Shown here: positions 1-42,651 of the stretch, in pieces
How the letters are laid out: each line of letters begins with the position of its first letter
Numbering within the stretch: the stretch's first letter is position 1
Assembly (NCBI GenBank): GCA_030524435.1
Contig: JAUNGS010000014.1
Location: 1-42,651 of the forward strand
Source of the DNA: Eubacterium sp.
Lineage (GTDB): Bacteria > Bacillota > Clostridia > Eubacteriales > Eubacteriaceae
DNA length: 42,651 nt
Direction of reading: 5' to 3'
Program-made: the position numbers and the translations under genes
Notes under the pieces: generated by a model
What the model was told of the DNA's origin: nothing
The model's input: only the letters and a program-made list of their open reading frames with translations
Database searches by the model: none

Positions 1-5
1 AAAAG

Positions 6-2231
6 ATGGTCTTTCCAGAGACTGGCAAGGATCACGGTGATTTTATCAGGGGCTTTATGAAGACCATGTCCGAGGACTCGGGGGTTTTTAAAATGGCAAA
101 GGCCTTGGAGGAGATGGTGGCGGGCTGGGGACAGCGTCAGCTGCTTGTGGAGCCCTGCTATCTGATTCTCTCCTGGAGGCCGCCGGCGGCGCTTTCCGGG
201 GAGCAGCGGGCCGTGGCGGCCTTCGAGAAGCTGGGCCAGGAGGAGACCAAGGCCAGGGCCTTTTTGGGGCGATGCGGCAACGCCATGGTGGTCAGGGAGG
301 ACACAGCGCATTTTCTGTACAGCCTGTACTACCGATTTTTCAACAGAAAAAGCAGCCAGGAGGAGTCCTTTGAAAAAAGGCTGAAGCGGGTGTACACCGA
401 TTTTTCTGAGCTTTGGGGAAGGGAGACAGACAAAACCCCCAGGGCCCACCAGCTTTTGGCGCCCCGGGGCATCGACATGACCCATCGGCGCTTTATGGTC
501 ATGGACGGGATGTACTACAGCTTTTTTATCTTTACGGCCTACCCCAGGAGCGTCCCCGCCGGATGGCTCAGTCCGTTTTTGGGTCTGGGGGACGGCTATG
601 ACGTGGATATCTTTTTGAGACGGGAGGATCGCTCGGCCTTTTTGACGGGACTGTCCAGACAGCTGGGGAAAAAGGAGGGGGACATCGGCGCCATGCCGGA
701 AAACAGCGTCAGCACCCAGGAGGCCTTGGAGATTTATCGCTGGAATCAGGAGCTGCAGCGCCGCCTTGTCTCCGGGGATGAGGCCTTCTACTTCACCGTG
801 ATGGTCACGGTGTTTTCAAAATCCCGGGGAACCCTTGAGAAGCGCCGGGGTCAGCTCAGGGATTACGCCCGGGGCCGGGGCTTTGACGGCGTTTTTATCT
901 CGGATTACAGGGAGGCTCTGGCCTCGGCGGCCCTGACGGGACAGATGGCCCCCAGGCTTTTTAAGCGCTACAGGCGCAACGTGCTGACCGACGGCGCCGC
1001 GGCCCTCTACCCGCTGACGACGGCGGTGGCACAAAACAGCCGGGGCATTGCCCTGGGGATGAACCGGGACAACCATACGCCGGTGAGCATCGATTTTTTC
1101 GAGCCCATTGCCAATATGCTGATCTTCGGGGCCACGGGCCACGGCAAAAGCTATCTGGCCATGCTGATCTCGGCGCGGCTCAGAATTACAGGAACCCAGG
1201 TTTTTGTGGTGGCGCCGGCCAAGGGCTTCGAGTACAAGGCCCTCTGCGACGCCCTGGAGGGAAGCTTTATCACCCTGGGGGGCGCCGGCGGCGCTGGCAT
1301 CAATATCATGGAAATACGCCCGATGGTTTCGCCCAAAACGGCGGATGAGGCGACGGCGAGCTGGGGCGGACGGGATTTGCTGTCGGAGAAGATTCAGCAG
1401 CTTTTGGAGTTTTTCAAGGTGATTGTGCCGGAAATCGACAAGCGCAGCCTTAGACGGCTGGATCCTGTCCTTAAGGAGGTCTACGGCAGCCTCGGCATTA
1501 CCCACGACAACACCTCGATTTATGTGGCGGGGAGGGCGGCGTCGGGTCTAAAAAAAATGCCTGTCATCGGAGATATCTGCGGGGTCATCGCCCGGGAGGA
1601 ATACCGGGAGCTGCACTGGCTTTTGCCGGAGCTGGAGCGCTTTGTCTCGGGCTCCTTGGGCTGCTTTAACCGGGAGACCAATGTGGATTTAGACAATAAA
1701 TACTGCGTCTTGGACTTGTCGGCCCTGATGCCCGAGGTCTTTCCCCTGGGCCTTTTTATTGTGGAGAGCTACCTCTGGAACGTGCTGCGGCAAAACAGAA
1801 CCGATAAAAAGGCGGTGATCTTCGAGGAGATGTGGAAGATGCTGGAGCTTCCCCAGAGCGAGGCGGTGATTAGGGAGATTTATAAAACCATCCGGGGCTA
1901 CAGGGGCATCGCCCTGGGGGTGACCCAGGAGCTGGGGGATATCTTAAAGCGGGATTCGGGGAAGACGATTTTTGATCAATCCCGGATCAAGGCGGTGATG
2001 TATATGGAGAGGGAGGGCGCCCGGGAAATCGCCGAGGCCTTAGAGCTTTCGGACTACCAGTACCACAGCATCACCCACGCCCAGACGGGGGAGGCGCTGA
2101 TCTGCACCAAGGAGAAGCATTACAGAACTAAAATTGTGGCGACCGCCGAGGAGGCCTATCTCTTTGAAACCGACGGCAACGCCCTGGAAAGGAGGAAGCA
2201 ATTTGAAGCAAAGAGCCAAAGGGCAGTTTAA
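6..2231 (+). CDS. VirB4/TraE-type conjugation or T4SS ATPase (5' end probably outside window)
   Basis: This is a cytoplasmic ATPase that energises a type IV secretion or conjugation channel at the membrane. Walker A is GATGHGKS at residues 375-382 of the frame read from 6, and Walker B is AVIFEE at 603-608. The N-terminal 370 residues have the low-conservation character of the VirB4 N-domain. The frame is already open upstream of the ATG at 6, and no ribosome binding site is visible, so the true start probably lies before the window. The stop overlaps the next gene by 29 bases, which implies translational coupling to the VirD4-type gene. The VirB4-VirD4 order suggests the core of a Gram-positive T4SS. 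Family assignment is firm. Whether it serves DNA transfer or protein export cannot be told from this gene. Confidence 0.88.
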   Translation: MVFPETGKDHGDFIRGFMKTMSEDSGVFKMAKALEEMVAGWGQRQLLVEPCYLILSWRPPAALSGEQRAVAAFEKLGQEETKARAFLGRCGNAMVVREDTAHFLYSLYYRFFNRKSSQEESFEKRLKRVYTDFSELWGRETDKTPRAHQLLAPRGIDMTHRRFMVMDGMYYSFFIFTAYPRSVPAGWLSPFLGLGDGYDVDIFLRREDRSAFLTGLSRQLGKKEGDIGAMPENSVSTQEALEIYRWNQELQRRLVSGDEAFYFTVMVTVFSKSRGTLEKRRGQLRDYARGRGFDGVFISDYREALASAALTGQMAPRLFKRYRRNVLTDGAAALYPLTTAVAQNSRGIALGMNRDNHTPVSIDFFEPIANMLIFGATGHGKSYLAMLISARLRITGTQVFVVAPAKGFEYKALCDALEGSFITLGGAGGAGINIMEIRPMVSPKTADEATASWGGRDLLSEKIQQLLEFFKVIVPEIDKRSLRRLDPVLKEVYGSLGITHDNTSIYVAGRAASGLKKMPVIGDICGVIAREEYRELHWLLPELERFVSGSLGCFNRETNVDLDNKYCVLDLSALMPEVFPLGLFIVESYLWNVLRQNRTDKKAVIFEEMWKMLELPQSEAVIREIYKTIRGYRGIALGVTQELGDILKRDSGKTIFDQSRIKAVMYMEREGAREIAEALELSDYQYHSITHAQTGEALICTKEKHYRTKIVATAEEAYLFETDGNALERRKQFEAKSQRAV

Positions 2232-4128
2232 GGTGTTTTTGAGGGAGTGGGCCGTCTCTGTGGGCGGCGGACGGATTGCGGCGGGGGCCGTCTTCAGCTT
2301 TCTGCTCTGTCTCTATCTGGCGGGGATGACCAGTCAGTTTTTTTCCAGGGAAATTATCACAGGCAGGCGGCAGCTGGTCTTTTCCCCTGTCAGGGTGATT
2401 TTGGAGGGCGCGCTTTCCGGGGAGTGCGTCGCCGCAGCCCTGATGATTTTTGGGGCGGCGCTGCTGGCGGTTTTTCTGATGCTGCTGCAGCTTTTCGGGG
2501 AGGAGCTCAAGGATCCCCTGGGGCGCTTTAAAATGGCGGAGGACAGGGGTCTGGGGTTGGCGGGGTTCTGTAAATGTCCCCAGGCGCTGCCCGGCCTGGA
2601 GGTGACGGCCTACAGAGAGGCTGAGGGATTTATTCTGGGCAGGTACGAGGGCCGTTATCTGAGTTTTAATCCCCAGGGGGCGGCGGATAACCGCAATATC
2701 ATTGTGTACGGCGCCGCCGGATCTGGAAAAACCCGGGGCTTCATTTTGCCCAACGTGCGTCAAATCATCAAAAGGTGGGAGTCGGGGGTTATCTTGGACA
2801 CCAAGGGGATGATTTATAAACATACCCAGGCCCTGGCCCGGGAGAAAAACTACGATGTCTACCTTTTTGATTTAAAAAATCCCGGAGCAGGAAACGGCTG
2901 GCACTGTCTTAAAGACATCGGTCAGGATCTGACGGCGGCTCACCAGGCGGCCAGCGTGATTGTGGAAAATACCCTGGGCCCCGGCGAAAAAAACGCGGCC
3001 AAATTTTGGGTGGACGGCGAGAAAAATTTGCTGGTGGCCCTGATTCTATTGGTGAATTGGGAGGCCGAGACCGCCCGGAAAGGAGGCCGGCGGAAAAACA
3101 GCGCCGCTGATTCCCTCGGGGAAGAAGGCACTCTGGGCACGATGGGGCGGCTCTATGCCCTTTTGACGGCCGAGGGCGGCGCAGCCGCTCTGGGGAAGGC
3201 CTTTGAGGCAATCAGGGTGCAGGCGGGGGATGAGGCGCCGGCCTGGCGGGCTTGGCGGGCCTTTTCGGCCAACGCCAAGGAGGAGGTGCAAGGCGGCTTC
3301 ATCGGAGGCCTGGCGGTGCGTCTGAGGCTCTTTCAGTCGCCGGAGATCTGCGAGGCCTTCGGCAAGGATGAGATTCGTCTTAAGCAGCTGGGCCGGCGAA
3401 GGACGCTGATTTACGTAAATCTCGATGACAGCGACGCTTCCAGAAGCTTTCTGGCGGCCTTTTTCCTGACCCGGCTCTTTTCGGTGCTCTACGCCGACGC
3501 CGACGCCAGGCCGGAGCAGCGCTGCCCGGTGGCCGTCAACGTGGTCTGTGACGAGTTTTCCAATCTGGGAAAAATTCCCGATTTCGATAAAAAAATCGCC
3601 ACCTGCCGGAGCCGGGGAATCGGGGTGTGCATCGTGGTTCAGACCCTGGGCGCCCTGATGGAAATGTACCCGGGGCGGGCCTGGGAGCAGATCGTCGGCA
3701 ATTGCGCCGTCGAGCTTTTGATGAAGGCCGGGGATAAAACCACGGCGGAGCACTTTGAGTGGATGGCGGGACAGACGGCTGTCGTCGACGAGGAGACCAG
3801 CGTTTTCAAACGGGGGCTTTTTGAAGGGACAGATTTGACGGAGGGCTATCGCGAGAGCAGAGCTGAGCGGGAGCGGCCGCTTCTGCGCTCTGACGAGATC
3901 CGAAGGCTTCCGTCGGACAAGGTGCTGGCGGTGGTGGACAACGCCGAGGTGATTTTGGCGGAGAAAATAGATATTGCAGAGCTGCCGGAGGCAGGTGCTT
4001 GTGGCAGGGGGGCGGCGAAGAGGGCGCCCTCCTTCGAGCTGCCCCGGGGCTATTTTGAAAATTTATACAAAGGAGACGAAGAAAAAAATGCTGGAAATGT
4101 TAAAGCTATGGAGAGAGGGCGCCGGTGA
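2203..4128 (+). CDS. VirD4/TraG-type coupling ATPase
   Basis: This is a membrane-anchored coupling protein that selects substrates and hands them to the T4SS channel. Two N-terminal membrane segments lie at about residues 25-42 and 73-98. Walker A GAAGSGKT is at 170-177 and Walker B VVCDEF at 447-452. The C-terminal half has the TraG-like QTLGALMEMYPG region. The frame is open from 2134, but I chose the TTG at 2203 because AAAGGAGGAA sits just upstream (2188-2197) and nothing comparable precedes earlier codons. With that start the protein is 641 residues, normal for the family. It overlaps the VirB4 gene by 29 bases and the next gene by 41, so the three are probably co-translated. Confidence 0.88.
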   Translation: MKQRAKGQFKVFLREWAVSVGGGRIAAGAVFSFLLCLYLAGMTSQFFSREIITGRRQLVFSPVRVILEGALSGECVAAALMIFGAALLAVFLMLLQLFGEELKDPLGRFKMAEDRGLGLAGFCKCPQALPGLEVTAYREAEGFILGRYEGRYLSFNPQGAADNRNIIVYGAAGSGKTRGFILPNVRQIIKRWESGVILDTKGMIYKHTQALAREKNYDVYLFDLKNPGAGNGWHCLKDIGQDLTAAHQAASVIVENTLGPGEKNAAKFWVDGEKNLLVALILLVNWEAETARKGGRRKNSAADSLGEEGTLGTMGRLYALLTAEGGAAALGKAFEAIRVQAGDEAPAWRAWRAFSANAKEEVQGGFIGGLAVRLRLFQSPEICEAFGKDEIRLKQLGRRRTLIYVNLDDSDASRSFLAAFFLTRLFSVLYADADARPEQRCPVAVNVVCDEFSNLGKIPDFDKKIATCRSRGIGVCIVVQTLGALMEMYPGRAWEQIVGNCAVELLMKAGDKTTAEHFEWMAGQTAVVDEETSVFKRGLFEGTDLTEGYRESRAERERPLLRSDEIRRLPSDKVLAVVDNAEVILAEKIDIAELPEAGACGRGAAKRAPSFELPRGYFENLYKGDEEKNAGNVKAMERGRR

Positions 4129-5107
4129 GGCGGAAATCAAGGGGCAGCCTGGCCCAGGAAAGCGGATTGCCGCCATCGACGCCTCGGATATTGAGACCGA
4201 AGAGCGGGTGCGCCAGAGGGAGTTCATCGACCTCCGGGAGCTGGAGAGCTCCGGCCGGGTTACCGAGGGCCGGGTGTACAGCCTTTTTACCATGGAGGAT
4301 ACCCAGGCGGATATTTTAGGGGTCTTTGCCCAGCTCCAGTACGGCAGATCCCGGTTTCAGGTGAGGATTGCCGCCGAGGACTTCTGTCCCTGGCTGAAGA
4401 CGCCGGGGAAAAATCAGCTGATGAAAAACGGAGAGACCCCCAGACAATTTGCCAGGCGCTATATCAGAAATCATATCTCGGCGACGATTCACTACTGCGT
4501 CAAGCAGATCGTCCCGGGGGACGGCGGGGAGATGGTAATTTACGCCTCGAGGCTGGAGGCCATGGGGCGCCTTGCCCGCCAGTATTATTTCAACCCCGAT
4601 CCCCAGGGCTGTATTCAGGTGGGGGACGAGGTGCTGGGGCGCATCGTCTCCACCCACACCCACAGCCTGATGGTGGAGGTGGCCGGGGTGGAGACCTACA
4701 TCGAGGCCGGTGAGGTGTCCTGGGGCTATCATCTGGACTACCGCCGGGAGGAAAAATATCAGGTGGGTCAAAAACTCTGGGTGAAGGTTCTGGAGCTGGA
4801 GCGAAACGAGCGGGACAAAAGGGTGACCCATCTCAGGGTTTCGGGGCGCCAGGCTCAGATCAATCCCAAAATCAGTGAAATTGAAAATTTCCGGGTTGAC
4901 GGCGAGTACCCGGCCACGGTGGTAAGGCATCTGGAGACCGGCAGCATCGTCGCCTTTGAGGACAGCGAGATGGACGGCTTTGTGACCTTCTCCACCCAAT
5001 TTGAACGGCCGGCGGTGGGGCAGCGGGTGCTGGTGCGGCTGCTCAGGGTGGACAGGAAGCATTTAAAGCTCTACGGCTTTGTGACCACCAAGATGGGGAT
5101 GCGCTGA
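4088..5107 (+). CDS. Protein with S1-like RNA/DNA-binding domains in the T4SS operon
   Basis: This 339-residue cytoplasmic protein has no membrane segment. A segment at about residues 175-255 (VGDEVLGRIV, then VGQKLWVKVLELER) has the spacing of an S1 OB-fold. A second S1-like stretch lies at about 268-335 (VDGEYPATVV, then VGQRVLVRLLRVD). The N-terminal 170 residues are not recognised. I chose the ATG at 4088 over upstream codons in the same frame (open from 3974) because AAAGGAG sits at 4069-4075. The gene overlaps virD4 by 41 bases and is followed 13 bases later by ssb, so nucleic-acid binding during transfer is a reasonable guess. The S1 call rests on pattern recognition. Remote alternatives are other OB-fold proteins. 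Confidence 0.65.
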   Translation: MLEMLKLWREGAGEAEIKGQPGPGKRIAAIDASDIETEERVRQREFIDLRELESSGRVTEGRVYSLFTMEDTQADILGVFAQLQYGRSRFQVRIAAEDFCPWLKTPGKNQLMKNGETPRQFARRYIRNHISATIHYCVKQIVPGDGGEMVIYASRLEAMGRLARQYYFNPDPQGCIQVGDEVLGRIVSTHTHSLMVEVAGVETYIEAGEVSWGYHLDYRREEKYQVGQKLWVKVLELERNERDKRVTHLRVSGRQAQINPKISEIENFRVDGEYPATVVRHLETGSIVAFEDSEMDGFVTFSTQFERPAVGQRVLVRLLRVDRKHLKLYGFVTTKMGMR

Positions 5108-5120
5108 AAGGAGAAAAATA

Positions 5121-5528
5121 ATGAATAAAATTGTGCTGATTGGCAGAATGGTAAGAGATCCCGAGCTGAGGACGACCACCACGGGCAAGTCCATGACCCG
5201 CTTTGGGGTGGCGGTGGAGCGCAAATACAAGCAGGAGGGGCAGCCCACGGCGGATTTCATCGACGTGGTGGCCTGGGGGCGTCTGGCGGAGATCATCGTT
5301 CAGTATATGAAAAAGGGCAGGCGCATTGCCATCAACGGCAGACTGCAAACCGGCTCCTACACGGCCAAGGATGGCAGCAAGCGCTATGTGACGGACGTGA
5401 TCCTCGAGGAATTTGATTTCATCGAAAGCGCCCGGGAGAGACAGCTGCAGGAGACGGCCCGGGAGGTGTCCCTGGAGAGCACGCCGGAGTTTCATCTCAT
5501 TGCCGAGGATGAGGAGGTGCCCTTTTGA
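5121..5528 (+). CDS. ssb: Single-stranded DNA-binding protein, operon-borne copy
   Basis: This OB-fold protein of 135 residues coats single-stranded DNA. It opens with the typical MNKIVLIGRMVRDPELR and carries the FIDVVAWGRLAE and GRRIAINGRLQT motifs. It ends in an acidic tip EDEEVPF, the partner-docking tail of bacterial SSBs. AAAGGAG at 5107-5113 precedes the ATG. It sits between an S1-like protein and a small membrane protein, not next to rpsF and rpsR, so it is probably an accessory SSB serving the T4SS element. Plasmids and conjugative elements often carry such copies. Its stop overlaps the next start by four bases. Confidence 0.92.
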   Translation: MNKIVLIGRMVRDPELRTTTTGKSMTRFGVAVERKYKQEGQPTADFIDVVAWGRLAEIIVQYMKKGRRIAINGRLQTGSYTAKDGSKRYVTDVILEEFDFIESARERQLQETAREVSLESTPEFHLIAEDEEVPF

Positions 5529-6025
5529 GCTGGTACAGTGAGAAAAAACGGAGGGCTCAGGATAAAAGCGGCGCCCGGCGGGAGATTTTTCAGTCTGTGG
5601 CGGTGATGCTTATTTTGCTGGCGGCGGCCCTTGCCCTGGGAGACCCGCCCCTGAGTATCTTGAAGGAGCAGCGGCAGACCGTCTCTGAGCCTGCCCCCAA
5701 GGCGGACCAAAAAGAGAGCCCCGGGGAGGCGGAGACAGAGACGGCCTCCGGTGAAAATGAGCCGGAGGAAACCGGGGGAGAGGCAGCTTCTGAGGCGCAG
5801 CCCGTCCAGGATACCTTCTTCCAGGAAACGGAGGATTTTTTTGAAAATTACCCGGAGGATACGCCGGAGGTCTCGGCTGGGGAGGCCGTTTCAGAAAAGC
5901 CAAGCCCGGCAGAAGGCCAAAACAGTCCGGAGGGCTACCAAGCGTGGTCCGACGGCGACGGCACCATCTGGAATAACGGAGATTTGAGTCAGGACGACTA
6001 CGACTGGGGAGAGATTGGATGGTAA
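5525..6025 (+). CDS. Small single-pass membrane protein with acidic Pro/Glu-rich outer domain
   Basis: This 166-residue protein starts at a TTG that overlaps the ssb stop (TTGA), implying translational coupling. A charged N-terminus (SEKKRRAQDK) is followed by one hydrophobic segment at about residues 22-38 (VAVMLILLAAALALG). The remaining 125 residues are low complexity, rich in Glu, Pro, Ser and Gly, ending in a Trp/Asp-rich tail (GDGTIWNNGD). This is the layout of a membrane protein with a disordered extracellular stalk. No family is recognised. Its place between ssb and the large surface protein suggests a cell-envelope component of the transfer apparatus. The gene itself is supported by its tight packing. 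Confidence 0.7.
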   Translation: MSWYSEKKRRAQDKSGARREIFQSVAVMLILLAAALALGDPPLSILKEQRQTVSEPAPKADQKESPGEAETETASGENEPEETGGEAASEAQPVQDTFFQETEDFFENYPEDTPEVSAGEAVSEKPSPAEGQNSPEGYQAWSDGDGTIWNNGDLSQDDYDWGEIGW

Positions 6026-6034
6026 AGCGCAAAG

Positions 6035-6049
6035 GCCCTGGGACAGGGC
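6035..6049 (+). other. Small intercistronic hairpin
   Basis: GCCCT and AGGGC form a 5-bp stem around a 5-base loop in the 101-base gap before the surface adhesin. It is not followed by a T-run, so it is not a convincing terminator. The rest of the gap is AT-rich and could hold a promoter, but I cannot pick out a good one. Confidence 0.3.
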
Positions 6050-6126
6050 GAATAGACATTAAAATCAGATCTCCAAGTTTTTAAAAAGTACTGGAAAAAT
6101 TTAAAGAAAGAGAGGAAATAAAACAA

Positions 6127-9100
6127 ATGAAATTACTAAAGAAAAGGAGCAGCGCCATTGCCGCTGTGATTTTGGCGGCGATGCTGCTGCTCCAGGGACT
6201 GGGACAGCAGACAGCGGCGGTTCTGGCCCAGGAGCTTTCAGAGCCCATAGGTAATCTGGCAGACTACGCCACGGTGGCGGTGGGCGAGACCGAGGAGGGC
6301 TGGATCATTAAATCCTCGGTGAATCCCCAGGCGAAAAAAAGCCGCGCCATTGGGAATTCGGGGGTAAAGGTGTCGAAGGTCTACGGCGGCTACACCTCCT
6401 ACACGGAGATTCTGTCTGTGGTTTCGGACGAGGGTAAAACCAGCATCGCCTACTGCGTGCAGCCGGAGCTGGAGGTGCCCAACAACACAGATTACCGTCA
6501 GCAGATTTTTAACAATGACCAGCTGCGGACGGTGCTGTACTACGGCTACGGCGGCAACGACAGCGCAGAGTTCATGGCCCTGGAGGGCGGCAATGTCAAC
6601 AACGCCTACATGGACACCTGGATGGCAGTGCGGGCGGCCTATAACGGAGGCGCCTATCAGGCGGCCGTGAACGATCCGATGGTGCAGTGGCTTTTGAATC
6701 ACGCCAGCGCACCGGCCACCCGCTTTGAGGTGGGAGGCAGTCTCCAGACGGCGGGCTGGAATGCCGATGCAATGCGCCAGGAGACAGGCTGGTACACCAC
6801 CTCCGGCGGCGGAAGCTTCAGCTTGAATTTAGAGGGCACGGGTCTCTCGGCGGAGCTCTCCGACGGCAGAGTTTTAACGGGCAATACCGCAGACATTGCC
6901 GCGGGCACCTCCTTCAGACTGCTGGCGGGGCCGGATAAGGCGGGGGAGGTCAGCCTGGACATTCCCACCACGGCCACGGGCTACGCCGGCATGATCTTTG
7001 TGCCCACGGTGGATGCCAGCAGGCAGAGCGTTGTGGCGGGCTACGGCGGCGACCCGGCGAGTCCGGCCAGAATACAGGCCCAGTTTTCAAGGCGGGAGGA
7101 GAAATCCCAGGTTGTAAAGCTGGATGTTGAAACCGGAGAGACCTCCCAGGGCGACGCCAGCCTCGACGGCGCTGTCTTTGGGCTGTACGCCCAAAACGGC
7201 GACAAATTGGCCGAGGGCACGGTGTCAAAGGGGATCGTGGAATTTCCGGCCCAGCTCTGCGGCGATTACTATATCCAGGAAATTGCCGCCGGCACGGGCT
7301 ATCTTTTGGATGATACCAAGTACCCGCTGCACCTCAATGATCCGGGAACAACAGCGGTTGTGGAGGCCAAGAATCGTGTGAAGAAGGGTGCGGTGAAGCT
7401 TAAAAAGCTGGCGGTGCCCAACGATGAGCAGAACGAGGACAGCCCGGGTCTCTTAAATCCTTTGGCGGGGGCCGAGTTTACCCTGTCCCTGAAAGCAGAT
7501 CCCCAGACGCAGTACATCAAGGTCACCGACGAGGCGGGAGAGCTGACCTTTGGGGATATTCCCTACGGTCATTACACCCTGAAGGAGACAAAAACACCGG
7601 CGGGCTACATCGGTGCGGCCATTGTCGAGGAGGTGTTTGTGTCCGAGGACGGACAGGTGCTGGAATACTTTTTCGGCAACAGAGATTTTTACGCAGATCT
7701 GACGGTGGTCAAAAAGGACAGTGAGGACGGTAAGCCCGTGGCCCTCAAGGGGGCGCGCTTTAAGGTCTACGACGTGGCGGAGGGGGACTTCGTCACCCAG
7801 TATCCGGCCTCCCATCTGTTTATGCCGGTGAGGGAATGGACCACCGACAGCCAGGGAAGGCTGGGCCTGGACAAGCCCTTGCCTGCGGGCCATTATATTT
7901 TGGTCGAAACCCAGGCCCCTGCGGGCTATCTGGCCTACCAGGGCGGCGAGGAATCGGTGAGCTTTGAGGTGGATGGAGAAAGGTATACGGGGATTCCCTT
8001 TGTCTTAAACGAGGGCAGCTGTACGGTTGTTGAGACCTCGGAAAAATCCTACTACGCCTACGAGCAGTCTCTGGCCAACGCACCGGCCAAGGGGCGTATC
8101 CGGGTGGAAAAAACCGGTGAAATGCCCGACGGCGTCACCAGGGAGGAGACGGAATACGGGACCCTGACCACCTTTAATTTTGCCCAGAAGGCCCTGGCTG
8201 GCGTGACCTTTGAGGTTTACGCCGCCGAGGATATTTTAGGGGCCTCCGACGGCGAGGCGCCCCGGGTGTACCACCACAGCGGGGAGAAGGTGGCGGAAAT
8301 CACCACCGACGCCGAGGGCATTGCTGAAACAGGAGATCTCTACCTCGGAAAATACCGAGTGGTGGAAAAGTCGGCCCCCGCGGGCTTCGTTTTGGACAGC
8401 CGAGCCCAGGACGTAGAGCTGACCTATGCCGGGGAGCAGGTGATGCCCGAGGATAACGTGGTCACCCTGAGCCTTGAAAATGCAAAGCAGCAGGCGGTTT
8501 TCACGCTGAAGAAGAACGAGGAGGCCCTGGAGGATTACACCGTCGGCGAGGATGGAAGCCTGAGGCTGATCAAAAAGCAGCAGCCGGCCAATGGCATCAC
8601 CTTTGGCGTGTTCACCGCAGCGCCCATGGCCGATGGCCGCGGCGGCACGGTGCCCGCCGACAGCCTGGTGAGCGTCAAGACGGTGGCGGACGGCGAGACG
8701 GCGACGACAGAAAACTTCCCGGCGGGAGATTATTACTACAAGGAGCTTGAAACCAGGGGAGATCTGGTGCTGGATACCAATAAATATCCGATCGCCTACC
8801 GCCCCGAGGGCAACGCTTCGGTGATTGTGCTCAGAGCCAACGACGGAAAGGCCGTCGTCAACAGTCTTTTCACGAAGGAATACACCCTGTTAAAGACAGA
8901 ACGCCGGGGCGGAAAGCCCTTGGCCGGTGCTGAAATTGGCTTTTACGACGCCGATCAGCAGCTTATCTGCACCCAGGTCACCGACGATGAGGGGAAAATT
9001 GTGCTGCCGGAGCTTGCGGCGGGCCAGTATTATTACAGAGAGCTCAAGGCGCCCCAGGGCTACGTCAGAGACGAGACCCTCTACAGCTTTGAGATTGTTC

Positions 9101-10014
9101 AGGACGGAAAGCTGTCCCAGGATCAGCTGGACAACGATTTGGCCATGGGAACCCTGACTTTGGAGAAAACCGGTGAAGACCTGGCGCGCTGGCAGGTGAA
9201 GGACGGACAGACCGTCTATGAGACCACGGGGATTTCCGGCGCGGAATTTTTGGTGACGGCCGGGGAGGATATTGTGACGGCCGACGGGGTCCTCCGGGCG
9301 AAAAAGGGTGATGTTGTCGCCCATATGGTCACCGGGGAAGACGGCCGCGCAGCGCTTCAGGAGGCCTGGTTTATGACCGAGGACGCAGCAGACAGAGCCC
9401 AGGACAGCCCCGTGGATCTGACCCTTGGGGAAAAAACATCCACAGAAAATATTGCTGTGGCCCGGGAAGAAGCGCTGTTTAACGGCCTTTACGAGGTCAC
9501 AGAGTACAAAGCGCCGGCGGGAATGGTGCTGGATGACACGGTCTATAAAGCAGATCTCAGCTACGTGGACGACACGACGCCTCTGGTTGAAATCGAGGCC
9601 ATAAAGCCCTTTAACCGCGCCGCCAAGGGGGATGTGCTCCTGAGCAAAACGGATGTGTCCACCGGCGCGGCGATTCCCGGAACAAAGATCACCCTGTACG
9701 ATGCCGAGGGCAAAAAGCTTTACACGGGCATCAGCGACGATCAGGGAAGCCTGAAGGTCTCTGGCCTTCCGGCGGGCGACTACTATTTTCAGGAGGAAGG
9801 CGCAGCCGAGGGCTATATCCTGGACGATACGCCGGTGAAATTTACCATTAGGGAAGACGGCGACATCGTAAAATGTCAGATGACCAATCGCAGGGCGGAA
9901 AACCCGGGAACCGGCGTGGATTATTCGGGTCCTTTTTTGGCAGGCTGTATCGCCCTGATGGTGATGGCCGCCGGCGGCGCTGGAATTTATCAAAAAAGAA
10001 AGTATAAGGGTTAA
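6127..10014 (+). CDS. Large sortase-anchored surface adhesin: thioester-like N-domain plus about eight Cna-B/SpaA repeats
   Basis: This 1295-residue cell-wall protein has a signal peptide at about 1-36 (hydrophobic AAVILAAMLLLQGL). An N-terminal domain at about 85-200 contains AYCVQPELE (Cys110) and resembles thioester/TQXA adhesin domains, although no classical TQ motif is visible. Cna-B/SpaA-type modules begin near residues 327, 419, 522, 655, 791, 917, 1008 and 1168. Each opens with a Lys-containing strand and most end in an E..AP.GY-like strand, the layout of domains that form Lys-Asn/Asp isopeptide bonds. The C-terminus has NPGTG (1259-1263), a hydrophobic stretch and the tail QKRKYKG, a sortase signal variant. 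Ribosome binding site AGAGAGG is at 6110-6116. It probably mediates cell contact for the T4SS. Confidence 0.88.
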   Translation: MKLLKKRSSAIAAVILAAMLLLQGLGQQTAAVLAQELSEPIGNLADYATVAVGETEEGWIIKSSVNPQAKKSRAIGNSGVKVSKVYGGYTSYTEILSVVSDEGKTSIAYCVQPELEVPNNTDYRQQIFNNDQLRTVLYYGYGGNDSAEFMALEGGNVNNAYMDTWMAVRAAYNGGAYQAAVNDPMVQWLLNHASAPATRFEVGGSLQTAGWNADAMRQETGWYTTSGGGSFSLNLEGTGLSAELSDGRVLTGNTADIAAGTSFRLLAGPDKAGEVSLDIPTTATGYAGMIFVPTVDASRQSVVAGYGGDPASPARIQAQFSRREEKSQVVKLDVETGETSQGDASLDGAVFGLYAQNGDKLAEGTVSKGIVEFPAQLCGDYYIQEIAAGTGYLLDDTKYPLHLNDPGTTAVVEAKNRVKKGAVKLKKLAVPNDEQNEDSPGLLNPLAGAEFTLSLKADPQTQYIKVTDEAGELTFGDIPYGHYTLKETKTPAGYIGAAIVEEVFVSEDGQVLEYFFGNRDFYADLTVVKKDSEDGKPVALKGARFKVYDVAEGDFVTQYPASHLFMPVREWTTDSQGRLGLDKPLPAGHYILVETQAPAGYLAYQGGEESVSFEVDGERYTGIPFVLNEGSCTVVETSEKSYYAYEQSLANAPAKGRIRVEKTGEMPDGVTREETEYGTLTTFNFAQKALAGVTFEVYAAEDILGASDGEAPRVYHHSGEKVAEITTDAEGIAETGDLYLGKYRVVEKSAPAGFVLDSRAQDVELTYAGEQVMPEDNVVTLSLENAKQQAVFTLKKNEEALEDYTVGEDGSLRLIKKQQPANGITFGVFTAAPMADGRGGTVPADSLVSVKTVADGETATTENFPAGDYYYKELETRGDLVLDTNKYPIAYRPEGNASVIVLRANDGKAVVNSLFTKEYTLLKTERRGGKPLAGAEIGFYDADQQLICTQVTDDEGKIVLPELAAGQYYYRELKAPQGYVRDETLYSFEIVQDGKLSQDQLDNDLAMGTLTLEKTGEDLARWQVKDGQTVYETTGISGAEFLVTAGEDIVTADGVLRAKKGDVVAHMVTGEDGRAALQEAWFMTEDAADRAQDSPVDLTLGEKTSTENIAVAREEALFNGLYEVTEYKAPAGMVLDDTVYKADLSYVDDTTPLVEIEAIKPFNRAAKGDVLLSKTDVSTGAAIPGTKITLYDAEGKKLYTGISDDQGSLKVSGLPAGDYYFQEEGAAEGYILDDTPVKFTIREDGDIVKCQMTNRRAENPGTGVDYSGPFLAGCIALMVMAAGGAGIYQKRKYKG

Positions 10015-10061
10015 GGAGGCTGAACCTCAATTTTTAATTTGGAACAGCATCGATGATGACA

Positions 10062-10085
10062 GCCGGGGATTTTAGAATCCCCGGC
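10062..10085 (+). other. Strong intercistronic stem-loop between adhesin and kinase sub-operon
   Basis: A perfect 10-bp GC-rich stem (GCCGGGGATT / AATCCCCGGC) closes a 4-base loop in the 95-base gap after the adhesin gene. No T-run follows, so it is not a canonical intrinsic terminator. It could protect the 3' end of the adhesin mRNA, act as a processing site or lower read-through into the downstream genes. Confidence 0.7.
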
Positions 10086-10109
10086 CAATTACCAAGGAAG
10101 GAAGACAAT

Positions 10110-10673
10110 ATGAAAATAAAACAAAAGGAAAGGCCACATCGCCCTGGGATGATTGCCCTGAAGCTTAAACAAGAGCTTTTGGCCACGGGAAGCCTGGCAG
10201 AGATGTGCGCCCTGGCCCAGAGAGAAATCAAAGATCCTGACTGCAGACAGACCCTCTGCTTTGCGGCGGGGATCTCTGTGTACGATACCCTGGCGGCGGA
10301 GGGCGGGAAGGAAAAGCAGCGTTTTTTGGCAAAGCTCTGCGCCCTGGCCGGAGAAAACAGCTTCTATTGCCTGATGTGCTACAGCCGGGCGGCGGAGCTC
10401 TGGATGGAGGAGGGGCGGGGGGAGCTGATTCCGGGAATTTTATCCTTGGCAGAGGGGTTGATGGCACAGGAGGCAATCCAGGGATGCCCGGCACTCTGTC
10501 AGGAAATGGCCAGGCTTTGGGAGCTCTGCGCCCTGGCGGCCTCCGGGGAGGAAAGGGCTTTGTGTCTCAATAGAGCTCTGGAGCTTTTGAGACCGGCGGC
10601 AAGGGTGCTCCCGGCAGCTTCTGGATGGATTTCGGCCCTGGAAATCAAGCTGGCGGAGGTGGAGGCGCTGTGA
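10110..10673 (+). CDS. Unrecognised helical cytoplasmic protein preceding the kinase
   Basis: This 187-residue protein has no signal peptide or membrane segment. It is almost entirely Ala/Leu/Glu-rich and looks alpha-helical, with several Cys residues (for example FYCLMCYS and GCPALC) and TPR-like helix periodicity. I chose the ATG at 10110 because AAGGAAGGAAG lies just upstream. Codons further upstream in the frame (from 10053) would run through the stem-loop. Its end overlaps the kinase start by four bases (GTGA), so the two are translationally coupled and may be partners, for example as a scaffold or adaptor. I do not recognise the family. Confidence 0.7.
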   Translation: MKIKQKERPHRPGMIALKLKQELLATGSLAEMCALAQREIKDPDCRQTLCFAAGISVYDTLAAEGGKEKQRFLAKLCALAGENSFYCLMCYSRAAELWMEEGRGELIPGILSLAEGLMAQEAIQGCPALCQEMARLWELCALAASGEERALCLNRALELLRPAARVLPAASGWISALEIKLAEVEAL

Positions 10674-12517
10674 AAAATCTTTCCGGGCGGGTGCTGGCGA
10701 ACCGCTTTTATCTGGGAGAGCGCCTGGGCCAGGGCGGCAGCGGGGATGTCTATCTGGCCGAGGACAGAGCCTGCGGCCTTCCAAAGCGCTGGGTGGTCAA
10801 GTGGGTTGACCGCAGACAAAGCGGCCCCTGGTTTGAGTATTATAAAAACGAGGTGAAGGTTTTGGCCGCGGTGAGTCATCCCAATATGACGACGATCCAC
10901 TATTTCGGCGAGGAGGCGGAAGGCTTTTACATGGTTCTTGATTACATCGAGGGAGAGAACCTAAAGGGGCTTTTAGAGCGGGCAGGGCCCGTGGATGAAA
11001 AAAGGGCCCTCAATTGGATGAAAACCATCTGTGCCGTGCTGGCCTGCCTGCACGAGGCCAGGGGCAGGCCCATCATCTACTGCGATCTCAATCCCGGGAA
11101 TATCATGGTTTCCAGGGAGGATGTGGTCTATCTTATGGACTACGGCATTGCCCGGGAAATGGCCGCGGAGGCGGCGCCAGCCCTGGGCACCCGGGGCTTT
11201 GCGGCGCCGGAGCAGTACGGGGACGGCTCGGGGATGGTCGATGAGCGCACGGATATTTACGGCGTGGGGGCGACCCTGTTCAACCTTTTGACGGCGGATT
11301 TGCCCCTGGAGACGATTCATCCGAGAAGCATTGCGCCCACGGTTTCTGTGGAGATGGATGCCCTGGTGGCAAAATGTCTGTGTAAAAATCCAGAGGGACG
11401 CTACCAGAGCATGGCCCAGCTGAGGCAGGCCCTGGAAAGCATAGGCGCCAGGGACGCCCTGCTGGAAAAAAGACGCCTGACGATTCTGATGTCTGTGCTG
11501 CTGGCGGCGGCTTTCTGCCTGATCAGCATGCTGGGGGCTCTGGCTTTAATGCGCAGCGATGCCCAGAGAACCGGAAAGGCCTGGGAGCTGTCTGGAGATG
11601 AGCGCTGGGCCAGACAGGACGACATCGGCGCCAGAACGGACTATCTCCGGGGGGTGGCTGCCGATCCTGAAAACCAGGCGCTTTATGAAAAAATCTACAG
11701 GGCGATGGCCAGCCAGGAAGCGGCAAAGATTTGCGAGGTCTTTAGAAATAAGACGGAAATCAGGTATCTTGACGCCGGGCTGGCCCTAAATCTGGCCATG
11801 CAGGGCCTGGAGGCCGGGCAGGAGCCCTGGCTGAGCTATGGTGAAGCGCTCTTGGAGGCCGCAGAAAAGAAGGGCAGTGGGGAGCAGCGCGCCCTGGCGG
11901 GGGCATTAAAGCCCCTGCTTCAGGGAGAAGATGGAAGGGAGATGGCGTCAGCCCTCGGGGCGTTAAAGAATTTTTGCGAAGCGCAGGGGGAGGCACAGCC
12001 AGAGCTGCGCTATTTGCTCTTGACGCTGTTTGAAAGGCAGGGGCTTATGGGAGAGGAGTTCGATCGGATTGCCGAAGGGCTTGAGGCTTACGCAGAGCAA
12101 AACGGGGATTTTTATGGGATCCCCAAAATATACAAGCTGTTGGCCAGCCATTATTACAGACAGGCCCAGGAAGAGACAGACCCCCTTGGGATCAGGTGGG
12201 CCCTGGAAAAGGCCCAGGCCTGCCTCGAGGCTCTGGGAGAGGTCGCCTCCGACAAGGAGACCTGGATTTTAAAGGGGCGGGTTCAGCTGGCCCTGGGAGA
12301 TACAGAGAAGGCCCAGGCCTTTTTTGAGCGGGCACGGCAGCAAAATCCGCAGGACCCCCAGATTTTAATTGAGCTGACCCGCCTTTGTCTGGGCAGGGAT
12401 AAAAAAGCGGCGATGACTTATTACAATCAGCTTCTGGCCCTCAAGGAGGGGGAGATCTCGAAAAATCTTCTTAGTCAGATCAACGCCCTGGAAGAGGCCC
12501 TGGCGATGGAGGAATAA
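10670..12517 (+). CDS. Membrane Ser/Thr protein kinase with TPR-like extracytoplasmic region
   Basis: This 615-residue PknB-type kinase phosphorylates proteins on Ser/Thr at the membrane. Seen motifs are the glycine loop GQGGSGDV (20-27), the ATP-anchoring Lys44 in VVKWVD, the catalytic loop YCDLNPGN (137-144, an HRD variant with Asp139), DYG in place of DFG (157-159), and the APEQYG activation segment. One membrane helix lies at about 272-295. The remaining 320 residues should be outside and look like TPR/helical repeats, without PASTA domains. The start is GTG at 10670 with GGAGGTGGAGG upstream, and it overlaps the preceding gene. The same operon holds an FHA protein and a PP2C phosphatase, giving a full phosphorylation circuit. 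Confidence 0.88.
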   Translation: MKNLSGRVLANRFYLGERLGQGGSGDVYLAEDRACGLPKRWVVKWVDRRQSGPWFEYYKNEVKVLAAVSHPNMTTIHYFGEEAEGFYMVLDYIEGENLKGLLERAGPVDEKRALNWMKTICAVLACLHEARGRPIIYCDLNPGNIMVSREDVVYLMDYGIAREMAAEAAPALGTRGFAAPEQYGDGSGMVDERTDIYGVGATLFNLLTADLPLETIHPRSIAPTVSVEMDALVAKCLCKNPEGRYQSMAQLRQALESIGARDALLEKRRLTILMSVLLAAAFCLISMLGALALMRSDAQRTGKAWELSGDERWARQDDIGARTDYLRGVAADPENQALYEKIYRAMASQEAAKICEVFRNKTEIRYLDAGLALNLAMQGLEAGQEPWLSYGEALLEAAEKKGSGEQRALAGALKPLLQGEDGREMASALGALKNFCEAQGEAQPELRYLLLTLFERQGLMGEEFDRIAEGLEAYAEQNGDFYGIPKIYKLLASHYYRQAQEETDPLGIRWALEKAQACLEALGEVASDKETWILKGRVQLALGDTEKAQAFFERARQQNPQDPQILIELTRLCLGRDKKAAMTYYNQLLALKEGEISKNLLSQINALEEALAMEE

Positions 12518-12745
12518 ATGCGGCTGTGGTTTTATTTGTCGAGCTTTGGCCTGGGATTTTTTGCAGCCCTGGCAGTATTTTTGGAATGCCTCTGGGGAAG
12601 CCTGCGCAAGGCCTGTAAAAAGCGCTGCATAAGAGGTGTAAAAAAGAAAGACGAGGCGCAGAAAACGACGCTTCTCAAAGCTTCTGAGGAAGCTTTTAAA
12701 ACAGAAAAATTAGATTTGGGAGAGAATATTGAGGATGAAAAATAG
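12518..12745 (+). CDS. Small membrane protein
   Basis: This 75-residue protein begins directly after the kinase stop (TAAATG) with GGAGGAA upstream. It has one hydrophobic N-terminal segment (about residues 3-22, FYLSSFGLGFFAALAVFLE) and a basic, then acidic, cytoplasmic tail (KKRCIRGVKKKDE). It overlaps the next gene by 11 bases. Its placement within the block argues that it is real and co-translated. No family is recognised. The charged tail next to a kinase could be a docking site, which is a guess. Confidence 0.6.
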   Translation: MRLWFYLSSFGLGFFAALAVFLECLWGSLRKACKKRCIRGVKKKDEAQKTTLLKASEEAFKTEKLDLGENIEDEK

Positions 12746-15074
12746 ACAATGGATGGCAATGCTGATGCTTTTGCTGGCTGCCCTGGGCCTGGCTTTGGGT
12801 CTGGAGGGGGCGGCTATGGCCCAGGAGAAAACGAGACCTCCCCAGGTCCTTCTGCGCCTCTATTCGGATAATGACGCCCAGGAGGCCTTTATCCTCGGGG
12901 ACACCCTGACCCTGGAGGTCAGCGCCGCCGAGGAGCTGCCTGTCCTCGAGGGAAGCATCGCGGGAAAAGCGGTGGATTTTGAGGAAGCGATAGAGGAAGG
13001 CCTTTATTTTTACAGGGCTTCTCTCAAGGCCGAGGCAGAGGACTTTGTCGAGGGAGAGAGGGTCACCGCCCAGGTAAAGCTGGGGGAAGGCGAGGACGCC
13101 GAGACACTGGAGGTCCAGGGTCCTGTATTCTATGCGCCCTTGGCATTGGAGACCCTGGATTGGACGACGGATAATAAAAACCCCGAATACATCAAAAATG
13201 GGGAGTATCTCAAGCTTTCCTTTAAAACCTCCCACCAGGCCCAGGCTCAGGTGTTGGCGGCGGGGCAGGCGGTTTCGGTGGAGAGCGAGGACGGCCTGAG
13301 CTTTGGGGGAGGTATTTTGGCCGACAATCTGGTGGCGGATCAGACAACAATAGACTGCAGTTTGACCCTCACCGACCCCTACGGCAATCCGCCCCTGAGT
13401 GTCGATCTGAAAACGGCGACCTACCTGGCGCCGCTGACGCTGACCCAGCTCTGTCAGCGCAGTGATAATTCGGAGGATCCGGCCCAATTTTTAAAGGCGG
13501 GGGATCATTTTTTCCTTGAAGGAGCCCTAAACCATCCTGCGGCGCTGCGGCTGACGGCCGGGGAGGAGGCCGTGGCTGAGACGTCGGCGGAATACAGCTT
13601 CGAGCTCGGCCTTCCCGTGGAGGCGCTGAAGCTTCGGGATCAGGAAAGCCCGGCCTTTGAGCTGTCCCTGTGGGATGCGGCGGGCAATACGCTCTCGGGG
13701 ATAGATGGCGGACAATGTGAAAACCAGCTGCGCTACTACGCCCCCATCGAGGCCTATGCCCGTCACGACGCCCAGGATTATGTCACCCAGGGCTATATTA
13801 AAAACGGCATGACCTTAAACACAGAAATTTTTGCCAATCACCAGGTGGCGGTGACGACGGTCAGCTATGGCCCGAGGCCGGCGGAAATTTCTGAAAATTC
13901 TGAAGGGCAGGTGACGGCAAGGCTTTCCATCGCCGCGGGGGAGACGCTTTTGCCCGAGGGCAGTCTGAGCTTTGAGGCAAGGCTTGAAGATCCGGCGGGC
14001 AACATCTTTTGGATATCCGAGGATACGGGGTGGATCTACGACAGAACGCCGCCGGTGGGAAGGATGGTGCCGGATCAGCCGGGGTTTTTCAACAGCGATC
14101 TCAATTTTAAGCTGTATTTTCAGGATGAAAATTTGGAGACCTCGGGGATTCGTCTGGCTGTCAATGGCAGGGCGGCGGCGCTAAGCCTTCAAAAAGATCC
14201 GGCGGGGATAGCCGGGGCCTTCGCCTTGGACAAGGAGGGCAGCTACACCTGCGAGGCCCTGGCGGTGGATAAGGCGGGCAATACCTCCGAGACCTGCAGC
14301 CTGAGGGTGATCATCGATAAGACCAGTCCTAAGATAACCCTGATTGATCTTAAGACCGAGGAAGCGCCGGTGTACAAGGCGGGCTTTGTTTTGTCAGAGC
14401 ATTTTCAAATTCAGGAGACATACCTCAAGTCGGTGGAGTGTACCCTGACGGATCTCTGGGGCTTTGGCCGCACACGGCTCTGGTCTGTGGATCAGCCCAT
14501 TGTGGAGGATGGTCTCAAAACGGCGGAGATTTTCTCCGTGGATATGGCGGAAAACCGATCCGAAAAAATCCGCTGTCAGTTTTATATCGACGGGACGCCG
14601 CCGGCGGTGCTGATCAGGGATAAAAAGACAGGCCGGCTTTTGGAAAACGGCGAAGGCATTGCCGCGGGAACGACCTTAGAAATCAGTCTGGATAAAAAAT
14701 GGATCGGCAGTGAGCTGCCGGATTATATGACCCAAATCGAGGGTTATGTCTGCGGCAGGGCCCTGGAAATGACCTGGGACAGTCCCCGGAGGGCGCCGGT
14801 GACCATTGAGACAGGCGGTCAGGGGGAGGTGGCCCTCAACATCACTGCCGCCGATGAAGTGGGCAACGTCTCTGAGACACAGCTGGTCTTTCCCACCCTC
14901 AGTCCGGAGGCTGGGGCGGCCGCAGACAGCTTTTCTGAAAATTTAGAGCCGGAAGAGACCGTTTCCAGGGTGCCGGAGATCTTTTTGACAGCGGTGGTGG
15001 CCGCTGCCCTCTGTGCTGCGGCGGGCATTCTGTGGAGAAAATACGCCGACAGCAAAAGACGGAGGCAGGGTTAA
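12735..15074 (+). CDS. Exported, membrane-anchored protein with repeated beta-rich (Ig-like) modules
   Basis: This 779-residue protein has a signal peptide at about 1-31 (hydrophobic AMLMLLLAALGLALGL, then AMAQ) and a C-terminal membrane helix (IFLTAVVAAALCAAAGIL) with a basic tail (RKYADSKRRRQG). Between them lie tandem beta-rich modules. A linker of the form YAPL..L...DN..P.YIKNG recurs near residues 131, 229 and 333, and later segments carry DKAGNTSET and EVGNVSETQ, typical of bacterial Ig-like folds. I chose the ATG at 12735. The TTG at 12729 in the same frame is possible. It overlaps the small membrane protein by 11 bases, and the FHA gene follows with no gap. Probably a surface or channel-associated structural component. 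Confidence 0.75.
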   Translation: MKNRQWMAMLMLLLAALGLALGLEGAAMAQEKTRPPQVLLRLYSDNDAQEAFILGDTLTLEVSAAEELPVLEGSIAGKAVDFEEAIEEGLYFYRASLKAEAEDFVEGERVTAQVKLGEGEDAETLEVQGPVFYAPLALETLDWTTDNKNPEYIKNGEYLKLSFKTSHQAQAQVLAAGQAVSVESEDGLSFGGGILADNLVADQTTIDCSLTLTDPYGNPPLSVDLKTATYLAPLTLTQLCQRSDNSEDPAQFLKAGDHFFLEGALNHPAALRLTAGEEAVAETSAEYSFELGLPVEALKLRDQESPAFELSLWDAAGNTLSGIDGGQCENQLRYYAPIEAYARHDAQDYVTQGYIKNGMTLNTEIFANHQVAVTTVSYGPRPAEISENSEGQVTARLSIAAGETLLPEGSLSFEARLEDPAGNIFWISEDTGWIYDRTPPVGRMVPDQPGFFNSDLNFKLYFQDENLETSGIRLAVNGRAAALSLQKDPAGIAGAFALDKEGSYTCEALAVDKAGNTSETCSLRVIIDKTSPKITLIDLKTEEAPVYKAGFVLSEHFQIQETYLKSVECTLTDLWGFGRTRLWSVDQPIVEDGLKTAEIFSVDMAENRSEKIRCQFYIDGTPPAVLIRDKKTGRLLENGEGIAAGTTLEISLDKKWIGSELPDYMTQIEGYVCGRALEMTWDSPRRAPVTIETGGQGEVALNITAADEVGNVSETQLVFPTLSPEAGAAADSFSENLEPEETVSRVPEIFLTAVVAAALCAAAGILWRKYADSKRRRQG

Positions 15075-15422
15075 ATGGATACGATTATTTCGCCAGTGGA
15101 TATTTTGGGTGGTCTGCTCTCGGAGGAAGGACTGGTTCTATCGGGAAGTCCGGGGAATTTCAGTCTTGCGCCGGGCATTTTGGGAAGTGACGGCGCCGCA
15201 TCGGCGATACACATCGATTCGCCGGTGGTCAGCCGCAGACATTGTCTTGTTATGCAGCGGGGCGGGCGCTATTTTTTAAGGGATTTGGAAACGACCAACG
15301 GCACCTGGGTCAACGGCCATCGCCTTGTGGGGGATCGGCAGGTGGAAATTGGAGCCGGGGATCGCATAAGAATTGCCAATTTGGATTTTGTGGTTAAAAA
15401 GGAGGATGAAGCAGATGCGTGA
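15075..15422 (+). CDS. FHA-domain phosphothreonine-binding protein
   Basis: This 115-residue protein consists of little more than a forkhead-associated domain, which reads phosphothreonine. Visible core motifs are GILGSD, SPVVSRRHC and TTNGTWVNGH, followed by GDRIRIANLDFVV. There is no membrane segment. The ATG follows the previous stop directly (TAAATG), and its end overlaps the PP2C gene by eight bases. With the kinase upstream and phosphatase downstream it completes a writer-reader-eraser set, as in the threonine phosphorylation pathway of type VI secretion (PpkA, Fha1, PppA). The domain assignment is firm. Its binding partner is unknown, but the kinase or a secretion component is likely. 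Confidence 0.9.
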   Translation: MDTIISPVDILGGLLSEEGLVLSGSPGNFSLAPGILGSDGAASAIHIDSPVVSRRHCLVMQRGGRYFLRDLETTNGTWVNGHRLVGDRQVEIGAGDRIRIANLDFVVKKEDEADA

Positions 15423-16086
15423 GCTGAGGTGGCAGGCGGCCTCAAAAAAGGCTGTCTGCCACAGAAAAAATCAGGATGCCTGGTATTGCGAGGTATCAAA
15501 GCTTCGGCGGGACCGGGGGATTTTTGTGGTTGCCGACGGTGTCGGCAGTCTGGATGCCCCGGAGATAGCCAGCCGGATGGCCGTCTCCGGGGTCAGAAGC
15601 TGGTGGCGGGAGACCGAGGACATCGGTATAGAAGGGCTAAAAGCCCTGAGAAAGGCACTGGGACATATTGATCAAAGCATCAGAGACTATGGCAGTCAGA
15701 AGGGCCTGTGCCTGGCGACGACTTTGGCGGTGCTTTTGTTGGACGGTGATCAGGGGGGAATCCTCCAGATTGGGGATTCAAAAATCCTTCGCCAAAGATC
15801 CCGGCGGACCGAGGTTTTGACCATCGATCATCTTTTGGAGCGGGAGGGACTGCTGATCTCCTGTCTCGGCAATGCGCGGATGGGCTTCGACGTCATGGAG
15901 CGTTACTTTGAGGTCAGGGTCAAGGACCGCTTTTTCATCGGCAGCGACGGCGTTTTTTCCAGAAAAAGGCTTTTGGCCCACTATGCCTTTGGGCAGGAGG
16001 AGGCTTATCTTAAGAAGCTTAGGGAAGCTGGAGAAGCCGACGATTTGACGGCCATCGGCGTGGAGGTCAGAAATGTGCCGGTGTAA
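15415..16086 (+). CDS. PP2C-type protein phosphatase
   Basis: This 223-residue metal-dependent Ser/Thr phosphatase should reverse the action of the operon's kinase. Seen motifs are VADGVGSLDAPEIAS (metal-binding DGxG), CLATTLAVLLLDGD, QIGDSKI, GSDGVFS and ADDLTAIGVEV, in the family order. It has no membrane segment, so it is cytoplasmic. I chose the ATG at 15415 because AAAAAGGAGG lies at 15396-15405. The frame is open from 15373, but the extra N-terminus would be hydrophobic sequence translated over the FHA gene. It overlaps the FHA gene by eight bases and the next gene by 14. Confidence 0.88.
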   Translation: MRELRWQAASKKAVCHRKNQDAWYCEVSKLRRDRGIFVVADGVGSLDAPEIASRMAVSGVRSWWRETEDIGIEGLKALRKALGHIDQSIRDYGSQKGLCLATTLAVLLLDGDQGGILQIGDSKILRQRSRRTEVLTIDHLLEREGLLISCLGNARMGFDVMERYFEVRVKDRFFIGSDGVFSRKRLLAHYAFGQEEAYLKKLREAGEADDLTAIGVEVRNVPV

Positions 16087-16495
16087 AAAAATGGGGACAG
16101 CGCTGCTTTGGATGGTGATTTTTTTCGGTCTGTGCCTCTTCAGGGCACCGGTGCTGGCAAACAGCCTTACCCTGAGGCTTCCGACGGCCCTGGAGGGCTG
16201 TGTCGTGCTGCTGAAATCCCCAGAGGGTGACGAGGTGGGCCGGGGCGTTTTGGATGCCCGGGGGGAGGCTGTGGTGACGCCGGAGGGCGGTGAATACGCC
16301 GTTGTAGAGATCTCAAGGCAGCAGGCCCAGGGGATCGGTGCAGCCGGCAGCCATTCTCTGCCTTTGCGCCTGAAGGAAATCCTAGTGATTGGCGGCCTGA
16401 CCTCGGGGGCAACAGCCCTGGGGATGGGCTGGCATTTCAGACGAAAATACCGCGAGGCCTTTGGGCTGATTTACGATGCCGACATCGACGATTAG
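16073..16495 (+). CDS. Small exported membrane protein
   Basis: This 140-residue protein has a signal-peptide-like N-terminus (LLWMVIFFGLCLF, then VLANS) and a second hydrophobic segment near the C-terminus (about residues 105-123, ILVIGGLTSGATALGMGW). A basic, then acidic, tail ends it (RRKYREAFG, DADIDD). The 75 residues between look like one small beta domain outside the membrane. Ribosome binding site GGAGGT is at 16062-16067, within the phosphatase gene, which it overlaps by 14 bases. No family is recognised. It is probably an envelope component of the same apparatus. Confidence 0.65.
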   Translation: MCRCKKMGTALLWMVIFFGLCLFRAPVLANSLTLRLPTALEGCVVLLKSPEGDEVGRGVLDARGEAVVTPEGGEYAVVEISRQQAQGIGAAGSHSLPLRLKEILVIGGLTSGATALGMGWHFRRKYREAFGLIYDADIDD

Positions 16496-16505
16496 GGGTA
16501 AAAAA

Positions 16506-17279
16506 ATGAAAAAAATGATTGTGCTGTGGCTGTTGGCGGCAGCTGTGCTTTTGACGGGCTGCGGTTCCTGGAGGGGTGACTCTGGCGAGGGTATGGCCCT
16601 GGATGAGCTCACCGATGGATTTTACGTTAAGTCTGGGAATTTGTTCTATCCCCTGGAGGCGGAGGGCAAAACCTACGACGGCGATATGGTTAAGCTGACC
16701 AATGCGGGAAAGTCGCAGATGATCTGGCTCTGGGAGGGGGGAAGCGCTATTCCAGAATACAAGGAGGGGGCAGCGCTGGTCTTAAAGCAGCATCAGGCCC
16801 TGCCGGAGCAGGTGTTCTTTCAGAAAATGGAGGACAAGGGCGTTACCCTGGGGATGATCTTGGCCCAGACGGCCACCCTCGATGTCTATGGGCTGTCGGG
16901 GGACGACAGACGCCGCCTCTGTCCGGGGAGCTCCGCCGAGGAGGTGCTGGCCTCGGCGGCCGAAAGCTACCAGGATCTGAGAATCTCGGAGATCGGCGGC
17001 GTCAAGGTCAGCCAGGAGCATCTCAGCGACATCAACACCTTTGAGGGCCTGACGCCGGGGGAGGACTACGCCGTCGGCATTTACGAGGGCTCGGTTTATC
17101 AGGAGGTTTATATGCGGGCAGATACCCGGGTGTTCAAAAGCGTCCCGGAGGTGCGCTGTATCGCAGACCAGTACCGTTACACCCGGGAGGGCTATGCCGA
17201 GGTTGTGCTGCCTGAGGAGCTGGAGCCAGGCTATTATTACATCGACGACGCAGGGCTTTTGCTGGTGACAAAAAACTGA
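16506..17279 (+). CDS. Lipoprotein of unknown function
   Basis: This 257-residue protein has a classical type II signal peptide: MKKMIVLWLLAAAVLLTGCG, with the lipobox LTGC placing Cys19 at the lipidated N-terminus. The mature part is mixed alpha/beta, with YYYIDDAGLLLVTKN at the end. No catalytic motif is visible. The start at ATG 16506 follows AGGGGT (16494-16499), and the signal sequence begins there. The frame is open earlier (16476), but that would prepend polar residues. It lies 10 bases after the previous gene and so belongs to the same unit. An outer-face component or substrate-binding role for the T4SS-linked complex is possible. Confidence 0.75.
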   Translation: MKKMIVLWLLAAAVLLTGCGSWRGDSGEGMALDELTDGFYVKSGNLFYPLEAEGKTYDGDMVKLTNAGKSQMIWLWEGGSAIPEYKEGAALVLKQHQALPEQVFFQKMEDKGVTLGMILAQTATLDVYGLSGDDRRRLCPGSSAEEVLASAAESYQDLRISEIGGVKVSQEHLSDINTFEGLTPGEDYAVGIYEGSVYQEVYMRADTRVFKSVPEVRCIADQYRYTREGYAEVVLPEELEPGYYYIDDAGLLLVTKN

Positions 17280-17344
17280 GAAAACAAAAAACAAGCCCAG
17301 TGCGGGTTAGTTCCAGAGAATTTTAAGAACAATTGGAGAAAAGA

Positions 17345-17875
17345 ATGAAAAGAAAAATACAGATCAAACCCTATTTTAAGGGCCCGGGCCCCTATCGCCT
17401 GCGCCTGAGGCCTGTGTACAGAAAAAGCCACGGCATCATCGGCCTGTACTGTGTCCACAAGGACTGCGGCTACAATTCCGCAAGCCGAAAAAGGGTGGAT
17501 GAGGGCGAGGAGGATGCCGTTGAATTTGGCTTTTGCCTGAATACCTGGAAAAATATGTATGTGGACGAGCATGCCCGCTGCTGCTCCAGGGTGTACAAGG
17601 GCGCTCAAAATTATATGAGAAAGCTGTTTTTGCAGATGTTTCAGGTTGGCGACTGGATTGAGGTGCCGGTGACCCTGCTGGACGGCAGGATCTTAGATCC
17701 CAGGGAAAGGCACCGGGTGAGGACAGTTCAGATTGTTCAGATTCTGCCCTATACCTGCGTGGTCTCCGACACCGTGGGAAAGCATTGCTTTACCAGAAGC
17801 CTTAGCTTCAGCGATTTGATTGGCGGCGAGATGGCGCGCCGGGAGCGGGTGGTAATGGCCCAGCTTGCGGAGTAA
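17345..17875 (+). CDS. Unrecognised cytoplasmic protein, last gene of the block
   Basis: This 176-residue basic protein has no signal peptide or membrane helix. Its N-terminal half contains several Cys and His residues (YCVHKDCGYN, FCLNTW, HARCCSRVY), which could bind metal. The C-terminal half has VGDWIEVPVTLLDGRILD followed by a VQIVQILPYTCVVSD strand, reminiscent of a small beta-barrel. I chose the ATG at 17345 after GGAGAA, although a TTG at 17333 is also in frame. It is separated from the lipoprotein by 65 bases and ends exactly where the convergent trmB ends. The function is unknown. Confidence 0.65.
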   Translation: MKRKIQIKPYFKGPGPYRLRLRPVYRKSHGIIGLYCVHKDCGYNSASRKRVDEGEEDAVEFGFCLNTWKNMYVDEHARCCSRVYKGAQNYMRKLFLQMFQVGDWIEVPVTLLDGRILDPRERHRVRTVQIVQILPYTCVVSDTVGKHCFTRSLSFSDLIGGEMARRERVVMAQLAE

Positions 17876-18529
17876 TCACGGCATTTTGACGACGGTCATT
17901 TTAATGGGAATCCCCTCGTCGGAAAACATTTTTTCGTGCTCCGTGACGATGTTGTCGGGATACCCGCCCTCCCGGTGGAGATCCCGGGTTAAAAAGAGAC
18001 TCTCAAAATCCATGGCCTCAAAGTATTTTAGGGAGGCGTCAAAGAGCAGGTCGCTGTCGGTTTTAAAGTGAATTTCACAGCCTGGAACACAAAAGCTGCG
18101 GTAGCGCTCCAGCTGTCGGGTGTAGGTCAGCCGCTTTTTATTTTGACGGCGCTTGGGCCAGGGGTTGCAGAAATTGATGTAAATGCGCTCGACGGCGTCC
18201 TCGGGGGCGAGGATGTCAGTGATGCGCTCGATATCCCAGGCGGTAAGCCTCAGGTTGTCCACGGCGTCGCCGGCGTAGGCTGCCTCGATATTTCTTTTGG
18301 AAAGCCCCAAAACGGCGTCGATCATGTCGATGGCCAGGTAGTTGATCTCGGGATTGCGGTGGGCCAGGGCGGCGATGAAGCTGCCCTTGCCGCAGCCCAG
18401 CTCCAGGTGCAGCGGGGCGCTCTGGGCAAATTCTTTTTGCCAGGCTCCCCTGGCCATCCGGGGATCCTCCACAAAAAAGCCGCAGGCCAGAAGCTCAGGG
18501 CGGGCCCAGGGACGGGGTCGTATATGCAT
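17876..18529 (-). CDS. trmB: tRNA (guanine-N7-)-methyltransferase
   Basis: This SAM-dependent enzyme forms m7G46 in the variable loop of tRNAs. The 217-residue protein shows the SAM-binding motif LELGCGKGSF, the acidic AIDMI strand, the family signature INFCNPWPKRR, KTDSD, and the C-terminal TEHE motif. I chose the ATG at 18529 because GGAGGA lies seven bases upstream on the minus strand. An earlier in-frame ATG (18541) precedes that site. Its stop codon abuts the stop of the convergent + strand gene with no base between, leaving no room for a terminator. It is a housekeeping gene and marks the chromosomal edge of the T4SS block. Confidence 0.95.
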   Translation of the reverse strand: MHIRPRPWARPELLACGFFVEDPRMARGAWQKEFAQSAPLHLELGCGKGSFIAALAHRNPEINYLAIDMIDAVLGLSKRNIEAAYAGDAVDNLRLTAWDIERITDILAPEDAVERIYINFCNPWPKRRQNKKRLTYTRQLERYRSFCVPGCEIHFKTDSDLLFDASLKYFEAMDFESLFLTRDLHREGGYPDNIVTEHEKMFSDEGIPIKMTVVKMP

Positions 18530-18559
18530 AAAATCCTCCAATGGTAAATTTGATAAATT

Positions 18560-18588
18560 ATTGTACCATGAAGGGGTAAAAGATGCAA
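18560..18588 (-). promoter_or_regulatory. trmB promoter, minus strand
   Basis: Read on the minus strand, TTGCAT (18588-18583) and TACAAT (18565-18560) are separated by exactly 17 bases, and TGG directly precedes the -10, making it an extended -10 element. Transcription would start about 25 bases before the trmB ribosome binding site. Confidence 0.65.
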
Positions 18589-18624
18589 AATGATCATAAA
18601 AGGATTTAATTTGCCGCAGTTCTG

Positions 18625-18633
18625 TGATATAAT
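18625..18633 (+). promoter_or_regulatory. Promoter (-10) of the corrinoid protein gene
   Basis: TGATATAAT is an extended -10 (TGn plus perfect TATAAT) 34 bases before the corrinoid protein start. At 17-base spacing only TTTAAT (18605-18610) could serve as -35, and it is weak. Confidence 0.65.
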
Positions 18634-18666
18634 TTATTATTAAAAGTATAGTACAGAGAGGGAAGT

Positions 18667-19311
18667 ATGCTGGAGATGCTCACAAACGCCATCGAGGAGC
18701 TCGACGAGGACAGGGTTATAAAAATCGTCAAGCGCTGCATGGCGGCAAAGATAGATCCAAAGGAAATATGGATGACCTTGAACAAGGGTCTGGAGAGGGT
18801 TGGCAACCGCTACGAGACGGGGGAATACTCCATTGCGGATTTGATGGTTGTCGGAATTATTTTTGAAGATGTGCTGGAGTACACCAATGTCTGCAATATC
18901 TACGATGATATCAAGGACGAGGTCAGTGGAAAATCGATTCTTCTGGGCACCGTCGAGGGAGATATCCACGACATCGGGAAGTCTATTTTCAAGGGCGCCA
19001 TGCAGGCCGGGGGGTTTTTTGTCCACGATCTGGGCGTCGATGTCAAGGCCGAGGATTTTGTTGAGGCCTCGAAAAAATACCATTGCGATATCATCGGCCT
19101 CAGCGCCGTGCTGACGGACTGCATCGTCAGCATCAAGGAGGTTGTGGAGGCCTTTGCGGCGGCGGGGATGCGCGATCAGGTAAAGATCATCATCGGCGGC
19201 TGCGTCGCCACCAAGACGGTCTGCGACTTTGTGAAGGCCGATGCCTACACAAAGTCGGCCATCAAGGGTGTGGAAATCTGTCAGAGGTGGTTGCAGAATG
19301 AGCAAAACTGA
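18667..19311 (+). CDS. Methyltransferase cognate corrinoid protein (MttC/MtgC type)
   Basis: This 214-residue protein carries a B12-type cofactor. In methylotrophic acetogens and methanogens such proteins accept a methyl group from a substrate methyltransferase and pass it to tetrahydrofolate or CoM. A helical N-terminal cap (about 1-85) is followed by the Rossmann-like B12 domain with the DxHxxG motif (D99, H101, G104), His101 being the expected lower cobalt ligand. Further B12-binding signs are SAVLTD and IGGC. GAGAGGGAAG precedes the ATG. Its end overlaps the first GntR-type gene by 14 bases. Its likely partner is the MttB-family enzyme at 22305. No tetrahydrofolate-side methyltransferase or corrinoid activase is seen here. 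Confidence 0.9.
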   Translation: MLEMLTNAIEELDEDRVIKIVKRCMAAKIDPKEIWMTLNKGLERVGNRYETGEYSIADLMVVGIIFEDVLEYTNVCNIYDDIKDEVSGKSILLGTVEGDIHDIGKSIFKGAMQAGGFFVHDLGVDVKAEDFVEASKKYHCDIIGLSAVLTDCIVSIKEVVEAFAAAGMRDQVKIIIGGCVATKTVCDFVKADAYTKSAIKGVEICQRWLQNEQN

Positions 19312-20023
19312 AGCAAAATACATTGCCATTGCGGATTCCATTAAAAAGAAAATTCTGAATAAGATTTACGTGGCCGGGGACTGCCTGCCCTCGGAGAACA
19401 GCCTCTGTGAGGATTACGGCGTCAGCCGGATGACCATCAGAAAGGCCATCGAGGTTCTGGTGGGGGAGGGCTACCTGAAATCCTCTCCGGGCAAGGGTAC
19501 CTACGTCAGGGAGTACTCTCTGAATAAATTTGAGGTTGGCTTTGACATCGAAGAGGTTATCCAGGGAGGGTATTCTCTGGCAAAGCTTCTCCACGCCAAA
19601 ATCATGGCGCCGACCATCGATCTGGTCTACCATCTTCAGGTGGCGCCAAAGACGAAGCTGGTCTGCATCCGCTCCATGCTCTACCAGGGAAAGCGCCCGG
19701 TGGCCCTGGATGAAAAGTACATTCCCTATTTTCCCGGAATGAACATCAAGGAGGACAGCTTTAGCTATCGGGATATGGCAAACGTCGTCTTCGGCGAAAA
19801 TTACGGCTACGGCTACTGGGAAGAGGTGGATGTCAACGGCGTCATCACCGACGACGAGGTGCGGCGCTATTTTTTGGAGGAGGGCGGCGACCCGGGGGAG
19901 AAGCAGCCCTTTATGATGCTTTTTGAGCAAAAGCTCTACGATTCAGACGATATTCCCCTGGGCTACGGCAGGCTTTATGTCGAGGGAGATATCTGCTGCC
20001 TTCAGGGGCTGTCGAAGGTATAG
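19298..20023 (+). CDS. GntR-family regulator with UTRA-type effector domain (first of a tandem pair)
   Basis: This 241-residue DNA-binding regulator has an N-terminal winged helix with the GntR pattern DCLPSENSLCEDYGVSRMT, then RKAIEVLVGEGYL and GKGTYV. A C-terminal domain of about 160 residues resembles UTRA (HutC-type) ligand-binding domains (KLVCIRSMLYQGKRPVALDEKYIP). I chose the ATG at 19298 because it matches the GntR N-terminus. The longer frame from 19241 would read through corrinoid-protein coding sequence. It overlaps the corrinoid gene by 14 bases and precedes a second regulator by 11. It probably senses the quaternary amine or a product and controls the cluster. Confidence 0.87.
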   Translation: MSKTEAKYIAIADSIKKKILNKIYVAGDCLPSENSLCEDYGVSRMTIRKAIEVLVGEGYLKSSPGKGTYVREYSLNKFEVGFDIEEVIQGGYSLAKLLHAKIMAPTIDLVYHLQVAPKTKLVCIRSMLYQGKRPVALDEKYIPYFPGMNIKEDSFSYRDMANVVFGENYGYGYWEEVDVNGVITDDEVRRYFLEEGGDPGEKQPFMMLFEQKLYDSDDIPLGYGRLYVEGDICCLQGLSKV

Positions 20024-20034
20024 GAGGCCAGTGT

Positions 20035-20718
20035 ATGAAAACCTATGAATACATCCTCAACGATCTTCAGGGAAAGATTGAGCAGGGGGTCTATGCGCCG
20101 GAGCAGCAGCTGCCCTCCCTCAGGGAGCTGGCCAAAATTTACAGCACGACGCCGGTGACGGCCAAAAAAAGCCTCTCCATCCTCCAGGAGCGCGGCTATG
20201 TCTACGTTTTGGATCGCCACGGCTTCTTTGTGTGCTCAAAAAAGAACAAGCGCTACACCATGATCTTCAACGAGACGAAGAGCATTGATCAGCTGACGGA
20301 CATCAAAATTGTGGACATTAAAGAGGCCGATGAAAAAACGGTGCAGACCTATTTCAACCCCTCCGAGGCCGCCCAGGTGCGCTGTCTGCAGTTTACGCGG
20401 ATGCTGTACAACGGCACCATGCCCGTCGGCATCGACATCAAGTACATCATCCACAACTCCAGGGTTTCTTTTCCGGTGAAAAATCCCGAGCGGCTGATGG
20501 ACTCCATGAACCTCGTGTTGAATAATTACGACATTTACAAAAGCCTGGAGATTACGGTTATGACGGACAACACGCCGGTCAGGGAGTGTCTGTTTATCGG
20601 CCCGGAGGAGGGCGTTTTTAAGTTTAAGCAGACCTACAGAACCGTCAAGGGGCAGATCGTCGGCGTGTCGGAAACCTATGTTCCCTGTGAGGAGATTAAT
20701 CTGAAAATGAAATATTGA
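20035..20718 (+). CDS. GntR-family regulator with UTRA-type domain (second of a tandem pair)
   Basis: This 227-residue regulator has a winged helix in the N-terminal 70 residues (YAPEQQLPSLRELAKIYSTT, then AKKSLSILQERGYVYV). Its C-terminal domain resembles that of its neighbour (VRCLQFTRMLYNGTMPVGIDIKYI against VCIRSMLYQGKRPVALDEKYI). The two look like a diverged duplication. AGGAGG at 20022-20027 precedes the ATG. They could bind as separate factors or as a heteromer at the palindrome and direct repeats just downstream, in front of the MFS gene. The ligand is unknown. Confidence 0.85.
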   Translation: MKTYEYILNDLQGKIEQGVYAPEQQLPSLRELAKIYSTTPVTAKKSLSILQERGYVYVLDRHGFFVCSKKNKRYTMIFNETKSIDQLTDIKIVDIKEADEKTVQTYFNPSEAAQVRCLQFTRMLYNGTMPVGIDIKYIIHNSRVSFPVKNPERLMDSMNLVLNNYDIYKSLEITVMTDNTPVRECLFIGPEEGVFKFKQTYRTVKGQIVGVSETYVPCEEINLKMKY

Positions 20719-20727
20719 GACGGATGG

Positions 20728-20748
20728 GGCAAAGCCCCTGTCTTTGCC
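20728..20748 (+). other. Hairpin after the second GntR-type gene
   Basis: GGCAAAG and CTTTGCC form a 7-bp stem with a 7-base loop ten bases after the stop. A competing smaller GGGGC/GCCCC fold overlaps it. No T-run follows, so termination here would be inefficient or factor-dependent. A second small hairpin (TGCCCT/AGGGCA) lies at 20784-20796. Confidence 0.45.
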
Positions 20749-20839
20749 GAGGGTGTATCCTGCTGGGATGCGCCCTTTAATTTTGCCCTGAGGGCACAGC
20801 GCTCCGATAAATTTAGTCCCTGTAAAGGCGTAGATCGGA

Positions 20840-20865
20840 AATTGATATATACAGTTATATCAATT
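20840..20865. promoter_or_regulatory. Palindromic operator candidate upstream of the MFS-mttB promoter
   Basis: AATTGATATA and TATATCAATT are perfect 10-base inverted arms around a 6-base centre, ending 26 bases before the -35 box. The size and symmetry fit the site of a dimeric regulator such as the GntR-type proteins encoded immediately upstream. The position, just upstream of the promoter, suits activation or a looping repressor. Confidence 0.65.
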
Positions 20866-20891
20866 GTTATATATTTTTTTATTGAAAACCA

Positions 20892-20935
20892 TTGACAAGG
20901 GATGAATACCGCGCTATACTTGTAGCATACTTGTA
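20892..20935 (+). promoter_or_regulatory. Promoter with overlapping direct repeats in front of the MFS-mttB genes
   Basis: A consensus -35 TTGACA (20892-20897) and -10 TATACT (20915-20920) are separated by exactly 17 bases. The 9-base repeat ATACTTGTA occurs at 20916-20924 and again at 20927-20935, an 11-base phasing that places both copies on the same DNA face across the -10 and start site. This looks like a repressor site. The transcript leader would be about 60 bases, too short for a riboswitch. Confidence 0.8.
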
Positions 20936-20985
20936 TATGACACACGTCCGGACAACCTGTGTTAAAATCCTGGAGGGGAAAACGA

Positions 20986-22263
20986 ATGAACAAAAAAGAA
21001 GTAAACAGCGAAAGCATCAGCAATTTCACCAGAACTGCTGTCATTGGCATCGTCAGCTCCGGCGCCGTAGTCGTCTATCTGACCTACCTGATCCGATACG
21101 TGTTCTACGAGCCGGTGCTTCAGAGCTTAAACCTCACCAATGAGCAGCTCGGTATTCTCTACGGTCTCTACGGCACCACCGCCATGATTTCCTACCTGCC
21201 CGGCGGCATTCTCGCAGATAAAATTCGCGTGAAGTACCTGGCCACAGCGGGCTTTGGGATCTCGGCGATTCTGACGCTCTGGTATTCAACTCTGCCGAGC
21301 TACGAAATGCTGAAGATTATGTTCCCGTTGTTTGGGATCTGTACAACCTTTATCTACTGGGGGATTCGCTACAAGGGGATCCGCCTGGTCAGCAACGACA
21401 ACACCTATTCCAGAAACATCGGTATCAGCTATGGTATCGTCGGGATTTTGGGACTGGTGGTCAACTTTATTTCCATGTGGATCTTCGATCAGTTTGCGGA
21501 AATGTCCGCCGGCTTCAACGCCGTGCTGATGTTCTACGCGGGGCTGAATATCCTGTTTGCCATTGCCTCCTTTGTGCTCATTCCGAAGTTTGAGGGAGAA
21601 ATTGTCACAACCCGCAAGAAATTCGACCTATCCGAGCTGGTGGCAGCCATCAAGCACCCCGGCGTATGGCTCACAACCCTGAGCATGTTCTTTATCTATA
21701 CCGTTTATACCTCGCTGAGCTACACGGTTCCCTACGTTACCGCAGTCTTTGGCGCCAGCGTTGGAACGGCGGCCCTCATGGGCAATATCCGTATGTACGG
21801 AACCTCCCTGTTCTCATCGCCGATCATCGGCGCCCTGGCCACAAAAATTAAATCGCCGGCCAAGACGATGCTGCTCTGCATGGGCATCACGGCCATCTGT
21901 CTGTTTGTCATCGTCGTGGCTCCCCACAGCGCAGTGTTCATGATTCCGGTAATCATTTTGATCATGGTCTTATCCTTCTTCTTAAACGGCGCCTACGGCG
22001 TAGCCTCATCGCTGTTTACTGAAACCGACGTTCCGGCGACAATCTTTGGCTCGGCCTCGGGTATTCTGTCGGTTATCGGATTCTTACCGGACATGTTTGT
22101 ATCGCCCATTGCGGGTAAATGGCTGGATCAATTTGGAAACGGCGCCTACAACTACATCTTCATCGCCCTGGGCGTGAGTGCGCTGTTGTCCATGGTCTGC
22201 GCCTTCCTGGTTCTGATTTACAACAAAAAGAGAAAATCACCGGACGTCTCAACAGAAGCATAG
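20986..22263 (+). CDS. MFS transporter, likely for a quaternary amine or methylated substrate
   Basis: This 425-residue inner-membrane carrier has about 12 hydrophobic helices in two halves, and the MFS loop signature after helix 2 reads GGILADKIRVKY. I chose the ATG at 20986 because GGAGGGG lies at 20972-20978. An earlier in-frame ATG (20959) sits before that site. It is cotranscribed with the MttB-family gene 41 bases downstream. Related mttB homologues in Eubacterium are often accompanied by MFS or BCCT carriers, so substrate import or product export is likely. The substrate cannot be read from the sequence. Confidence 0.85.
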   Translation: MNKKEVNSESISNFTRTAVIGIVSSGAVVVYLTYLIRYVFYEPVLQSLNLTNEQLGILYGLYGTTAMISYLPGGILADKIRVKYLATAGFGISAILTLWYSTLPSYEMLKIMFPLFGICTTFIYWGIRYKGIRLVSNDNTYSRNIGISYGIVGILGLVVNFISMWIFDQFAEMSAGFNAVLMFYAGLNILFAIASFVLIPKFEGEIVTTRKKFDLSELVAAIKHPGVWLTTLSMFFIYTVYTSLSYTVPYVTAVFGASVGTAALMGNIRMYGTSLFSSPIIGALATKIKSPAKTMLLCMGITAICLFVIVVAPHSAVFMIPVIILIMVLSFFLNGAYGVASSLFTETDVPATIFGSASGILSVIGFLPDMFVSPIAGKWLDQFGNGAYNYIFIALGVSALLSMVCAFLVLIYNKKRKSPDVSTEA

Positions 22264-22304
22264 TGACATCGGTGTGATTTAAATTCTAGCAAAGAGAGGA
22301 TAAA

Positions 22305-23711
22305 ATGGAATTAGAAAACCTGTTTTTAAAAGCGAAGGATGTGGAGTTTATCCACGAGCAGTCAGTGAAGCTGCTGAAGGAAGTGGGCTGTGTCTTTGAG
22401 GATGACCGTGCCGTTGAAATTTTTAAAAAGCACGGCGCCACCGTGGACGGCTACACCATCCACTTCACCGATGAATTGATTGAAAAGGGCTTAAAAACCG
22501 TCGTCAAGGGCTTTGATATCCTGCGCCCCGACGGCTCCGTCTACAGCATGGGCAACGGCAGCAAGACCATGGCCACCGCAGGCAGCCCGCCTTACGTCTA
22601 CGAAAACGGCGGCTTCCGCTTCGCCGAGATGCACGACTACGTCGATATCTGCAAGCTGGTTCAGACCAGTGACTGCATCGACATGACCCATCTGCTGCTG
22701 TGCGACACCTACGATATTCCCAGAGAAGAGCGCTCCTACTACATGGCGGCGGCGCTTTTAAACTACACGACCCTGCCCATCTCCCTGACAGCCCTGGCCA
22801 CCAAGGAGCACGATTCCGGCGTCGTGGCCAACAACGTGGTCAAGATGATCCAGGACTTCATGGATGTCCACGACAAATACGTGGCCGTGGGCTGCATCAG
22901 CCCCATCTCGCCCCTGGCCTGGGTTAAGGACAGCCTGGACGCCATGTTTGCCTACTGCGAGCTCAACCAGCCCATGCAGCTGGCCACCTGCTCACTGCCG
23001 GTGCTGACAAGCCCCGCCTCGGTGCTGGGGACCATCATCCAGAACAACGCCGAGCTCTTGGCGGTAACCGTGCTGATTCAGCTGATCAAGCCGGGCCTGC
23101 CGGTGTTCTACGGCAACACCTCCACCTCCACGAACCTGAGGGCGGTATCCATGGCCCTGGGCAACGCCGAGACGGCCCTGATCTCTCTGGCCAGCGCCGC
23201 CATGGCCAAGCACTACGGCATGCCCTTCAGAACCTCCGGCGCCCTCAACGACGCCGTGGACGTGGACTTCCAGGCCGGTGTGGAATCAACCATGAACCTC
23301 ATGAGCGGCGTCCTCAGCGACACCGACCTGCTGTTCTTCAGCTGCGGTATGCTCAGCGGCTTCAACGTCAGCTCCCTGGAAAAATACGTCGCCGACGAAC
23401 AGCTCATCAAGCTGCTGAAGCGGATGAGCCAGGGCATCGCCATCGACTACGACAAGGACTACACCAAGGAGATCGCCAAGGTTGGTCCCCGGGGCAACTT
23501 TATGTCTGGACGTACCCCCAAGGAATACCGCAAGGAACACTACGTGCCGGATATGTTCGTCAAGGTGGACTACAACACCTGGCAGACCGAGGATGGAAAA
23601 TCCATCAAGGAAAAGGCCTCGGCGAAGGTTGCCGAGCGTCTGGCTTCCTACCAGGAACCGGAAAAAACACCGGAGCAGTTAAAGGTAATCGAAAAGTATT
23701 TAGTTAAATAA
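22305..23711 (+). CDS. MttB-superfamily methyltransferase without pyrrolysine (quaternary-amine:corrinoid type)
   Basis: This 468-residue TIM-barrel-type enzyme should move a methyl group from a quaternary amine to the cobalt of the corrinoid protein encoded at 18667. It opens with the family-like NLFLKAKDVEFIHEQSVKLL and has the conserved GSPPYVYENGGFR and ASAAMAKHYGMPFRTSGALNDA regions. The frame is uninterrupted by a TAG, so it is not the pyrrolysine trimethylamine enzyme. It belongs with MtgB (glycine betaine), MtpB (proline betaine), MtcB (carnitine) and MtyB relatives. Ribosome binding site AGAGAGGA is just upstream, and a strong terminator follows. The exact substrate is unresolved. 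Confidence 0.88.
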   Translation: MELENLFLKAKDVEFIHEQSVKLLKEVGCVFEDDRAVEIFKKHGATVDGYTIHFTDELIEKGLKTVVKGFDILRPDGSVYSMGNGSKTMATAGSPPYVYENGGFRFAEMHDYVDICKLVQTSDCIDMTHLLLCDTYDIPREERSYYMAAALLNYTTLPISLTALATKEHDSGVVANNVVKMIQDFMDVHDKYVAVGCISPISPLAWVKDSLDAMFAYCELNQPMQLATCSLPVLTSPASVLGTIIQNNAELLAVTVLIQLIKPGLPVFYGNTSTSTNLRAVSMALGNAETALISLASAAMAKHYGMPFRTSGALNDAVDVDFQAGVESTMNLMSGVLSDTDLLFFSCGMLSGFNVSSLEKYVADEQLIKLLKRMSQGIAIDYDKDYTKEIAKVGPRGNFMSGRTPKEYRKEHYVPDMFVKVDYNTWQTEDGKSIKEKASAKVAERLASYQEPEKTPEQLKVIEKYLVK

Positions 23712-23725
23712 CAGGTAAAAAATGA

Positions 23726-23767
23726 GAGAAACGGGCAGGGTTAATTGCCCGTTTCTCGGTGTTTTAA
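23726..23767 (+). terminator. Intrinsic terminator after the mttB-type gene
   Basis: A perfect 12-bp stem (GAGAAACGGGCA / TGCCCGTTTCTC) with an 8-base loop is followed by GGTGTTTT. The T-run is short, but the stem is strong. It separates the MFS-mttB unit from the BCCT gene. Confidence 0.85.
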
Positions 23768-23816
23768 GTGAATTGGCGGTTTTAATGATCGCAGCGATGG
23801 ACTTTGGGGTGAGAAT

Positions 23817-25352
23817 ATGGATAAGCAAAACAAAAAAATTCCGGTGGACAGGACGATTTTTATCGGCGCCCTGACGATGATGCTGGTGGTGTCGGCGGCC
23901 TGCCTGGCCTTTCCCGACGAGGCCATCGCCTTCGCCAACGGCCTGCGGCGCTTTGTGATCACAAAATTCGACTGGTTTTTTCTGGGCTTCGGCGTCTCGG
24001 CCTTTTTTCTCTGCATCGCCATCGGTCTCGGCAAATATGGAAAAATTCGTCTGGGCGGCGACGACGCCAAGCCGGCCTACAGCTTCTTCAGCTGGCTGTC
24101 CATGATATTTTTCTCCGCCATCGGCTCCTCGGCGATCCTCTGGTCTGTCTGCGAGCCACTGATTTACGTGGACAATCCGCCCTTTGGCTACGCCCCCTAT
24201 TCCCTGGAGGCCTACAACATCGCCGTGCCCTACGGCCTGTTCCACTGGGGCCCCGTGGCCTGGTCCTTCTACGCCCTGGCGGGTCTGGCCGTGGGCTACT
24301 ATTTTCTGGTGCTGAGGCGAAAGAATTTAAAAATTTCCGGGGTGCTGGAGGATCTCATCGGCGAGCGGGCTTCCCGGGGGATTATCGGAAAGGGCATCGA
24401 TATCCTGACGATCTTTGCAACCTTCTGTACCTTCGCGCCGGCTTTGGGACTGGGGGTTCCGCTGCTGACGGCTTTAATCTGCCGGCTGACAGGGCTCCAG
24501 GATACCTCCCAGCTTCAGGTCATGGTGCTGGTGCTGTGGATGATGATCTTTTCCATCAGCGTCTATCGGGGACTGGACAAGGGGATTAAGCTCCTCAGCG
24601 ACATCAACATGTACCTGCTGGTGATCATTTTGGTCTGCATCTTCCTGGCGGCCGGGGGCCGCTATATTCTGACGGCCTCGGTGGAGGAGACGGGGACCTT
24701 GATCAGCAATTTTATCCGGATGAACAGCTATGGCGACGTCTTTGGCGGCGGCAGCTTTGCCCAGGACTGGACGGTGTTCTACTGGTGCTGGTGGGTTGCC
24801 TCGGTGCCTTTTATGGGGATTTTCATTGCCAGGGTTTCCAGGGGGCGCACCATCAGAGAGCTGGTTTTTGGAATTGTGGGCGCAGGCTCGGCCGGCACCA
24901 TGTCCATCTTTTTCGTGCTGGGAAACTACGCCCTGAAGCTTCAGAAAAGCGGGGTGGTGGACCTGGCGGCCATCAACGCCGAGAAGGGCAGCAATTACGC
25001 CATGATGGCCATGCTGGAGACTTTGCCCTTTAAGGAGATCATCATTGTGGGGGTCATCCTTTTGTACTTCGTGTTTTTGGCCACCTGTGTGGATTCCTGC
25101 GCCTTTACCATGGGCTGCATCGCCTCCAAGGAGATGACGGCGGACAGCCAGCCCCAAAGGTGGAACCGGCTGACCTGGTCCGTGGCCATCGCCATTTTAG
25201 GCGTCGCGGTGCTGAAGCTTGGGGGCGGCATCAATGCCCTGCAGACCTTCGTCATCGCCGTGGGACTGCCGGCGGCACTTTTGACCATCGCCCTGGTGGT
25301 GCTGTTCTTCAAATGGGTGAAGGGCACTGGCGGGGATAAAATCAAAAAATAG
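23817..25352 (+). CDS. BCCT-family betaine/carnitine/choline transporter
   Basis: This 511-residue membrane carrier has about 12 helices. BCCT signatures are visible: DWFFLGFGVSAFFLC near the N-terminus, the aromatic-rich FYWCWWVASVPFMGIFIARVS core and the SRGRTIRELVFG segment after it. The family takes up quaternary ammonium compounds such as glycine betaine, carnitine or choline, driven by ions or by exchange with a demethylated product. Its place directly after the methyltransferase suggests it feeds or drains the demethylation pathway. The start ATG 23817 follows GGGGTGA. It lies beyond a terminator, so it probably has its own promoter, although I could not identify one confidently. Confidence 0.93.
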   Translation: MDKQNKKIPVDRTIFIGALTMMLVVSAACLAFPDEAIAFANGLRRFVITKFDWFFLGFGVSAFFLCIAIGLGKYGKIRLGGDDAKPAYSFFSWLSMIFFSAIGSSAILWSVCEPLIYVDNPPFGYAPYSLEAYNIAVPYGLFHWGPVAWSFYALAGLAVGYYFLVLRRKNLKISGVLEDLIGERASRGIIGKGIDILTIFATFCTFAPALGLGVPLLTALICRLTGLQDTSQLQVMVLVLWMMIFSISVYRGLDKGIKLLSDINMYLLVIILVCIFLAAGGRYILTASVEETGTLISNFIRMNSYGDVFGGGSFAQDWTVFYWCWWVASVPFMGIFIARVSRGRTIRELVFGIVGAGSAGTMSIFFVLGNYALKLQKSGVVDLAAINAEKGSNYAMMAMLETLPFKEIIIVGVILLYFVFLATCVDSCAFTMGCIASKEMTADSQPQRWNRLTWSVAIAILGVAVLKLGGGINALQTFVIAVGLPAALLTIALVVLFFKWVKGTGGDKIKK

Positions 25353-25359
25353 CCAAAAG

Positions 25360-25391
25360 AGATCTGAGGGATGATGCCTTCAGATCTTTTT
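25360..25391 (+). terminator. Intrinsic terminator after the BCCT gene
   Basis: An 11-bp stem with one G-T wobble (AGATCTGAGGG / CCTTCAGATCT) closes on a 6-base loop and ends in TTTTT, eight bases after the stop codon. Confidence 0.88.
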
Positions 25392-25445
25392 GATTGCCGC
25401 GGCAGGATAAATATTGAGGGGACATGAAATTTCGGTGAATTCGAG

Positions 25446-25475
25446 TTGCCCAAGGGCAGAGGAAGATTGTATAAT
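25446..25475 (+). promoter_or_regulatory. Promoter of the DJ-1/PfpI gene
   Basis: TTGCCC (25446-25451) and a perfect TATAAT (25470-25475) are separated by 18 bases. This puts the start site about 47 bases before the gene's ATG. Confidence 0.65.
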
Positions 25476-25529
25476 AGATGATAGCAATTACACTGAGCAT
25501 CAACGATAAAAGAGTAAAGGAGAAGACCT

Positions 25530-26048
25530 ATGACTAAGAAAATCATAGCCCTGATCAGCGACGATTTTGAGGATTTAGAGCTCTGGTATCCCGTGCACCG
25601 TCTGCGGGAGGAGGACGACGTGGAGGTTCACGTGGTCGGTGAGGCGGCCGGAAAAACCTATATCGGCAAGTACGGGGTGCCCTGTACCTCGGATTACGCC
25701 TTTGGGGACATCGACCCCGAGGATTACGACGGCATTTTGGTGCCCGGCGGCTGGGCGCCGGACAAGCTGCGGCGCTTTCCTGTGGTTTTAGACATGGTTC
25801 GCGCCATGGACAGAGAGCAAAAGCCCATCGGCGAAATCTGTCATGCCGGCTGGGTTTTGATCTCGGCGGGCATTCTCAAGGGGAAAAATGTCACCAGCAC
25901 CCCGGGGATCAAGGATGACATGGAAAACGCCGGCGCCATCTGGCACGATGTGCCCTCCGTCGTCGACGGACATATCATCTCGGCGCGCCGTCCCCCGGAT
26001 CTGCCGATGTACATGAAGGACTATATTCGGGTATTGAAGGCTAAATAA
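25530..26048 (+). CDS. DJ-1/PfpI-family protein (class I glutamine amidotransferase-like)
   Basis: This 172-residue cytoplasmic protein has the PfpI fold: KKIIALISDDFEDLELWYP at the N-terminus, YDGILVPGGWAPDKLR, and the nucleophile elbow GEICHAGW with Cys104 and His105. Members act as deglycases, chaperones or proteases of damaged proteins, and the precise activity varies. AAGGAGAAG lies upstream of the ATG. It is a single-gene unit, with a promoter upstream and a hairpin with T-run downstream. Gly-Trp follows the CHA instead of the more usual Gly-Pro after CH, a minor variation. Confidence 0.9.
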   Translation: MTKKIIALISDDFEDLELWYPVHRLREEDDVEVHVVGEAAGKTYIGKYGVPCTSDYAFGDIDPEDYDGILVPGGWAPDKLRRFPVVLDMVRAMDREQKPIGEICHAGWVLISAGILKGKNVTSTPGIKDDMENAGAIWHDVPSVVDGHIISARRPPDLPMYMKDYIRVLKAK

Positions 26049-26068
26049 TAAAAAACACTTTGATGCAA

Positions 26069-26111
26069 GCCGCGGTCGCCAGGGCATTGTCCTGGGATCG
26101 GGGCCTTTTTT
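26069..26111 (+). terminator. Intrinsic terminator after the DJ-1/PfpI gene
   Basis: An imperfect long stem (outer GCCGCGGTC with GATCGGGGC, inner CCAGG with CCTGG) is followed by CTTTTTTA. Mismatches in the outer stem lower certainty. Confidence 0.65.
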
Positions 26112-26177
26112 ATACCCAGGCGGGGCATTTGAGAGGCTGCCCCCAGGGTCGGGGAGAGACAGGAAGGGGGGCATGGA

Positions 26178-27212
26178 ATGATTGCCGAGGAGCGCATCGA
26201 CTATGGGTTTAAACGGGGATGCTCAGATATCCACCTGACGCCGGGTCAGCCGGTGGTTTTCAGGAAGGATGGCAAATTGTACGCCAGCAAGCAGTGTTTT
26301 ACCGGGGAGGAGATGGGAGATTTTTACAAAAAATTTCAAAAAGAGGAGGGCTTCTCTCTGGAGGCGGCGGAGGATTACAGCGCCGAGACCGGCCGGGGGG
26401 TGCGCTACCGCGTACATTTTTACAAAGCCGAGGGAGCGCTGACGGCGGCGATTCGCATTCTGGGGGGCAGTATTCCCACGATGGCCCAGCTGGGGCTGCC
26501 GAAGCTATTGCAGGCCCAGGTGGCGGGAGATCGCGGGCTGGTACTCGTCTGCGGTCCCACCGGCAGCGGGAAATCCACGACCCTGGCTGCGGTCATCGAC
26601 GCCATTAACAGACGGCGGGCCAGACATATCATCACCATCGAGGATCCGGTGGAGTACTGCCACAGAAGTGTAAAAAGCCTGATCCATCAGCGGGAGGTGG
26701 GGCGGGATCTGCCCTCCTTCGCCGAGGGGCTGCGGGCGGTTCTCAGGGAGGATCCGGACGTGATTTTGGTGGGGGAGATGCGGGATCGGGAGACCATCGC
26801 TGCAGCCCTGATGGCGGCGGAGACAGGACATCTGGTGTTTTCCACCCTGCACACCGAGGGCGCAGATAAGGCTGTGGACAGGATTGTCGACAGTTTTTCT
26901 GCGGCGGAGCGGGGCTGGATTCAGAGCCAGCTGGCCTCGGTGATCACCGTGGCGGCGGCCCAGAGGCTGATACCACAGAAAGCCGGGGGACGGGTGGCGG
27001 CCTTCGAGGTTCTGGCCGGCACCGAGGGGGTAAAGCATTTGATCAGAAGCGGCAAGACTCACATGCTCGCCACCGCCATGCAGACGGGCCAGCAGGAGGG
27101 GATGTTCACCCTGGCCCAGGACATGAAGCGTTTGGCAATTCAGGGGAAGATTTCCTGGGGCAGAGAGCACGAGGCGGAAATGGCGGCGGAGGCAAGGGAA
27201 AAATACGATTAA
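26178..27212 (+). CDS. pilT: PilT-type pilus retraction ATPase
   Basis: This 344-residue hexameric ATPase disassembles type IV pili for twitching motility or DNA uptake. It shows the N-domain GCSDIHLTPGQPVVFR, Walker A GPTGSGKST (126-134), the EDPVEYCH Asp box, Walker B region VILVGEMRDRETI and HLVFSTLHTEGA. The length is normal. The start ATG 26178 follows GGAAGGGGGG. A two-codon frame ATG-GAA-TGA overlaps it (26173-26181). The prepilin peptidase gene follows, but no pilin or assembly ATPase is in the window. It could be assigned to the broader T2SS/T4P ATPase family, but the sequence is clearly PilT-like. Confidence 0.9.
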   Translation: MIAEERIDYGFKRGCSDIHLTPGQPVVFRKDGKLYASKQCFTGEEMGDFYKKFQKEEGFSLEAAEDYSAETGRGVRYRVHFYKAEGALTAAIRILGGSIPTMAQLGLPKLLQAQVAGDRGLVLVCGPTGSGKSTTLAAVIDAINRRRARHIITIEDPVEYCHRSVKSLIHQREVGRDLPSFAEGLRAVLREDPDVILVGEMRDRETIAAALMAAETGHLVFSTLHTEGADKAVDRIVDSFSAAERGWIQSQLASVITVAAAQRLIPQKAGGRVAAFEVLAGTEGVKHLIRSGKTHMLATAMQTGQQEGMFTLAQDMKRLAIQGKISWGREHEAEMAAEAREKYD

Positions 27213-27253
27213 AAAATTTCCTAAGGATTTTTCATGCTAGGGTAAAGGAAAAG

Positions 27254-27262
27254 TGCTATAAT
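27254..27262 (+). promoter_or_regulatory. Extended -10 promoter of the prepilin peptidase gene
   Basis: TGCTATAAT, a TGn plus perfect TATAAT, lies 30 bases before the gene start. No convincing -35 is seen at 16-18 bases upstream. Confidence 0.6.
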
Positions 27263-27292
27263 AAAATAAGTATGTCGAATAATGGAGGCTTT

Positions 27293-28066
27293 ATGGAATT
27301 ACCACTGGCTTTGATTTATTTTGTTTTATACACGCTGATTTTTGCCCTGGGCTGCGCCCTGGGGAGCTTTGTCAACGTGGTGGTTTACCGGATGTCCGTG
27401 GAGATTCCGGTGATCCGGGGGCGTTCCTTCTGTCCGAATTGCGGCAAAAAAATCGCCTTTTACGACAATATTCCCCTGATCAGCTATCTGTGGCTCGGCG
27501 GCAAATGCCGAAAATGCGGCGAAAAAATATCCCTGCGCTATTTCTTTACGGAGCTGGCCGGGGGGCTTCTGGCCCTCTTGATGTTCTGGCACTACGGCGC
27601 CGACAAATCGGCGGCGCTGGCGCTGGTGATCGCCATCATTCTTCTGGCCGTCACCCTGCTGGATATAGACACCCTGAAGATTCCCAACCGCCTGGTCATC
27701 GCCCTGGCCGTCGCCGGGCTGCTCAGCTTCTGGGTTTTTCTGGGCCCCGACCTCAAAACCCGGATCATCGGCGTCTTTGTGGTTTCGGTGCCGATGCTTT
27801 TGGCGACTTTTATCCGAAGGGACTGCTTTGGCGGCGGCGATATCAAGCTCATGGCGGCGGCGGGCTTTCTTCTGGGGTGGCCTGGGACACTTTTGGCGGC
27901 CTTTGTGGCGGTGCTCACCGGCGGTGCGGCGGCGCTGTTGTATCAATTAAAAAAGGAGCGCCCCCAAAAAATGGCCTTTGGCCCCTGGCTTTGCCTGGGT
28001 ATTCTCATCGCCATGCTCTGGGGAGAGCAGATTCTGCACTGGTATTTGAGTTTCATCGGCCTTTGA
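27293..28066 (+). CDS. Prepilin peptidase (A24 aspartic protease, PilD/ComC/GspO type)
   Basis: This 257-residue integral membrane protease cleaves the leader of type IV prepilins and often N-methylates the new end. It has the cytoplasmic zinc-finger-like CPNCGKK...CRKCGEK loop, GCALGSFVNVVVYR at the N-terminus, and both catalytic aspartate motifs, LLDIDTLKIPNRL and GGGDIKLMAA. About seven hydrophobic helices are visible. I chose the ATG at 27293 because TGGAGG precedes it. The upstream ATG at 27272 lies closer to the promoter and lacks a site. With pilT upstream it supports a type IV pilus in this organism. Confidence 0.93.
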   Translation: MELPLALIYFVLYTLIFALGCALGSFVNVVVYRMSVEIPVIRGRSFCPNCGKKIAFYDNIPLISYLWLGGKCRKCGEKISLRYFFTELAGGLLALLMFWHYGADKSAALALVIAIILLAVTLLDIDTLKIPNRLVIALAVAGLLSFWVFLGPDLKTRIIGVFVVSVPMLLATFIRRDCFGGGDIKLMAAAGFLLGWPGTLLAAFVAVLTGGAAALLYQLKKERPQKMAFGPWLCLGILIAMLWGEQILHWYLSFIGL

Positions 28067-28103
28067 TGCCATCCCCGCCAGGTTTGCGGGGGCTCTGGGA
28101 AAG

Positions 28104-28112
28104 TGCTAAAAT
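28104..28112 (+). promoter_or_regulatory. Extended -10 promoter of the nicotinate phosphoribosyltransferase gene
   Basis: TGCTAAAAT lies 51 bases before the ATG. It shares the TGC extension with several other promoters here. A small GC hairpin without T-run (CCCCGC/GCGGGG, 28073-28091) lies just before it. Confidence 0.5.
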
Positions 28113-28163
28113 AGAGTAATAGAATAAATAGAATACATATTAAGATCAATAAGGAGTGCAGTT

Positions 28164-29603
28164 ATGCAGTTTGAACGTAAGCTTCAGCTGGCGACGGACC
28201 TTTACCAGATGAGTATGGGCAACGTCTACGTTGAAGATGGAAAAGAAAAGGAAATGGCCGTTTTTGACGTGTTTATCCGCAGAAACCCCTTTGAGGGCGG
28301 CTACACCGTCGCGGCGGGACTAGAGCAGGTCATCGACTATATCCAGGGGCTGGCCTTTACCGAGGAGGACGTCCTCAGACTCAAGGCCAACCATCCAGAG
28401 TTTTCCGATAAATTTATCGACTATCTGAGGCATTTTAAATTCGAGGGAGAAATCTACGCCCTGCCCGAGGGGACGATCTTCTTCCCCTTTGAGCCCATTA
28501 TCCGGGTGAAGGCGCCCCTGGTGCAGGCCCAGCTGGTGGAGACCACAATTTTGAGCATCGTCAATCACCAGACCTTAATCGCCACCAAGGCTTCTAGAAT
28601 CGTCCAGGAGGCCGGCAATACCGGCGTCATGGAGTTTGGTCTGCGCCGGGCCCACGGCACCGAGGCGGGCTATTTTGGCGCCCGGGCGGCGGTTATCGGC
28701 GGCTGTGTGGGAACCTCGGTGGTGGAAACCGAGGAGATGCTGGGACAGCCCGCCATGGGCACCATGTCCCACAGCTTTATTTTGAGCTACGACAGCGAGC
28801 GGGAGGCCTTTGAAAAATTTGTGAAGTACAATCCCCAGAACGCCACCCTGCTGGTGGACACCTACAACACCCTAGAGCAGGGTGTTCCCAACGCCATCGC
28901 CGTCTTTAAAAAGGCATTAAGGGAGGGGGCCATCACCGGCACCTACGGGATCCGCATCGACTCTGGGGATCTGGCCTACCTGACGGCGGAGTCCAGAAAG
29001 CTGCTGGACGCCGCAGGTCTCGAGGATGCGAAAATCTGCGCCTCCTCGGATCTGGACGAATACCTGATCAAGGATTTAAAAATTCAGGGGGCAAAAATCG
29101 ATTCCTGGGGCATCGGCACGAAGCTGATCACCGCCTACGACTGGGCTGCTCTGGGCGGGGTCTACAAGTTGGCGGAGATCGACGGCAAGCCGAAGCTCAA
29201 GATCTCCAACGATCCCTGGAAGATCACGAACCCCGGCTATAAAAAAATCTACAGAATCTACGGCAAAAGCAACGACATGGCCCTGGCGGATCTGCTGACC
29301 TTAGATGACGAAACCATCGACACCTCGAAGCCTCTGACCATCTTCCACCCCATGCACACCTGGAAAAAGCGGACCATCGAGGACTACTACGTCAAAGAGC
29401 TTTTGGTTCCCGTGTTTATCGACGGCAAATGTGTCTACGACAAGCCCGCCATCAAAGAAATTCAGGCAAAGGTCAAGGCGGAGAAAAAGACGCTGTGGCC
29501 CGCCTTTAAGCGGATGATCAATCCCCACGTCTACCATGTGGATCTCTCTCAGAGGCTCTGGGATATGAAGCAGCAGCTTTTGAGCGAGGCGGAGTACAAG
29601 TAA
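28164..29603 (+). CDS. pncB: Nicotinate phosphoribosyltransferase
   Basis: This enzyme makes nicotinate mononucleotide from nicotinate and PRPP, the entry of the NAD salvage (Preiss-Handler) pathway, in the cytoplasm. The 479-residue protein is of family length. It opens with LATDLYQMSMGNVY and carries GFELRRAH-like FGLRRAHGTEAGY, SHSFILSYDSE, the IRIDSGDL motif and the GIGTKLITAYD motif. AAGGAG precedes the ATG. The Sua5-type gene follows after 13 bases and probably shares the transcript, since the next terminator is at 30669. Confidence 0.94.
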   Translation: MQFERKLQLATDLYQMSMGNVYVEDGKEKEMAVFDVFIRRNPFEGGYTVAAGLEQVIDYIQGLAFTEEDVLRLKANHPEFSDKFIDYLRHFKFEGEIYALPEGTIFFPFEPIIRVKAPLVQAQLVETTILSIVNHQTLIATKASRIVQEAGNTGVMEFGLRRAHGTEAGYFGARAAVIGGCVGTSVVETEEMLGQPAMGTMSHSFILSYDSEREAFEKFVKYNPQNATLLVDTYNTLEQGVPNAIAVFKKALREGAITGTYGIRIDSGDLAYLTAESRKLLDAAGLEDAKICASSDLDEYLIKDLKIQGAKIDSWGIGTKLITAYDWAALGGVYKLAEIDGKPKLKISNDPWKITNPGYKKIYRIYGKSNDMALADLLTLDDETIDTSKPLTIFHPMHTWKKRTIEDYYVKELLVPVFIDGKCVYDKPAIKEIQAKVKAEKKTLWPAFKRMINPHVYHVDLSQRLWDMKQQLLSEAEYK

Positions 29604-29616
29604 AAGCGGTGATAGC

Positions 29617-30657
29617 ATGAAAACAGAAATATTCAAAGCCGACAGCCCCCTGGAGGGAATCCTGAATGTCGCCAAGGCCGGGGAGCTGCTGATGGCGGGG
29701 GAAACCGTGGTGTTTCCGACGGAGACGGTTTACGGCCTCGGCGCCAACGCCCTGGACGCGGCCGCTGTCAAAAAAATATTTGAGGCCAAGGGGCGTCCCT
29801 CGGACAATCCCCTGATTGTTCACATCGGAAACACCGACGATTTGAAGAGCCTGGTGGCCGAGGTGCCCCAAAAGGCCCAGGAGCTCATGGCGCAGTTTTG
29901 GCCGGGCCCCCTGACCATGATTATGGAAAAAACGCCGGCGGTGCCCGAGGTGGTGACGGCGGGGCTGGATACGGTGGCGGTGAGATTTCCCTCAAACCCC
30001 ATTGCCATCGCATTGATTCGCGCCGCCCATGTGCCGGTGGCGGCCCCCAGCGCCAACATCTCGGGGCGCCCCAGCCCCACCAAGGCCGAGCACGTCATCG
30101 AGGATATGATGGGGCGGGTTGCGGCCATCGTCACGGTGGAGGACAGCACCGACGTGGGCCTGGAGTCCACGGTTATGGACATGACCACGGAGCCGCCGAC
30201 GATGCTCAGACCCGGCGGCATCACGGTGGCGGAGATCGAGGCTGTCATTGGAAAAATTGAGGTTTCTCCCAATGTCATCGAAAACGTCATTCCGGAGAAG
30301 GCCAAGTCTCCGGGGATGAAGTACACCCACTATTCCCCCAAGGGGGATTTGGTGATCGTCAAGGGCAGCGACGCAGAAAAGCTGGAAAAGATCAACAAGA
30401 ATATCAAGCGCCACGAGGAAATGCACGTGGGCATCCTGGCCACGGACGAGACCATGGGCAACTACAAATCCGGGCTGATTATCTCCCTGGGAAGCCGGAA
30501 AAATCCCGAGGAGATGAGCCGCAACCTTTTTGACAGGCTCAGAAGCTTTGATGAGCTCGGGGTGGAAAAAATTTACGCCGAGGACATCGAGGTGGACAAC
30601 TCGACTTTGGCTCTGGTCAACCGGCTCTACAAGGCCGGGGGCTACCATTTTATTTAA
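29617..30657 (+). CDS. L-threonylcarbamoyladenylate synthase, Sua5 type
   Basis: This 346-residue enzyme makes threonylcarbamoyl-AMP from threonine, bicarbonate and ATP for the t6A modification of tRNAs. The YrdC domain (about 20-210) shows FPTETVYGLGANA, KGRPSDNPLIVHI, PGPLTMIM and SANISGRPSPT. It is followed by a Sua5 C-terminal domain beginning near SPGMKYTHYSPKGD. The length fits the two-domain Sua5/YwlC form, not the short TsaC. It lies 13 bases after pncB. In many Firmicutes it neighbours rpiB or its relatives, and rpiB follows here too. Confidence 0.93.
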   Translation: MKTEIFKADSPLEGILNVAKAGELLMAGETVVFPTETVYGLGANALDAAAVKKIFEAKGRPSDNPLIVHIGNTDDLKSLVAEVPQKAQELMAQFWPGPLTMIMEKTPAVPEVVTAGLDTVAVRFPSNPIAIALIRAAHVPVAAPSANISGRPSPTKAEHVIEDMMGRVAAIVTVEDSTDVGLESTVMDMTTEPPTMLRPGGITVAEIEAVIGKIEVSPNVIENVIPEKAKSPGMKYTHYSPKGDLVIVKGSDAEKLEKINKNIKRHEEMHVGILATDETMGNYKSGLIISLGSRKNPEEMSRNLFDRLRSFDELGVEKIYAEDIEVDNSTLALVNRLYKAGGYHFI

Positions 30658-30668
30658 TTGCTGCTGCA

Positions 30669-30714
30669 GGCTGAAATCCACAGGAAAAAATTCCTGGGGT
30701 TTCAGCCTTTTTTT
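30669..30714 (+). terminator. Intrinsic terminator after the Sua5-type gene
   Basis: A long near-perfect stem (GGCTGAAATCC.CAGGAA with TTCCTG.GGTTTCAGCC) closes on a short A-rich loop and is followed by TTTTTTT. Confidence 0.92.
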
Positions 30715-30829
30715 GTATTGGCGGCGTAAGGGGGCAGGCCTTTGATACAGACGGTGGGCTTTATCCTGCGAAACAAAAAAACTTTTACTTAATTTCACGG
30801 TGTTATCTATCGTAAAAGTCTGAGGGATG

Positions 30830-30838
30830 TGGTATAAT
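30830..30838 (+). promoter_or_regulatory. Extended -10 promoter of rpiB
   Basis: TGGTATAAT carries a perfect -10 with a TGn extension, 67 bases before the rpiB ATG. No good -35 is visible at 17-base spacing. The 115 bases between the preceding terminator and this site show nothing else I can name. Confidence 0.6.
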
Positions 30839-30905
30839 GATTGCGTTCAAAAAACTCAGTTGCAGATAATAAATTGAGAATACAATACAGACTGGAGGCA
30901 TAAAA

Positions 30906-31355
30906 ATGAAATTGGCTATTGGTTCAGATCATGGCGGATTTGCGCTAAAGGAAGTTATCAAGGATTTGTTAAAGGAGGAACAGGTGGATTTTGTCGACCT
31001 GGGACCGGAAACCCCTGAGTCTGTGGATTATCCCGTTTACGGGAAAAAGGTGGCGGAGGCCGTCGCCAAGGGTGACTGCGACCGCGGCATTGCCATCTGC
31101 GGCACCGGCGTGGGCATTTCCATTACGGTCAACAAGGTGCCGGGTATCCGGGGCTCCCTCTGTACCAACGAGTACATGGCAGAAATGACGAGACGTCACA
31201 ATGATTCCAACGTTCTGGTTTTAGGCGGCCGCGTGCTGGGGGACGATTTGGCCAAAAACATCGTCAAGACCTGGCTGCACACAGAATTTGAAGGTGGACG
31301 TCATCAGAGACGCATCGATATGATTGCCGATATCGAAAAAGAGTACTCTAAATAA
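30906..31355 (+). CDS. rpiB: Ribose-5-phosphate isomerase B
   Basis: This 149-residue cytoplasmic isomerase interconverts ribulose 5-phosphate and ribose 5-phosphate in the pentose phosphate pathway. Family motifs are GSDHGGFALK at the N-terminus, CGTGVGISITVNK with the catalytic Cys, RHNDSNVLVLGGRVLG and the C-terminal FEGGRHQRRI. The length is typical. TGGAGG precedes the ATG by eight bases. It is a single-gene unit between its own promoter and terminator. A role with an allose or galactose phosphate substrate is possible for the family, but RpiB is the default. Confidence 0.95.
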   Translation: MKLAIGSDHGGFALKEVIKDLLKEEQVDFVDLGPETPESVDYPVYGKKVAEAVAKGDCDRGIAICGTGVGISITVNKVPGIRGSLCTNEYMAEMTRRHNDSNVLVLGGRVLGDDLAKNIVKTWLHTEFEGGRHQRRIDMIADIEKEYSK

Positions 31356-31380
31356 GAGTATAACATATGTAAAAGCGTTT

Positions 31381-31404
31381 AAATGCCCTTCGGGGCATTT
31401 TTTT
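31381..31404 (+). terminator. Intrinsic terminator after rpiB
   Basis: AAATGCCC and GGGCATTT form an 8-bp stem capped by a TTCG tetraloop closed by C-G, an exceptionally stable loop, followed by TTTTTTT. Confidence 0.92.
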
Positions 31405-31426
31405 AATGGTAAAAATTAATGCCTTG

Positions 31427-31435
31427 TGATATAAT
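31427..31435 (+). promoter_or_regulatory. Extended -10 promoter of the UGD-like gene
   Basis: TGATATAAT lies 119 bases before the TTG start, giving an unusually long leader of about 110 bases. At 17-base spacing the -35 would be the weak TGGTAA, directly behind the rpiB terminator. Confidence 0.6.
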
Positions 31436-31487
31436 GTGAACATTAATGTACCAAAATGGTGCGTTGTAACATTTAGATCCCTTAGAA

Positions 31488-31507
31488 TGCACCCGCCAAG
31501 GGGTGCA
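31488..31507 (+). other. Hairpin in the leader of the UGD-like gene
   Basis: TGCACCC and GGGTGCA form a 7-bp stem with a 6-base loop in the 5' leader, about 35 bases before the ribosome binding site. It may be structural or regulatory. I recognise no known riboswitch class. Confidence 0.45.
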
Positions 31508-31553
31508 GATATAGATTTGAAAATACATTCCTTCAGGAAAAAGGAGAGATTTT

Positions 31554-32876
31554 TTGAGCGTTGGTATCATTGGAATGAGTCTGCTGGGCATCGCCACGGC
31601 AGCTTCCTTGGCAAAGATGGGGCAGCAGGTCGTCTGCGCCGACATGGACGAGGAGCTGGTGAGTGCCGTCCGGGAGCTGGATTTTCCAGGCTACGAGGCC
31701 GATATGGAAAAAAATGTCCGGGAGGCCCAGGACTCAGGCAATTTAAAATTTAGTGAGCATATCAGAGGCGTCGTCAAGGACTGCAATATTATCTTCATTA
31801 CCTGTGAGGTGCCGGAGACCGACGGCGAGCTCCCCAGTCTTCGCTTTGTCAGGGAGATCGCCCGGAGCATTGCCAGCCATATGGAGGGGCCCAAAACCGT
31901 GGTCCTCAGATCCATTGTGCCGCCGGGATCAGCGGCGGCGGTGGCAGGCTATATGGAAGAAATCATGGCGGAGCGGGAGGATAAGCATTCCTTTGAGGTG
32001 CTGCTCTCCCCCAGTTTCAGCCGGCCGGGACAGCGCTTTAAGGAGATGCTTAGGCCGAAGTATATTTTAATCGGCGCCGAAGACGAGACAAAGGCGGAGC
32101 CCCTCAAGGCCCTTTACAGAAGCTTAGGCTTTTTAGACAACAGGATTAGCGTCGTGCCCCTCAGGGAGGCGGAGCTGGCGAGCTATGCCAAGAGCAGTCT
32201 GTTGGCCTTAAAAAATGCCTACGTCAACGAGCTGGCGGTCCTCTGTGACCGCATGGACATCAATTTGGAGGCGGTGACAAAAATCATGGGCAAAGACCCG
32301 GGGATTTCCGCCAGAAATCTGATGCCAAACCCCGGCTTCGGCGGCAGCGATATGCCCAAGGGTCTCAGGACGATGATGCGCCTGGCCGAAGAAAATGGGG
32401 CCTCTATGGTGCTGGCCCAGAGCGCCCTGAGGGCCAACGACAATCAGAAAAGCTGGTGTGTTAAGAAAATCGGCGAAATTCTGGGGGGCCTCGAGGGCAA
32501 GGTCATCGGGATCCTGGGCCTGGCCCAGGACCACGGCTCCGACGATCTCAGGGAGGCGCCCTCCCTGGATATCATCCACGGCCTGGCGGCCGGCGGCGCC
32601 GAGCTCAGAATTTATAATAAGAGTGGCTATCAGCAGGCCAAATGGCGCCTTTTCAAGGAGAAGGAGGCCGTGACCTTTGCCGAGGACATCTACGATGCCG
32701 CCCAGGGGGCCGACGCCCTGGTGGTGCTGACCCGGTGGCCCAACACCCGGGCCACCGATGAAGCCCGTCTCCACGCGGCCATGCGGGGGGACGTCCTCAT
32801 CGATTTCCAGAATCTCTTTGCAGGCCGCAGAGAGATCAGAGCTCTGTTTGATTATCACAGTTTTGGACTGAAATAA
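31554..32876 (+). CDS. UDP-glucose/GDP-mannose dehydrogenase-family protein lacking canonical catalytic residues
   Basis: This 440-residue protein has the three-part UGD layout: an N-terminal Rossmann domain, a helical middle and a C-terminal Rossmann domain. Active UDP-glucose dehydrogenases have a catalytic Cys in GFGGSCFPKD. Here the segment reads GFGGSDMPKG, so Asp replaces Cys. The catalytic Lys and Asn of the AE..K...N helix are replaced by Ser (AELASYAKSSLLA), and the GxGxxG loop reads GMSLLG. The start is TTG at 31554 after AAGGAG. It lies 12 bases before galU, so it is linked to UDP-sugar metabolism. It may be a regulator, a different dehydrogenase or an inactive homologue. Confidence 0.8.
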   Translation: MSVGIIGMSLLGIATAASLAKMGQQVVCADMDEELVSAVRELDFPGYEADMEKNVREAQDSGNLKFSEHIRGVVKDCNIIFITCEVPETDGELPSLRFVREIARSIASHMEGPKTVVLRSIVPPGSAAAVAGYMEEIMAEREDKHSFEVLLSPSFSRPGQRFKEMLRPKYILIGAEDETKAEPLKALYRSLGFLDNRISVVPLREAELASYAKSSLLALKNAYVNELAVLCDRMDINLEAVTKIMGKDPGISARNLMPNPGFGGSDMPKGLRTMMRLAEENGASMVLAQSALRANDNQKSWCVKKIGEILGGLEGKVIGILGLAQDHGSDDLREAPSLDIIHGLAAGGAELRIYNKSGYQQAKWRLFKEKEAVTFAEDIYDAAQGADALVVLTRWPNTRATDEARLHAAMRGDVLIDFQNLFAGRREIRALFDYHSFGLK

Positions 32877-32888
32877 AAGGAGATACAC

Positions 32889-33758
32889 ATGAAAGTAAAA
32901 AAAGCAGTCATCCCGGCAGCGGGTCTGGGTACCCGTTTTCTTCCCGTAACTAAATCTGTCCCCAAGGAGATGCTTCCTATTGTGGACAAGCCGACGATCC
33001 AGTACATCATCGAGGAGATTGTGGACTCCGGTATCGAGGAAATTCTCATCATCATCGGCAGAAACAAGGATGTCATCGTCAACCACTTCGACAATGTGCC
33101 GGAGCTGGAGTTCAACCTGAAGATGAAGGGCAAGGATGCGGAGCTCAAAATCATCGAGGATATCACCAACATGGCCAAGATCTTCACCGTGCGTCAGAAG
33201 GAGGCCAAGGGGCTGGGCCACGCCGTGCTCTGCGCCAAGGAGTTTGTCGGCGACGAGCCCTTTGCGGTGGTTCTGGGGGACGATATTGTCTACAACCCGG
33301 AAAAGCCGGCCTTGAAGCAGATGCTGGAGGTCTTTGATGAGTACCAGGCCTCGGTTATCGGGGTTCAGACCGTGGCCGACGACCAGGTGGACAAGTACGG
33401 CATCGTCTCGGGCAAGGCCGTGGGCGACGACGTTGTGGAGGTCAGCGACCTGGTGGAAAAACCGGCGGTGGGCACGGCGCCCTCCAATCTGGCAATTCTC
33501 GGCCGTTACGTCATCACGCCGGAAATTTTCGAGATCCTGGAGCACACCGGCAAGGGCGCCGGCGGGGAGATTCAGCTCACCGACGGCTTAAAGACCCTGG
33601 CGGAAAAACAGAAGATGTACGCCTACGACTTCAAGGGCAGACGCTACGATGTGGGTGATAAGCTGGGCTTTTTGGAGGCGACGGTGGAGTACGGCCTCAG
33701 AACGCCGGGGCTGGAGGAACGCTTCAAGGCCTACCTCAAGGATTTTATTAAAGAATAA
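32889..33758 (+). CDS. galU: UTP-glucose-1-phosphate uridylyltransferase
   Basis: This 289-residue cytoplasmic enzyme makes UDP-glucose from glucose 1-phosphate and UTP for glycan and envelope synthesis. It opens with KAVIPAAGLGTRFLPVTKSVPKEMLPIVDKP-like sequence (nucleotide-binding GLGTRFLP and metal/phosphate-binding KEMLP). It also shows GLGHAVLCAKEFVGDEPFAV, with the DD pair after it, and DVGDKLGFLEATVEYGL. AAGGAG precedes the ATG. It is in one unit with the UGD-like gene and one terminator away from phosphoglucomutase, which supplies its substrate. The assignment is firm. Confidence 0.96.
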   Translation: MKVKKAVIPAAGLGTRFLPVTKSVPKEMLPIVDKPTIQYIIEEIVDSGIEEILIIIGRNKDVIVNHFDNVPELEFNLKMKGKDAELKIIEDITNMAKIFTVRQKEAKGLGHAVLCAKEFVGDEPFAVVLGDDIVYNPEKPALKQMLEVFDEYQASVIGVQTVADDQVDKYGIVSGKAVGDDVVEVSDLVEKPAVGTAPSNLAILGRYVITPEIFEILEHTGKGAGGEIQLTDGLKTLAEKQKMYAYDFKGRRYDVGDKLGFLEATVEYGLRTPGLEERFKAYLKDFIKE

Positions 33759-33772
33759 TACAGGGACATTTG

Positions 33773-33808
33773 CGGCAAACCGTCCGAGATGGCGGTTTGT
33801 CGTTTTTT
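33773..33808 (+). terminator. Intrinsic terminator after galU
   Basis: A 10-bp stem with one wobble (CGGCAAACCG / CGGTTTGTCG) and a 10-base loop is followed by TTTTTT. Confidence 0.9.
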
Positions 33809-33871
33809 GAGCTGAGGATCATTTTAAGAAAAATTTTCATTTTAGGTTTAAAATGTCTAAGCTTTAATTCA

Positions 33872-33900
33872 TTGTGAAATGATGAAAAATTTGCTATAAT
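33872..33900 (+). promoter_or_regulatory. Phosphoglucomutase promoter
   Basis: TTGTGA (33872-33877) and TATAAT (33895-33900) are spaced by 17 bases, and TGC directly precedes the -10. Confidence 0.75.
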
Positions 33901-33961
33901 AGTTTGTAACCGAACAGCATTGTGTCGGCAATTGTTTATGCTTACAAGGAGGATAAGTACA

Positions 33962-35650
33962 ATGGGTTATCAAGAGATATACGAGCAGTGGAAAAGCAAC
34001 GCGGCGCTGGACGCCGAGCTTAAGGCGGAGCTGCTGGCTTTAACGGACGAAAAGGATATTGAGGATCGCTTTTACCAGGATCTGGAATTCGGCACCGGGG
34101 GCATGCGCGGTAAAATCGGTGTGGGTACAAACCGCATGAACGTGTACATGGTCTCCAAGGCCACCTGCGGTCTGGGAAAATACATTCTGTCCCAGGGGGC
34201 GGAAAATGCGGCCAAGGGTGTGGCCATCGCCTTTGACTCCAGAAATAAATCCGATGTCTTTGCCAAGACGGCGGCGCGGGTTCTGGCGGCCATGGGCATC
34301 CAGGTTTATCTCTTCGACAGCCTGCGCCCGACACCGGTGCTTTCCTTTACGGTACGTCATTTTGACGCCGCCGGCGGTATTGTCATCACGGCCTCCCACA
34401 ACCCCAAGGAGTACAATGGCTACAAGGTTTACGGCCCCGACGGCGGCCAGATGGTTACCGCTGCCGCCGATGCCTTAATCGCTGAAATTGCCAAGATCGA
34501 CGACTATTTCAATATTCCCCTGGCCGCCGAGGACGATCCCCACATCAAAATCATCGGCGCCGAGGTGGACGACGCCTACGCCCAGGCGGTGGAAGCCGTG
34601 GCTAAGGCCAGTCCCGGCAATGATCTCAAAGTCATTTACACCCCCCTCCACGGCACAGGCAACCTGCCGGTGCGCCGGGTGCTGAAGGAGCTGGGCTACG
34701 AGGTCACCGTCGTCAAGGAGCAGGAGCTGCCCGACGGGAATTTCCCCACGGTATCCTACCCCAACCCCGAGGAGCGCTCGGTGTTTAACATCGCCATGGC
34801 AATGCCCGAGGCCGAGACGGCGGACATCATCATCGGCACCGACCCCGACTGTGACCGCGTCGGTGTCGTCGGCAGAAACGCCGAGGGCGAATTCTTCGTG
34901 TTCACCGGCAACCAGACCGGCGCCCTTTTGGTGGACTATTTCTTAAAAACCAGAACCGATTTGCCGGACAATAAGGTTGTCATCAAAACCATCGTCACCA
35001 GCGAGCTGGGGGGCATCGTGGCCAAGGCCGGCGGCGCCGAGGTGCTGGATGTCTTGACGGGCTTCAAATACATCGGCGAATGGATGACTGAGTTTGAAAA
35101 AACCGGCGAAAAGACCTTTGCCTTTGGCTATGAGGAAAGCTACGGCTACCTGGCCGGCGACTATGCCAGGGATAAGGACGCGGTTTTGGCCTCGGCCTTA
35201 GTCTGTGAGATGGCGGCCTACTATAAAAAGCAGGGCATTACCCTCTACGAAGCCCTGGAAGGACTTTACAAAAAGTTTGGCTACTTCATCGAGGGCATCC
35301 AGTCCATGACCCTAGAGGGCATCGAGGGCAAGAAAAAAATCGCCGAGATCATGGAAAAATTCAGAGGCGATCACTTCACTGCCTTTGCCGATGAAAAGCT
35401 GGTGACCTTCAACGACTATCTGTCCCTGGAGAGCACGAATTTGGCCGATGGCGCCAAGACGGCCATCGATCTGCCTAAATCCAACGTTTTAAAATTTGTT
35501 TTTGACAAGAATTCCTGGTACGCCTTAAGACCCTCGGGCACCGAGCCTAAATTGAAGATTTACTACTCCGTCACCGGCGAGAGCCGCGAGGGCGCCGAGG
35601 AAAAAATGGAAATCCTGAAGAAGGCCGTCAACGAGATTGTTGAGCGCTAA
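33962..35650 (+). CDS. Phosphoglucomutase/phosphomannomutase (alpha-D-phosphohexomutase)
   Basis: This 562-residue enzyme interconverts hexose 1- and 6-phosphates, most likely glucose 6-phosphate to glucose 1-phosphate for GalU. Motifs are FGTGGMRGKIGVGTNRMN, the phosphoserine loop TASHNP with Ser145, the metal site DPDCDR (294-299), GFKYIGEWM with EESYGY (sugar-binding) and the C-terminal phosphate loop RPSGTEPKLK. The length matches the large PgcA-type family. I chose the ATG at 33962 because AAGGAGGA lies upstream. An earlier ATG at 33920 in the same frame lies in the leader. The gene sits directly beyond the galU terminator. Confidence 0.95.
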   Translation: MGYQEIYEQWKSNAALDAELKAELLALTDEKDIEDRFYQDLEFGTGGMRGKIGVGTNRMNVYMVSKATCGLGKYILSQGAENAAKGVAIAFDSRNKSDVFAKTAARVLAAMGIQVYLFDSLRPTPVLSFTVRHFDAAGGIVITASHNPKEYNGYKVYGPDGGQMVTAAADALIAEIAKIDDYFNIPLAAEDDPHIKIIGAEVDDAYAQAVEAVAKASPGNDLKVIYTPLHGTGNLPVRRVLKELGYEVTVVKEQELPDGNFPTVSYPNPEERSVFNIAMAMPEAETADIIIGTDPDCDRVGVVGRNAEGEFFVFTGNQTGALLVDYFLKTRTDLPDNKVVIKTIVTSELGGIVAKAGGAEVLDVLTGFKYIGEWMTEFEKTGEKTFAFGYEESYGYLAGDYARDKDAVLASALVCEMAAYYKKQGITLYEALEGLYKKFGYFIEGIQSMTLEGIEGKKKIAEIMEKFRGDHFTAFADEKLVTFNDYLSLESTNLADGAKTAIDLPKSNVLKFVFDKNSWYALRPSGTEPKLKIYYSVTGESREGAEEKMEILKKAVNEIVER

Positions 35651-35662
35651 CACATTGCACTT

Positions 35663-35683
35663 GGGGAAGGCGCTGCCTTCCCC
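35663..35683 (+). other. Intercistronic GC-rich hairpin
   Basis: A perfect 9-bp stem (GGGGAAGGC / GCCTTCCCC) closes a 3-base loop in the 53-base gap after phosphoglucomutase. There is no T-run, so it is more likely an mRNA stabiliser or weak attenuator than a terminator. Confidence 0.6.
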
Positions 35684-35703
35684 TGAACATTAAGGAGACT
35701 ACT

Positions 35704-36384
35704 ATGAAGTACGAAATTGAAGGGGGCAATCTCCCCGCTGTCATCGTCGAGCTTTCCGAGGGCGAGACGATCTACACGGAATCCGGCGGTATGGCCTGGA
35801 TGGACGACTGCTTTTCCATGGAGACCAACACCCGGGGCGGTGTGCTGAAGGCCTTTAAGCGTTCCTTCAGCGGACAGTCCATGTTTATGACCACCTATAC
35901 CTGTCACAAGGACGGGGGCAGAATCGCCTTTTGCTCCAGCTTCCCGGGCAATATCAAGGTGGCACATTTAGAGGAAGGGCAGTCCATCATCTGCCAGAAG
36001 CGCAGCTTTCTGGCGGCGGAGGCCAGCGTCGATTTGTCCATCTTCTTTAAGAAGAGCTTAAAAACCGGCTTCTTTGGCGGCGAGGGCTTTATTCTTCAGA
36101 AGATTACAGGGCCCGGCCTTGTGTTCTTGGAAATGGATGGCTCCATTGTGGAATACGAGCTCACCCAGGGACAGGTGCTCAATGTGGACCAGGGGCATAT
36201 CGCCATGTTTGAACCCAGCGTCAGCTTCGATATCACCCAGGTCAAGGGCGTGAAAAACGTATTGTTCAGCGGCGAAGGCCTGTTCATGGGACGCCTGGAG
36301 GGACCCGGGCGGGTATGGCTTCAGACCATGCCCTTCTCCAAGATTGTGGATGAGGTCATCGCCAAGGTGCCGACCAGCTCCTAG
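35704..36384 (+). CDS. AIM24/TIGR00266-family protein
   Basis: This 226-residue protein of the AIM24 beta-sandwich family has unknown biochemical function. The typical opening MKYEIEGGNLPAVIVELSEGE is followed by GGMAWMD, QSMFMTTYTC and a repeated beta pattern. It is probably cytoplasmic, since no signal peptide is seen. AAGGAG precedes the ATG. It follows phosphoglucomutase in the same direction without a terminator, and a ferredoxin gene follows 24 bases later, so the three may form one transcript. Confidence 0.85.
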   Translation: MKYEIEGGNLPAVIVELSEGETIYTESGGMAWMDDCFSMETNTRGGVLKAFKRSFSGQSMFMTTYTCHKDGGRIAFCSSFPGNIKVAHLEEGQSIICQKRSFLAAEASVDLSIFFKKSLKTGFFGGEGFILQKITGPGLVFLEMDGSIVEYELTQGQVLNVDQGHIAMFEPSVSFDITQVKGVKNVLFSGEGLFMGRLEGPGRVWLQTMPFSKIVDEVIAKVPTSS

Positions 36385-36408
36385 AAAACGTAGTTAGAAG
36401 GAGGCGTT

Positions 36409-36606
36409 ATGGAGAGTATTGTCAAGGTGGAAATGGGGCCGAACTGCATTAGCTGCGGTACCTGTATTGCCATGCACCCCGCAGTCTTTGAGTGGGACGA
36501 GCACAGCCGCTCCAGGCTGAAGGCGGGGATTAATCCGGACTGCTACATGGATGAAATCACCAATGCGGCAGCTGCCTGTCCGGCACGAAATATTATTGTG
36601 AAATAG
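36409..36606 (+). CDS. [4Fe-4S] ferredoxin
   Basis: This 65-residue single-cluster ferredoxin transfers electrons in the cytoplasm. The cluster ligands are Cys13, Cys16 and Cys19 (CISCGTCIAMHP) and Cys57 in ACPARN, the usual single 4Fe-4S layout. An extra Cys lies near residue 45 (PDCYMD). GAAGGAGG precedes the ATG. It ends before a strong terminator, closing the unit that begins with phosphoglucomutase. Its partner enzyme cannot be named from this window. Confidence 0.92.
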   Translation: MESIVKVEMGPNCISCGTCIAMHPAVFEWDEHSRSRLKAGINPDCYMDEITNAAAACPARNIIVK

Positions 36607-36615
36607 TTTTTAAGG

Positions 36616-36642
36616 GAGGTGTAAAATTTACACCTCTTTTTT
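36616..36642 (+). terminator. Intrinsic terminator after the ferredoxin gene
   Basis: A near-perfect palindrome (GAGGTGTAAA / TTTACACCTC) is followed by a T-run of six. Its symmetry would let it fold in either orientation, but the T-run supports + strand use. Confidence 0.92.
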
Positions 36643-36663
36643 GTTTTTTGCGCTGCGGTATTG

Positions 36664-36672
36664 TGATATAAT
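36664..36672 (+). promoter_or_regulatory. Extended -10 promoter of the NeuD-like gene
   Basis: TGATATAAT, a TGn plus perfect -10, lies 28 bases before the ATG. The leader would be very short. No good -35 is visible. Confidence 0.65.
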
Positions 36673-36699
36673 GTTGCAAACGAAAAACGGAGTATTGCC

Positions 36700-37317
36700 A
36701 TGGAAAAAATTGTGATCATGGGCTGCGGCGATCTGGTGCTGCCGCTGGCCGATGCCATATTAAAGAAGGAGGACGAGCTTCTGGGTGTCCTGGATGACCA
36801 GGACACAGCCGAGGCTGCGGGGGGATATCCCCTGTTGGGAAAGCTGGCGGACTGGCACAGCTGGGCGGATCAGGGCTGTCTTTTTATTGCGGGAAGCGCC
36901 GACCGCAGTGTCAGACGAGGGCTTTTTGAGAAATTTCCTGAAATTCCCTGGACCAGGGTGATCCATCCGGCGGCGGTGACGGGGCTTGGGGCCTCGGTGG
37001 GGCCGGGAAGCTTTATCGGCGCCGGGACGATCCTCGGGGCCGGGGCCTCGGTGGGGGCGCACACGGTGATCGAGGCCGGAGGCATTCTGGGCACCTCGGC
37101 GGCCGTCGGCGATTTCTGCCAGCTGCTGTCCAGGGTCAATGCGGGCAGCCGGGTCTCGGTGGGAGCTCACAGCTTTATCGGGCAGAGCGCAACCCTGAAG
37201 GACGGCGTGAAAATTGCCGAGAACACGGTTATCCAAACCGGCGAGATCGTCGTCAAGGACATGGTCATGAAGATGGTCTTTAAGCGGGGCGCCTGGATCT
37301 ATAAGGAAAATGGCTAG
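36700..37317 (+). CDS. NeuD/PglD-type sugar acyltransferase (left-handed beta-helix)
   Basis: This 205-residue protein has a short N-terminal Rossmann-like domain (KIVIMGCGDLVLPL, then GVLDDQD). A hexapeptide-repeat beta-helix follows (GASVGPGSFIGAGTILGAGASVGAH and later repeats), as in enzymes that O- or N-acetylate sialic acids and bacillosamine-type sugars using acetyl-CoA. The substrate is not determinable, though the neighbouring UDP-sugar and peptidoglycan genes suggest envelope glycans. It overlaps no gene. The DUF523 gene begins 11 bases after its stop, so the two are probably in one operon. Confidence 0.8.
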   Translation: MEKIVIMGCGDLVLPLADAILKKEDELLGVLDDQDTAEAAGGYPLLGKLADWHSWADQGCLFIAGSADRSVRRGLFEKFPEIPWTRVIHPAAVTGLGASVGPGSFIGAGTILGAGASVGAHTVIEAGGILGTSAAVGDFCQLLSRVNAGSRVSVGAHSFIGQSATLKDGVKIAENTVIQTGEIVVKDMVMKMVFKRGAWIYKENG

Positions 37318-37327
37318 GAGCTTTGAT

Positions 37328-38839
37328 ATGACGAAAAAAATTGTGGTCAGCGCCTGCTTGGCCGGTGAAAAATGCCGCTACGATGGCCGGGACAACCTGA
37401 TTCCGGAGATCAAGCAGCTGGTGGACGAGGGCAAGGCCATCACGGTGTGCCCAGAGGTGCTGGGGGGCCTGCCGACGCCCCGAAGTCCGGCTGAAATTAA
37501 ACTAGTCAAAGGAAAACGAAAGGTGTATAATAGAAAGAAGGATGTCACCCAGGCCTTCTATGTGGGGGCTGAGCTGGCCCTCAAAAGGGCCCAGGCCGCC
37601 GGCTGCGAGCTGGCAATTTTCAAATCCAAGAGTCCCTCCTGCGGCGCAGCGGGTGTCTACGACGGCACCTTTACCAAAACGCTGGTTCCCGGCGAGGGCA
37701 TTGCGGCAGAGCGCTTCCGCGCCCAGGGGATTAGGGTGGTGACAGAGGAAATCTGGTTAAAAAATCAAAAGGAGAAAGCGATGGAACAGAAGATAAATAT
37801 AGGGGTAGTTTTTGGCGGACAGTCCGGGGAGCATGAAATTTCAAGGATTTCTGCGGTCAACGTCATCGATGTCATCGACAGAGATAAATACGACCTCACC
37901 CTCATCGGCATCACCAAGGATGGCCGCTGGATGCTCTACAAGGGCGACTACACAAAGATCAGAGACGGCGCCTGGGAGACAGATACGGAAAATATCGTCA
38001 GCGATATCGACGTCTTCAACGATGCGGCCATCAAGGCGGTGGATCTCTTCTTCCCGATCCTCCACGGTCCCATGGGCGAGGACGGCACCATCCAGGGGGT
38101 CTTTGAAATGATCAACAAGCCCTATGTGGGCTGCGGCGTCATGGCCTCGGCGGTGGCCATGGACAAGGTGATGACCAAGGTGGTCTGCGAGAAGGCGGGG
38201 GTTCCCACAGGCCCCTACGTGAGCTTTAAGGCCCGCCAGTGGCAGCAGGACGCCCAGGCCATCGTAGACGACATCGTCGGCCGGGGCTTCCCGGTATTTA
38301 TCAAGCCGGTGAACATGGGCTCCAGCGTGGGCATCACCAAGGCCCACAACGCCGATGAGTTGGTGGCCGGCGTTGAGGAAGCTTTAAAATACGACGATAA
38401 AATTATCATCGAGGGCTTTATCAACGGCCGGGAAATCGAGTGTGCCGTGTTGGAGGACAATGGGGTCGTCAAGGCGGCGGTTCCCGGGGAAATCAAGGCC
38501 TCCAAGGAGTTCTACGACTACGAGGCCAAGTACGCCGAGGGTCAGCAGTCCGAGGCGGTTATTCCGGCGCCCATCAGCGATAAGCTCATCGAGCAGATTA
38601 AGGACTACGCCATCAAGGCCTTTGAGGCTATCGACGGCTCCGGTCTCGCCCGGGTAGACTTTTTCGTCACCCACGCCACCTACAATATTTATCTCAACGA
38701 GATCAACACCATGCCAGGCTTTACAAACATCAGCCTGTATCCCAAGATGTGGGAGGCCTCGGGAATTCCTTACGCCGAGCTGGTGGAAAAACTGATTCAG
38801 TCGGCCGCCCGCAAAAGAAAATTTGTGGAATATCGCTAG
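37328..38839 (+). CDS. DUF523 domain fused in frame to D-alanine-D-alanine ligase
   Basis: This 503-residue open frame joins two usually separate proteins. Residues 1-150 are a DUF523 protein with SACLAGEKCRYDG, CPEVLGGLPTPRSPAEI and SKSPSCG Cys motifs. From residue 152 a complete D-Ala-D-Ala ligase follows. No stop codon separates them. I chose the ATG at 37328 because AGGAG lies at 37316-37320. An upstream in-frame ATG (37310) lies inside the NeuD-like gene. An internal ribosome binding site precedes the ligase ATG (37781), so the ligase may also or only be made alone. The function of DUF523 is unknown. Confidence 0.85.
   Translation: MTKKIVVSACLAGEKCRYDGRDNLIPEIKQLVDEGKAITVCPEVLGGLPTPRSPAEIKLVKGKRKVYNRKKDVTQAFYVGAELALKRAQAAGCELAIFKSKSPSCGAAGVYDGTFTKTLVPGEGIAAERFRAQGIRVVTEEIWLKNQKEKAMEQKINIGVVFGGQSGEHEISRISAVNVIDVIDRDKYDLTLIGITKDGRWMLYKGDYTKIRDGAWETDTENIVSDIDVFNDAAIKAVDLFFPILHGPMGEDGTIQGVFEMINKPYVGCGVMASAVAMDKVMTKVVCEKAGVPTGPYVSFKARQWQQDAQAIVDDIVGRGFPVFIKPVNMGSSVGITKAHNADELVAGVEEALKYDDKIIIEGFINGREIECAVLEDNGVVKAAVPGEIKASKEFYDYEAKYAEGQQSEAVIPAPISDKLIEQIKDYAIKAFEAIDGSGLARVDFFVTHATYNIYLNEINTMPGFTNISLYPKMWEASGIPYAELVEKLIQSAARKRKFVEYR
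37526..37531 (+). promoter_or_regulatory. Possible internal promoter (-10) inside the DUF523 part
   Basis: A perfect TATAAT lies in an AT-rich island (about 37495-37545) within an otherwise GC-rich coding region. The -35 region is poor. If active it would drive ligase-only transcripts. Confidence 0.35.
37781..38839 (+). CDS. ddl: D-alanine-D-alanine ligase, alternative internal start
   Basis: The ligase joins two D-alanines with ATP for peptidoglycan synthesis. From this ATG it is 352 residues, the normal Ddl length. It has VVFGGQSGEHEIS, GEDGTIQGVFEM, KPVNMGSSVGITK and NEINTMPGFTNIS, and the YEAKY segment (Lys-Tyr) typical of D-Ala rather than D-lactate selectivity. The sequence AAAAGGAGAAAGCG directly before the ATG is a good ribosome binding site at the usual spacing. 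It is the same frame as the 37328 entry, listed separately because separate translation is plausible. Confidence 0.85.
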   Translation: MEQKINIGVVFGGQSGEHEISRISAVNVIDVIDRDKYDLTLIGITKDGRWMLYKGDYTKIRDGAWETDTENIVSDIDVFNDAAIKAVDLFFPILHGPMGEDGTIQGVFEMINKPYVGCGVMASAVAMDKVMTKVVCEKAGVPTGPYVSFKARQWQQDAQAIVDDIVGRGFPVFIKPVNMGSSVGITKAHNADELVAGVEEALKYDDKIIIEGFINGREIECAVLEDNGVVKAAVPGEIKASKEFYDYEAKYAEGQQSEAVIPAPISDKLIEQIKDYAIKAFEAIDGSGLARVDFFVTHATYNIYLNEINTMPGFTNISLYPKMWEASGIPYAELVEKLIQSAARKRKFVEYR

Positions 38840-38846
38840 AAAAGGC

Positions 38847-38875
38847 TTGAAATGTCGTTGGTTTAATGCTTTAAT
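38847..38875 (+). promoter_or_regulatory. Promoter of the DUF1934 gene
   Basis: TTGAAA (38847-38852) and TTTAAT (38870-38875), spaced 17 bases, with TGC before the -10. The hairpin at 38885-38918 would then sit at the very start of the transcript. Confidence 0.5.
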
Positions 38876-38884
38876 AGAGACACT

Positions 38885-38918
38885 AAAGCGTGCAGAGCCC
38901 TTGGGCTTTAACGCTTTT
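38885..38918 (+). terminator. Nested hairpin: terminator of ddl or leader hairpin
   Basis: Outer stem AAAGCGT/ACGCTTT encloses an inner AGCCC/GGGCT stem, and the outer arm ends in TTTT. It fits a terminator for the ddl unit, but it also lies just after a promoter-like pair and could be an attenuator or 5' stabiliser for the DUF1934 gene. Confidence 0.6.
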
Positions 38919-38947
38919 AAACATAAAATGACGGAGGTGACAGAGAG

Positions 38948-39388
38948 ATGACTGAAGCACAGAAGGTCTGGCTGTCAATCACTGGTACCGTGAGGGATAA
39001 AGCCTCCCAGATGAAGGATATCATGGAGTTTTCCACCGAAGGTAATGTTTACCGGGAAAAAAACAGCACCTGTGTCTGCTACGACGAATCAGAAATTTCG
39101 GGCGTAGAGGGAACCACCACAACGGTTCGCCTGGAGGATGGAAAAATTTCCGTTATCCGCATGGGTGTGGTCAATTCCATTATGGAATTTGAGGAAGGAA
39201 GGCGCAATGTAACCCTGTACTCAACGCCCTATGGCGATATCACCATGGGCATATTCACCAAGGGTGTGGATGTGGCCTACAACGAGAAACGCGACCCGGT
39301 GAAGGTCAGGGTCAAGTATTCCATCGACGTCGAGGGCGTCGAGAATTCTCAAAACGTACTGGATATAAAGATCAAGAACTATATGTAA
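38948..39388 (+). CDS. DUF1934-family protein (YwiB-like)
   Basis: This 146-residue protein of the lipocalin-like DUF1934 family has unknown function. It contains the repeated beta pattern WLSITGTVRD, TCVCYDESEISGVEGTTTTVRL, GRRNVTLYSTPYGDITMGIFT and KYSIDVEG. In Bacillus the family member lies next to argS, and here too it directly precedes argS, which supports the assignment. GGAGGTGACAGAGAG precedes the ATG. A hairpin terminator lies between it and argS. Confidence 0.85.
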   Translation: MTEAQKVWLSITGTVRDKASQMKDIMEFSTEGNVYREKNSTCVCYDESEISGVEGTTTTVRLEDGKISVIRMGVVNSIMEFEEGRRNVTLYSTPYGDITMGIFTKGVDVAYNEKRDPVKVRVKYSIDVEGVENSQNVLDIKIKNYM

Positions 39389-39393
39389 GGTCT

Positions 39394-39421
39394 AAGGGCG
39401 AACGGCGTTGTTCGCCCTTTT
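39394..39421 (+). terminator. Hairpin between the DUF1934 gene and argS
   Basis: A perfect 10-bp stem (AAGGGCGAAC / GTTCGCCCTT) with a 6-base loop and a short TTTT lies only eight bases before the argS ribosome binding site. It may terminate partially, allowing read-through into argS. Confidence 0.7.
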
Positions 39422-39438
39422 AAATGATGGAGGAAAGA

Positions 39439-41130
39439 ATGTATATCAGAGAGAAGATTGAAGATCAGATCAGGGCCCTGATTCAAAAATCCCTGGAAAC
39501 AGCCGTGGAGGCCGGAGATTTTTCTCTGGCGTCCATGCCGGAAATTCACCTGGAGGTGCCCCGGGAAAAGGAACACGGCGATTACGCCACCAACGTGGCC
39601 ATGCAGCTGCCCAAGCAGGCCAAAAAGGCGCCGCGGGTCATCGCCGAGAGTATTGTGAAGCATTTTGATATCGACGGCTCCTATGTGGAGGAAATCGACA
39701 TCGCCGGTCCGGGCTTCATCAACTTTAGACTGAAGCCGGAGTGGATCTACGAGGTCCTCTTGGAAATCAAGGATATGGGCGGCGACTACGGCCGCAGCAC
39801 AGGCAACACCGGCAAGAAATACAATCTGGAATTTATCTCCGCCAACCCCACGGGCCCCATGCACATGGGCAACGCCCGGGGCGGCGCCATCGGGGACATC
39901 CTGGCCTCCATCGCCCAGTGGACAGGCTACGAGGTCACCCGGGAGTTCTACGTCAACGACGCCGGCAACCAGATCGCCAAATTCGGCGACTCCCTGGACG
40001 CCCGCTTCCGCCAGCTCATGGGCCAGGACATTCCCTTCCCCGAGGATGGCTACCAGGGTGGTGACATTCGCGTCCACATGGAGGAATTCATCGCCAAGGA
40101 GGGCGGTGAGGCGGCCTGTGAAAAATATTTGGCCATGGATGAGGGCGAGCGCAAAAAAATCTTTGTGGATTACGCCCTTGAAAAGAACCTTAAAAAGATG
40201 CATAAGGATCTGGAGGACTACGGCATTGTCTACGACGTCTGGTTCTCGGAGCAGAGCCTCTACGACAGCGGCGCCATCGAATCGGCGCTGCAGACCCTCA
40301 AGGATCGCAGTGCAGTCTACGAAAAGGAGGGGGCCCTGTGGTTTGAAACCAGCAAGTACGGCTGTGAAAAGGACGACGTTTTAATCCGCCAGAACGGGCT
40401 GCCCACCTATTTCATGGGGGATATCGCCTACCACCTCAACAAGTTTATGACCCGGGGCTTCGACCGCTGCGTCAACGTCTGGGGGGCCGACCACCACGGT
40501 CACATCGCCCGCCTCAAGGCGGCCATGGCCGCCGCCGGCGTCAATCCCGACAATCTGGAGATCGTCATCATGCAGCTGGTGCGCCTGATGAGAGACGGCG
40601 AAATCGCCAGAATGTCTAAGCGCAAGGGCGAGATGATTTCTTTAACGGACCTCATCGAGGAGGTTGGCCGCGACGCGGCGCGCTTCCTGTTCAATATGCG
40701 CTCCCCCGACAGCCATCTGGATTTCGACCTGGATCTGGCCATCGAGCAGTCCAATGAAAACCCGGTGTTCTACGTCCAGTACGCCCACGCCAGAATCTGC
40801 AGTATTCTGCGCCAGATGGCCGAGGATGTAACGGAAAAGGACGCCGTCAACCTGACTTTGCTCAAGGAAAAAGAGGAAATCAACCTCATCACCATGCTGG
40901 CCAACCTGCCGGAGGAAATCATCATCGCCGAGGACAAGATGGATCCCAGCAGAATCACCCGCTACGCCATGGATCTGGCCTCGGCCTTCCACTCCTTCTA
41001 CAATGCCTGCCGGGTTCGCGTAGAGGATGTGGCGCTGATGAAGGCCCGCCTGGCCCTAATCGAGGCGACGAAGCAGGTGCTGACCAATGTCCTGGGGATT
41101 TTGGGCGTCGAAGCGCCTGAACGCATGTAA
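39439..41130 (+). CDS. argS: Arginyl-tRNA synthetase
   Basis: This 563-residue class I synthetase charges tRNA-Arg. It has an N-terminal tRNA D-loop-binding domain, the HIGH-like SANPTGPMHMGNARGG signature, the KMSKS-like ARMSKRKGEMISL motif and a C-terminal anticodon-binding helical domain ending FHSFYNACRV. I chose the ATG at 39439 after GGAGG (39429-39433). Earlier in-frame ATGs from 39424 overlap that site. Its stop shares one base with the next start (TAATG), so tcdA is translationally coupled. Confidence 0.96.
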   Translation: MYIREKIEDQIRALIQKSLETAVEAGDFSLASMPEIHLEVPREKEHGDYATNVAMQLPKQAKKAPRVIAESIVKHFDIDGSYVEEIDIAGPGFINFRLKPEWIYEVLLEIKDMGGDYGRSTGNTGKKYNLEFISANPTGPMHMGNARGGAIGDILASIAQWTGYEVTREFYVNDAGNQIAKFGDSLDARFRQLMGQDIPFPEDGYQGGDIRVHMEEFIAKEGGEAACEKYLAMDEGERKKIFVDYALEKNLKKMHKDLEDYGIVYDVWFSEQSLYDSGAIESALQTLKDRSAVYEKEGALWFETSKYGCEKDDVLIRQNGLPTYFMGDIAYHLNKFMTRGFDRCVNVWGADHHGHIARLKAAMAAAGVNPDNLEIVIMQLVRLMRDGEIARMSKRKGEMISLTDLIEEVGRDAARFLFNMRSPDSHLDFDLDLAIEQSNENPVFYVQYAHARICSILRQMAEDVTEKDAVNLTLLKEKEEINLITMLANLPEEIIIAEDKMDPSRITRYAMDLASAFHSFYNACRVRVEDVALMKARLALIEATKQVLTNVLGILGVEAPERM

Positions 41131-41810
41131 TGGCGGAGATTTTTGACCGCGAGGTTCGGATGCTGGGGGAGACAGCCCTAAAGCGGCTCAAAGACGCCCG
41201 GGTAATCCTTTTTGGCGTCGGCGGCGTGGGCTCCTACGTGGCCGAGGGACTCGTTCGCTGCGGTGTGGGGCATTTAACCCTGGTGGATAAGGACGTGGTG
41301 GACATCACCAATATCAACCGCCAGCTCATTGCCCTCCACTCCACCCTGGGTCAGGTTAAGGTGGAGGCAGCCCGGGCCAGGCTTCTGGACATCAATCCGG
41401 AGGCGGAAATTCTGGCTCTGAAGAAAACCCTGACGCCGGAGTCCCTGGGGGAGTTTCACCTGGAGACCTATGACTACGTGGTGGACGCCATCGACATGGT
41501 GACGGCCAAGCTGGCCCTGGCGGTTTTCTGCAGCAAGGAAAAAATTCCCGTCATCGCCAGCATGGGGACGGGCAATAAGCTTGACCCCTCGAAGCTTCAG
41601 ATTACGGACATTTACAAAACCTCGGTCTGTCCCCTGGCCAAGGTCATGCGCCGGGAGCTGAAGGCCCGGCGGGTGAAAAAGCTCAAGGTTATCTGCTCCT
41701 CTGAGGTGCCCGCGGTGCGCTGTACGCCGCCGGGAAGCGTTTCCTTCGTGCCCTCGGTGGCCGGGCTGATGCTGGCCGGCGAGGTGGTCCGGGACTTAAT
41801 AAAGGCTTAG
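41130..41810 (+). CDS. tcdA: tRNA threonylcarbamoyladenosine dehydratase (ThiF/E1-like)
   Basis: This 226-residue ATP-dependent enzyme cyclises the t6A side chain of tRNA to ct6A, acting in the cytoplasm after the Sua5-type pathway whose first enzyme is encoded at 29617. Motifs are the Rossmann ILFGVGGVGSYVAEGL, the nucleotide-contacting LVDKDVVDITNINRQ, SMGTGNKLDPSK and SEVPAVRCTPPGS. The length is slightly short, as in Firmicute forms. It starts within the argS stop (TAATG) and ends at a strong terminator. Other ThiF-like proteins are possible but the context and motifs favour TcdA. Confidence 0.9.
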   Translation: MAEIFDREVRMLGETALKRLKDARVILFGVGGVGSYVAEGLVRCGVGHLTLVDKDVVDITNINRQLIALHSTLGQVKVEAARARLLDINPEAEILALKKTLTPESLGEFHLETYDYVVDAIDMVTAKLALAVFCSKEKIPVIASMGTGNKLDPSKLQITDIYKTSVCPLAKVMRRELKARRVKKLKVICSSEVPAVRCTPPGSVSFVPSVAGLMLAGEVVRDLIKA

Positions 41811-41812
41811 TG

Positions 41813-41850
41813 AAATCCTGTTCAGATGCGGATCTGGACAGGATTTTTTT
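41813..41850 (+). terminator. Intrinsic terminator after tcdA
   Basis: A 15-bp stem with one wobble (AAATCCTGTTCAGAT / ATCTGGACAGGATTT) and a 4-base loop leads into a T-run of seven, immediately after the stop codon. Confidence 0.93.
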
Positions 41851-41879
41851 GCGCTCTTACTGTAAATTTGCTGATTTCG

Positions 41880-41888
41880 TGCTATAAT
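41880..41888 (+). promoter_or_regulatory. Extended -10 promoter of the zinc-ribbon gene
   Basis: TGCTATAAT lies 46 bases before the ATG. At 17-base spacing the -35 is CTGTAA, a poor match. Confidence 0.65.
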
Positions 41889-41933
41889 ATGGTCGGCGGG
41901 GCCGTCCGCCAAATAAATAGCTGGAGGCGCGTC

Positions 41934-42236
41934 ATGTCTAAAAAAGTAGACGCCTATCTTTTTTGTGTGAATTGTGACAGGGAGACGCCCCACGTGGTGG
42001 AATACGAGGGGGGACAGCTCCACAGAATCGCCTGCGAGGAATGCGGCATGGCGGTGCAGGTCAACCAGGAATACGTCAGCGCGCACTATAAAGAGGACTT
42101 TGTCCGCCGGGTGATGTCAAAGCCCGGGCGCATGACGAGGGAGATGGAGGCGGACCTCAGCGCCTTTATCAAGTCCCTGCCCTTCAGGGTGATTACGAAG
42201 CCCTACCGGGTGTACAGGGAGAATCATCAGGACTGA
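41934..42236 (+). CDS. Small zinc-ribbon protein
   Basis: This 100-residue cytoplasmic protein has a four-Cys zinc-ribbon pattern (CVNCDRETPHVVEY...ACEECG), spaced about 23 residues apart. A basic helical C-terminus follows (KPGRMTREMEADLSAFI, then KPYRVYRENHQD). Such small ribbons occur in transcription or translation factors, but this family is not functionally assigned. I recall it only as a conserved Firmicute family. I chose the ATG at 41934 after GGAGG (41923-41927). An earlier in-frame start lies in the terminator of tcdA. It is a one-gene unit. Confidence 0.75.
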   Translation: MSKKVDAYLFCVNCDRETPHVVEYEGGQLHRIACEECGMAVQVNQEYVSAHYKEDFVRRVMSKPGRMTREMEADLSAFIKSLPFRVITKPYRVYRENHQD

Positions 42237-42476
42237 GGCCCTTTGAAATTTTGAAGGGAAATTATTTATTTTTGTAAAAATTATTTTTGATGAATCCCGG
42301 AACTTCGGGGAAAGCTTCGGTTATATTTTTACAAAATAAAATATAATTCAAATTTCCGTCGTGTTTTTTTGAAAAACCGGAAAGATGCATAGGATTACAT
42401 TGCTTTTTTCTCTGGGATTGACTATACAAATTTCAGGGAATGTGGTTAAATCTAAGTAGATTACAGGAGGTATGGA
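42237..42476. other. AT-rich intergenic region before ispF
   Basis: These 240 bases hold no gene that I can support. A weak CCCTT/AAGGG hairpin lies at 42240-42259. Near the end, TGGTTAAAT (42443-42451) could be an extended -10 for ispF. TTGACT (42418-42423) is 22 bases away and too far for a standard -35. Confidence 0.4.
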
Positions 42477-42651
42477 ATGAATGCCATACGCATAGGTACG
42501 GGCTACGATGTCCACCAGCTTGCAGCGGGCCGGGAGCTGATCCTCGGCGGCGTAAAAATCGAGCACGAAAAGGGGCTTCTGGGACATTCGGATGCCGACG
42601 TCCTCGTCCACGCCATCATGGACGCTCTGCTGGGGGCCTTGGCCCTGGGTG
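42477..42651 (+). CDS. ispF: 2-C-methyl-D-erythritol 2,4-cyclodiphosphate synthase (3' end outside window)
   Basis: This is the first 58 codons of a non-mevalonate isoprenoid enzyme that cyclises CDP-methylerythritol phosphate, releasing CMP. It opens [11 protein letters not shown], with the DVH metal-binding motif, then ILGGVKI and [26 protein letters not shown], which holds the second metal ligand region. The usual RIGHGYD is RIGTGYD here, a minor change. The start ATG at 42477 follows AGGAGG (42465-42470). A two-codon ATG-GAA-TGA frame overlaps it. The gene runs off the window. Confidence 0.95.

Follow-up and report, generated by a model that had tools for sequence, protein, structure and literature searches.

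The window analyzed here (42,651 bp, the whole stretch of DNA under study) is one entire contig from an incomplete Eubacterium genome. It opens with a run of 15 genes, all on the plus strand and spanning positions 6 to 17875, with intergenic gaps of −41 to +101 bases that are mostly overlaps. The sequence-only reading described this run as a compact same-direction block of VirB4, VirD4, SSB, adhesin, membrane kinase, FHA, and PP2C genes, and each of these was confirmed by Pfam or NCBIfam matches. The genes are as follows.

6..2231, plus strand: VirB4-type T4SS ATPase with a cut N terminus (Pfam TraG P-loop, 6e-17; 28 to 34% identity to VirB4 from other Clostridia)
2203..4128, plus strand: VirD4-type coupling protein, CD1115 family (PF02534, 3e-48; NF045973, 314 bits)
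4088..5107, plus strand: S1-domain protein (Pfam S1; homologues are kept behind VirD4 in this T4SS clade)
5121..5528, plus strand: single-stranded DNA-binding protein, SSB (Pfam SSB, 4e-32)
5525..6025, plus strand: 166-aa membrane protein with an acidic tail (no Pfam match)
6127..10014, plus strand: TED/SpaA fibrillar adhesin, likely a mating adhesin (TED_2, 4e-11, and eight SpaA domains)
10110..10673, plus strand: p206, a 187-aa helical TPR-like protein (all-helical AF2 model, pLDDT 86; positional equivalent in Eubacterium ICEs)
10667..12517, plus strand: Ser/Thr kinase with one TM segment and an extracellular TPR domain (PF00069, 4e-37; full-length homologues in Eubacterium ICEs)
12518..12745, plus strand: p75, a 75-aa single-TM protein with a KTTLLKA tail, likely a phospho-bait (from its position and Tx[VILM]L motif)
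12729..15074, plus strand: exported Ig-domain protein, 781 aa, with a C-terminal TM segment (Big_13, 2.5e-7; 30% identical to a 1,232-aa ICE protein)
15075..15422, plus strand: FHA protein (FHA, 7e-18)
15412..16086, plus strand: PP2C-type phosphatase (PP2C_2, 6e-13; motifs DGVG, GDS, SDG, and DD present)
16073..16495, plus strand: 140-aa exported/TM protein without an ICE counterpart (from its translation; no Pfam match)
16509..17279, plus strand: lipoprotein without an ICE counterpart (LLTGCG lipobox in the translation; no Pfam match)
17345..17875, plus strand: 180-aa protein that abuts minus-strand trmB (from its translation and gene spacing)

The VirB4 frame is open at the contig start, and homologues have about 80 further N-terminal residues. 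Because the window is a whole contig that begins inside VirB4, the N terminus of this protein is cut, and the remaining T4SS genes therefore lie off this contig. For VirD4, a start at 2203 or 2233 is likelier than one at 2134. The genes from p206 to p267 form a single tight run, judged by their spacing. The adhesin has a sortase-type anchor, as first described, although the Cna-B label has to be corrected to TED plus a SpaA/prealbumin-like stalk with an xPxTG-type anchor (NPGTG), and p75 and the Ig-domain protein are two further members of the circuit beside the kinase, the FHA protein, and the PP2C (the latter three are referred to here as the trio).

The block extends to about 17.9 kb, where its last gene converges on a minus-strand trmB-like gene (17876 to 18541; tRNA m7G methyltransferase, named from sequence motifs) that likely marks the edge of the acquired segment. 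Beyond it, positions 18667 to 42236 are a methylated-amine utilization region coding for a corrinoid protein, two GntR regulators, MFS and BCCT-like transporters, and an MttB-family methyltransferase without an in-frame TAG, behind which there are more same-strand genes. An Rfam search of the window gave no match.

The kinases of the window and of the related ICEs described below all keep the catalytic Asp, the metal-binding Asn, and the DFG/DYG Asp. The activity of the window kinase and FHA protein is nonetheless uncertain, since the kinase has DLNPGN instead of DLKPxN, with Asn at the lysine position, and the FHA protein has Ser for the GR arginine while keeping SxxH and N. Pfam identifies no PASTA domain in the kinase; its ectodomain is instead modeled as a TPR superhelix (pLDDT 80), with TPR proteins heading the list of PDB matches.

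T4SS lineage and recurrence of the block

The window VirD4 belongs to the CD1115 family, with 314 bits against the NF045973 cut-off of 250, and the VirB4, truncated as it is by the contig start, scores 177 bits against the cut-off of 325 for the CD1110 model NF045971. VirB4 proteins of this clade, 28 to 34% identical to that of the window, occur in some 17 genomes from other genera of Clostridia, whose loci retain VirB4, DUF5697, DUF6100, VirD4, and the S1 protein and in many cases also encode SpaA-type surface proteins. The CD1115/CD1110-type conjugation systems of Clostridia, for example that of Vescimonas plasmid pMM35_02, thus share with the window the order VirB4, VirD4, S1 protein, and SpaA adhesins or pilins, but they have DUF5697 and DUF6100 between VirB4 and VirD4, where the window has neither, and those examined lack the kinase, FHA protein, and PP2C, all of which the window has. 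FHA or PP2C genes were found on the contig of a window-clade VirB4 in none of the 17 genomes from other genera, and relatives of the trio were absent from the retrieved T4SS neighborhoods and from three plasmids of Vescimonas, Subdoligranulum, and Butyrivibrio; because some of these contigs are short, a copy farther away from a window-clade VirB4 could escape notice. No relatives were found with the VirD4 query against genome contigs or the VirB4 query against viral contigs. The trio had been proposed to be linked to this particular T4SS, and this does not hold for its relatives, which are mostly without it; the trio is therefore no part of this T4SS, and we rejected it as a T4SS core component.

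Full-length relatives of the kinase and the Ig protein are present only in three congeneric genomes, G002, G003, and G004 (Eubacterium callanderi FD). The Ig protein is absent from 391 genomes of the class outside Eubacterium and was also not found in plasmids or viral contigs. In G002 and G004 the order is adhesin, a second TED protein, a pilin, a class-C-like sortase, p165/p168, kinase, small TM protein, Ig protein, FHA, and PP2C. The kinase-to-PP2C order is the same in G003, where the stretch up to the kinase consists of N bases and the adhesin part is unreadable; an 11,243-aa kinase open reading frame in this genome is an artifact of these bases (95% X) and was discarded. The p165/p168 proteins align weakly with p206 and occupy the same position upstream of the kinase.

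These copies lie in ICEs together with genes for a relaxase, an SNF2/methylase giant, topoisomerase III, SSB, VirD4, TrbL, an M23/SLT peptidase, VirB4, and a tyrosine integrase. In G003, a near-identical, att-like 28-base repeat (two 13-base blocks) brackets about 112 kb and is the sole mark of a left end for this ICE, whose integrase end coincides with the loss of synteny with genome G001. We also note a second mobile element lying inside the part of the E. callanderi FD ICE that holds the helicase/methylase gene (G004:C9, positions ∼54100 to 93900); it has its own CD1115-type VirD4 and VirB4 and a gene whose beginning resembles that of TetM-family ribosomal protection proteins.

The VirB4 and VirD4 of these ICEs are only ∼19% identical to those of the window. 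The adhesins show the reverse: the window adhesin is 40% identical over 1,319 aa to that of the E. callanderi-type ICEs (51% in the TED part) and at most 28% identical to adhesins from the window's own T4SS clade. The window operon is thus a mosaic, with the transfer ATPases of one descent and the adhesin and phospho-circuit of another. Between the two versions of the block the kinase, Ig protein, and PP2C are 26 to 30% identical, yet gene order is unchanged, which argues that the block is a functional unit. All four copies, from four genomes of one genus of which three are close relatives, are beside T4SS genes, and none is found elsewhere in the sampled class. As the block recurs with another VirB4/VirD4 lineage, it belongs with the adhesin and with conjugative elements rather than with one T4SS. 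The suggested connection between trio and T4SS therefore fails for a single T4SS lineage, whose relatives lack the trio, and is supported for conjugative elements (4/4 Eubacterium loci, two T4SS lineages). Of the S1-SSB-adhesin core whose adjacency to the trio was to be checked, the adhesin is the constant partner and S1 and SSB are not.

A phospho-module with several partners

The same part types are known from the T7SSd and T7SSe secretion systems, whose phospho-module comprises the TsxD kinase, the TsxF phosphatase, the TsxJ FHA protein, the TsxI Ig protein, and the single-TM proteins TsxH and TsxK (Garrett et al. 2024, PMC11217815). The window has the adjacent TM kinase, PPM phosphatase, Ig-domain TM protein, and single-TM protein that characterize these subtypes. 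Its kinase has its best plasmid match in Agathobacter rectalis, at a locus of Ig protein, PP2C, kinase, single-TM protein, and DUF6382-FHA genes that adjoins EssC, EsaB, WXG100, and toxin genes, an arrangement described for T7SSe by Garrett et al. 2024 (PMC11217815). Other clostridial loci place FHA, PP2C, kinase, single-TM, and Ig protein genes beside EssC (L142), LXG toxins, or a prepilin peptidase, and these differing neighbors show that the five parts are a module able to combine with more than one machine. The kinase tree does not place the ICE kinases inside the T7SS-module clade, but their long branches make this placement tentative, and the tree does not prove their descent from the module. 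We rejected the possibility that the block is a degenerate T7SS, because genomes with the block lack EssC and WXG100 throughout: searched genome-wide, G003 and G004 have no WXG100 protein above the cut-off and no full EssC, so that the module there must serve something else.

In several clostridial genomes (L122, L127-L128, L131, and L146) there is more than one FHA/PP2C/kinase cluster, and in some of these clusters the FHA or the PP2C gene is present twice. In several Clostridia (L147-L154), TM-less kinases close to the T7SS-module kinase are encoded beside ABC transporter-like genes for multi-TM proteins and ATPases with AAGKTTL[LM]RAF.

For the T7SS subtypes, the single-TM proteins had been left without an assigned role. 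All 13 single-TM module proteins analyzed here have Tx[VILM]L in the cytosolic tail, with 35 motifs against 2.05 expected from shuffles, and control patterns with Ser, Asn, or Lys in place of Thr are not enriched in the tails. The pattern was picked after the tails had been inspected, and these controls consequently outweigh the P value; p75 of the window has one motif only (KTTLLKA), with a shuffle P of 0.036 by itself. Several FHA proteins have the same motif beside their own FHA domain. The residue at pThr+3 is often the one that FHA domains recognize, and the tails accordingly resemble kinase targets and FHA docks arranged in tandem, which on their sequence is the likely role of the Tx[VILM]L tails. 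Across Clostridia, single-TM proteins with repeated [DE]xTx[VLM]L tails (L138-L146 and L113), with up to several motifs per tail, are encoded beside kinase/FHA/PP2C modules, and this family is likely the phosphothreonine bait of T7SSe-type systems.

A candidate contact-sensing switch for conjugation

Our preferred reading, which we consider evenly poised between right and wrong, is that positions 6127 to 16086 are a transferable cassette of conjugative elements, in which a TED adhesin is joined to a transmembrane, contact-sensing phosphothreonine switch that would license mating-pair formation or the transfer channel. It builds on the gene content and order, the conservation of the block in two diverged copies with two T4SS lineages, the motif enrichment in the adaptor family, and the modeled TPR fold of the ectodomain; phosphorylation, docking, sensing, and a T4SS or mating output would operate as follows. 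The outer TPR domain of the kinase and the outer Ig protein would sense contact or envelope state, and the kinase would phosphorylate p75, the single-TM adaptor, on its TTxL tail. The phosphorylated tail could then be bound by the cytosolic FHA protein, and the PP2C would reset it. The docked complex would license mating-pair formation or the transfer channel of the element's own T4SS, whichever its lineage, and would affect mating-pair formation by way of either the adhesin or the channel. Assembly or firing of the apparatus may, as the sequence-only reading proposed, be controlled by surface-sensed phosphorylation, although the adhesin, rather than VirB4 or VirD4, may be the real client of the FHA protein. 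The more specific proposal, that conjugative elements have adopted a T7SSd/e-type phosphothreonine switch, which on contact acts directly as the gate of a Gram-positive T4SS or of its mating-pair formation, is a tentative one that we hold to be possible but not probable.

That the switch serves the adhesin and pilus surface layer only, in display, anchoring, or pilus assembly, with the T4SS as a fellow passenger, is unlikely, though it would account for the adhesin being the constant neighbor while the T4SS lineage changes and for the second TED protein, pilin, and class-C-like sortase between adhesin and kinase in G002 and G004. It fits poorly with the location of every copy (4/4) beside T4SS genes and of none elsewhere in the sampled class, and with the role in mating of adhesins of this type: a TED adhesin is required for efficient conjugation of pLS20 (PMC8092201). 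A lower probability still attaches to the block being accessory cargo unrelated to conjugation, such as an envelope-stress or surface-competition response riding on ICEs; most T4SS of the window lineage do lack the block, and in the ICEs it adjoins typical accessory genes (Fic-like and HipA-like), but it is continuous in operon-like fashion with the window T4SS genes and its order with the adhesin is conserved in deeply diverged copies. It is very improbable that the kinase is mainly structural and builds a channel without signaling, as EssB/YukC of T7SSb or TraF of pIP501 would suggest, TraF being an essential Gram-positive T4SS protein and an EssB-like pseudokinase (PMC13037476) of similar bitopic topology, since the mutated catalytic residues that would mark such a pseudokinase are absent: the window and ICE kinases keep the catalytic and metal-binding Asp and Asn and are accompanied by PP2C and TxxL bait tails.

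If this direct-gating proposal is correct, it would add a form of control not previously reported for conjugation in Gram-positive bacteria. A portable module that is found with T7SS in part of the Clostridia and with T4SS elements in Eubacterium would also imply that unrelated secretion machines make use of one and the same contact-sensing switch, and the Tx[VILM]L bait tail offers a direct phosphosite candidate for the whole family, the T7SS subtypes included.

Comparison with known systems

In type VI secretion, threonine phosphorylation by the PpkA kinase, with the Fha1 FHA protein and the PppA PP2C, is a post-translational switch. The window resembles this pathway in that a kinase, an FHA reader, and a PP2C eraser adjoin a secretion machine. 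It differs in being Gram positive, in lacking T6SS genes (none of the structural genes is among the scanned window genes, and the FHA match to the TagH model is far below the cut-off), and in adding the Ig protein and the single-TM bait. The analogy drawn at first with PpkA/Fha1/PppA is thus reasonable, but by part list the nearest described relative is the T7SSd/e phospho-module. The PASTA kinase PrkC/Stk1 with PrpC is likewise a TM Ser/Thr kinase with a PP2C partner, in contrast to which the window kinase has a TPR ectodomain and no PASTA; the genome from which the window derives has a separate PrkC/Stk1-like kinase/PP2C pair elsewhere (G000:C4).

It had also been stated that no Gram-positive T4SS with such a trio is known, and our search of a limited literature collection agrees, having found no kinase-FHA-PP2C circuit for Gram-positive conjugation; closest to it come the modules of T7SSd/e and the pIP501 protein TraF, and the study of TraF reports no FHA fold among the pIP501 Tra proteins (PMC13037476). 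A review on the control of Gram-positive conjugation does not mention Ser/Thr phosphorylation or FHA control. The TIE/TED mating adhesin of pLS20 has, as in the window, a TED followed by a SpaA/Cna-like stalk and is encoded in a conjugation operon, but the part of that report used here describes no kinase circuit alongside it (PMC8092201), whereas the window has one. The T7SSd/e module shares with the window all five part types, namely, a TM kinase with a helical ectodomain, a cytosolic PPM phosphatase, an FHA protein, an Ig surface TM protein, and a single-TM protein, and both have the Tx[VILM]L motif found here in a short cytosolic tail. In T7SSd/e, however, the FHA protein (TseJ) carries DUF6382, as do the A. 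rectalis and L138 homologues, and the module accompanies EssC/TsxC, WXG100, and EsaB; the window FHA protein is without DUF6382, and its module, with none of these T7SS proteins, is instead beside a T4SS on a conjugative element.
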